Position numbers and translations under genes: made by a program | Virus record (IMG/VR): IMGVR_UViG_3300031963_000423 | Location: 1-37,518 of that record | Length of the DNA: 37,518 nucleotides | DNA from: a virus | Reading direction: 5' to 3' (one strand) | Notes under the pieces: model-generated | Seen by the model: the letters and a program-made list of their open reading frames with translations, nothing else | Told to the model about the DNA's origin: nothing | Database searches by the model: none | Shown here: piece after piece, positions 1 through 37,518 of the stretch | Layout: every line of letters starts with the position of its first letter | Numbering within the stretch: position 1 is the first letter of the stretch

Positions 1-25
1 TATAATTTTTACTGGAAATACAAAA

Positions 26-424
26 TTATACTGTTCTCAATTTATCCCCAACAAAGTAATAAGCCAAAACTTTTTTCTTAGTCGCCATAGCGGTTTGAGG
101 ATTATTATCTAATGTCCATTTCATTGTTGGTTTACTTGAATCTGAGGTACATGGTAATCTTCCATCTGAACCTGAACACGACATTATATCACCTTTTGAG
201 TTAATCGCATAACCGTTTCCTCCTTTTTGAAAGAAAACCATTTTATCATTAATTACTGATTTTCCATCTTTGGATTGATAAATTATAGGTAAAAAAGTAA
301 CTCCAGGAACACCTTTATAAGGTTGTGGGTATGGCCCAACTCCTGTCGCTGTTGCCTGTTCCATTATTACTCTTCTTACAATTCTTGTAAGGTCTGATTC
401 TGTTAGTCTAACTATTCTTTTCAT
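26..424 (-). CDS. Class A leader protein, 132 aa, virion candidate
   Basis: The N-terminus is a basic amphipathic leader (RIVRLTESDLTRIVRR, then VIME|Q) nearly identical to the leaders of the genes at 32145 and 35500; residues 20-22 form an I-M-E site resembling the T4 prohead-protease site (L/I-x-E). After the presumed cut at residue 22 the mature part is about 110 residues, with a Pro/Gly-rich start (VGPYPQPYKGVPG) and a Cys pair (SCSGSDGRLPC). It has no transmembrane segment and no domain I recognise. The ATG is fixed by the leader alignment. A terminator-like hairpin lies just upstream at 464-489, so it probably has its own promoter in 425-463. Inferred role: internal or processed virion protein; function unknown. 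Confidence 0.85.
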   Translation of the reverse strand: MKRIVRLTESDLTRIVRRVIMEQATATGVGPYPQPYKGVPGVTFLPIIYQSKDGKSVINDKMVFFQKGGNGYAINSKGDIMSCSGSDGRLPCTSDSSKPTMKWTLDNNPQTAMATKKKVLAYYFVGDKLRTV

Positions 425-463
425 AATTTCTTTTTCTTTTAGTAATAAATATTCTTATAAAAC

Positions 464-489
464 AAAAAAACACCTCTCGGTGTTTTTTT
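464..489. terminator. Bidirectional rho-independent terminator
   Basis: An A-tract runs into the stem ACACC, then loop TCTC, then GGTGT and a T-tract. The A and T tracts pair too, so the hairpin can work on either strand. It directly follows the stop of the minus-strand gene at 491-775. Confidence 0.75.
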
Positions 490-490
490 T

Positions 491-775
491 TTACAGTTCT
501 TGAACTTTTTTCATAATGTCAGTTACTTTATCTTCCGACAACCAACCAATCACATCATTTGTTATTGGCGTATTATAGGTTAGTTCCCATTCCTTTTCAT
601 TACCAAAAAGAATCGCAAGTTCCCATTCATTTTCGTTGTTTGTATATGATGAATACCTATCATATATTTTAAACCTAACGACAGATACACCATACCCATT
701 GTCAAAAAATATTTTACCTGATAATCCATCACCTACAGAATGTGGTTGAAAATCAATGTCTTTGAATGTTTTCAT
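491..775 (-). CDS. Conserved small phage protein, 94 aa, unknown function
   Basis: A soluble mixed alpha/beta protein with aromatic, acidic patches (FFDNGYGVSVVRF, NENEWELAILFG, TPITNDVIGWLSED). I recall similar short proteins in environmental T4-like phages but know of no assigned function. It carries no leader. The ATG at 775 lies 23 bases inside the end of the upstream small membrane-protein gene, which suggests translational coupling. The stop is immediately followed by the terminator at 464-489, so this is the last gene of a three-gene minus-strand operon starting at the cysteine-peptidase-like gene. Confidence 0.8.
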   Translation of the reverse strand: MKTFKDIDFQPHSVGDGLSGKIFFDNGYGVSVVRFKIYDRYSSYTNNENEWELAILFGNEKEWELTYNTPITNDVIGWLSEDKVTDIMKKVQEL

Positions 776-944
776 TATTTACGATATTTTTAATTTGTAA
801 TAAACAAGCCACTAACCATCCTAATGTTGCTATTTTGTCACCAATAAAAATACATAATAAAAAATTAACAATCAAAACAATAAACAAAATTATGTTCAAA
901 GTCTTTGTCATATCAATAAGTTTTATTATATAATTATTTATCAT
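753..944 (-). CDS. Small membrane protein, 63 aa
   Basis: It has two hydrophobic stretches, about residues 17-34 (IILFIVLIVNFLLCIFIG) and 38-51 (ATLGWLVACLLQIK), giving a short hairpin membrane protein. The start codon overlaps the upstream stop as ATGA (bases 941-944), the coupling seen throughout this window; an internal Met12 is an alternative start. It overlaps the downstream gene by 23 bases. Product unknown; the gene is accepted mainly from the coupling and the hydrophobic pattern. Confidence 0.55.
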   Translation of the reverse strand: MINNYIIKLIDMTKTLNIILFIVLIVNFLLCIFIGDKIATLGWLVACLLQIKNIVNNENIQRH

Positions 945-1414
945 TTGATTTCAAAGGCACATTTCATCACTCTTTTTACTTTCATTGAATCTTCGTAGTT
1001 TCCAATAACAACACCATCTTTAATTGTAAATGCGTGTCCTGAAACAATAACAAAATATGTCCCAATAGGATTTCTTTTAATAAAAGTTCCGACTGTCATA
1101 TTTCGTTTTTTAATTTCACCTTTGACTTTCACATCATATGATAATGTTCCAAACATAGATGGTGTAAATCGGTATCCAACCAAATGAACTTTTTTACCAT
1201 TCACTTCCACGTTTTCATTTGACATTTTAACCAATCTTAAAGAAGTACCATAAGTACCTTTTCTTGGTTGTCTTTTAAACTCTTCTGCAACATATTTGTG
1301 AGCATCATTGTAAGAGATTTCAAATGAAGAAGCAAAGGCTCTTACAACACAATCGTTTGTTTCACTTTTAGCAATTGCAGATTCAGAATATCCTTTGATT
1401 GCTTTTGATGTCAT
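941..1414 (-). CDS. Papain-like/C39-type cysteine peptidase candidate, 157 aa
   Basis: Motifs fit a papain-like Cys-His enzyme: NDCVVRAFA near the N-terminus (Cys22 from the chosen start), GHAFTIKDG near residue 127 (His), and an Asp or Asn in DGVVIGNYED. Small phage proteins with NDCxxRA...GHA are common; they are usually annotated as hypothetical or C39-like, and substrates are unknown. An outer ATG at 1438 gives 165 aa. I prefer the ATG at 1414 because the promoter box at 1443-1450 leaves only 4 bases before the outer ATG but 28 before this one, matching the 24-29 bases at the other TAnnTTTG promoters here. It is first gene of the operon 941-775-491 and has no leader. Confidence 0.75.
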   Translation of the reverse strand: MTSKAIKGYSESAIAKSETNDCVVRAFASSFEISYNDAHKYVAEEFKRQPRKGTYGTSLRLVKMSNENVEVNGKKVHLVGYRFTPSMFGTLSYDVKVKGEIKKRNMTVGTFIKRNPIGTYFVIVSGHAFTIKDGVVIGNYEDSMKVKRVMKCAFEIK

Positions 1415-1442
1415 TTCGTATGGTAATCTGTCTTTCATATCT

Positions 1443-1473
1443 CAAAGATACAAAAAATATTTAAATTACCAAA
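1443..1473 (-). promoter_or_regulatory. Bacteroidota-type promoter, TTTG-N19-TATCTTTG
   Basis: Read on the minus strand, TTTG (1473-1470) is followed by 19 bases and then TATCTTTG (1450-1443), matching the Bacteroidota primary-sigma consensus (-33 TTTG, -7 TAnnTTTG). It drives the cysteine-peptidase-like gene. Confidence 0.7.
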
Positions 1474-1478
1474 AAAAA

Positions 1479-1955
1479 TTAATGAACACTTAAAATAATC
1501 TCACTTGTCAATTCTATTTTCTCGTCACCTTTTCTTGCACTCAAAATTGCGTTTGCAACTTTTTTATTCTTTTTTAAATTTATTTTAAAATCATAAAAAT
1601 CATTACAAGCAATACATCCTGTCTCGGTACTTTGAGTTACCGTAATACCTCCTTGAGCTAATTTTGATTTATCCTTATTAAGTCTATTACCAATTGATGT
1701 CCCAAAACCGTAAGGTGCTTTAATTTTAATCGTTAAAAAATCTGATTTATGGTCTATAGTTGCATTAACTACATCAGTAGTACCAATTATCGGTAGTTTG
1801 AGTTTATAAATTTTTGCACTTTTATTTTTAATCCCAATTTTTATTTTAGTTCCTACATTAACAACTATCGTATCACTCGGAACAGGCTGGGTTTGTTCAG
1901 AAAGAACTTTTCTGACAACACTAATTAATTCATTTTCTGTTAATCTTACTATCAT
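1479..1955 (-). CDS. Class A leader protein, 158 aa, virion candidate
   Basis: The leader reads MIVRLTENELISVVRKV then LSE|Q, a class A leader with an L-S-E cleavage-like site at residues 18-20. The remainder (about 138 aa) is a Lys-rich, beta-rich domain with repeated short strands (IVVNVGTKIKIGIKN, AKIYKLKLPI) and a CxxC pair (GCIACNDF). No family recognised. The ATG at 1955 is 11 bases downstream of the stop of another class A leader gene, so the two are probably co-transcribed. Inferred to be a processed virion protein. Confidence 0.85.
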   Translation of the reverse strand: MIVRLTENELISVVRKVLSEQTQPVPSDTIVVNVGTKIKIGIKNKSAKIYKLKLPIIGTTDVVNATIDHKSDFLTIKIKAPYGFGTSIGNRLNKDKSKLAQGGITVTQSTETGCIACNDFYDFKINLKKNKKVANAILSARKGDEKIELTSEIILSVH

Positions 1956-1966
1956 AATTTTAATAA

Positions 1967-2311
1967 TTAAACATATTGTTCATCATCCTCATAATCATCG
2001 TCATCACCTAAATAATCATTATCCTCATCATAATCATCGTCATTAAAGTCATCATCATAGTAAGGGTTATACATACTTAAATCACCATATTCATCGTCAT
2101 CTTCTTGTCCCATCAACATTGTTCCTTCAGCATCTTCCATACCATGTCTAAACATATTTTTAGGTAATTTTCTAAATTTAGAAGGTGAATAATCATCGTA
2201 TCTACCTTTTCTAATTTCATCGTCCCATCCTTCATCTAAATCTACATCTATTTCATTGATGGTTCTACGAACTATTCTTCTTATATCGGATTCTGTTATT
2301 CTTTGTCTCAT
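1967..2311 (-). CDS. Class A leader protein with extremely acidic tail, 114 aa
   Basis: The leader [16 protein letters not shown] then TINE|I belongs to class A, with an I-N-E site at residues 18-20. What follows is strongly acidic: the last 40 residues are mostly Asp, Glu and Tyr (for example [14 protein letters not shown]). A basic leader on an acidic body is the arrangement of an internal-core or scaffold-like protein that sheds its targeting peptide, but this is inference. Low-complexity acidic sequence prevents homology-based naming. TATAAATA-like boxes lie just upstream. Confidence 0.8.
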
Positions 2312-2313
2312 TT

Positions 2314-2333
2314 TATTTATATTAAGATTTATA
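2314..2333 (-). promoter_or_regulatory. T4-late-like TATAAATA boxes
   Basis: On the minus strand a TATAAATA occurs 2 bases before the ATG at 2311, and a TATAAATC at 2333-2326 lies 14 bases before it. The second has better spacing. T4 late promoters are TATAAATA, but in DNA this AT-rich chance matches are possible. Confidence 0.35.
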
Positions 2334-2362
2334 TAAATAAATATACAAACGTTAAATAAAAT

Positions 2363-4567
2363 TTATCGAATAATTGTAAGATGACCAACTAATGTTTTTT
2401 TTCCGTCATTATCCAAATTACCAAATGTAACTTTATAAAAATAAACACCATCAGGACAAATCTTTCCGTTATACGTTCCGTCCCAATACGCACTCGCGTC
2501 ATTAGATTCCCAAACTACTTCTCCCCATCTGTTTACAACAAACATATTGAAGTCTTGTGGATCGAAACCTTCAGTAAATATAGGTTGCCATACTTGGTTT
2601 ACCTCATCACCATCAGGAGTAAAAGAATTGGGGATATAAATAAGTTCCAATGGACAATCTGATATGTTTACACTTGTTGATTGGATATCTGACACACACC
2701 CATTAACTTCGTGATAAACTTGAATAATGTAAAACCCGTCTGTATCCCAATTTTGTATTAAATTAAATGACTCTGTGGTATCACCATTAAAAATCCAACT
2801 CATTATTCCACCATTTAAACTTGATTGAACAGAATAAACTCTGATTGCCGTATCACCTTCACATAATTGGAAAAACTCATCGTTAGGGATTATGTTTCCA
2901 AGTATTGGTTGAGGATTAACAATAACATTAATTAATGTGTCAAATGTACAATTACTTTGTGTGTATTCATACATTATCACATTATTTCCTACCAAACTTG
3001 GGTCAGGACAGAATTGATTGTTAACAAGACTACCTGTTAATACACCTCCTGTTGGGTTTACGACAATATCTGCACAGTTATCATAATCGCAGAAAGGACC
3101 TATTGGTTGAATTGTTGGGTTAATATCGAATATTAATAAATCAAAGAATTGTGGTAAACTTTCACATCCATCAGAATTATTCCCAATAACACTTACTCCT
3201 TGTGGTACATTCCCACTTGGGTTATTATCCCAATTTACATAAACAGAATCGTTACCCTGTCCACTTATAATAGAACCAAGTGTTGTCCAAGTGTATGTAT
3301 AACCATTTCCATTGTCATTTACAAAATAAAGTTCACTTGTTGAGTAATCACAAACAGTATCGATAGATTGTATTGGGTTAATTACAACTTGTGGTGGGTC
3401 TGTAAGTGTCACAGATGTTGTTATATCACACCCCTGATTATCTGTGACAGTTACATCATATGTTCCTTCACATAAATCAATAAGGTTTGGCGTACCCTGT
3501 CCATTACTCCACACATATGTAAATGGAGGTTGTCCATTGTTTGGTGAAACGTCAATTGTCCCGTCACAACTTTGAAAACAAGTTGGATCTGTAAAGTTTA
3601 CAGTTAATGGTTGTAGGTTTGGAGGTCCTGGTTGAACAAATACCGTATCAGGTGTCTGTCCAGGAATATTATTACAAGTATTCCATCCTTGATTACAAGT
3701 AGGATAAACAAGTTGACAAGTATAAAATTCTCCTGTGGATGGTGGAGTTACTGTGATACTTGTTCCAGTTCCTATTGAAACGGGATTACCAACAATAAAC
3801 CAAGTTGGTGTTGGTAGAACCGTAGGCCCACTTGGTGTATATCTTCTTGCATCGTTATTTGCAGTCCATTGTGTTGAGTTTCTACCTGGTACAGGGACAG
3901 CAAGAGTTCCTCCATTATTATGTAATCCTTGAACGGCAGTTCCACCAGCCCAAGAAGGACAGTTAGGTTTGTTTAAAATATGGTTTTCAATAACATTTGT
4001 TGATTCATAAATAACAATATGAAATGTCCCTGTTAAGTTTGTACAAGAAAACATTGGAACATTAATCCAACTAACTACCAATTTCCTACAAGGTGCAGTT
4101 CCTTGAACTTGGTATCTTATTTGACCCCCAACACCTGGATGCCAATCCTGCCACGGACCCATAATACAATTTTTTGGAACAGTCCCAAGCCCCGTAGGGA
4201 TTGTAGTTGACGTAAATGTAGTTGGTTGAGCAGGAGAAAAAGAAATCCACCCATTAGAACCAACATAAAACTGAGTATATGTTTGCCCATAAAAACAAAA
4301 AGTAAACCCAATATTAAATGGTCCTTGTTGAGAATCATCTGTCATTATAAGTGACGTTCCCGTATTTGTTTGATTAACAAAAGGAATAGTTGTAACATTG
4401 TAATTTGTTGTTTGGTTAGGATTACTACCAGGAGCACATTGACTAAAATCGGCGGTTAAAGTAGTAGACCCAACACCACAAGCAAGATATTGATCGGGAC
4501 CGAGTGATGGGCAATTTTGTGATAAAGTAAATAAAGGTAAAAATATCAGGAATAACAATTTTTTCAT
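2363..4567 (-). CDS. Secreted SprB-repeat protein with T9SS/gliding-motility C-terminal domain, 734 aa
   Basis: The signal peptide MKKLLFLIFLPLFTLSQ has a typical flavobacterial end. About residues 60-250 form a Cys-containing beta domain (FNIGFTFCFYGQTYTQFYVG, NCIMGPWQDWHPG, RNSTQWTANNDARRY) common in flavobacterial surface proteins. About 318-391 is a SprB repeat (DPTCFQSCDGTIDVSP, FTYVWSNG, YDVTVTDNQGC). Ig/PKD-like segments follow. About 642-734 is the gliding-motility-associated C-terminal domain (PNSFTPDGDEVNQVW, NRWGEVVW, YWDGTYNGKICPDGVYFYK), a type B sorting signal for type IX secretion. I start at the ATG at 4567; an in-frame GTG at 4573 adds two residues. It has no leader. It looks acquired from a host. 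Inferred: exported and cell-surface-attached by the infected cell, possibly altering adhesion or superinfection. Confidence 0.9.
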   Translation of the reverse strand: MKKLLFLIFLPLFTLSQNCPSLGPDQYLACGVGSTTLTADFSQCAPGSNPNQTTNYNVTTIPFVNQTNTGTSLIMTDDSQQGPFNIGFTFCFYGQTYTQFYVGSNGWISFSPAQPTTFTSTTIPTGLGTVPKNCIMGPWQDWHPGVGGQIRYQVQGTAPCRKLVVSWINVPMFSCTNLTGTFHIVIYESTNVIENHILNKPNCPSWAGGTAVQGLHNNGGTLAVPVPGRNSTQWTANNDARRYTPSGPTVLPTPTWFIVGNPVSIGTGTSITVTPPSTGEFYTCQLVYPTCNQGWNTCNNIPGQTPDTVFVQPGPPNLQPLTVNFTDPTCFQSCDGTIDVSPNNGQPPFTYVWSNGQGTPNLIDLCEGTYDVTVTDNQGCDITTSVTLTDPPQVVINPIQSIDTVCDYSTSELYFVNDNGNGYTYTWTTLGSIISGQGNDSVYVNWDNNPSGNVPQGVSVIGNNSDGCESLPQFFDLLIFDINPTIQPIGPFCDYDNCADIVVNPTGGVLTGSLVNNQFCPDPSLVGNNVIMYEYTQSNCTFDTLINVIVNPQPILGNIIPNDEFFQLCEGDTAIRVYSVQSSLNGGIMSWIFNGDTTESFNLIQNWDTDGFYIIQVYHEVNGCVSDIQSTSVNISDCPLELIYIPNSFTPDGDEVNQVWQPIFTEGFDPQDFNMFVVNRWGEVVWESNDASAYWDGTYNGKICPDGVYFYKVTFGNLDNDGKKTLVGHLTIIR

Positions 4568-4582
4568 ACGCACTTATTAAGA

Positions 4583-4690
4583 TTAATTATCCTGTGGGGA
4601 TGGTTCATAGTGATATATATCGTATAAATATCTATCAAATTCTTCAGAATTTATAAATTCCTCATGAATATATTCAAACATATCAAACAT
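4583..4690 (-). CDS. Small acidic/aromatic protein, 35 aa
   Basis: A complete ATG-to-TAA frame rich in Asp, Glu, Tyr and Phe: MFDMFEYIHEEFINSEEF at the start and HYEPSPQDN at the end. It fills the gap between the secreted SprB protein and the next small gene without overlapping either. Composition is protein-like rather than random for this base composition, but 35 codons cannot prove a gene. Function unknown. Confidence 0.4.
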   Translation of the reverse strand: MFDMFEYIHEEFINSEEFDRYLYDIYHYEPSPQDN

Positions 4691-4732
4691 ACTAACAAAT
4701 TAACGTTTTAAATTATCAAAGGTTGTTGTAAA

Positions 4733-4912
4733 TCAAACTTTTTTTACTTCATATTGGTGGTTAGAGTCTGAATTGGCTTGAAATAAATCTCTCATTTTGT
4801 TTGCATCATCTTCATTCTCAAACTCTAAAACTTCACATTGTGAGTCTATAAGTATTACAGGAAGTTTTTTACCTGTTTTTTCATTTTCTATGTGTTTTAC
4901 TATCAAATACAT
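4733..4912 (-). CDS. Small unknown protein, 59 aa
   Basis: Soluble alpha/beta protein: MYLIVKHIENEKTGKKLPVI, then EVLEFENEDDANKMRDLFQA and a basic end EVKKV. The pattern strand, strand, then an ENEDDA helix resembles small 'YLIV...F...EDA' phage proteins, with no known role. I use the ATG at 4912; a GTG at 4942 would add ten residues. The downstream gap before the glycosyltransferase stop at 4954 is small, so it may be the last gene of the sugar operon. Confidence 0.65.
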   Translation of the reverse strand: MYLIVKHIENEKTGKKLPVILIDSQCEVLEFENEDDANKMRDLFQANSDSNHQYEVKKV

Positions 4913-4953
4913 TTTTTTATTTAAATATAACAAATTTGACACTATATTGTCAA

Positions 4954-7410
4954 CTATTTGAGTCTGATGTTTGGTAAATCTTTTCTTCTATTTGGTTTTA
5001 CTTTGAATACCTCTCTATTGATATCCTGTCTAGTTTTATTTTTAATTTCTATCAACTCATTTCTTTGTTTTGTTATTTTGTTTTTTTGAATTTCATTTTC
5101 ATCAATAGTTTTATTTAACATCGAAAAAAGTGGATTACTCTGAATGTCGACTTTTTTTGTTTCTTTTGGTCTATCATTAATATTTGTCTTTGGTAACACA
5201 TTAACCGGTTTTTTATTAAAAATTGTGGATATTATTTTTTCATTTCTTTCCTCATTTTCTATTTTTTTACTCAGACTAATGATTGTATTTACATTCGATA
5301 TGAACGTCAAATCCACTTCGTGTAGTTTATTTGGGTTACCATGTCCTTTCTTAGATTTACTAATTTTTGCATAATTATGTCTAAGTGGTGACCTCATCCC
5401 TGTTTTTGGGTTCATAGTAAGACTGTTTTCATGTACACGTCTTTTGAATTGGAGTTCATTAGTATGAAGTAATTTTGGTTTTGTTTTATAGAGTCTGGAC
5501 ATAAAGTCGGAATCTGCCGCAACCTTCCATGGCTCAAATCCGTTCATATTATAAAAAATATCTTTTTTAATACCAAAAACACCTTCGCCAAAATAATGTT
5601 TTTTATTTGTTGTTTGACCAAATTCTGAATATTTTGGTTTAACACAAATGTTATTATTCAATCCATCTATGGTTGTTTTTACCATATTTTTCATCATTAT
5701 ATCATCAGAATCAAAAAATAATAACTTTTCTGATTGTGATATCTTAGACAAACTATTTTTTATTACATATGGTCCAACATTTTCTTGAGAATAATAAAAT
5801 CTTATTTTGGGGTCGAATTTATTACTTTTTATTAAATTTAATGTTTTTTCACACGAATCAATCCCGACTAATATTTCAACATTATGTTCTGAGGAACTTT
5901 CTAATATAGAATTTAAACACTCAATAATATAATCTTCGTTATTATACGTAGGGATTATTATTGACAAATCAAAATTAGTTTTTAATTGAATGGGAGGCTT
6001 AGTTGTTTTTATTACATTTTCAAACAACGAAAGATTATCATAATTATTAATTAATCGAAGAGTTAAATCTTTTTCTATTTTGTAAAATTTAGTTGTTGGT
6101 AACTCTATTAATTTACCAAACATTTTTTTTCTTTTTCGGTCTTCTATTATTCTATGGTAATTTTGTCTTATGTTAGATACAGCATTAGTCTCAGGTTTAA
6201 TTGTTATGTTTTTATCGTGTCTACGTCGATAAAATAACCCCATATTCAAATAAATGGACTTTAAATTATTACCCTTTTCTCTAGAAAGAAATTCAGAATC
6301 GGCAGCACAAACCCAAGGCTCAAATCCATTGAACTCCATAAATAAATCCTTTTTAATCCCCAACTGACCAACAGAAAAGAAACCAGCCATGTTTCTATCT
6401 GTTAAATTAGGTATGTCGCTTGGATTTTTAAAATTATAAAATCTATACCTTACTACATCATGAGAACTTAAATTTTTTAAAACAAGGGGTATTAAATTTT
6501 CTTTTGCAATATCGTCTGAATCAAAAAATAAAAGATTATTAGAATTTGCAATTTTTGCTAACGAATTTCTTATCACGTAAGGTCCAACGTTTTTTTCAAA
6601 AAAATAAAACCTTATAAAATCTTGGAATTGATTTATATTTTTGTATATATAATTTTTAGTTTTTTCACAACTATCTATACCCACTAATATTTCTATTTTT
6701 TTTCCTTTACCCGATTCAATCATTGAATTTAACGATTCTGGTAAAAATTCTACATTATCATAAGTTGGTATAATAATACTCAGGTCATATTCGTAAATGT
6801 TTTTTAAAAAAACGTCCTTTGGGTGAATTTTTGAGAGGATGTTGTTTCCATGAATTACAAGTCTTGTGTGTCCTTCGTCAAGTAAAAAAATGGTATTAGT
6901 TAATTCTTTCATTTTACCATGATCTTTCTCATACACAAAATGATTGACATTTTTTTGACATAAAGTCAAAAACATAGAAATACTTTTATTATTAGTGTAA
7001 TCAATATCCCCTCTTCGATATAAGTCACCATTATGAAAATTTAATTTTTGCACCTTAGAATGAATTAAAAAAGTGTCTTTTGTATTAATATTTTCTAAAA
7101 AAGTTCTTTGTATTTTATCAATATAATCCACCCTCATCCAATCATCACAGTCGTGTCTTGTTTGTATTTGAAAATTGTTTTTTTCACAATATTCTCTACA
7201 TTCAGAAGTTGATTTAAAGTATAACGCTTCATCACCAAAAAAAGGTTTTAAAAAGTGAATATGTCTTTCTTTTATTATAAAACCTATTTTAAAATTTTTA
7301 TTTCTTTGTGACTTTATTGATGGTATGTAGGTATTTTTCATTACCTCGAAATAATCATGGAAACGATTATCATCATCAAAATTTATACGGGTTAATACAA
7401 TGTGGTTCAT
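4954..7410 (-). CDS. Multidomain glycosyltransferase with two tandem GT2 domains, 818 aa
   Basis: Two GT-A family 2 domains in tandem. The first starts near residue 209 (LSIIIPTYDNVEFLPESLNS) with FFDSDD at 295-300; the second starts near 482 (LSIIIPTYNNEDYIIECLNS) with FFDSDD at 565-570. Both contain VGIDSCEKT, ENVGPYVI and a GFEPW...AADS(E/D)F acceptor-side motif, so they look like an internal duplication. DSDD is the DxD-type metal/nucleotide-sugar site. Residues 1-200 (MNHIVLTRINFDDDNRF, RHDCDDW) resemble rhamnosyltransferase-like domains (PF11316 type). The C-terminal 100 residues are Lys/Asn-rich. The ATG overlaps the stop of the upstream GT gene as ATGA. Likely acts on a surface glycan or virion protein; sugar and acceptor unknown. 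Confidence 0.9.
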   Translation of the reverse strand: MNHIVLTRINFDDDNRFHDYFEVMKNTYIPSIKSQRNKNFKIGFIIKERHIHFLKPFFGDEALYFKSTSECREYCEKNNFQIQTRHDCDDWMRVDYIDKIQRTFLENINTKDTFLIHSKVQKLNFHNGDLYRRGDIDYTNNKSISMFLTLCQKNVNHFVYEKDHGKMKELTNTIFLLDEGHTRLVIHGNNILSKIHPKDVFLKNIYEYDLSIIIPTYDNVEFLPESLNSMIESGKGKKIEILVGIDSCEKTKNYIYKNINQFQDFIRFYFFEKNVGPYVIRNSLAKIANSNNLLFFDSDDIAKENLIPLVLKNLSSHDVVRYRFYNFKNPSDIPNLTDRNMAGFFSVGQLGIKKDLFMEFNGFEPWVCAADSEFLSREKGNNLKSIYLNMGLFYRRRHDKNITIKPETNAVSNIRQNYHRIIEDRKRKKMFGKLIELPTTKFYKIEKDLTLRLINNYDNLSLFENVIKTTKPPIQLKTNFDLSIIIPTYNNEDYIIECLNSILESSSEHNVEILVGIDSCEKTLNLIKSNKFDPKIRFYYSQENVGPYVIKNSLSKISQSEKLLFFDSDDIMMKNMVKTTIDGLNNNICVKPKYSEFGQTTNKKHYFGEGVFGIKKDIFYNMNGFEPWKVAADSDFMSRLYKTKPKLLHTNELQFKRRVHENSLTMNPKTGMRSPLRHNYAKISKSKKGHGNPNKLHEVDLTFISNVNTIISLSKKIENEERNEKIISTIFNKKPVNVLPKTNINDRPKETKKVDIQSNPLFSMLNKTIDENEIQKNKITKQRNELIEIKNKTRQDINREVFKVKPNRRKDLPNIRLK

Positions 7411-8006
7411 TCTAAAATTTTATATTTTTTATCATAAATTTCTAAGTCATTCACGCCTATATTATAAAATTCTGAATCGGATTTTCTTGTTTTACCAATT
7501 TCCCCACCCAAAAGAGGATTACTCAATATTCCTCTATTTATAGTATTTTTGAATAACCAAAAATCCCCTCTGAATATTCTGAAATCATCTGGTATCATAT
7601 TGTAATTTTTTACATACATAAAACAACCAAACCCATTTTTTTGAAATTCATCAATTTTTCTTATTTCTAAATTTTCTTTTTTTATCCAATCCAAACCAAT
7701 TATGTCAAAATCACTGTCGTCTATTAACTTTAAAACTTCATCTAAATTTGGTATGTAAATATCGTCATTGGCAAGTATCAGTTTGTATTTAGAAAGCTTG
7801 TACCCTACATTCCAAGCGGGATTAACAAATATATTTTTAAATTCAGTGTAATAGATTATTTTATTATAAATAGATAGGTCAAGTTTATTTACATAATCAT
7901 TATCAATTATTATTATCTCTTTTACGAAATTGGATTTTTCGTATACTGGAATCATTTTTGCGAGATATTCGCTTTTCCACATTGTGGGTATTACTATTGA
8001 AAACAT
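7407..8006 (-). CDS. Small GT2-like glycosyltransferase, 199 aa
   Basis: Starts MFSIVIPTMWKSEYLAKM, a GT-A Rossmann-like first strand. It then has EIIIIDND, a conserved NPAWNVGYK and LILANDDIYIP, where NDD stands for the DxD metal site. RGDFWLF and SEFYNIGVNDLEIY near the C-terminus are seen in short GT2-like proteins. At 199 residues it is only the catalytic core. The frame extends upstream to 8114, but that part is hydrophobic, overlaps the divergent gene at 8040 and lacks GT features, so I start at 8006. It overlaps the larger glycosyltransferase downstream by ATGA. Confidence 0.85.
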   Translation of the reverse strand: MFSIVIPTMWKSEYLAKMIPVYEKSNFVKEIIIIDNDYVNKLDLSIYNKIIYYTEFKNIFVNPAWNVGYKLSKYKLILANDDIYIPNLDEVLKLIDDSDFDIIGLDWIKKENLEIRKIDEFQKNGFGCFMYVKNYNMIPDDFRIFRGDFWLFKNTINRGILSNPLLGGEIGKTRKSDSEFYNIGVNDLEIYDKKYKILE

Positions 8007-8039
8007 CTTTTTTAAATATATATAATAATATAAACATTT

Positions 8040-8702
8040 ATGAAAAAAAATAAAATAGTCGGTGTGTATTTTGTTGCTCTTCTTAATGAGTGGGAGCCAA
8101 TTGTAAAACCCCAAATAAATAGACTTTTTAATTCGAATTTATATAAAGAAACCGACGAATTGCACGTGAGAGTTTTTTTTAATGATAATGAAGAACTTTA
8201 TAAATTCCGGACATTACTGAAAAACGACAAAAAAATTTTATTGACATTAACTAAGAAAAACGAATATGAATTTGGTGCTTTAAGAATACTTAAAAATTTG
8301 AGTAAAAAAGAAGATTTTTATGGTTATTATTTACACGCTAAGGGAGTTAGTAGAACTATGAATAAACAGTTATCTAAATGTGTAAAGTCTTGGAGAGAAT
8401 ACATGGAGTATTTTTTAATTGATAAATATGACTTGTGTGTAAAAGAACTTGATAACGGTTGGGACGCTGCTGGAGTAAAAATTAGGAGGACTCCAGGAAC
8501 AGATTTTTTTCATTTTTCGGGTAATTTTTGGTGGGCAAACTCTAAATTTATAAGAGAATTACCTGAAATAGATTCTTTAGATTTGAATAAAAGGCACGAT
8601 GCTGAATTTTGGATTGGTTATACTAAAGGTAAACTAAAATGTCTACACGATACAAAACAAGCAAGTATTAGAACTATTATTACCGAAAATTACAAATTTT
8701 AA
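8040..8702 (+). CDS. Glycosyltransferase-like protein of the sugar cassette, 220 aa
   Basis: Motifs match a poorly characterised group found in polysaccharide loci: GYYLHAKGVSR near residue 95, WREYMEYFLID, WDAAGVKIRRTPGTDFFHFS and GNFWWANSKFIRELP. HAKGVS plus NFWWA...LP recall the GT-A-like enzymes annotated near rhamnan or capsule genes. No signal peptide or membrane segment. It is divergent from the gene at 7407-8006 (33 bases apart) and its last 4 bases overlap the end of the convergent RgpF-like gene. Donor and acceptor unknown. Confidence 0.8.
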   Translation: MKKNKIVGVYFVALLNEWEPIVKPQINRLFNSNLYKETDELHVRVFFNDNEELYKFRTLLKNDKKILLTLTKKNEYEFGALRILKNLSKKEDFYGYYLHAKGVSRTMNKQLSKCVKSWREYMEYFLIDKYDLCVKELDNGWDAAGVKIRRTPGTDFFHFSGNFWWANSKFIRELPEIDSLDLNKRHDAEFWIGYTKGKLKCLHDTKQASIRTIITENYKF

Positions 8703-9430
8703 ATTACAAAAATTTTTTGATTCTCCTTTTCAACAAGGTAACCAAATATACGTTCAATAGCATGAATTATTGACGGTTCAATTACATATCCATCTTTAGT
8801 GTTATCCATAATATGTTTTATTACGTCATCTGTAAAATATTTTTTTATAATTTGATATCTAACCCAAAAAATAGTACCCCCTATAAAATTTTTTTTCAAA
8901 TAACTTTCGTCTAACTTAAATAATGGTATTAATTTAATTATCTCATTTTTGTTTATTGTGGAGTTATTGAATAATCTATATCCCACCATTCCACAATTTT
9001 TATCATTATTAAATTTATTCAATATTTGATTAACTTTTTTTTCGTCAAATAAAACCCCCTCCATCAATTGTTTAAACCAATTTTTCCCGTGATTCAAAGT
9101 TTTCTCAACACCATATTTTTTAGTTCTACTTGATGGATTTTTTTCCGAACCAATACCCTTTTTTGTATGTATTTTCAGAATTAAATCAGTATCATCATCT
9201 ATCACTTTGAAAACGTTTAAAAACCCTCCAATGTCAACACCTTTGTTTTCAACAATAATTATTTTAGTTTGATTATTATATTCTTTAATTTTTTTAATAT
9301 CACAATCTTTGTAAAATCCACGAACTAAACTTATATACAAATCATATGGGTGTTTGATGTTTTTTAAGTAACCAACAATTTCATCAAACATATCAGTGTA
9401 AAATAAATGAACACAAACTGCTATTTTCAT
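8699..9430 (-). CDS. RgpF-like (rhamnan synthesis protein F family) glycosyltransferase, 243 aa
   Basis: Conserved RgpF-family features: CVHLFYTDMFDEIVGYL at the start, YDLYISLV, ENKGVDIGGFL, LILKIHTKKG and GGTIFWVRY. In streptococci and others RgpF relatives act in rhamnose-glucose polysaccharide synthesis. Only one such domain is present. It is convergent with the gene at 8040 by a 4-base overlap. An upstream hairpin (9456-9481) separates it from the ejection-type operon. Role inferred: surface-glycan or virion-protein glycosylation. Confidence 0.85.
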   Translation of the reverse strand: MKIAVCVHLFYTDMFDEIVGYLKNIKHPYDLYISLVRGFYKDCDIKKIKEYNNQTKIIIVENKGVDIGGFLNVFKVIDDDTDLILKIHTKKGIGSEKNPSSRTKKYGVEKTLNHGKNWFKQLMEGVLFDEKKVNQILNKFNNDKNCGMVGYRLFNNSTINKNEIIKLIPLFKLDESYLKKNFIGGTIFWVRYQIIKKYFTDDVIKHIMDNTKDGYVIEPSIIHAIERIFGYLVEKENQKIFVI

Positions 9431-9435
9431 AAATT

Positions 9436-9534
9436 TTAAATTTTTTCTTTAAAACAAAATAGGAACTTACGTTCCCATTTTGCTAGATAATGAACACCTC
9501 CCCTTTCTTTAGTCGGTTTATCCTTACCCAACAA
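9436..9534 (-). CDS. Doubtful 32-aa frame with TTG start in an otherwise gene-free gap
   Basis: The 129-base gap 9431-9559 holds a frame beginning TTG-TTG and reading LLGKDKPTKERGGVHYLAKW then ERKFLFCFKEKI. Composition looks protein-like, but there is no ATG and the frame covers the hairpin at 9456-9481. It could be a real small gene, the decayed end of one, or chance. Confidence 0.2.
   Translation of the reverse strand: MLGKDKPTKERGGVHYLAKWERKFLFCFKEKI
9456..9481 (-). terminator. Hairpin at the end of the leader-protein operon
   Basis: AAAAT-A-GGAAC, loop TTAC, GTTCC-C-ATTTT; on the minus strand it is followed by TTTTGTTTT. It lies downstream of the 464-aa gene and upstream of the RgpF-like gene, a sensible site to end the operon. 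The stem has one mismatch, and a small frame may run through it. Confidence 0.45.
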
Positions 9535-9559
9535 CTACGTCGAGCAAGTATCATTAGTA

Positions 9560-10954
9560 TTATCTGAACTTTTTCAATGTTTTACAAACACTTTTATTTA
9601 ACGGTATTTTGAATTCATCCATAGTTACACTAGGTAAAAGTGATAAAAACTTTAAAAGTTCTTTTCTTCCTTGTCTTAGTTCTTTATCGTAAAGTCTTTT
9701 GAATCCGATTTTACCCAATTCCTCATAAAAACCTTGACACCAACAATCTTGTATTTTTTCTTTGGTATCGTTTAATATTGACGCTTTAACTTCAGTTTTT
9801 TGGTATATCTGATAATAAACACCTAATAAATCCCTACAAGTATCTTCATTTGTTGAATCTTTAGTTGTTTCTAATTGTGTAGATAAAGCACTTATTAAAT
9901 CTTCTTCAGAACCTACCATTGGTGTTGTTTTAGTATAAAAATAAACACTCATTTTAAGATTTATATCACCAACATTATATACTGTCTTAGGAATGTATTT
10001 GAAAAGTCCATCTCTGACTTCTTCTTCTGTTGGGTCAGATAAAGCATCAAAGTTGTAAGATTCCATTTCCGTAACCTGTTCTTCTATTTCTGAGATATAT
10101 GTATTAAATGTTGTAAAAATATCAGATCCTTTGGGGTCTACTTTACTTTGGAAGAATGCTTTATACTTCTCGTTATTATATGCATCATCTAAAGCTTGTA
10201 ACATTTTTATAAATGTTGAAAACTCAGAACTTCTTCCTCTATCTTTTATAAACTGTATTATTTGATTTTTTACCTTTGTGATTAAATCAATATTTAAACT
10301 TCTTGGGGTGTATGTTCCAGGGTTCAAGGTGTCTAATGACGACCATCCTGATGGGAAATCATATGAATCCAAAAGACTTCTATAGACCTCCATATCCATT
10401 TTTAATTCATATAAATCTTTATCAACCTCTACAGTTTGATTTTGATTTTGTTGTTGGTTATCGTCTTGAGTTACATTTGATGAACTTGCGTTTTTGAAAG
10501 CAATAAAACTATTTTTTAAATCTGCCCAAACAGCCTTTGTTCCATTTCCACAACTACCATCAACTGCTTTGCTTTTTGTACAAGATGTGGCTTTACAAGC
10601 GGGAGAAGCTGTTAAACCACAAAGTCTTGATTTTTGTGTTCCTGTTGCTGCAAATTTATTATACGTCGTCCAAACCCACTCTTGAAATTCTAATGTATTA
10701 TACCCTTCAGATTCTGGACATACTTTTCCCGTTACACAAGCATCGGAACTACCTCCTCCTCCACCACCTCCACTTACAACAGGTTTTTTACATTTAAAAT
10801 GTTGAGTGACTACCTTGTAAACTATCCAATCGTCGTCATTTATTAAAGAACTATATTCAAGTTGAGTGATACCTGATGATGGATTCGATCCGCAATCAGC
10901 AGCAGTACCAACTATTTCATTAAGTAATAAGTTATATAATTTTAAATTTTTCAT
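9560..10954 (-). CDS. Leader protein with Gly7 linker, 464 aa, virion candidate
   Basis: A short leader MKNLKLYNLLLNE|I gives an L-N-E site at residues 11-13. A Gly7 run (residues 62-68) links an N-terminal segment to a Cys-rich domain at about 72-135 (GKVCPESEGYNTLEFQEWVW, SRLCGL, SPACKATSC, GSCGNG). A Gln/Asn stretch follows near 165-175, then a long helical region to the end with scattered Cys. FQEWVW(T)TY recalls peptidoglycan-binding-like helices, weakly. The start is 2 bases after the stop of the 693-aa gene. Last gene of the operon. Inferred internal or ejected virion protein; the name is not recognised. Confidence 0.85.
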   Translation of the reverse strand: MKNLKLYNLLLNEIVGTAADCGSNPSSGITQLEYSSLINDDDWIVYKVVTQHFKCKKPVVSGGGGGGGSSDACVTGKVCPESEGYNTLEFQEWVWTTYNKFAATGTQKSRLCGLTASPACKATSCTKSKAVDGSCGNGTKAVWADLKNSFIAFKNASSSNVTQDDNQQQNQNQTVEVDKDLYELKMDMEVYRSLLDSYDFPSGWSSLDTLNPGTYTPRSLNIDLITKVKNQIIQFIKDRGRSSEFSTFIKMLQALDDAYNNEKYKAFFQSKVDPKGSDIFTTFNTYISEIEEQVTEMESYNFDALSDPTEEEVRDGLFKYIPKTVYNVGDINLKMSVYFYTKTTPMVGSEEDLISALSTQLETTKDSTNEDTCRDLLGVYYQIYQKTEVKASILNDTKEKIQDCWCQGFYEELGKIGFKRLYDKELRQGRKELLKFLSLLPSVTMDEFKIPLNKSVCKTLKKFR

Positions 10955-10956
10955 AA

Positions 10957-13038
10957 TTATAAAGTTACAGTTACAACATATTTTGCAAGTAGGTCAAACG
11001 TATCTAGTTTTGGTTTACCATCTTTTGTCCATGTATCATATTTAAATAATAATTCTACTTTAGTTCCATCCAAAGTTTTTCCACTGAATATTATAGTAGT
11101 TTCTTTATCAATGATTTCTTGTCTTTCATACTTTAAATAACCCCCGACACCTAAAAACTTTTCGTCCATACTCTTTTTTATTGGGTCAGAAGACTCTAAA
11201 GTGTTTTCAACATTATCTATTTGTTTATTATCTAATTTTTTAACTTTTTTAAGTTCCTCTTGAGACTTGGATTCTCCTTCTGGTGTAAATTCAACATACG
11301 GAGTAAAAACAGTTCCCAAAAATCTAGTATTTGTTATTTGATATTTTCCATTTGCAACCGCATATTCACCTTCAGCACCTTTTATTTCTGTATAAGCTGG
11401 TTCTGAATCAGCATTATATGTTACTTTTGGTAATATATTATCAGTTATGGCTACTTCACTAAAACCAAAATTTTTCTTTAAGTATTTTATCAACGTTTTT
11501 TTATCGACAAATCTACCTTCTTCCAAGTCCTTCTCAACTGAATATCTTGCGGCTTCAATTATTGACCTTACACCAGGAGCAAGCCCCATTAAACCAAAGT
11601 TTTTAACCGCATTCCAAAGAGAATCTGAAAATTGTTCAAAAGTTGTTTTATTTGGGTCTTCATTTTGATGAGTTTGAAGAAAATCATAAAGAGTATACAA
11701 AGATGTAATTGGAAGAGCAAGTTTCATCCATCTTGTTACAAAATCTTTAGCCGTCCATTCACCTGAAAAAACATCTGAACCCCAAAGAAGGAATTTAAGT
11801 GTATTTTTCCTCATCTCAGGAGTCGTTAACAATTTCAAATCTCTCCAGTGAGGTAAAGTTCCACCAATCATTCCAATTACATTAGTACCTTTTATTTTTT
11901 TGTAAATTTCATTTGTTAATTTCTCAAGTTCTAAAGCGGTTATTGGTTTTCCATATCCCTCAGTATATTTTTTTAGTAAAATATTTAATTCATCAACATC
12001 TTTTTGTGGTATCGCTCTCAACACATCTGTTTCCATCAATGATTTTATCTTTTCTGCCATTTTACTTTGTAACTCATCCCAAACATTTTGAAATGTTTGA
12101 CTGTCGCTTTTCCACATCGCTATTAATGTATTACAAAAATCTGTTTTACACTTTTTTTCTAAGTCAGCCATCATTAAATCCTGAACTTGTTTTTTAAGTG
12201 AGCTTGGATCGTTTCCAGTAACTCTTCCTAAATCACTCAAATCGATGTCATACATATCCTCAACTCTTGGTATGTCAACAATTTCAACAGGATTATCAAT
12301 TTTAGCTTTAACTTCGTCTGCAACTTCATCAACTTGTACAATGAACTCATCAGTTACTACTTTACCACCAGTATCGTATTCGTCAATTTGTTTAACTAAA
12401 TCATCTAACCAATCCGCGACTCCCGGTCCAGTCGGTCTTATTTTTTCTGACATATCCATCATAGAATCCCTCAAATACGGTAATACCCTTGAATCAAGAA
12501 TATTAGCATTAAGCATATCTTCAATATTCTTATTCGCTTTTTGGTTAGTTCTTATTACCGTTAAATAATCGAGAACTGTTGGAAAAGTTCCGTCTGCTCT
12601 TTGAAATAAATCTGAGACGGTTCTTGCCTCTAACATATCTAATACAATTTGGTCTGAGGCTATAACATCCGCAGCCGACTTACTTAATTTTGATGAAATC
12701 CAGTTTCTATATGCGGGATAAATAACCTCACCAGCGTATTGACCCCTAAGTTCAAACAATTCTGATAATGATCTTCTTGTTAAATCATCAATTCCATCTA
12801 CATATCTAAGTGAAGTTCCATAAATTTCGTTGTATTCATCCATGACATTTTTTAACATTCTTATCTCTTCATCAGTATGTCCTGCTTTTTTTCCTAACGC
12901 TGTCATTAGTTCATTAAAAAAATCTCTTGTACCAGGTCCAACAGCAGCTTCATTAATAATATTTAATGACTCATATAATAAATTATTGACCCCCATTAAA
13001 TTTCTTAATCTTTTTATCTCATATATTAAATTTGACAT
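10957..13038 (-). CDS. Large leader protein, 693 aa, ejection/internal virion candidate
   Basis: Leader: MSNLIYEIKRLRNLMG at the start and LNIINE|A at residues 25-30 (I-N-E site). The rest of the first 400 residues is mostly helical, with acidic stretches and a Cys pair (KKCKTDFC). About 395-500 is aromatic and partly hydrophobic (IGMIGGTLPHWRDLKLL, LKFLLWGSDVF, WMKLALPITSLYTLYDFL, FGLMGLAPGVRSIIEAAR). The last 150 residues are beta-rich. No family recognised. Spaced 22 bases after the 855-aa gene and 2 bases before the 464-aa gene, so clearly operonic. Size, helicity and mildly membrane-active middle fit an ejected core protein, but that is inference. Confidence 0.85.
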   Translation of the reverse strand: MSNLIYEIKRLRNLMGVNNLLYESLNIINEAAVGPGTRDFFNELMTALGKKAGHTDEEIRMLKNVMDEYNEIYGTSLRYVDGIDDLTRRSLSELFELRGQYAGEVIYPAYRNWISSKLSKSAADVIASDQIVLDMLEARTVSDLFQRADGTFPTVLDYLTVIRTNQKANKNIEDMLNANILDSRVLPYLRDSMMDMSEKIRPTGPGVADWLDDLVKQIDEYDTGGKVVTDEFIVQVDEVADEVKAKIDNPVEIVDIPRVEDMYDIDLSDLGRVTGNDPSSLKKQVQDLMMADLEKKCKTDFCNTLIAMWKSDSQTFQNVWDELQSKMAEKIKSLMETDVLRAIPQKDVDELNILLKKYTEGYGKPITALELEKLTNEIYKKIKGTNVIGMIGGTLPHWRDLKLLTTPEMRKNTLKFLLWGSDVFSGEWTAKDFVTRWMKLALPITSLYTLYDFLQTHQNEDPNKTTFEQFSDSLWNAVKNFGLMGLAPGVRSIIEAARYSVEKDLEEGRFVDKKTLIKYLKKNFGFSEVAITDNILPKVTYNADSEPAYTEIKGAEGEYAVANGKYQITNTRFLGTVFTPYVEFTPEGESKSQEELKKVKKLDNKQIDNVENTLESSDPIKKSMDEKFLGVGGYLKYERQEIIDKETTIIFSGKTLDGTKVELLFKYDTWTKDGKPKLDTFDLLAKYVVTVTL

Positions 13039-13060
13039 AACTTTTTATTTTATAAATATA

Positions 13061-15628
13061 TTATTCTACTTGTTTATTTTCTTTAGTTTCACATATTTTA
13101 TATTTTTCACAAAGATAATCATCATAATAATCGGTAAAAATTTTACTTAAAACATAATAATTACCAATGTAGTATTTGTTATTAAGATTATCAAAATTTA
13201 TAAATGCAAATTTTGGTTCTTGTTTATTGTGATTAACTATATCGATTAATGTTTTTGTAAGTATGTCAGGATTATTTGAAGAAAAATATTTAGTCCATCC
13301 TCCATTCCTAAGTGTTTTATCTTGGAAATAAGCGTTAAAATTTGCCCTACCTCTTACAAAAAAGGAGTTTGTTGTATCTAATGGTTTAATTCCATTTATA
13401 TCATAACCTGAAAACCAATATATAAACTCCTCAAATGTCTCAGGAGTAAGTTTATGGGTTTTCATATCAACATTACTATAAAATCCATCACTTGGTACAA
13501 GATAGGATGATAATCTTCCGTTAAATGGGGTTGTATACGTCTCCTTCCCAACTCGTTCATCAAGTGATACCATAGTGTTCATGGCTTCATTTGCTTCTTC
13601 AGTATTATTGTTTTGAAGTGCTGTATAATAATCACCACGAAGTTTTGCTAAAGATTGGGCAATAAATTCCTCTATTATTTTACTATATTCTCTTAAATTT
13701 CCCCAATTACTTCTATTATCATTTATAAACGCTAACTCACCCAAAATTTTAAAATATTCATTTGCCTTTGATTTCGCAACATCAAATTTTCCCGACATAG
13801 AATTTATTCTAATTTCTTCGGACAAAGTTTTTACTTTTTTACTTAATTCTTCGCTTTGTTTAGGTAATACTTTTCTCAAATATTGTATACCTTGATCGGC
13901 TGGAGTTAAAATTCCTTGAGGGTCTTTTAAAAATTCCTCGTTACTTTCAAATACACTAAAACAAACTACAAAAACACCAGCAATAGAAAATATATTAAGA
14001 CCTAACATTTTCAGAGCACCATATTTTCCTGATTTTAATTCTGGACCTAATATTTTTGCAAAATTTTGTGCCCTATAAACAAATGGTTTATTAGCTTTAA
14101 AAAACGTTTCAATGTCTTTTTTTGATAAAGACATTAAATCTCCAATGAACCATTTTTCATTTGTTAAAGGTAAATTTTTTGTAACCCCTTTCATTTTTTT
14201 AATAGATTCGGCCATAGAATCTAAAATTTTCTTTTGGACTATAGTTGTTGGGTTGTTTTTGAAATATTGTGCCGTTAACGTCATTGATTGTTTAACTTGT
14301 TCTGCAATATCGTCAGGTAAACTATTTAACCATTTTTTTATGTCAGATGGTGTAATAGACCCATTCTTTGCTTTATATGCTATATCAGTAACCAAATTTT
14401 CATAATTTGGTGGTAACCCTATTTTTCTCGCAATTAAACTACTTTCAGTCAAAATAGGTAAAAAACAACAAAAAAATACTAAAGCAGCCATATCTTTCAT
14501 TCCTCTATTATAAAGATACATTGCCTCCCAACCTCCAACAACAAGTTCACCTCCTATCATAATACCATATTTGATTGCATTATATCCAGCGGCGGTTGCC
14601 GCAGTTTCTGCCCATGCCACTGCAATTGGTGCAAGGACTATTGAAGTTAATATTTGTGTTCCAATAACTATCCATATTCCATTACTACCGTCGTACCAAT
14701 TATCAAATTCACTATTTGCGTATTTTTGACCATATGTGTTCCACTCATACTCTATTAATCCGCTTGGGGGACGTACTGAAATTTGGGTAATTTTTTCTTG
14801 TAAATCAGACAGTTTTCTTTTTTTTATTTCTGTTTCAGGATTGATATTCATTGCAGTTTGATATTCCCTACTACCTGTCCCACCTGCAATTCTGGTATCA
14901 CCCTCTCCACCAGCACCAACTTCAAAAATAAGATTATCTTTATTTGTTTTTGATTCATTAGTGGAAACAATATCAGTAAACACATCACCCCCCATTTTAA
15001 AGTATCCACTTTGTTTATATGCGTTTAAAACAGCCCAACCTCTACTTGGGTCATCAACGTACTGTTTTTTTTCTAAATCATACATATTTTGTGGTGGACC
15101 GACATATTCACTACCATCAGGGTTTATAGTTTTAACTCTTATCGAATCTTTAGGATTACTCAAATAAAAACAAAGTGTAAACGTATTACTATTTGTTTCG
15201 CCCTCTTTGTGGTCTGTAATTTTTCTTATTTTTCCATTAAATTGATTAAACCACTCTTTTTTTGGTAGATATAATCTTAAATCTGACTGTGAAAAATCTG
15301 AACTTCCTCCTATTTTTAGGTATATACCATACTCATCTGAAAATGCACCCCATGAAGGATTCTTTTTTAATAATGTATCTACGTCCATCAATTCATACAC
15401 ATCTTCAGTACCTTTGAATTTTTCAATTTTGAATTTTTCTCCAATATACATTTTTGGTTCAAAATACCCGTCTGATGTTTCAATCATCATTTGGTCTTCA
15501 TGACTCAATCTCCCATATTGATAAGATAATGTTGTTGCTCCAATGGCAGTTCCCACCCAAGCCAATAGTTCCATTGTCCCCCACACAACGGGGGCAAGTT
15601 CATTTAGTTGTTGTTTTTGCTTCATCAT
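13061..15628 (-). CDS. Large leader protein with membrane segments, 855 aa
   Basis: The N-terminus MMKQKQQLNE|L offers an L-N-E site at residues 8-10, immediately followed by a hydrophobic segment (VVWGTMELLAWVGTAIGATT). More hydrophobic spans occur near 320-340 (WIVIGTQILTSIVLAPIAVA), 350-375 (Gly-rich: YGIMIGGELVVGGWEAM), 383-400 (AALVFFCCFLPILTES) and 553-570 (IFSIAGVFVVCFSVF). The N-terminal 280 residues are soluble and beta-rich, and the C-terminal 280 are helical. A multi-span protein in a virion operon suggests a protein that inserts into host membrane during DNA entry; no family recognised. Start: two tandem ATGs; either works. Confidence 0.85.
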   Translation of the reverse strand: MMKQKQQLNELAPVVWGTMELLAWVGTAIGATTLSYQYGRLSHEDQMMIETSDGYFEPKMYIGEKFKIEKFKGTEDVYELMDVDTLLKKNPSWGAFSDEYGIYLKIGGSSDFSQSDLRLYLPKKEWFNQFNGKIRKITDHKEGETNSNTFTLCFYLSNPKDSIRVKTINPDGSEYVGPPQNMYDLEKKQYVDDPSRGWAVLNAYKQSGYFKMGGDVFTDIVSTNESKTNKDNLIFEVGAGGEGDTRIAGGTGSREYQTAMNINPETEIKKRKLSDLQEKITQISVRPPSGLIEYEWNTYGQKYANSEFDNWYDGSNGIWIVIGTQILTSIVLAPIAVAWAETAATAAGYNAIKYGIMIGGELVVGGWEAMYLYNRGMKDMAALVFFCCFLPILTESSLIARKIGLPPNYENLVTDIAYKAKNGSITPSDIKKWLNSLPDDIAEQVKQSMTLTAQYFKNNPTTIVQKKILDSMAESIKKMKGVTKNLPLTNEKWFIGDLMSLSKKDIETFFKANKPFVYRAQNFAKILGPELKSGKYGALKMLGLNIFSIAGVFVVCFSVFESNEEFLKDPQGILTPADQGIQYLRKVLPKQSEELSKKVKTLSEEIRINSMSGKFDVAKSKANEYFKILGELAFINDNRSNWGNLREYSKIIEEFIAQSLAKLRGDYYTALQNNNTEEANEAMNTMVSLDERVGKETYTTPFNGRLSSYLVPSDGFYSNVDMKTHKLTPETFEEFIYWFSGYDINGIKPLDTTNSFFVRGRANFNAYFQDKTLRNGGWTKYFSSNNPDILTKTLIDIVNHNKQEPKFAFINFDNLNNKYYIGNYYVLSKIFTDYYDDYLCEKYKICETKENKQVE

Positions 15629-15634
15629 ATTTTT

Positions 15635-17863
15635 TTAACGTCCCATTATAACCAAAGTTTTATTTATAACATCAGATATTGCATCGTCAAATATTTTATA
15701 TTCTTTTAGTTGATTTTCATAAGTGGCAATTTGATCATCCACCGAAATTTTTGTGTTGTCTGTTGTGGAACTTTGTATTAAACCTTTTGTTAATTTATCA
15801 TAAGTAAAATTTTCAATTTCTGGAGTATTTACGTTTTGTTTTTGATATAAAAAACCATTTATTTTACCTTCATTTTTTGTTCTTAAATAAGTGTCTGTTA
15901 AAGTTAATGGTCTAATTCCTTTTGTTGAGTAACTATTATAGTCTGAAACAACAACAAAAGGATTTTCTGAGTTAAAAGATAATTTATTAGAATCTACTTG
16001 TTTTTTTATATCCTTTACTTTTGTATTTTTTTCGTCTATTATCCCAAATTTTTTATACAGATAGGCTATTGTAAAATCAGTAATATCCCATTCGTTTAAT
16101 CCTTTAAGACTCAAGATAGCGGGTAATGGTAAATTTCCTGTTGGTGATGTAATTGAGGTAGGTTGATTAACCATAGGTGAATTAGCCTTATAATCCGAAA
16201 ATTCTGGTGATTTTTTATTCTTGGATGAAAAATCAGTAAATTCAATTACCCTATATGAAGATAGTATTTCATTCCATTTGGTCACTAAAAAGTCATTTAC
16301 AACCTCGTTTGGTTTTAATTTTTCATTTTCTTTGAAATACTCGTTCGAAATAAATTTAAGGTACTCAAAAATGTTATTCTCATACTTACTTTGTACTTCA
16401 TTATGTTTTAACATTAATGATTCTATTGTTCTTTCATCTCTTATGAATTGTTCCTCATCTCCACCAACACCGTATCTTAATTCTTTGATCGCTGCTTGAT
16501 TCAAAAGGTGTTTAGGTAATATACTCGCCCCAATTGTATACCCATACAAATTTTTTAAATATAAATCATTTATATTTGACTCATTGTTTTGTGTATTAAT
16601 ATAATCAGTAAAATTTCTATCTATACCCGCTTCATAATTGGCATAATCTTTATCACCAAAAGTAAACCATTGATTTAAATCTACAGTATAATCATAATAT
16701 TTTGTGTTTACGCGATAATCTTTACCTATTGATTTCATAAGTGCAGAATCCATAGGGAAATTTTCTACTGAATCCCCATATTTTAAATTTAATGTTGTAA
16801 CTTTAGAACTTAAATTTCCTAAATACTTTTCCATCATATTGACACCACTGTCGTTTGTATTTTTACTTAAACATTTAGTACCTTGTTTTATACCAGCACT
16901 ATCTGTGGAAACTTTATATTCTGATTTTTCAATGTAGCCAACAAAAGAATTAAACCAAGGAAACCATTCATCAGATATACAACCAATGTAAGTTTTTTTA
17001 TTTTTTGTTTCGTTTACCATTGGTACAACAACTGATTGAGTTTCTATTTCTATTTCATAAACACCTTGATTTTGAGTATTAAAACTAAACAGATTGTCCC
17101 AAGAAACTTTTAAACATTCTTCATATGTTAGTGTTTTACAACTTTTTTCGTATTTGAATTTAGATTTTTGTATTGTGTTTCCATTTTTTAATTTTACCGC
17201 TTTTGGTAAATCTAATTGATATGTTTCTGTAACAGCAATTTTATTTTTTTTTGTTTTAGGGTCGTATACATTACTTTCGTTTGTTTTGTGGGGTATCGGA
17301 ACACATCTTCTTCCACTGTCATCAATATAATAATCTAATTGTTTTGAATAACCCACGTTATAAGATGGGTGTTGTCCTGAAAGTTTCATACATTGTGAAC
17401 CAAAATACTGTTCAGCTAATTCCCTATTGAACGGTTCTATACCATTTATAGTTTTTATAATTTTTGGTTGTTCATAAGTTGTCTTATCATATTCTTTATA
17501 AAACGATTTTAAATCGTTAGGAAAATTTGTACCTATTTTACCATATTTTGATTGCAATCCCTTTAAAAAGTCCGTTTCGGAAGTTTTAACTTTCTCAGTT
17601 ACTTTTCTTAATGGGATATAAATGTCTTGATTTTTAACAACACTTTTTAAAGTTACAAAAGGTGTATCGGATTCATCATCATACGATGGTGTAACAATAT
17701 TAAGTGGTTTTTGTTCATATGTTGGTTTTTTTTCTTTCTTAGGAATAAACCAATTATACATTCCGGTTGGGATACCTAAAGTAGTTTGTTCATCTATTGT
17801 TTTGGAACGGTCATAATTAATTAACCCTAAAGATTTTTGTATTATCTCATTCAAATTATTCAT
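15635..17863 (-). CDS. Large leader protein, 742 aa, virion candidate
   Basis: Leader: MNNLNEIIQKSLGLINYD then SKTIDE|Q, an I-D-E site at residues 23-25 with Gln next, as in class A. The body is Lys/Asn/Tyr-rich, soluble, with several Cys (CMKLSGQ, CKTLTYEECLKVSW, GCISDEWFPWF). No transmembrane span. Expressed 6 bases upstream of the 855-aa gene, and its ATG overlaps the 80-aa gene's stop as ATGA (17860-17863). No family recognised. Same operon and size range as the 855- and 693-aa proteins; together they may form an internal core or ejection assembly. Confidence 0.85.
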   Translation of the reverse strand: MNNLNEIIQKSLGLINYDRSKTIDEQTTLGIPTGMYNWFIPKKEKKPTYEQKPLNIVTPSYDDESDTPFVTLKSVVKNQDIYIPLRKVTEKVKTSETDFLKGLQSKYGKIGTNFPNDLKSFYKEYDKTTYEQPKIIKTINGIEPFNRELAEQYFGSQCMKLSGQHPSYNVGYSKQLDYYIDDSGRRCVPIPHKTNESNVYDPKTKKNKIAVTETYQLDLPKAVKLKNGNTIQKSKFKYEKSCKTLTYEECLKVSWDNLFSFNTQNQGVYEIEIETQSVVVPMVNETKNKKTYIGCISDEWFPWFNSFVGYIEKSEYKVSTDSAGIKQGTKCLSKNTNDSGVNMMEKYLGNLSSKVTTLNLKYGDSVENFPMDSALMKSIGKDYRVNTKYYDYTVDLNQWFTFGDKDYANYEAGIDRNFTDYINTQNNESNINDLYLKNLYGYTIGASILPKHLLNQAAIKELRYGVGGDEEQFIRDERTIESLMLKHNEVQSKYENNIFEYLKFISNEYFKENEKLKPNEVVNDFLVTKWNEILSSYRVIEFTDFSSKNKKSPEFSDYKANSPMVNQPTSITSPTGNLPLPAILSLKGLNEWDITDFTIAYLYKKFGIIDEKNTKVKDIKKQVDSNKLSFNSENPFVVVSDYNSYSTKGIRPLTLTDTYLRTKNEGKINGFLYQKQNVNTPEIENFTYDKLTKGLIQSSTTDNTKISVDDQIATYENQLKEYKIFDDAISDVINKTLVIMGR

Positions 17864-18102
17864 AATAATGTATTCGCTTTTCCTCTAGTTATTTTATACA
17901 AATCTTTCCATTTTGCGGTTGCACTTATTTGATTTGCAACGCTTCTTGTTAAACCTGTTTCCCATTTTGTAACTGTTGGGTACGCAGCTCCTCCACCACC
18001 ACCTCCACCAGCGGCAGGGGCGTCTTGTTCTCCTAATTCCCCTTCATTTTCAGAGTCAGTAGTAAACACCGTCATTAGTCGTATCAAATCATCTATCTTC
18101 AT
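17860..18102 (-). CDS. Small Gly7-linker leader protein, 80 aa
   Basis: An acidic N-terminal segment ends at GELGE|Q (L-G-E at residues 23-25), then an Ala/Gly7 linker (33-38 core) and a compact basic end: TKWETGLTRSVANQISATAK and ITRGKANTLL. The linker resembles that of the 464-aa protein in the same operon. The ATG at 18102 shares one base with the upstream TAA (TAATG), and its own stop overlaps the next ATG, so it is tightly coupled. The W-x-(S/T)G-x-(T)R...ANxI pattern seems to recur in environmental phage proteins. Function unknown. Confidence 0.75.
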   Translation of the reverse strand: MKIDDLIRLMTVFTTDSENEGELGEQDAPAAGGGGGGGAAYPTVTKWETGLTRSVANQISATAKWKDLYKITRGKANTLL

Positions 18103-18401
18103 TAGAAAAACTCTGATTTTGGTAGTTTATCAGGATATACTATATAATACTCATTTAAATATGATAATAAAGCATCTTCATCTAATGTAACAAAATCATC
18201 AAAGTCGTCATCTTCATCATCATCAAAATCATAATAATCTATTTCTTCTTTAATAATATCATACCCAAATTCTTTAGATTCATCAACTTTTATGATATCG
18301 TTTCTAACCTCATCATCAGAATCTGAAGTAAGTCTAAATGAAACATCAATTCTCATTGTGTCCTCATCAAAGTAATATGATAATATTTCTTTTATTTCCA
18401 T
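18102..18401 (-). CDS. Highly acidic small protein, 99 aa
   Basis: It carries long Asp/Glu runs (for example YYDFDDDEDDDFDDF) and a short aromatic C-terminus (YLNEYYIVYPDKLP). No basic leader is present. TAATG overlaps occur at both ends (18401 and 18102), which ties its translation to both neighbours. The acidity could reflect scaffolding or DNA mimicry, but nothing in the sequence decides that. Confidence 0.75.
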   Translation of the reverse strand: MEIKEILSYYFDEDTMRIDVSFRLTSDSDDEVRNDIIKVDESKEFGYDIIKEEIDYYDFDDDEDDDFDDFVTLDEDALLSYLNEYYIVYPDKLPKSEFF

Positions 18402-18817
18402 TAGTTATATTTACGAAATCTTCTAAACATATCAATACTTTCATTGATTTTATTCACAACTTCATTTTCATCCTCATCCAAATCCAAGTCACTTTCATCA
18501 ACGTAGTCGTATTCTTCCTTTTTTTCTTTTTTCCCCATTAATTCTTTTACCCAATTATCACCATCTTCATCTTCTTCATTCATGTCAGAAAGTGACTCAT
18601 AATTTTCATTTATATTCATATTGGTGTAATTTTTTACAACACCTTTGTTTGATACTGTAATACCACCTTTGTCATTTGCAAAGTCTTGTACGTACAATGG
18701 TTGATTGTTTATTGATTGTCCATATTCGGTAACAAATCCATCATATACCGTTTTATGTTTGTCAAGTATGTTTTGACGTTCTTCTTTACTTATATTGTTA
18801 AAAAAATAATTTGCCAT
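18401..18817 (-). CDS. Class C-like leader protein, 138 aa
   Basis: The start NNISKEERQNILDKHKTVYDG aligns in pattern with the class C leaders of the P60 and M23 proteins (S-E-x-x-R-x-x-I-L-x-x-H). The first matching (I/L)-x-E comes later, at MNINE|N near residue 70. Residues 45-65 (DFANDKGGITVSNKGVVKNY) form a short beta unit. The second half is acidic (SDLDLDEDENE), with a basic end (FRRFRKYN). It is the second gene of the large leader operon and is coupled to the 99-aa gene by TAATG. Function unknown; likely structural or morphogenetic. Confidence 0.75.
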   Translation of the reverse strand: MANYFFNNISKEERQNILDKHKTVYDGFVTEYGQSINNQPLYVQDFANDKGGITVSNKGVVKNYTNMNINENYESLSDMNEEDEDGDNWVKELMGKKEKKEEYDYVDESDLDLDEDENEVVNKINESIDMFRRFRKYN

Positions 18818-18835
18818 AATTTTAAGTTTTTATTT

Positions 18836-19570
18836 TTATTTCATGAATTTACTTCCACTTTTCATTTTCATCCAAATTTGATGAAGTTCTTTTGAGTCAT
18901 TCTCTACAGTTCTACCTACTTTTTTTAAGTAATAAACATCATCATCTTCATTTCCTTCATTTTTTTTCATTGCGCCAGATATTAACATATTTTTAATATC
19001 TTCAGCATTATCTAATACATAATCAAAACTTTCTTGATTTTCATCACTCAGGTCATCATAATGGTGTTTATGTTCAATCCTCTCTTTTCCCATCCATAAG
19101 TAAGGACTTGCTCCCCACATATTAATGACACCACTCTTTCTAAGTTCCTCTAAATATTTGTGTATTTTACCCAAATTATAGTACTTGGCTAAATCAACAA
19201 ATTTTTGAGGAGTGTTTGCTTTTGACTCCTTTAAAATGTCTTTTTTTGTGAGAACAATAAATCCTTCCTCAATGTTATCTATTGGGATATTCTCATCTTT
19301 TTTGTTTTCTTCATCATCAACTAACTTAAACCAACTGTCAAGTCTTTTACCTGTGTCGGGGTCTATTTCATCGATCAATGGAAGACTACCTACTTTTTTT
19401 CCTGACTTTGTATACCAATCGATTTTATACATTTTACTTCCAAACGCATCAACTACACCCTTAACAGTACCAACCATTGTGGGAGGTATTTTATATGGGT
19501 CAGTCATTTTTATAAGTTCTACTCTGTCACCTTTTTGTAAAGGAGCGTTCAATATTCTTTTTATTCCCAT
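18836..19570 (-). CDS. DUF4314-like domain protein, 244 aa
   Basis: Residues 14-65 match the DUF4314 pattern: QKGDRVELIKMTDPYKIPP, then MVGTVKGVVDAFGSKMYKIDW and a final SLPLIDEIDPDTG. In other phages this is a small SH3-like beta barrel of unknown role, often in morphogenesis regions. The middle (residues 105-210) is helical, with LTKKDILKE|S as an (I/L)-x-E-like site and a helix-turn-helix-like LAKYYNLGKIHKYLEELRKS. The C-terminus is basic (MKMKSGSKFMK). First gene of the 9.5-kb minus-strand operon, with 35 bases to the divergent gene at 19606. Confidence 0.75.
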   Translation of the reverse strand: MGIKRILNAPLQKGDRVELIKMTDPYKIPPTMVGTVKGVVDAFGSKMYKIDWYTKSGKKVGSLPLIDEIDPDTGKRLDSWFKLVDDEENKKDENIPIDNIEEGFIVLTKKDILKESKANTPQKFVDLAKYYNLGKIHKYLEELRKSGVINMWGASPYLWMGKERIEHKHHYDDLSDENQESFDYVLDNAEDIKNMLISGAMKKNEGNEDDDVYYLKKVGRTVENDSKELHQIWMKMKSGSKFMK

Positions 19571-19605
19571 ACAAATAAATATTACAATATATTTATTAAT
19601 TAAGT

Positions 19606-20229
19606 ATGAATATAGTAATTACAGAATCTCAATATAAAAAACTTCTCTTAGAGGAGTCTTCTAATAAAATTTTAGGTACTCTCAAGGGGTTAAAATCTAT
19701 GGTTTCTGACATTCTGAAAAAGACTCAAAAACAAACAAAAATTGATTTTGAATTCCTTTTAACTTGGGGTGCGACTATTGGTGGATTCGTTGGTCCTGTT
19801 TCTGATTTTATTGATGGTAAATTCCCTGAAATTAATGATATGGAAAAGTCATTACTATTAACTGGAATAATTTTGACATATTTTACAAGTAATAAAGAAA
19901 AACTAAACAAAGTACTTGTTATAATAAAAGAAAAAGGTTTAGTAAAAACTTTTGATGAAATTTTAAAGAAAACTGAAGATTTACAAAAAACTTTTTTAGG
20001 GTTCGTTGATAGTTTAGGTATAACAGTCAAAAATTTAAGTAATATGTTAGCATATTCATTTTTAATACCAATACTACCAAAACTTTATCAAATGTCTGAG
20101 ACAGGATTTACGAATGAAGATATAAGTGAATTAACAAAAAGATTATTGTCTTTTGGTATTATTAACCTTTCTGGTGAAACTGTAAAAGAAATCTTAAAAA
20201 AAATAGTTTCAAGGTTCAAAAATCAATGA
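19606..20229 (+). CDS. Class B leader protein, 207 aa, helical with hydrophobic core
   Basis: Leader MNIVITESQYKKLLLE|E shares the MxxxITESQ start with three genes at the other end of the window; ITE (residues 5-7) and LLE (14-16) are both (I/L)-x-E sites. Hydrophobic stretches occur near 46-62 (FLLTWGATIGGFVGPVS), 79-92 (LLLTGIILTYFTSN) and 145-155 (LAYSFLIPILP). Possibly membrane-active. Its 3' end overlaps the convergent 140-aa gene by 7 bases. It is alone on the plus strand, divergent from the large operon. Function unknown. Confidence 0.8.
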   Translation: MNIVITESQYKKLLLEESSNKILGTLKGLKSMVSDILKKTQKQTKIDFEFLLTWGATIGGFVGPVSDFIDGKFPEINDMEKSLLLTGIILTYFTSNKEKLNKVLVIIKEKGLVKTFDEILKKTEDLQKTFLGFVDSLGITVKNLSNMLAYSFLIPILPKLYQMSETGFTNEDISELTKRLLSFGIINLSGETVKEILKKIVSRFKNQ

Positions 20230-20645
20230 AAACCTGCTGGATCGAAGTACAACCCAAACACTATTTTATCAAATGTTGAATTTCTCATGTATAATTCGTG
20301 AGTAAGGATTCCCCTTAAATCTAAACCGTTTTTTATTTTCAAATCGTTTGTTAAACCAAATTTACAGGCTTTGAAAAGTCTATCATGTAATGTTTTCAAC
20401 TCACTGTGAATTGCATCAATTTCAAAATCACAATCTCCACAGTCTAAGTTAGTTATCGTTAATTCAAAACTAAGTTCAATGAAATTAAGTTCTCCATCCC
20501 TTTCTTCATAGTCCAAATCCGAAAGTTCAATTCTTACATCTCTGTTTCCAAATTCAGATAAAAATCCTGATCTCACAAGAATCAATTTTTTGATTGTTTC
20601 AATCCTTGTTAAATATTCTTGAGGTAATGACGGTCTTCTTGGCAT
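20223..20645 (-). CDS. Unknown soluble protein, 140 aa
   Basis: Begins MPRRPSLPQEYLTRIETIKK and holds a CGDC motif (LDCGDCDFEID) and a beta-rich middle (ELNFIELSFELTITNLD). No leader-type site at the N-terminus and no family recognised. It is coupled to the metallopeptidase-like gene by a one-base TAATG overlap at 20645, so the two likely work or are made together. Convergent with the plus-strand gene at 19606. Confidence 0.75.
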   Translation of the reverse strand: MPRRPSLPQEYLTRIETIKKLILVRSGFLSEFGNRDVRIELSDLDYEERDGELNFIELSFELTITNLDCGDCDFEIDAIHSELKTLHDRLFKACKFGLTNDLKIKNGLDLRGILTHELYMRNSTFDKIVFGLYFDPAGFH

Positions 20646-21238
20646 TAATTATAATTTAATATTTTGTTTATTACTATCTCTGATTCATCATCAGATAATT
20701 TATGTATATCTTTATGAGTTCTGAACCACCTTTTGACAACAATATCAAACGGAGTTTTGGTTAATTTAGATATTCTTTTGAATCCTTTAACTTGGGCGTC
20801 CAATTCATGTTTTTGTGTGTAGTAACTTAAAGAATCTTCTGGTGAATTCACATCTAAATCATAAGAACCACTAACATATTGGTCTATGTGTCTTATTTCA
20901 TGAGCAATCACTTCATTTAGCTCCCCTACTATATCATACATCAAAGATGTTTTATTATTAGGGTTATATTCTATATTAACTTCTATTATATTATCTTTTC
21001 TATATAGATTTGCATCAATTTTAAATCTTTCTAAATCCTCATTTTCAGATATAACTAACTCCACACTAAACCCGTAATCTAAATTTTCAAAATAATACTC
21101 ATCCTCGTCTTTTATATAATTAGGGAGGTAAAATTCTCCTTCATCCTCTTCTTTAAAAACATTTACAATGTCTCTTACAAGGGTTCTAATTATGGAACGT
21201 CTTTTATTACTTTCTAAAATTATTGTTTTGTAGTTCAT
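20645..21238 (-). CDS. HExxH metallopeptidase candidate with leader-type start, 197 aa
   Basis: Residues 110-118 read VIAHEIRHI, an HExxH zinc-peptidase signature; HELDA at 144-148 is a good candidate for the third zinc ligand (a gluzincin-like Glu). The N-terminus MNYKTIILE|S contains an I-L-E site at residues 7-9, like the class B leaders. The rest has acidic beta strands before the motif and helices after it. Members of unassigned phage zincin families look like this; the substrate is unknown. It could be a virion-packaged protease delivered with DNA or a morphogenetic enzyme. Confidence is higher for the zinc motif than for any role. Confidence 0.75.
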   Translation of the reverse strand: MNYKTIILESNKRRSIIRTLVRDIVNVFKEEDEGEFYLPNYIKDEDEYYFENLDYGFSVELVISENEDLERFKIDANLYRKDNIIEVNIEYNPNNKTSLMYDIVGELNEVIAHEIRHIDQYVSGSYDLDVNSPEDSLSYYTQKHELDAQVKGFKRISKLTKTPFDIVVKRWFRTHKDIHKLSDDESEIVINKILNYN

Positions 21239-21301
21239 ATTAATAAATACTCTTGTTGATTGTATTGGAAAATATAATTACCTTTTTGAAAAAGTTAATA
21301 A

Positions 21302-21718
21302 ATGGAATTATTAAACACCCATCCAATAAAAAAATCAGATTTAGGTTTTCATGGAAACTTATTCGGTGGAAAATTACTTGCTTGGATTGATGCCGCTGCC
21401 GCAGGATATTCAATGCAATTATGTGATTCACCTCGTATGGTTACAGTTTCTATTGATAAATGTAACTTTGAGAAACCAGCAAAAGAGGGACAACTTCTCA
21501 AAATCTATGGATACCCATCCAAAATCGGAACAACATCTGTAACTCTATATATGGAAGCAAGAGCACACGATGTCTATACAGGAAATCAGATAGTTGTTCT
21601 TAAAACGACAATTAGATTTGTCCAAATAAGTGAATACGGTAATCCAATTCCAATTGGTGAAAAAGGTAAAAAAAGAGTAAATAAACTAATACAAGAAAAA
21701 AATGAAGAAGAGATTTGA
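21302..21718 (+). CDS. Hotdog-fold acyl-CoA thioesterase, YciA/BFIT type, 138 aa
   Basis: Motifs of the 4HBT/acyl-CoA hydrolase group: GFHGNLFGGKLLAWIDAAAA with Asn19, Gly22-23 and catalytic-position Asp30, then RMVTVSIDKCNF and a YGYPSKIGTTSVTLYMEA strand pair. It is expected to hydrolyse acyl-CoA thioesters in the cytosol; chain length cannot be read. Single-domain length is normal. It has no leader, so it is an enzyme made in the infected cell rather than a virion protein. Its last 17 bases overlap the GMP reductase gene, so the two are co-translated. Confidence 0.9.
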   Translation: MELLNTHPIKKSDLGFHGNLFGGKLLAWIDAAAAGYSMQLCDSPRMVTVSIDKCNFEKPAKEGQLLKIYGYPSKIGTTSVTLYMEARAHDVYTGNQIVVLKTTIRFVQISEYGNPIPIGEKGKKRVNKLIQEKNEEEI

Positions 21719-22661
21719 TTTTGATGACATTACCCTAATCCCTGAATACAGTTATGTAGAGTCAAGGAGTAATTGTAACCCATCCGTAAAGTTTGGTGGA
21801 TATAGATTCAAATCACCAGTCATTCCCGCCAATATGGAAAGTATTATTGACGAAGATTTAGCAATCAAATTAGCGGAGAATGGTTATTTCTATATTCTTC
21901 ATAGATTTGGTGTTGATAACATCACTTTTATAAGAAAAATGAAATCTCTTAATTTGGTATCTTCCATTTCAATTGGGGTAAACGAAAGTTCATACGAATT
22001 AATTAAGGAATTAAAGGATTTAGATTTAATACCTGAATTTATCACTATTGATATTGCTCACGGACATTCTATCAAAATGAAACGTATGGTTGAATTTGCA
22101 AGAGAGAAACTCCCTAACACATTTATCATCGGTGGAAATGTTTGCACACCTGAGGCGGTTATTGATTTAGGAGAATGGGGATGTGACGCAATTAAAGTCG
22201 GTATTGGTGGGGGTTCTGCTTGCACAACATATCATTCAACAGGGTTTGGTAATCGTGGATGGCAAGCAAGTATGATTAAAAGTTGTAGTAAAGTCGCTAA
22301 GAAACCACTCATTGCCGATGGTTCTATTAAACAGAATTGTGACATTGTAAAAAGTATCGTTCTTGGAGCAACTATGGTTATGGTTGGCGGGATGTTAGCG
22401 GGTTACGAAGAATCACCAGGTAAATTAACTCAAAAGGATGGTGTTTGGCATAAAACATTTTGGGGTTCAGCTTCTTCTGAACAAACAGGAAAACAAAATA
22501 GAATAGAGGGAAAAAAACTTTATATTCCATTTAAAAAAGAATCTGTTTTTGTCAAACTAAAAGATATAGAGGAATCACTACAAAGTGCTATTTCATATGC
22601 TGGTGGAAATCCTGCAACCTTAGAATGTTTGATGTTTGTGGATTATGCGTTGAGGAAGTAA
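21702..22661 (+). CDS. guaC: GMP reductase, type 2 (GuaC2-like), 319 aa
   Basis: An IMPDH/GMPR-family TIM barrel without CBS domains. It has FDFDDITLIPEYSYVESRS at the start, IPANMESIID, TIDIAHGHS, GGNVCTPEA and KVGIGGGSACTT, with the catalytic Cys174 and Thr176. GATMVMVGGMLAGYEESPG is the phosphate-binding region, and FWGSASSEQ supplies Glu260. IISYAGG-type SAISYAGG follows near the end. Length and motifs match the shorter GuaC2 enzymes, which convert GMP to IMP with NADPH and ammonia release. This is distinguished from IMPDH by the absent CBS insert and the GSASSEQ flap. Likely alters purine pools during infection. It starts inside the thioesterase gene's end (17-base overlap). Confidence 0.93.
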   Translation: MKKRFDFDDITLIPEYSYVESRSNCNPSVKFGGYRFKSPVIPANMESIIDEDLAIKLAENGYFYILHRFGVDNITFIRKMKSLNLVSSISIGVNESSYELIKELKDLDLIPEFITIDIAHGHSIKMKRMVEFAREKLPNTFIIGGNVCTPEAVIDLGEWGCDAIKVGIGGGSACTTYHSTGFGNRGWQASMIKSCSKVAKKPLIADGSIKQNCDIVKSIVLGATMVMVGGMLAGYEESPGKLTQKDGVWHKTFWGSASSEQTGKQNRIEGKKLYIPFKKESVFVKLKDIEESLQSAISYAGGNPATLECLMFVDYALRK

Positions 22662-22663
22662 TA

Positions 22664-23902
22664 CTACTTTCTCAACCATTCTTTTTCCCAATCATAATTT
22701 TCTCTGTGACTCTCAATTGTTGAGCTACTTCCTCCCTTTACCCTCATATTTTCTGTGAAGGGAAAAACATCTTTAATTCTTCGAATAACTTGTTTAGCTA
22801 CAATATGAGATTTTTCGGACTCTTCCATAGAAAATGGTTTTTCAAAAAGACCATATACTTTTATAACAGGTATACTGTCGTATTTACCCTTCCCAACTAT
22901 AACTTCGTAACCTAAAAAATTAGGTATCCTAATATTCAAAGTAGATAAAAATTTATTTATTAATTTTTCAATTTTATCTAAATATTCTTCATCATATGAA
23001 GATTCTTTTTCCTCTGACTCTTTTATTTTAACAATTAAATCCCCCTTTCCTTTAATCACTCTGTGATACATTCCTTTTGGGATAGAGATAATATCACCTT
23101 CATTTAATCTTATGGGTAATTGATTGTCCATTTGGAACATCCATCCATTTGATTTTACAACTTTAACTTTTCTATCATTTAAATCAAAATGCCATTTCAA
23201 TTCGTGGTCATCTGTAGACTCTTTAAATACCCTTCTTTTGATTCCATTTTCATTAACTTCTTTGAATGGTAATTCTTCGTCTGACTGATTGTATTCTATT
23301 TCAGGTTCCTCTATCTTTGGTATTTTTGATTGTAATGGAGGGTCTAGTAAATACTTTTCATTCAACCAATTCCGTAATTCATTCTCAACAAATAGTTCAG
23401 GAACTTCTTCATCGTCAGGTTTTTCTGAAACTACTTCAGAAATATGTCTAGCAAATTTTATTTTATCTTTATCGTTAATCATTGAAAGTAGTCCGTCTGA
23501 AATAAAAAATATTTTAGTTAACGGATCCGTAACATTTAACTCACCCTCAACCATGTTAAATATTCTAAGTATTGTTTTTCCCCACCATGTTTTATATCCT
23601 GTAGTATCTTCTAAAGTAGGTCTAAAAACTTTATTAAACGCTCTTATCATAGAACCTGTAAATCCTGCCAAAGCTAGTTGCGGAAAAAACCAAGGCAATA
23701 ATCTCAATGTTGCTTTATAACTACCTTCACCAACATCAGTTAAAATTTTCTTAACTTTTGCATTCTCAACTATAGAACGTAATTGACCAAATGTAATTTT
23801 ACCCTGAGCTTTACAGAATTTTTTTGCATCACAAATGTTTTTAACCGCTCTTTTCGATGGTTCTATATCTTCGTATATGTTTCTTCTTTTATGAACGCTC
23901 AT
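22664..23902 (-). CDS. Unknown protein with cupin-like segment, 412 aa
   Basis: It starts MSVHKRRNIYEDIEPSKRAV. The N-terminal 170 residues are helical with a hydrophobic patch (LRLLPWFFPQLALAGFTGS). Residues about 240-295 fit a cupin-like barrel: WHFDLNDRKVKVVKSNGWMF, then LNEGDIISIPKGMYHRVIKG, where His is the only clear ligand. The C-terminal 110 residues (LDKIEKLINKFLSTLNIRIP, GYEVIVGKGKYDSIPVIKVYG) form another alpha/beta domain. I begin at the ATG at 23902; a TTG at 23917 would overlap the upstream gene. It converges with guaC, separated by 2 bases, and follows the FGDP-domain gene by 8 bases. Function not recognised. Confidence 0.8.
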   Translation of the reverse strand: MSVHKRRNIYEDIEPSKRAVKNICDAKKFCKAQGKITFGQLRSIVENAKVKKILTDVGEGSYKATLRLLPWFFPQLALAGFTGSMIRAFNKVFRPTLEDTTGYKTWWGKTILRIFNMVEGELNVTDPLTKIFFISDGLLSMINDKDKIKFARHISEVVSEKPDDEEVPELFVENELRNWLNEKYLLDPPLQSKIPKIEEPEIEYNQSDEELPFKEVNENGIKRRVFKESTDDHELKWHFDLNDRKVKVVKSNGWMFQMDNQLPIRLNEGDIISIPKGMYHRVIKGKGDLIVKIKESEEKESSYDEEYLDKIEKLINKFLSTLNIRIPNFLGYEVIVGKGKYDSIPVIKVYGLFEKPFSMEESEKSHIVAKQVIRRIKDVFPFTENMRVKGGSSSTIESHRENYDWEKEWLRK

Positions 23903-23910
23903 GTGTTTTA

Positions 23911-24519
23911 TTACCAACTTCTTGATGATTTTAAACCTAATTTTTTTCTGTATCTTGATACATTACAAGACCAATATCCTGCGGTTGTTCTATCTTTCTT
24001 TTGGTCACATTTGTGTCTTGCTCTAAATGATTTAGCTCTTGATTTACTTGCATTTTTGATTCTCAAATTTGGGTCACCAAACGTTACTTTCTTTACATTA
24101 CCACCAGGTGTTTTTACATATACCGCGAATTTTTTAGGACCTCCTGGTGTTCTAAATGGACTTCCCAATCTTACATTTTTTCCTCTATGTTTTGCTTCCA
24201 TTAAATTATCACTAACCTCAATAGGGGCATCTAACCATATCTTTTTACCATTTTCTAATATTACAGATTTTCCTAAATCAGATTCGACAATCCATGTATC
24301 CTCTGAATTTAAATTAATCAAGTTTCTATTATATAGACTTCTAACTTCGTTAATTAAATCAAAGTATGAATCTGAATATATTCTAAAAACATTCTCACTC
24401 AATGTTATATTATTATCTATGTGAAATCTCAACCCATCTGAAATAGGTACATTTTTAACTAAACTCATTTTAGCCTCAAATTCTTCAAATAAAACTTTTT
24501 TAATGATGTAATCAATCAT
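23911..24519 (-). CDS. Leader protein with conserved FGDP...RARHxC...YWSC basic domain, 202 aa
   Basis: Leader MIDYIIKKVLFE|E has an L-F-E site at residues 10-12. The last 90 residues form a basic domain widespread in environmental T4-like phages: VRLGSPFRTPGGPKKFAVYV, VKKVTFGDPNLRIK, SFRARHKCDQKKDRTTAGYW and SCNVSRYRK. In cyanophages and relatives similar domains sit among head genes; a molecular role is not established as far as I know. The two Cys (CDQ, SCN) could bind zinc. The ATG at 24519 is chosen over a TTG at 24525. A TATAAATA box lies 20 bases upstream. Confidence 0.85.
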   Translation of the reverse strand: MIDYIIKKVLFEEFEAKMSLVKNVPISDGLRFHIDNNITLSENVFRIYSDSYFDLINEVRSLYNRNLINLNSEDTWIVESDLGKSVILENGKKIWLDAPIEVSDNLMEAKHRGKNVRLGSPFRTPGGPKKFAVYVKTPGGNVKKVTFGDPNLRIKNASKSRAKSFRARHKCDQKKDRTTAGYWSCNVSRYRKKLGLKSSRSW

Positions 24520-24539
24520 ATTCAATCATTTATGATATT

Positions 24540-24553
24540 TATTTATATAAATA
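24540..24553. promoter_or_regulatory. Palindromic T4-late-like box, both directions
   Basis: TATTTATATAAATA is a perfect 14-base palindrome carrying TATAAATA on each strand. It sits between two divergent leader genes, 20 bases before the minus-strand ATG at 24519 and 47 bases before the plus-strand ATG at 24601. Confidence 0.45.
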
Positions 24554-24584
24554 CTTAAATAGACATTAAGTTAACCATATTTAT

Positions 24585-24592
24585 TATAAATA
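24585..24592 (+). promoter_or_regulatory. T4-late-like TATAAATA box
   Basis: An exact TATAAATA 8 bases before the ATG of the class A leader gene at 24601. Confidence 0.4.
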
Positions 24593-24600
24593 ATAGTACT

Positions 24601-25128
24601 ATGAGAAGATATAATTTATCTGAGAGAGAATTAAATAGATTAGTTAGTAGGATAATCAAAGAAGAAGATTCCGAAACTAAAAGAAAAAAAGAAGTTAAAC
24701 CACGTTGTGTTCCTGAAAATGTTATGCCACTAGATGAAATTGTTGGTAGAGCTGAAGAATTTGGTAGATATTCACCAGGTATAACAAAAAGACAATCAGG
24801 TGTTAATTCTATGGTAGATACTTTAGGTATCTTAAATAACATTCGTTTATTTAAAGATGTAAAAGACGGTGGATCACATTTGGCTTATGAAATGATGAAT
24901 AACCTTAATCGTTTTAGAAATAAAAACTATCACGACGAAACAACAGGAGAATGCCATAAAGCAATGGATAAAATAATTGAATTATACAAAGAAAACGAAC
25001 ACGGTACTGAATTGGTAAAGGACATTGAAAGGGTTTTGAACCTTCAAGTAAGAGAAGACGAGTACACACCATCACCAAGAGCAAAAGAATACCTAAAACA
25101 GTGTTTAAACCTTGTAAAAGGACAATAA
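24601..25128 (+). CDS. Class A leader protein, 175 aa
   Basis: Leader RRYNLSERELNRLVSR then IIKE|E, class A, with an I-K-E site at residues 19-21. The mature part is helical and soluble: RAEEFGRYSPGITKR, GSHLAYEMMNNLNRFRNKNY and a C-terminal helix KEYLKQCLNLVKG. Two Cys pairs at distance (PRCVPEN, GECHK). No family recognised. Divergent from the FGDP-domain leader gene, with a strong terminator immediately after it, so it is monocistronic. Inferred virion protein. Confidence 0.85.
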   Translation: MRRYNLSERELNRLVSRIIKEEDSETKRKKEVKPRCVPENVMPLDEIVGRAEEFGRYSPGITKRQSGVNSMVDTLGILNNIRLFKDVKDGGSHLAYEMMNNLNRFRNKNYHDETTGECHKAMDKIIELYKENEHGTELVKDIERVLNLQVREDEYTPSPRAKEYLKQCLNLVKGQ

Positions 25129-25165
25129 GAATTTAATTAGGACCGTTGTCGTGAAGGCAACAAAC

Positions 25166-25196
25166 AAAAGGGACAATTCGCTACTGTCCCTTTTTT
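25166..25196 (+). terminator. Rho-independent terminator
   Basis: AAAAGGGACA, loop ATTCGCTAC, TGTCCC and then TTTTTT. It follows the class A leader gene at 24601. A weaker stem (GTTGTC/GGCAAC) sits just before it. Confidence 0.85.
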
Positions 25197-25271
25197 ATTT
25201 AATCAAAATTTTTTCATTATAAGTATTTCACAAAAAAAGTAAATATTTATCATAATAAAAAACAATTAATT

Positions 25272-25535
25272 ATGAGAAACTTTTTTGGAAAATTATTCTG
25301 TGATAGTAATACTATCAATGAAAAGTCAGTAGTTGGGTTTATCGCATTTGTTATGATGTGTTTATTTGCTGCTGCAGACATCGTTACAGGATTTATGGGG
25401 ATGCCATTAGTAATTAATGAATTTATCTTTAATTCATTCCTTATTTTGGTATTGGGTTCTTTTGCAATTGGTTCTGTGGATAAATTTGTTAATAAAAAAC
25501 ACAGTTCTCAGGATGAAGAAACACCTGTAGAGTAA
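25272..25535 (+). CDS. Small two-span membrane protein, holin-like, 87 aa
   Basis: Two hydrophobic spans: about residues 21-40 (VGFIAFVMMCLFAAADIVTG) and 47-65 (INEFIFNSFLILVLGSFAIG). A charged tail follows (VDKFVNKKHSSQDEETPVE). Size, topology and the INEKSVVGF...SVDKFVNKK layout resemble small membrane proteins of Bacteroidota phages that are often called holin-like; no lysis function is proven. It is alone, between two terminators. Confident as a gene, not as a holin. Confidence 0.75.
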   Translation: MRNFFGKLFCDSNTINEKSVVGFIAFVMMCLFAAADIVTGFMGMPLVINEFIFNSFLILVLGSFAIGSVDKFVNKKHSSQDEETPVE

Positions 25536-25555
25536 TTTATTAGTTTTTATGTCAG

Positions 25556-25581
25556 CCCCACTCACAAGGTGGGGTTTTTTT
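25556..25581 (+). terminator. Rho-independent terminator
   Basis: CCCCAC, loop TCACAAG, GTGGGG and then seven T. It ends the holin-like gene. Confidence 0.9.
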
Positions 25582-25643
25582 ATAACTTAAACTTAACATT
25601 GTCTTAATACCTTTTATGTAAATTATTACTATATATTGTTGTT

Positions 25644-25763
25644 ATGATAGGATATATAGTATTTACAACCCTTATGATGGTATTAATGGGTAGAACAATA
25701 GTCAAAGATAGAAAGGATTATTATGATTGGTATAACCAATGTAATCACATTTTAAAAAAATAG
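25644..25763 (+). CDS. Tiny membrane-type protein, 39 aa
   Basis: MIGYIVFTTLMMVLMGRTIV is a single hydrophobic span, followed by a charged, aromatic tail KDRKDYYDWYNQCNHILKK. Complete ATG-to-TAG frame in an otherwise empty stretch, with the promoter of the next gene beginning just after its stop. One-span-plus-YYDWYNQ proteins of this kind are common phage orphans. Unknown function. Confidence 0.5.
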   Translation: MIGYIVFTTLMMVLMGRTIVKDRKDYYDWYNQCNHILKK

Positions 25764-25796
25764 TTTGTTTTTTCAACGATTTTATTACTATATTTG
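25764..25796 (+). promoter_or_regulatory. Bacteroidota-type promoter, TTTG-N21-TATATTTG
   Basis: TTTG at 25764-25767, 21 bases, TATATTTG at 25789-25796; the ATG of the 52-aa gene follows 25 bases later. Confidence 0.75.
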
Positions 25797-25821
25797 TAAA
25801 TCTGTTACTTAAAAATGTAGT

Positions 25822-25980
25822 ATGAGTTCAAAAAACAACAAAAAACCACCTGAACCAATCAAATATGAGAGAACTTTCACTTACGATGACTGTATTGTAG
25901 TATGGAGATATGACTCTTCCAAGACAAATTCAGGTCCATATGAGGTAGAAATGAAATACCCTAAGAAAAAGGGTAAATAA
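25822..25980 (+). CDS. Small basic protein, 52 aa
   Basis: MSSKNNKKPPEPIKYERTFT then YDDCIVVWRYD and a Lys-rich end YPKKKGK. A beta-hairpin-like small protein. Its promoter matches the host consensus exactly, which argues for a real, probably early gene although it is only 52 codons. The stop is 13 bases before the ATG of the 146-aa gene, so the two may be co-transcribed. Function unknown. Confidence 0.65.
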   Translation: MSSKNNKKPPEPIKYERTFTYDDCIVVWRYDSSKTNSGPYEVEMKYPKKKGK

Positions 25981-25993
25981 GGTATTTATTTGT

Positions 25994-26434
25994 ATGAAGA
26001 TTTTACCCATTTTAAGTGAAATAATAGACAAAAAAACCCTCATTTCTGCGTTAAAAACGATGGATTTTGACGAAAAAGAGGTTAAAAATGAGCTAAAATA
26101 CCACCTAAATAGGGTAAAAAACCTCCCAAAAACACTTACAGGATACCGAATTTTGGTTGTAGATGACGAAAAAGACATCAATTTAGACGAAATTGGGTCA
26201 CATTTTAGTGAAAATAAGGTAGAATTACTGTCAAATCATTCATTTTGTACTGGTTGTGGGGAAAAATACTACCTAATTACAGCAAAAATACCCAAAAATG
26301 AGGTAGATTTACAAGAAACACTTAGAAATAACATACTTTACCCCAATGAACACGAAATTTCAGTAAAAAATAAGGGAAAAAACGTCAAAATAGTGAAAAT
26401 TGAAGAAATTAACACTGAAAATGACGTTTTTTAG
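25994..26434 (+). CDS. Unknown protein, 146 aa
   Basis: N-terminus MKILPILSEIIDKKTLISAL, helical to about residue 50. YRILVVDDEKDINLDEIGSH follows; VVDDE superficially resembles a response-regulator start, but the rest does not fit. SFCTGCGEKYYLITAKIP holds a CxxC that might bind metal. ILSE at residues 6-9 is an (I/L)-x-E match, but the sequence lacks the basic leader pattern, so I do not count it as a leader protein. Its codon use matches the neighbours. Confidence 0.75.
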   Translation: MKILPILSEIIDKKTLISALKTMDFDEKEVKNELKYHLNRVKNLPKTLTGYRILVVDDEKDINLDEIGSHFSENKVELLSNHSFCTGCGEKYYLITAKIPKNEVDLQETLRNNILYPNEHEISVKNKGKNVKIVKIEEINTENDVF

Positions 26435-26442
26435 TCCTTTTT

Positions 26443-26673
26443 TTACCTTTTTTTGAAAAATTCTTGTATCATTTTCATTTGTTGGTCAAAATCCTTTGAA
26501 AAATTACCAAAATCTTTGTTTTTTGGGTTTTTCAACATCATTCCGTTCATTTTTGATAGGTTTTTTGACATTTCAAAGAATTGTTTACCAAATTTTCTCC
26601 ACCAAAAGAAGATTCCGATGGAAATAACTGAAATTAATACAATAAAAATGATTAATAATACTGATAGTAACAT
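26443..26673 (-). CDS. Small membrane-anchored protein, 76 aa
   Basis: One N-terminal span (LLSVLLIIFIVLISVISIGIF), then WWRKFGKQF and a Lys/Met/Asn-rich tail (MQQ-type QQMKMIQEFFKKR). Topology suggests a single-pass inner-membrane protein with a basic cytoplasmic tail. Convergent with the 146-aa gene (8 bases apart). Function unknown. Confidence 0.65.
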   Translation of the reverse strand: MLLSVLLIIFIVLISVISIGIFFWWRKFGKQFFEMSKNLSKMNGMMLKNPKNKDFGNFSKDFDQQMKMIQEFFKKR

Positions 26674-26772
26674 AAATTGTTGTTTTTATATTAAAATATA
26701 TGATTTTTTTGTTTTTTTGTCAACTAACTTATGGTTTATTAGTCGAAATTACCTATATTTTACATATAAACT

Positions 26773-27048
26773 ATGAATAAACAGGTTTTATTTGAAAAAT
26801 GCGTCAATTTATCCATGAAAAACGATATAGAACGTTTTTTTGGTAAAGAAAGTTATATAATTGTTGAAAATTTATATTATGTTAGAAGTAAAAAGAGTTA
26901 TATGACTAATATTAGGTTGTTTATGTCTGATATTGAAGGTGGTATGGTGTTTTTACCAGATGGTTTAGATATGATAGTATATAATGGGTGGAGAATAATA
27001 GATAGAAAAACCCCTTTAATAATAACACAGTCTATTGATTCACTATAA
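26773..27048 (+). CDS. Unknown small protein, 91 aa
   Basis: Soluble, beta-rich: IERFFGKESYIIVENLYYVR, TNIRLFMSDIEGG, MVFLPDGLDMIVYNGWRIID. No leader and no recognised family. It overlaps the convergent 60-aa gene by 17 bases. A weak TATATTTT lies 11 bases upstream, with no -33 element. Confidence 0.65.
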   Translation: MNKQVLFEKCVNLSMKNDIERFFGKESYIIVENLYYVRSKKSYMTNIRLFMSDIEGGMVFLPDGLDMIVYNGWRIIDRKTPLIITQSIDSL

Positions 27049-27214
27049 AAATGAATTTTTTAGTCAAAAACTCTTCTATTAGTTTGTTTTTAGGTGATTT
27101 TATATAAAATTTATCATTTTCTTTTCTGAAAAAGGCAATTCCTGACAAGTTTTTATGTAAAAAATTGTAAATATCACTATCCAAAGTATAATAAGTTTTT
27201 AATCCCACCACCAT
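27032..27214 (-). CDS. Small unknown protein, 60 aa
   Basis: MVVGLKTYYTLDSDIYNFLH, then GIAFFRKENDKFYIKSP and KNKLIEEFLTKKF. The frame looks coded (alternating strand/helix pattern). It overlaps the upstream conserved phage gene by 16 bases and the convergent gene by 17. Function unknown. Confidence 0.55.
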   Translation of the reverse strand: MVVGLKTYYTLDSDIYNFLHKNLSGIAFFRKENDKFYIKSPKNKLIEEFLTKKFIFIVNQ

Positions 27215-27777
27215 TCTATTCTTTCTTTTAAAATTTTAAACAATAAGTCTTTTGCCTTTTGTTGATTATGTCTTGCAACATACATACAATAGTCTCTTTT
27301 AGTTGCTTGTGGATATTTTTTGTATACTTGTCTTAATGAAGATTTATATTTTGAAAAATATTCATCATATCTTTCAGATTTTACATTAATTTCTAATCTT
27401 TTATGTTCAGGAAACCCCTCAACATCTTTTAAAAGGTAATCACTTTCTTCATAATCGTGAAATTCTATCGAATAATAATCATTTCTAACTTTGTCAATTA
27501 AGTTAAGTACAATAGTCATATCTCGATTATCAATGTCTATCCTTGTATGTCTATTAGAATTTACAAGGTATTCTCTTTGAAATTCTATTTTTTTTTGTAA
27601 TATTTCAAATATGAAGTCCCCATCCCAATCTCTTTGTTTCCAAATTGTAGGAAACCATTTAATTATATTAGATACACCTGTACAAAAGTTACGAATGGAT
27701 GATGGGAATTTATACCATAGAGATTTTCTTTCCCACGCAGAATCTTTAGGTATTGGTAGTTTTTTGTAATTTTTCAT
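27199..27777 (-). CDS. Conserved phage protein of WFPxIWxxRDWD type, 192 aa
   Basis: The motif IIKWFPTIWKQRDWDGDFIF at about residues 38-57 marks a family seen in many large phages, always of unknown function as far as I know. After it come a helical part with KIEFQREYLV and RHTRIDIDNRDM, then a Tyr-rich C-terminal half (RQVYKKYPQATKRDYCMYVA, RHNQQKAKDLLFK). No leader or membrane span. In an operon with the 70-aa membrane protein upstream (32-base overlap) and the 60-aa protein downstream. Confidence 0.85.
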   Translation of the reverse strand: MKNYKKLPIPKDSAWERKSLWYKFPSSIRNFCTGVSNIIKWFPTIWKQRDWDGDFIFEILQKKIEFQREYLVNSNRHTRIDIDNRDMTIVLNLIDKVRNDYYSIEFHDYEESDYLLKDVEGFPEHKRLEINVKSERYDEYFSKYKSSLRQVYKKYPQATKRDYCMYVARHNQQKAKDLLFKILKERIEWWWD

Positions 27778-27958
27778 TTTCTTTGTCTTTCCACTCTAAA
27801 TATACGGAAAAAATCATAAGAAAGTTTACTAAAACACATAAAAATATTTCTAATAAATAGTGCCAATCAATTTGAGTAAGACCAACATGAGTACCAAACC
27901 ACATGAATGAACCGTATTTGTTCATTATTTGAATTAACAAATGTTTTAAAAATTTCAT
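27746..27958 (-). CDS. Small membrane protein, 70 aa
   Basis: Basic N-terminus MKFLKHLLIQIMNKYGSF, one long hydrophobic span at about residues 33-54 (WHYLLEIFLCVLVNFLMIFS), charged tail KDKENEKLQKTTNT. The start lies 4 bases after the stop of the 188-aa leader gene, and its end overlaps the WFP-type gene. Function unknown. Confidence 0.55.
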   Translation of the reverse strand: MKFLKHLLIQIMNKYGSFMWFGTHVGLTQIDWHYLLEIFLCVLVNFLMIFSVYLEWKDKENEKLQKTTNT

Positions 27959-27962
27959 TTTA

Positions 27963-28529
27963 TCACATTTGATTTCCTTCTTTTTTAAACATATCTTTTA
28001 TTTCTTTATACAACATTAGTAGTGAACTACCTAAAGCCGTCCACATAGTTGCTTGTTCTCTAGCACCTTTTTTTTGTGATTGTGAAGATAATGACAAAGA
28101 TAGGGCCTCTATTTTACCGGCAAGATTTTTACAATATAAATATGGATTAAGTTTACTACTTTCATCCGCAACAAATTGTTTAGTTTTCATATTTTCACAT
28201 TGTAAACAGTCTTGTATTTGTTTTTTCTTTGCATTACCTGTTTTTATTAACTGTAACATATCAGAACATGACTTACATCTTTCACTAGCGTTAGAAAAAG
28301 TTTTTGTCCCCGAATCCAAGTTTTTAAGTTCATCACAAACCATGTTTGAATATGTCTCTATTTGGTCGTCTAAAGTTATTTCTTCTTTAGTTTTTTGTTC
28401 TACGGAAGGTTCTGTAGGTTCTGTTGTTACAGGTGTTGTAACAGAAGCTTGTTCAGAAATTACTAATCCTCTTTTATAATTTAAAAGATATTTACTATAA
28501 CTTAGTTCTTCAGAAATATTATTTTTCAT
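27963..28529 (-). CDS. Leader protein, 188 aa
   Basis: Leader MKNNISEELSYSKYLLNYK then VISE|Q, an I-S-E site at residues 24-26 with Gln after it as in class A. Then a Thr/Pro/Glu linker (SVTTPVTTEPTEPSVEQK), a helical Cys-rich middle (SERCKSCSDML, QDCLQCENMK) with two CxxC motifs, and a mildly hydrophobic helix near the end (TMWTALGSSLLMLYKEIKDM). No family recognised. The CxxC pairs might bind zinc. Inferred virion protein. Confidence 0.8.
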   Translation of the reverse strand: MKNNISEELSYSKYLLNYKRGLVISEQASVTTPVTTEPTEPSVEQKTKEEITLDDQIETYSNMVCDELKNLDSGTKTFSNASERCKSCSDMLQLIKTGNAKKKQIQDCLQCENMKTKQFVADESSKLNPYLYCKNLAGKIEALSLSLSSQSQKKGAREQATMWTALGSSLLMLYKEIKDMFKKEGNQM

Positions 28530-28582
28530 ACATATATAAATATATTGTTTTTTGAAAAAAAATATATTATGTTTTTTGTGTT

Positions 28583-28753
28583 ATGAAAAATTTTTTAAGT
28601 TCTACATGGTCAAATGTTAAACCATTTTTGGGTGATTTTTTACGATTCAAAAAAAATGACATATTATCAAAGATAATTGGATTATTTCTTTGGGTATCAA
28701 TTATAAGAATATTGTTACAAGTATTATTCTTTATTATTTTACTATTCTTTTAA
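28583..28753 (+). CDS. Tiny membrane protein, 56 aa
   Basis: MKNFLSSTWSNVKPFLGDFL then basic RFKKND, and a long hydrophobic end (LFLWVSIIRILLQVLFFIIL). It is a complete ATG-to-TAA frame 29 bases before the FKBP gene and could be co-transcribed. A degenerate TATGTTTTTTG precedes it. Tail-anchored topology; function unknown. Confidence 0.5.
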   Translation: MKNFLSSTWSNVKPFLGDFLRFKKNDILSKIIGLFLWVSIIRILLQVLFFIILLFF

Positions 28754-28781
28754 TTTTTAATATCTTTTAAAAAAAAGTTAT

Positions 28782-29207
28782 ATGGAAAAAATTCAAAGTA
28801 ACAGTACTGTGACTGTAAATTACACAGGTAGATTGGAAGATGGAAGTATATTCGATTCTTCATTAAACGAAGGTAGAGAACCGTTAACCGCAACTTTGGG
28901 TCAAGGTCAACTTATTAAAGGTTTTGAACAAGGTTTAGTAGATATGACTATTGGTGAAAAGAAAACCGTAGAGATTGACCCTATGGAAGCTTACGGTGAC
29001 TATAATCCAGCACTCATTCAAGAAGTACCAAAAGACAAAGTACCTGAAGGTGTACAAGAAGGACATATGCTTCAAGCAAATACACCAATGGGGGTTTTGA
29101 ACTTTAGGGTAAGTGAAATCAAAGAAGAAACTGTCACTTTAGATGGTAATCACCCTTTAGCAGGAAAAAAATTAATTTTTGATTTAGAAGTTGTTAGTTT
29201 TAACTAA
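28782..29207 (+). CDS. FKBP-type peptidyl-prolyl isomerase, SlyD-like, 141 aa
   Basis: FKBP motifs: VTVNYTGRLEDGSIFDSS (Tyr14, Phe24, Asp25), GQLIKGFEQGLVDMTIGE, and AYGDY at 70-74. An insert-in-flap chaperone domain follows (residues about 73-122), and NHPLAGKKLIFDLEV at the end is diagnostic of SlyD-type enzymes. The metal-binding His-rich tail of E. coli SlyD is absent. It should catalyse prolyl isomerisation and help folding in the cytosol, perhaps of virion or tail proteins. No leader. A terminator follows immediately. Confidence 0.93.
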   Translation: MEKIQSNSTVTVNYTGRLEDGSIFDSSLNEGREPLTATLGQGQLIKGFEQGLVDMTIGEKKTVEIDPMEAYGDYNPALIQEVPKDKVPEGVQEGHMLQANTPMGVLNFRVSEIKEETVTLDGNHPLAGKKLIFDLEVVSFN

Positions 29208-29738
29208 TTAAATCCCCTTAATTGGGGATTTTTTTTCTAACAACCATTCCATTATCTCGTCAGATTTTTTATCGACAATTACAACTTTTAAATAGTTATT
29301 ACTAATAAAGTAAAATTTGTTAAGTACTTTGTAATATTTTTTTTGACTCCCAACCTTTAATAAAGATGTTAGTCTAGATATAATCATATCAATATTTTTT
29401 TTTAATTCTTTTGTGTTATCAATTTTAGTGTTTTCAATTTTTTTAACAAAGTTGTAAGACGACTCAAAAGAATATTTACCTAAAGTTTTTTTATTTTCTT
29501 TTAAAAATTTAGGTACTTCAGTTCTTAAGTCTAATATACCAGTTTTACAATCTTCAATTAATTTCAAAAATTTTTTTCTAATATTAAGGTCAACACTATT
29601 TATAGAATTCATGATAAATCTTCGATAATACTCATCTAAAAATGTTTTTTTAATTTTAACATCACTATATAACATTTCTATCCTTCTAAGAGTATCAGAA
29701 TATAGTTCATTTATTTGATTTTCACTTAGTCTTTCCAT
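29208..29738 (-). CDS. Helical protein, 176 aa, possible leader-type start
   Basis: Begins MERLSENQINE|LYSDTL, with an I-N-E match at residues 9-11, but the leader pattern is weak. The whole protein is Lys/Asn/Leu-rich alpha-helix (KKFLKLIEDCKTGIL, KKIENTKIDNTKELKKNIDM). The last codons encode the hairpin used as the FKBP terminator on the other strand. Its start overlaps the upstream leader gene by 13 bases. No family recognised. Confidence 0.7.
   Translation of the reverse strand: MERLSENQINELYSDTLRRIEMLYSDVKIKKTFLDEYYRRFIMNSINSVDLNIRKKFLKLIEDCKTGILDLRTEVPKFLKENKKTLGKYSFESSYNFVKKIENTKIDNTKELKKNIDMIISRLTSLLKVGSQKKYYKVLNKFYFISNNYLKVVIVDKKSDEIMEWLLEKKSPIKGI
29211..29236 (+). terminator. Rho-independent terminator after FKBP gene
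   Basis: AATCCCC, loop TTAATT, GGGGATT and a run of T. On the plus strand it ends the FKBP gene; it lies inside the 3' end of the convergent minus-strand gene. Confidence 0.8.
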
Positions 29739-30043
29739 AAATCACATATTTTTTTTCTTCTTAACCAAACTGTTGGGTTTTCACCTTTTTGACTAAGATA
29801 ATTAACATAATCAGATAATAAATGATTCACAGAAGAGTTGAGTTTAGAAATATCGGAATTGTTTTTTTTAAATTTTAGTTCAAGTGAGTTCCAAATTTTA
29901 TCCAATTTAGATTCAAAACTTCTTTCGTTTTTATTAAGGTTTTTAATAAGTTCAATTTCTTCTGAATAAATTTCATCATCACCCAATATTGATTCGGTAA
30001 TTAAATAATTTTTAAATATATTTTTTATTATATTTCTATTCAT
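29726..30043 (-). CDS. Leader protein, 105 aa, class B-like
   Basis: MNRNIIKNIFKNYLITE|S gives a leader with an I-T-E site at residues 15-17. After it, an acidic to mixed helical protein (DEIYSEEIELIKNLNKNERS, LNSSVNHLLSDYVNYLSQKG) with a basic WLRRKK near the end. No family recognised. It sits 5 bases after the P60 gene's stop and overlaps the next gene by 13 bases, so it is in the same operon as the cell-wall hydrolases. Confidence 0.75.
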   Translation of the reverse strand: MNRNIIKNIFKNYLITESILGDDEIYSEEIELIKNLNKNERSFESKLDKIWNSLELKFKKNNSDISKLNSSVNHLLSDYVNYLSQKGENPTVWLRRKKICDLWKD

Positions 30044-30048
30044 AATTT

Positions 30049-30783
30049 CTATACAACTTCACCAAACCCTTTAATTTTATTTGCCCAATACGAACTTTTA
30101 TTTACTCCTTTTTTTGTATAATTTGTTTTTTCTGTGTCTTGGATTCCACTACTTGATGATGCGTGTATCATATGAAATATTTTTTCTCCTTGTTCATTTT
30201 CATCTACCTTAGACACTAAACCAACGTGACTTATTGAAGACCCTTGACCAAAAAACACCAAATCTCCTGGTTTTACCTCACTCAATGTTTTTTTTGTAAC
30301 ATTTGGGCTATTATAAATGTCTACAGCTCTTCTTCCTACTTTTTTTGTGTCAGTGATGCTTTCTATAATACCCATTTCATATAACATTCGTCTAACAAAA
30401 CCACTACAATCGAAAGTTTTTGTACCTTGAGATCCCATTACATATGGTGAACCTAAATACTTTCTTGAGTCTTTTACTATTTGAGGTTCATCAAAAATCT
30501 CAATTGGTTCAGGTTCTTTTGGTTCTAAAACAGGAATCTCATCATCTAATGGTTTGTCTTCTATATCCACAACATCTTGAGGTATTGTAGTTGTTGTCGT
30601 CGTAGTTTTTGGGACAAGTTTAACTTTTTGTCTTTCACTTTCATAATCAGGATTATCAAACATTGTTCTAGCATATAAATCCATTTCATCATCCTGTTCA
30701 ATGATTAAATTAGAATGTTTTTTATGCATTTCTAATATTCTTTTCTTTTCAGAAAAAGTTATGTCCAAATAATTTTTTTTCAT
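30049..30783 (-). CDS. NlpC/P60 peptidoglycan endopeptidase with class C leader, 244 aa
   Basis: Leader: MKKNYLDITFSEKKRILEMH then SNLIIE|Q (I-I-E at residues 27-29). A Thr/Pro/Glu-rich linker spans about 55-100. The NlpC/P60 domain at about 100-244 has TFDCSGFVRRML with Cys126, GDLVFFGQGSSISHVGLV with His186, and MIHASSSSG with His207. The family cleaves D-Glu-gamma-diaminopimelate or related bonds in peptidoglycan. I start at the ATG at 30783; a TTG at 30813 would overlap the upstream gene, and the leader begins here. Linker plus leader suggests packaging in the virion and action at entry or tail penetration. Confidence 0.93.
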   Translation of the reverse strand: MKKNYLDITFSEKKRILEMHKKHSNLIIEQDDEMDLYARTMFDNPDYESERQKVKLVPKTTTTTTTIPQDVVDIEDKPLDDEIPVLEPKEPEPIEIFDEPQIVKDSRKYLGSPYVMGSQGTKTFDCSGFVRRMLYEMGIIESITDTKKVGRRAVDIYNSPNVTKKTLSEVKPGDLVFFGQGSSISHVGLVSKVDENEQGEKIFHMIHASSSSGIQDTEKTNYTKKGVNKSSYWANKIKGFGEVV

Positions 30784-30784
30784 T

Positions 30785-31081
30785 TCAATCTTCAGGAAAA
30801 ATAGTTTTGCCAATTCTTAAACCTTTTGGTAAATCCAAATCTTCCATACCTCTTGGTCTATTAGCACGTTTTATTCTTTCAGGATTAAACTTAGAGTTTA
30901 ATCTATTAAGTTCAATTTCATATCTCATTCCAAACTCATTAAGTCTGTTTATAACATCATCAATCAATTCAGCTCTTTTTGATGCGGAAATTCCAGTGAC
31001 AAAATCTTTATCTGAATTTTCATTTACAACCTTTCTTATTAACGACACCAATTGTCTTTCATTTAACCTTACTTCTCTCAT
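30785..31081 (-). CDS. Class A leader protein, 98 aa
   Basis: MREVRLNERQLVSLIRK then VVNE|N is a class A leader with a V-N-E site at residues 19-21. The mature part is short and basic (SASKRAELIDDVINRL, SKFNPERIKRANRPRG). The leader fixes the ATG at 31081; an upstream GTG frame to 31126 overlaps the M23 gene and is rejected. It lies between the two hydrolase genes: 7 bases after the M23 stop, 1 base before the P60 ATG. It could be a partner of these enzymes; function unknown. Confidence 0.85.
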   Translation of the reverse strand: MREVRLNERQLVSLIRKVVNENSDKDFVTGISASKRAELIDDVINRLNEFGMRYEIELNRLNSKFNPERIKRANRPRGMEDLDLPKGLRIGKTIFPED

Positions 31082-31088
31082 AATAATC

Positions 31089-31844
31089 TTAATTAAATAA
31101 TCCTTTAATTTTATCCATAAACGCACTTCCCGTTTTTTTCATAACATCCCATATTTCAAACTCGTCTTCTGCTTCGGTTGCTGGTCTATCTTCGTCAGTT
31201 TTTTCGTCTTTATTATCCATACCAAAAAACTTTTTGAACTTTTCTTTAAATGTGTCTCCCATTTCGTCATATTCTAAATCTTCAATATCCTTTGGTTCTT
31301 TATCCATAGATTTTTTTAGAACATCTATTGGGTCTTCTCCACTATAAAACCCACCACTTGTTTTGTAAATATTATAATGAAGATGAGGTGCTGTTCCTGA
31401 TGCGTTTCCTGAATTACCTAATGTTCCCACTTGTTGACCTGCAAATACAAAATCATTTTCGTCTACAGATATAGAATCTAAATGCCCTAACCAATGAGAA
31501 TACCCCGTCTCAGGGTCTTCAATTATCACAGTTAACCCATTACCACCATATTTAACTTTTCCGTCAACAGGAGCAAGAATAGGTGTTCCTTTAGGTCCAA
31601 ATATATCAACACCAATGTGACCCTTCAAATGACCGCCTGCACCAGCGTGAGTTGCCTTTCTTGAATAGTCAGTATTAGCGGTTCTTCTTGGGTCTGTAAA
31701 ATCATCCCAATCTTGGTCATAACCAATATTATATCTATCCCCTTTAATTGGAAAAACATCTAAATCAGGAAGGCTTTCATTTAAATTATATAAACTACGT
31801 ATTCTTTCTTTTTCGCTCTCAGATATCAAACTTCTTTTTTTCAT
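31089..31844 (-). CDS. M23-family metallo-endopeptidase with class C leader, 251 aa
   Basis: Leader MKKRSLISESEKERIRSLYN then LNE|S (L-N-E at 21-23). The LytM/M23 domain spans about residues 65-170: GHIGVD gives His76 and Asp80, YSHWLGHLDS holds His121, and PHLHYNIY gives His154 and His156. These are the zinc ligands and catalytic His of the HxxxD...HxH fold. An acidic tail (EPKDIEDLEYDEMGD) and a helix end (GSAFMDKIKGLFN) follow. M23 enzymes cut peptide cross-bridges in peptidoglycan. First gene of the hydrolase operon. The upstream terminator at 31881 separates it from the next gene. Confidence 0.93.
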   Translation of the reverse strand: MKKRSLISESEKERIRSLYNLNESLPDLDVFPIKGDRYNIGYDQDWDDFTDPRRTANTDYSRKATHAGAGGHLKGHIGVDIFGPKGTPILAPVDGKVKYGGNGLTVIIEDPETGYSHWLGHLDSISVDENDFVFAGQQVGTLGNSGNASGTAPHLHYNIYKTSGGFYSGEDPIDVLKKSMDKEPKDIEDLEYDEMGDTFKEKFKKFFGMDNKDEKTDEDRPATEAEDEFEIWDVMKKTGSAFMDKIKGLFN

Positions 31845-31880
31845 CTAATGAATATTTTTATATAAATATTTCTTTAATAA

Positions 31881-31908
31881 AAAAAACCTCCGCTATGGAG
31901 GTTTTTTT
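31881..31908. terminator. Bidirectional rho-independent terminator
   Basis: AAAAAACCTCC, loop GCTAT, GGAGGTTTTTTT; A- and T-tracts pair. It overlaps the stop of the 62-aa gene and ends its minus-strand transcript. Confidence 0.85.
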
Positions 31909-32095
31909 ACATCTTCATCAGATTTTCTAATTTTTTAGATAAAACTACTTGTCTTTTTTGTAACTCATCGATTAACATCAAATTTTTTTGGCTAATTTCG
32001 ATTGACTCACCTTTAATTGATGAAATTTGATTTGATATCCTTGTATGTTCAGAAACAATTTGATTATACAAAGAGGCTTTATGTTCATTATTCAT
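31907..32095 (-). CDS. Small coiled-coil protein, 62 aa
   Basis: An uninterrupted helical heptad-type pattern: LYNQIVSEHTRISNQISSIK, then EISQKNLMLIDELQKRQVVL and SKKLENLMKM. Likely oligomeric coiled coil. It shares no leader with its neighbours. Function unknown; a small structural or regulatory protein. Confidence 0.65.
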   Translation of the reverse strand: MNNEHKASLYNQIVSEHTRISNQISSIKGESIEISQKNLMLIDELQKRQVVLSKKLENLMKM

Positions 32096-32144
32096 ATTTA
32101 ATATGATATGAATAGTTAAATTTTTGTAAACCTATAAATCAAAA

Positions 32145-32501
32145 TTAATCCCAATCAGGACAAGATGTTCCAGAATTTTTCGATGGACAAACCGGTTTTT
32201 TTCGTTTGTATCTTATTTTTTTAGCCAAAGGATGATTGGTGATAGATCTCATAATCATTCTTTTTAATTTACCATGACCATACTTACGACGCATTTTTTT
32301 AATAAACATTTGAACGTCATGACCAGCGTCTTCTATCTTATCGATAATTCTTTGGATAACACCTGGATCATTTTCGTCTGCGGTTTCTAACATATCGTCG
32401 ATTTCATTAGCTAAATCGTCATCCATCATGTCTTGTTCCATAATAACTCTTTTAACTATACGAGTTAAATCTCTTTCATTCAATCTTACAATTCGTTTCA
32501 T
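32145..32501 (-). CDS. Class A leader protein, 118 aa
   Basis: Leader RIVRLNERDLTRIVKR then VIME|Q, I-M-E at residues 20-22. The mature part is acidic first (MMDDDLANEIDDMLETADEN), then a basic, Arg/Lys-rich helix end (MFIKKMRRKYGHGKLKRMIM, KKIRYKRKKP) with a CxxxxxxxC near the end. A DNA-binding or condensing internal protein would look like this; that is inference. A TATAAATA box lies 9 bases upstream of its ATG. Confidence 0.85.
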   Translation of the reverse strand: MKRIVRLNERDLTRIVKRVIMEQDMMDDDLANEIDDMLETADENDPGVIQRIIDKIEDAGHDVQMFIKKMRRKYGHGKLKRMIMRSITNHPLAKKIRYKRKKPVCPSKNSGTSCPDWD

Positions 32502-32510
32502 AATTTTTTT

Positions 32511-32518
32511 TATTTATA
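32511..32518 (-). promoter_or_regulatory. T4-late-like TATAAATA box
   Basis: An exact TATAAATA on the minus strand, 9 bases before the ATG of the class A leader gene at 32501. Confidence 0.4.
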
Positions 32519-32523
32519 AATAT

Positions 32524-32554
32524 ATTGCACATTCAAAAAAAAACAGTATATTTG
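32524..32554 (+). promoter_or_regulatory. Bacteroidota-type promoter, TTG-N19-TATATTTG
   Basis: TTG at 32525-32527, 19 bases, TATATTTG at 32547-32554; the ATG of the CAP gene follows 24 bases later. Confidence 0.75.
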
Positions 32555-32578
32555 TAGAAACAAACAAAAAATACACTT

Positions 32579-33139
32579 ATGAAGATTTTATCTATATTAA
32601 TTTTTTTATTTTTTAGTTTTTTTTCATATTCACAACATAATGAATATAAAATGTATTCTGACGTTTGGGACTATGACACAACTCTACATAGAATAACTCC
32701 AAAGAATTCAGAATCATTTTCTTTAATGAAATTCAAATTAAATGATATAATCGACACCAATAAAATTTACGGTTATCTTTTAGAGAGTTTTAATAAGTTT
32801 AGAAAAGAGTACGGTTCTTCTACTATTCAAATAGATACAATTTTACAATCTCAATGTAAAACTTATTCAAAAAATTTGTACAATAGTTTTAAACATGATC
32901 CCAATTTACCAAAAACCCAATCTGAAGTTATTGCAAAATTAAATCATATTTTATTGTCAAATGTTGATACCACTAAATTTGATATCAATAAAGTTATTGC
33001 TGACTGTGTGTTTGACATTTTTAGTGGTTCATATGGTCATATGTCAATTTTGTTAGATGAAAGAACACCTTACTTTGGATTTGGCTTAAACTTTAGTCAA
33101 TCAACAATTTTAATATGTGTTAGAGGTAGATTAAATTAA
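32579..33139 (+). CDS. Secreted CAP-domain (SCP/PR1-like) protein, 186 aa
   Basis: Signal peptide MKILSILIFLFFSFFSYSQ with a typical Bacteroidota SxSQ end. The CAP fold follows: LLESFNKFRKEYGSSTIQID, then CKTYSKNLYNSFKHD with His106, SEVIAKLNH with Glu116, and GSYGHMSILLD with His154, plus GFGLNFSQSTILICVRGR. These are the positions of the CAP cavity residues. Exact biochemical activity of bacterial CAP proteins varies and is uncertain. It has no leader, its own host-type promoter and a following terminator. Inferred periplasmic or extracellular protein made by the infected host. Confidence 0.85.
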   Translation: MKILSILIFLFFSFFSYSQHNEYKMYSDVWDYDTTLHRITPKNSESFSLMKFKLNDIIDTNKIYGYLLESFNKFRKEYGSSTIQIDTILQSQCKTYSKNLYNSFKHDPNLPKTQSEVIAKLNHILLSNVDTTKFDINKVIADCVFDIFSGSYGHMSILLDERTPYFGFGLNFSQSTILICVRGRLN

Positions 33140-33165
33140 AAAAGGTGGAAAAATCCACCTTTTTT
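33138..33165. terminator. Bidirectional terminator between convergent genes
   Basis: AAAAAAGGTGGA, loop AAAA, TCCACCTTTTTT. It ends the CAP gene and, on the other strand, the 630-aa gene. Confidence 0.9.
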
Positions 33166-33167
33166 AA

Positions 33168-35060
33168 TTACATAAATACGGGACAACTTAATGTATCGAA
33201 TTTTTTTGGTTGTTTATATTTTCTAGGTCTTCGTCCTCTTCTTGGTCTATCAAAATCTAAATCAAATTTAATTTCCCATTTTGCTCTTAAACCTATTAAA
33301 GGTATTCTAAATGGTTTTCTACCTGGAGCATAAAAATATATTGGATAAGAAGGGATATTTATTACTTCATAGTTAGGTACATCATCTATTGGAACTTCTT
33401 CTCCAGGATTTTCGATTGGTTCAGGTTGGATCGTATCATTTAAAATAATTTGAACCCCTCCTCTAACATATTTATATTGGTCATATTCCGCTTTTGTTGC
33501 ATGTGGGTTTCCGCACTCACTTCTTTTTACACCTTTTATTGTTGTTAAATTACAAACGTTTACATCCGTACTACAAGCAGGTGTCATTTTGTAATCTCCT
33601 TTTGGGACATACATAAATCCTATAGGTGGGTTTGGTCCTGTTGTCCCATCTCCATTTCCTCCAAGAGGATTTAAATCTATTTTAGAATTAGCATCAATTA
33701 CAACTCCAATTGCCGATAATTCTCTTTTCAAAATTTCTAAACCAGTGTTAAGTCTGTTATTTGCTAACTCTAAAAAACTTAAATTAGCGGCATTTCCTCC
33801 ATTTCTAAATCTAGATGCTGACGCTTCTAACCATAATAAATTTAAATATGCTTTTGGTTTTCCTTCAGGTGGATTTAATTTGTCCATTTCAAATTTAATA
33901 GTACTACATATATCAGCAACTTGTATTTTAAAGTTTTCAGCATTTGGTTCTGTCCATTCGTTATCTTTGAATAGATTTCTTTCAACCTCTTCAGTGGTAG
34001 GAAAATCAATTGTGATTGCAGGAAAAACTATTTCTTCTGGTTTGACATTAAAATTATCAGGTTCTTTTTCTATTTCCTTTTTGAATTTTTCCATGTCTTG
34101 TCCTACAGCGATTTTTTTCCATTTTTTTGTTGGGAAAGTTTCGTTGAAATATTCTATTGCCGAAACCGCAAACTGTTTATTTTCTGGATCCGCTTTTAAT
34201 TTTTCCCAATTTGTTTTAGAGTTTGAGCTCATTCTTCTTAATAAAGGTTTTTCATTTTTAGCTATAAACTCGTCAAATTGTTCTGGTGGTGTTTTTACTT
34301 CATAAGGTTCTTTAGAACTTATTTGTTCGAATTCAGCTGATTTTCCTTGACCAATATATTTGTATTTATAAACTCCAATATCTACATTTCGTCCATCATA
34401 TAGATCTTTAACAAAAGTTACATTTTTACCGATATTAATTGTAATTTTATGGGTATCTTCTAACCAATTTTTGAATTTTTTAGTCCATCTTTGATTAAAC
34501 TTCTTGAAGTCCCCGTCAAATCTATCATCTAACCAATCTGCAAAATCAGAATTTTTGATATTACGTTTTAAATTCCTAAAAAACCTTTTAATACCTTTCC
34601 ATATTACAGTATCCACGAAATACCATTCATCTTGTTCATTTAATAAATAATTTTCATTAACCGAATCAGTAATAGGGGTTGTATAAGCACTTAATGAAGG
34701 AGCAATAAATTTACCAATAAATTCTTGCATATATTCACTTTCTGCTGCATCTTCAAGACTCATTCCTGCTTCAGAAGACGTATTTTCTGTACTTCCTGTC
34801 GTGTCTTGTTCATATAAAAAATGGTAGTTATCTTTATTTTCATCCTCAAATAAAAACAATGATTTTTTAAAGTTGTTGTCTGACAATCTAGATTCTATTA
34901 ATCTTTGTCTCTCAAGAAGGTCTATGTATTTTTCTTTTTCACTTTTTGTTCCATAATAACTTTCTTGTATATAGTTGTCATTTTTCTCTTTTGATGATTG
35001 ATTCTCCAATCTTCTATTAGCTTCTTGAATGTGTCTAATTTTACTATAACTTCTGTTCAT
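33168..35060 (-). CDS. Large leader-type protein with several (I/L)-x-E sites, 630 aa
   Basis: The basic, low-complexity N-terminus (MNRSYSKIRHIQE|ANRRLE) has I-Q-E at 11-13, another at 31-33, L-Y-E|Q at 82-84 and L-N-E|Q at 140-142, so processing could be stepwise. Then Trp/Lys-rich helices (WKGIKRFFRNLKRNIKNSDF), a region at about 405-480 (LEASASRFRNGGNAANLSFL, ANNRLNTGLEILKRELSAIG, GGNGDGTTGPNPP) that weakly recalls OmpA-like peptidoglycan-binding domains, a Cys-rich stretch (ACSTDVNVCNLTTIKG) and a basic, Arg-rich end (DRPRRGRRPRKYKQPKKF). It is monocistronic between terminators. Inferred virion protein, possibly wall-contacting. Confidence 0.85.
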   Translation of the reverse strand: MNRSYSKIRHIQEANRRLENQSSKEKNDNYIQESYYGTKSEKEKYIDLLERQRLIESRLSDNNFKKSLFLFEDENKDNYHFLYEQDTTGSTENTSSEAGMSLEDAAESEYMQEFIGKFIAPSLSAYTTPITDSVNENYLLNEQDEWYFVDTVIWKGIKRFFRNLKRNIKNSDFADWLDDRFDGDFKKFNQRWTKKFKNWLEDTHKITINIGKNVTFVKDLYDGRNVDIGVYKYKYIGQGKSAEFEQISSKEPYEVKTPPEQFDEFIAKNEKPLLRRMSSNSKTNWEKLKADPENKQFAVSAIEYFNETFPTKKWKKIAVGQDMEKFKKEIEKEPDNFNVKPEEIVFPAITIDFPTTEEVERNLFKDNEWTEPNAENFKIQVADICSTIKFEMDKLNPPEGKPKAYLNLLWLEASASRFRNGGNAANLSFLELANNRLNTGLEILKRELSAIGVVIDANSKIDLNPLGGNGDGTTGPNPPIGFMYVPKGDYKMTPACSTDVNVCNLTTIKGVKRSECGNPHATKAEYDQYKYVRGGVQIILNDTIQPEPIENPGEEVPIDDVPNYEVINIPSYPIYFYAPGRKPFRIPLIGLRAKWEIKFDLDFDRPRRGRRPRKYKQPKKFDTLSCPVFM

Positions 35061-35111
35061 ACTTTTTTTTATATATAAATATTATAAAATTACAAAAAAG
35101 TGAAGAATTGT

Positions 35112-35142
35112 TTTGTAGATAAAGATTAAAAGAGTATATTTG
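35112..35142 (+). promoter_or_regulatory. Bacteroidota-type promoter, TTTG-N19-TATATTTG
   Basis: TTTG at 35112-35115, 19 bases, TATATTTG at 35135-35142; the ATG at 35167 follows 24 bases later, after a GGGAG stretch that could act as a ribosome site. Confidence 0.8.
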
Positions 35143-35166
35143 TATTTATAAAAAAGGGAGAAACAT

Positions 35167-35454
35167 ATGAAAACATCAACATCAAAAGAAAAACAATTAA
35201 AAGAGTCTTTACAAATAGTAAAAAAATGGGAAGAAAAAACTAAGTTTTCAATAGTTAGTTTAATTTTCTTTATTTTTATGACGATAGTATATGGATTGAA
35301 CCCATTTTTTGGTTCTATTCTTACAATTGTTTTTTCTTTAACATCTGTTGTGTTTATACAACAAAGTATCAGATCCTACAATTATTTGAAGTTTCACAGA
35401 GTAACATACAAATCTTTATTGATACTTCACAAAATGATAGATGAGATAAAATAA
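35167..35454 (+). CDS. Small two-span membrane protein, 95 aa
   Basis: Basic soluble N-terminus (MKTSTSKEKQLKESLQIVKK), then two hydrophobic spans at about 27-45 (FSIVSLIFFIFMTIVYGL) and 48-66 (FFGSILTIVFSLTSVVFIQQ), and a helical C-terminus. No leader. Exact host-type promoter and a terminator directly behind it, so it is a monocistronic, probably early gene. Function unknown. Confidence 0.75.
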   Translation: MKTSTSKEKQLKESLQIVKKWEEKTKFSIVSLIFFIFMTIVYGLNPFFGSILTIVFSLTSVVFIQQSIRSYNYLKFHRVTYKSLLILHKMIDEIK

Positions 35455-35477
35455 AAAAAGGGGATATAAATCCCCTT
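35452..35477. terminator. Hairpin terminator between convergent genes
   Basis: AAGGGGAT, loop ATAA, ATCCCCTT. On the minus strand it is followed by TTTTTATTTTA, so it ends the class A leader gene at 35500-35907; on the plus strand the T-tract is weaker. Confidence 0.75.
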
Positions 35478-35499
35478 CTTAAATTATTTTATAGAAAAA

Positions 35500-35907
35500 T
35501 TAATAATTTCCTCTACCTCCACCAAAAGTGTGTCCTCCTTTCATTCCCCCAACCATAGGGCTCATGATGTTTTTAAAGAATTTACTTTTTTGAAGTTTTG
35601 TTGGGTTCGCAATAAATCTAAGTACAATTCTACCTGTTCTACTTTGAGAAATCTCAACTTCCCCGTCATAGTTATCACTCTCTGCTTGTCTTATTACAGA
35701 ATCAATTGAGTTATATAAATCTGAATCGGTCAAACCATGTTCTTCCAATGCGTCGTCTATTTTTCTAATTAAATCCATTTTTCTTTCTTCAAGTTCAGAT
35801 GAACTAGGACCAAAAATACCTTCTTCTAATTCCGCTTCTTGTTCCATTATAACCCTTCTTACAATTCGGGTTAAATCTCTTTCAGTAAGTCTTACTACTC
35901 TTTTCAT
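35500..35907 (-). CDS. Class A leader protein, 135 aa
   Basis: Leader RVVRLTERDLTRIVRR then VIME|Q, I-M-E at residues 20-22. The mature part has a first acidic helix (ELEERKMDLIRKIDDALEEH), a small alpha/beta domain (VEISQSRTGRIVLRFIANPT) and a Gly-rich end (GGMKGGHTFGGGRGNY). No family recognised. A TATAAT-like box 25-30 bases upstream is possible. Inferred processed virion protein. Confidence 0.85.
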   Translation of the reverse strand: MKRVVRLTERDLTRIVRRVIMEQEAELEEGIFGPSSSELEERKMDLIRKIDDALEEHGLTDSDLYNSIDSVIRQAESDNYDGEVEISQSRTGRIVLRFIANPTKLQKSKFFKNIMSPMVGGMKGGHTFGGGRGNY

Positions 35908-35967
35908 ATTTTTTTTATTTTTTAATGTCGATTATACAAATAAATATCTCCTTATTTGAAAAAATTA

Positions 35968-36294
35968 CTAATCTATATCTATTTCGTCCTCACAATCGGC
36001 ATTATCATAATATTCTTCGATTTCATTACCAACCAATTCTTCCAAAGTATCATGTATCATATACCACTTTTCATTAGATTCGTCATCATCCATATCATAA
36101 AAATTGGGAAACTCTTGCATCATAAATTCTGTAACACCTTCTAAAACCGCTTGTTTATAACTATTGAACCCTGTACCATAGATTTTATAATAACAAGGTT
36201 CTTGGTCAACAAGTTCTCTATCTAATAGTTGTCTAACAAGAATAAACCTTCTTTTCAAGAACGTATACTGTGATTCTGTTATTATATATTTCAT
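35968..36294 (-). CDS. Class B leader protein, 108 aa
   Basis: MKYIITE|SQYTFLKRRF carries the ITESQ leader (I-T-E at residues 5-7). The rest has a helical, Arg-rich part (LVRQLLDRELVDQEPCYYK) and a strongly acidic end (NEIEEYYDNADCEDEIDID). The ATG is one base after the stop of the next ITESQ gene, and the gene after that carries the same leader, so three such genes are in tandem. Function unknown. Confidence 0.8.
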   Translation of the reverse strand: MKYIITESQYTFLKRRFILVRQLLDRELVDQEPCYYKIYGTGFNSYKQAVLEGVTEFMMQEFPNFYDMDDDESNEKWYMIHDTLEELVGNEIEEYYDNADCEDEIDID

Positions 36295-36295
36295 A

Positions 36296-36859
36296 TTATT
36301 TATGAGTTCTTGCTTTTTCTAAAAAGTTTATTGATGTCGGAATAACATAAGACTCGTATTGTCCCTCAATATAATTTATTATGTCCTTTAATGAATCAAA
36401 CTCACTTTTTATTTTTTTATTTTTTTGGTAATAACCTGAAAGATCAATTTCATCACTTTCACCATCCTCATCTTTGTAAATATATATATCACAATCTATT
36501 GGGAATTCACATTCACCGTTCCAATACGGAGTTGCAATACCAACAAATATATCATCATGTAGATTATCTTTAAAGTCATAATATACAACTCCTGACATTC
36601 TATCATAACTTAATTCCATTTTGTATCTACCATCATTTGCGTAATAGTTTTCTTTGATGTAGTCTTTATTGAAAATGAAACTAACAAAATGGTCTAATTC
36701 ATCACAATTGAGATTTAATTTTTTTTGATATATTTTATCAAAAACAACAATACTTAATTTATATCTACTCAAAGTTTCAACAAGACCGTTTTTTTCGATG
36801 GATTGTTCTAGTTGTGATTCTAAACTATTTCTTTGACTCTCTGTTATTAATACATCCAT
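36296..36859 (-). CDS. Class B leader protein, 187 aa
   Basis: MDVLITE|SQRNSLESQLEQS carries the ITESQ leader. The ATG at 36859 is chosen over a TTG at 36868, which would overlap the upstream gene and place the leader 3 residues deeper. The remainder has an alpha/beta domain (YKMELSYDRMSGVVYYDFKD) and an acidic, Tyr-rich segment (CDIYIYKDEDGESDEIDLSG). No family recognised. Middle gene of the ITESQ operon. Confidence 0.8.
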   Translation of the reverse strand: MDVLITESQRNSLESQLEQSIEKNGLVETLSRYKLSIVVFDKIYQKKLNLNCDELDHFVSFIFNKDYIKENYYANDGRYKMELSYDRMSGVVYYDFKDNLHDDIFVGIATPYWNGECEFPIDCDIYIYKDEDGESDEIDLSGYYQKNKKIKSEFDSLKDIINYIEGQYESYVIPTSINFLEKARTHK

Positions 36860-36860
36860 A

Positions 36861-37235
36861 TCAAACAAGTTTTATTTTCCAAATTTGTATACCTGCTGAT
36901 TCACCAGGAAATAATCTATGGTTATCAGGATAATTATATCTTACGTTTTTTGGTACTTTTTCATAAACCTCTAAAATAGAATTTTCAATATCGTCCTCAT
37001 TTATGTCTGACCTATTTTTATAACCATAATAATCAAATAGTTCTTCTTCATCAATTATTAAATTTAAAACTACCAAATAGTATTCACGGTAACTCACATG
37101 AAATTTCACAAATTCAAAGTCTTCTATAAAAGGAAGATAATTAGATAGGAGTTTTCTGAATAAATCAAAACCATAATCGTATTTTGTTTTATTCTCTAAT
37201 AATCTTAGTTGTGATTCTGTAATTAATAGTCTCAT
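36861..37235 (-). CDS. Class B leader protein, 124 aa
   Basis: MRLLITE|SQLRLLENK carries the ITESQ leader, with LLE as a second possible site at residues 12-14. The rest is Tyr-rich (FHVSYREYYLVVLNLIIDEE, FDYYGYKNRSD) and ends in PGESAGIQIWKIKLV. First gene of the three-gene ITESQ operon; the following ATG is 1 base after its stop. Function unknown. Confidence 0.8.
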   Translation of the reverse strand: MRLLITESQLRLLENKTKYDYGFDLFRKLLSNYLPFIEDFEFVKFHVSYREYYLVVLNLIIDEEELFDYYGYKNRSDINEDDIENSILEVYEKVPKNVRYNYPDNHRLFPGESAGIQIWKIKLV

Positions 37236-37298
37236 TTATTATAAATACAATACCTAAAAAAAAATATACTTTTTATCACGTTGTTTCATTAATTTTAT

Positions 37299-37306
37299 TA
37301 TATTTG
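37299..37306 (+). promoter_or_regulatory. TATATTTG -7 box of a Bacteroidota-type promoter
   Basis: Exact TATATTTG, 29 bases before the ATG at 37336. The only nearby TTG (37281-37283) gives 15-base spacing, shorter than the usual 19-21, so the -33 element is weak. Confidence 0.5.
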
Positions 37307-37335
37307 TAATAAGTAATCATATAAATTTTATAGTC

Positions 37336-37518
37336 ATGAAAAATATCCTATCTTTTGTTTTTGTATTTATTTTAACAAATTGTTTTTTTTCTCAAGTATA
37401 TAAAATTGAATTCGAAAAATATACCGATTTTAACATTGGTAAATACAGGGAATATAAAGAGATAATTGACACGACAAAATATTTGGAAATCAAAAAAAAT
37501 AGAGGAGGTGTTAATTCT
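37336..37518 (+). CDS. Secreted protein, 5' part only (runs off the window)
   Basis: MKNILSFVFVFILTNCFFSQ is a signal peptide with the same FFSQ-type end as the CAP protein. Sixty-one codons are visible, continuing VYKIEFEKYTDFNIGKYREY and stopping at the window edge. No domain can be named. It has a host-type -7 box and no leader, the same arrangement as the CAP gene. Confidence 0.7.
   Translation, partial: MKNILSFVFVFILTNCFFSQVYKIEFEKYTDFNIGKYREYKEIIDTTKYLEIKKNRGGVNS

Follow-up and report, generated by a model that had tools for sequence, protein, structure and literature searches.

Probable T4-type capsid-targeting leaders on about 25 proteins encoded in a fragment of a Bacteroidetes-type jumbo phage

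About 25 of the approximately 50 genes in a 37,518-nucleotide stretch of viral DNA, analysed over its whole length and referred to here as the window, were found to begin with a short basic, hydrophobic leader ending in (I/L/V)-x-E, and these leaders are very likely capsid-targeting propeptides of the T4 type, removed by a prohead protease and widely expanded. The 37.5-kb window is a fragment of a Bacteroidetes-type jumbo T4-like phage, and the hosts of this uncultured giant-phage group are probably Bacteroidetes bacteria. A block syntenic to the window is carried by a circularly closed relative of 290 kb (G003), and the cultivated Flavobacterium phage vB_FspM_immuto (immuto; host Flavobacterium sp. 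LMO8) displays a matching architecture, with 14 of 20 genes tagged in a block at 101-119 kb, immediately upstream of terminase. No mention of such leaders in Bacteroidetes phages was found in the openly accessible literature searched, and they were not mentioned in those parts of the report on bS21-encoding Bacteroidetes jumbo phages (PMC9723584) that were covered by a term search of its text. Window genes without a leader include those for IMPDH, a thioesterase, an FKBP, Sec-signal proteins and T9SS proteins.

The sequence-only reading of the window had claimed that about 25 unrelated proteins share such leaders, and this was confirmed: all eleven junctions that it quoted were present in the sequence, and the count of tagged genes held at about 25, with uneven certainty from gene to gene (genes 18401 and 29208 are doubtful). 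An [ILV]xE motif ending at residues 5-32 was carried by 35 of 46 window proteins versus 17.8 in shuffled sequences (z 5.6), and under a stricter rule that also required a basic and hydrophobic N-terminal segment, 22 of the 46 were retained versus 3.8 expected (z about 9-10). The excess was specific for a P1 Glu: replacement of this residue in the window test by D, Q, K, T, S, G or A gave z values of 0 to 2.6, and by N a value of 4.0. At P3, V was common alongside the L and I of the (L/I)-x-E ending sought on unrelated proteins. In the syntenic block of G003, leaders were present on 46 of 81 genes (6.8 expected, z 16), and the excess over the whole of that genome was about 60; its 16.5-198 kb region (28/186, z 4.8) lay near the N-terminal background and was no higher than with N or S at P1. 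A profile of the type-A leader, applied at a threshold of at least 14 bits to all genomes, yielded 65 N-terminal and two internal matches, and zero matches among reversed proteins; the type-A start pattern had no match in 257 Gb of cellular genomes. A tblastn search of named phages with a 23-residue leader returned no match and is uninformative because the query was too short. The near-invariance of the Glu in an alignment of 131 proteins was not counted as proof, being partly circular because the set had been picked with Glu-containing patterns.

Several leader types were distinguished, of which type A was the commonest (a slash marks the junction after the Glu of each site). Type-A leaders on the minus strand are MKRIVRLTESDLTRIVRRVIME/Q (VIME/Q; 359..424, gene 26-424; leader-profile E 1.4e-16, TATTTAT at -27), MIVRLTENELISVVRKVLSE/Q (VLSE/Q; 1896..1955, gene 1479-1955), a leader ending TINE/I (2252..2311, gene 1967-2311, with TATTTAT upstream), MREVRLNERQLVSLIRKVVNE/N (VVNE/N; 31019..31081, gene 30785-31081), MKRIVRLNERDLTRIVKRVIME/Q (VIME/Q; 32436..32501, gene 32145-32501) and MKRVVRLTERDLTRIVRRVIME/Q (VIME/Q; 35842..35907, gene 35500-35907). 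On the plus strand, gene 24601-25128 begins with MRRYNLSERELNRLVSRIIKE/E (IIKE/E; 24601..24663), and in a 17-sequence alignment of its family the only invariant leader columns were M1, E8 and E21. The AlphaFold model of its product contains a helix at residues 8-24 followed by a low-confidence linker at 23-30, and a fold search with this model gave no significant match. Type B comprises MNIVITESQYKKLLLE/E (19606..19653 (+), gene 19606-20229), for which both Glu were retained in nearly all of 21 homologs, and three minus-strand leaders: MKYIITE/S (36274..36294, gene 35968-36294), MDVLITE/S (36839..36859, gene 36296-36859; orthologs MKFIINE/N, MNIIITE/N and MKIIITE/S) and MRLLITE/S (37215..37235, gene 36861-37235; TATTTAT at -12). 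A few orthologs have no leader site, among them that of gene 35968-36294 in G003, where the leader was lost, and one of gene 18401. Two conserved Glu are held by both type A and type B; in type A they form two conserved x-E sites, either of which is a candidate cut site, and the first Glu of both types (T/S/N-E, at the start of the helix) could be a helix cap and not a cut site.

The remaining leaders are all encoded on the minus strand. Among the larger products, the 464-residue protein of gene 9560-10954 begins with MKNLKLYNLLLNE/I (10916..10954; G003 ortholog 259715, MSSFKLSKLILE/R), the 693-residue protein of gene 10957-13038 with the type-C ('IKRLRNLMG') leader MSNLIYEIKRLRNLMGVNNLLYESLNIINE/A (NIINE/A; 12949..13038; G003 ortholog 257622), the 742-residue protein of gene 15635-17863 with MNNLNEIIQKSLGLINYDRSKTIDE/Q (TIDE/Q; 17789..17863; ortholog ...SKHVTE/Q) and the 630-residue protein of gene 33168-35060 with MNRSYSKIRHIQE/A (35022..35060; orthologs in G003 and G012). 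The 855-residue protein of gene 13061-15628 begins MMKQKQQLNE/LAPVVWG (15599..15628); the leader of its ortholog is longer and different, yet INE/IAPLVWG stands at the same junction. Gene 17860-18102 has a leader ending ELGE/QDA (18028..18102; orthologs ELGE/QD and EIDE/QG), and gene 29726-30043 begins with MNRNIIKNIFKNYLITE/S (LITE/S; 29993..30043; ortholog ...YVMTE/S). The HExRH metallopeptidase-like product of gene 20645-21238 begins MNYKTIILE/S (21212..21238), and its homologs vary in leader length and keep the Glu, with column E9 nearly invariant over 13 sequences. Gene 23911-24525 begins with MNMIDYIIKKVLFE/E (24484..24525) and encodes a phrog_7595 C-terminal domain; the N-terminus of G004 46681 is similar, and the corresponding proteins of G004 and immuto can be aligned with one another. 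The leader MKNNISEELSYSKYLLNYKRGLVISE/Q of gene 27963-28529 (VISE/Q; 28452..28529) was conserved in four phages and the remainder of the protein was not.

Leaders were also found to have been exchanged between cargos, natural swaps being observed in which unrelated leader types precede the same cargo. Gene 22664-23902 begins MSVHKRRNIYE/D (23870..23902), and its cargo, 67-70% identical in two other phages, stands there behind the unrelated leaders ...ILKEETFLISE/I and ...IQYINE/T, so that one cargo was found behind three different leaders. The M23 peptidase of gene 31089-31844 (M23 E 1.7e-21), whose poor AlphaFold model was not relied on, has the type-D leader MKKRSLISESEKERIRSLYNLNE/SLP (NLNE/S; 31776..31844); its junction reads ...GLNE/SLPELDVFPIQGG in the window and, behind an unrelated leader, ...PLISE/SLPPLSNFPIQGG in L007, the same junction, with homology beginning at most 3 residues from it. 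Similarly, the NlpC/P60 hydrolase of gene 30049-30783 (E 6e-15) has a leader ending LIIE/Q (30697..30783) and its ortholog an unrelated one, ...LVLE/Q. No relatives of the NlpC protein or of the 855-residue protein were found outside the genomes compared. Substitutions within the leader (pS 0.56, pN 0.26; just downstream pS 0.64, pN 0.70) indicate that selection acts on the protein and not on DNA or RNA, because synonymous sites are near saturation while pN is low. For this reason a DNA or RNA element, that is, a translation or expression signal perhaps linked to the phage bS21, was rejected as the source of the repeated start and can hardly be correct: the repeat does lie almost always at gene starts and bS21 is encoded in this clade (PMC9723584), but the peptide is kept while synonymous sites diverge, and leader types of different sequence retain x-E.

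A TATTTAT motif was present upstream of 78 of 85 leader genes versus 232 of 607 other genes (P 3.5e-22), and in the window upstream of 11/11 versus 3/14. The same AT-rich motif precedes the terminase, capsid, scaffold, protease, sheath and tube genes, and is a candidate late-type promoter element. Leader swaps, conservation at the protein level and this shared promoter-like element together fit targeting plus cleavage. The sequence-only reading had proposed a prohead protease acting on a large set of targeted internal proteins, to be abandoned if no such protease gene occurred in the complete genome. None was found within the window, which is a fragment; among relatives, ten of the 20 contigs with leaders, the circularly closed G003 among them, encode a gp21-type S77 protease in which the T4 catalytic residues His85 and Ser140 are invariant, and the ten contigs without a match are all fragments or of unproven completeness. 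The major capsid protein of the relatives is of the gp23 type, homologous to the solved gp23, and in G003 it carries ...FLINE/A in the alignment columns of the T4 cut FLTE/A, both columns being invariant. Scaffold proteins, like the capsid protein, also carry (I/L/V)-x-E sites. The P1' preference of the leaders is for Ser, Glu and Asn; the capsid site has Ala instead. The proposal thus gained support from the S77 protease of relatives, the capsid cut site and the leader swaps.

The tagged cargo includes M23 and NlpC/P60 peptidoglycan hydrolases, lysozyme domains, a predicted ADP-ribosyltransferase and many proteins without assignment; these domains would suit head cargo, an ADP-ribosyltransferase domain being present in T4 Alt as well. 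The tagged proteins would be made late in infection from a late-type promoter, and each would be docked by its basic amphipathic N-terminal helix into the scaffold core as the prohead grows. Cleavage by the gp21-like S77 protease on the C-terminal side of (I/L/V)-x-E would then release the mature protein within the head, and this protein would probably be injected along with the DNA; docking, cleavage, packaging and injection are all inferred. Each genome appears to encode roughly 40-60 tagged proteins, whose leaders fall into several families that are unrelated yet interchangeable. We regard as evenly balanced the wider proposal of a general protein-delivery system, occupying up to about one fifth of the genes, in which one protease frees the cargo and the proteins are injected mostly as anti-host or cell-entry factors.

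The leaders are unlikely to be propeptides that serve the maturation of ordinary virion proteins, structural or tail-associated, in place of internal, injected cargo. Capsid and scaffold proteins do bear such sites, M23 and NlpC hydrolases can be tail parts and the PHROG matches of the NlpC protein are mostly tail proteins; however, most of the tagged genes belong to a variable block of diverse cargo, the excess is weak in the tail cluster, and T4 and SPN3US process few proteins, nine in SPN3US (PMC9026906, PMC10052503). It is quite improbable that the leaders stay uncut and dock their proteins to another phage structure or to the host membrane: the helix modelled for gene 24601-25128 is amphipathic and basic, and types A and B are compatible with an uncleaved, capped helix, but the invariant Glu and hydrophobic P3 at the junction, and the restart of homology at the Glu in swapped leaders, would be left unexplained.

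If leaders are indeed cleaved targeting propeptides, the set of proteins loaded and injected by phages of this group may be unusually large, and the tag would predict injected proteins in the otherwise unreadable genomes of widespread Bacteroidetes phages. It would further supply an annotation rule for many 'hypothetical' proteins of jumbo phages, a long list of proteins that may act against host defences or in host takeover, and natural leaders usable for loading capsids.

In the textbook case, T4, about four cargo proteins (IPI, IPII, IPIII and Alt) are tagged. T4 resembles the present system in having a short N-terminal leader that ends in (L/I)-x-E, an S77 protease, a gp23-type capsid protein with an aligned cut site, and varied cargo including an ADP-ribosyltransferase domain; in contrast, roughly 40-60 genes are tagged here, about ten-fold more, and the leaders form several families, are 7-30 residues long, have two conserved sites in type A and are swapped among cargos. 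The T4 protease is specific for L/I-x-E, and the T4 targeting sequence spans about 10 residues (PMC9026906). The T-even internal-protein loci, for which at least 10 proteins have been reported across relatives, some inhibiting host defence enzymes (PMC12373910), likewise combine a shared targeting sequence with variable cargo, but far more proteins are tagged here within a single genome; no cargo resembling T-even internal proteins was seen in the family searches. SPN3US, in which 14 sites in nine head or ejection proteins are cut after Glu (PMC10052503), shares with phiKZ a gp21-like protease and propeptides cut after Glu, as is proposed for the present phages, but SPN3US propeptides are mostly 111-254 residues long with the motif A-x-E, whereas the leaders here are short and end in (I/L/V)-x-E; the Ala at P3 that characterises phiKZ and SPN3US sites was replaced by I, L or V in both the leaders and the capsid site. 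In the bS21-encoding Bacteroidetes jumbo phages (PMC9723584) the head genes form the same block, likewise with a reverse-strand bS21-like gene.

Each of the junctions listed in the sequence-only reading, in which many unrelated proteins were said to share short basic leaders ending (I/L/V)-x-E, was present in the ORFs of the window. The window encodes 46 proteins of 70 residues or more. In 35 of these [ILV]-x-E ended at residues 5-32, as against 17.8 in shuffles, and 22 passed a stricter rule, requiring the segment before the Glu to be net basic and hydrophobic, as against 3.8 expected. The excess was specific to Glu: with D, Q, K, T, S, G or A in its place it lay at or near the small excess general to N-termini, with N giving an intermediate value in the window. 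The window makes up the whole of one IMG/VR virus record, 37,518 bases long, and is thus a fragment.

With the M23 hydrolase gene (31089-31844) as the starting point, relatives 61-69% identical in protein sequence were located on three contigs of 274-291 kb and on several shorter ones. The commonest leader, written as a degenerate DNA pattern, matched 42 viral stretches and nothing in 257 Gb of cellular genomes. The leader-bearing relative G003 has a terminal repeat of 203 bases and is therefore circularly closed at ~290.5 kb. Across its whole genome 87 of 313 proteins passed (23.5 expected), and since part of this excess of ~60 is ordinary N-terminal bias, ~40-60 tagged genes is a fair range. 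The excess was concentrated at 198-262 kb (46/81 proteins, 6.8 expected), a block syntenic to the window. The same leader excess was found in four related genomes (G012, G010, G004 and G013), and in the cultivated Flavobacterium phage immuto 14 of 20 proteins passed in the block immediately upstream of the terminase.

At least four leader types recur: A, (K/R)IIRLTESDLTRIVKRVI-x-E; B, MKIIITE-S/N-Q; C, N-L-Q-E-N-I-x-R-I-K-x-M-M-G; and D, I-S-E-x-E-K-x-R-I-L-x-M-H. A type-A profile gave 65 strong N-terminal matches, two internal ones and none in reversed proteins. One internal match, L117:11132-12454 in G013, lies in a protein of 440 aa that has another full type-A leader at residue 227, and looks like a fusion of two tagged proteins. 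G009 (L092-L111; 387.5 kb) has its own type-A variant, RLTENDLHRIVKxSVxRILxE. At G003:215442-219385 (L073) neighbouring genes begin MNLQENIxRIKxMMG and differ in the remainder, forming an array of type-C leader cassettes. Besides its N-terminal leader, the G003 protein L063:15328-16281 has a leader-like sequence, ...VRITESHLVLLIKNILKEL, at the extreme C-terminus; T4 Alt and gp21 are also cleaved near the C-terminus (PMC9026906).

Selection acts on the leader peptide: type-A copies showed synonymous differences of 0.56 (near saturation) against non-synonymous differences of 0.26, the corresponding values for the 20 following codons being 0.64 and 0.70. Among 17 homologs of gene 24601 no leader residue was invariant except Met1 and the two Glu, and AlphaFold placed a helix at residues 8-24 of this protein, followed by a low-confidence linker and the folded part.

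Leaders are swapped in front of related cargo. In one phage the M23 protein bears an entirely different leader, with E|SLP (the bar marking the proposed cut) in both versions and the 76% identical region beginning no more than three residues from the junction. Gene 22664 carries three different leaders in three phages, its cargo being 67-70% identical, and the leaders of the NlpC protein and of an 855-residue protein differ among relatives with x-E retained before the conserved part. In the 20645 family the Glu is kept although leader length varies; in the 27963 family, conversely, the cargo varies and the leader is retained. These swaps favour the Glu adjoining the cargo as the putative cut site.

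The prohead protease postulated in the sequence-only reading was sought in the relatives, and the gp21 family (PF03420) scored above its threshold in 10 of the 20 contigs that carry leaders, among them the closed G003 and its near-identical sister G002; the S77 match of G009 is split over the two record ends. His85 and Ser140 (T4 numbering), the catalytic residues in family S77, were invariant when aligned with T4 gp21. The capsid proteins of G003 (...ASFLINE|ATSE), immuto (...QIVSE|A) and T4 (...SFLTE|A) have their sites in the same alignment columns, with Glu and Ala invariant, and the G003 and immuto sites should be a direct indication of what the protease of this clade would cut. The T4 cut motif is L/I-x-E, and ~10 residues suffice for targeting (PMC9026906). 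The G003 head genes follow the T4 order of terminase, portal, small reverse-strand gene, protease, scaffold and major capsid protein; the small gene is read as a putative ribosomal protein bS21, this and the scaffold being assigned on sequence and position rather than by domain search. The bS21-encoding Bacteroidetes phages have the same arrangement (PMC9723584).

Of 85 leader genes with free upstream DNA, 78 had the heptamer TATTTAT in the 50 bases before them, as did 232 of the 607 other genes (P 3.5e-22); in the window the counts were 11/11 leader genes and 3/14 others. Its distance from leader genes was mostly 11-39 bases. In G003 the heptamer likewise stands before the genes for terminase, scaffold, protease, capsid, sheath and tube, and it is a putative late-promoter-like element of the clade. 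Within the window it was absent before the leaderless genes for the IMP dehydrogenase/GMP reductase-like enzyme, the thioesterase, the FKBP-type isomerase (identified by sequence), the T9SS protein and a CAP-domain protein. The first three lie on the opposite strand at 21302-22661 (+) and 28782-29207 (+). The phage-encoded protein at 2363-4573 (-), conserved among relatives, has an N-terminal secretion-like signal, a SprB repeat and a CHU_C type IX secretion signal, as in a protein made for the Bacteroidetes-specific secretion route. Glycosyltransferase-like genes at 4954-9430, so classed from their sequences, lack leaders; one, of 818 aa, apparently holds the domain in two copies.

The majority of tagged proteins have no known domain; the remainder, assigned by domain match alone, include M23, NlpC/P60, phage lysozyme, LysM and PAP2 domains, an ADP-ribosyltransferase of polyvalent proteins, and kinase-like and acetyltransferase domains. 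No description of this leader system in the clade was found in the literature searched, the coverage of which was incomplete.

Taken together, a large, modular, protein-level leader system is shown in phages that encode a matching protease and capsid site, which bears out the proposal of a prohead protease with many targeted proteins; cleavage, head location and injection of the tagged proteins are predicted. The predicted ADP-ribosyltransferase among them parallels T4 Alt. The mechanism would be that of T4; the size of the system, its several leader families and the swapping of leaders are new.
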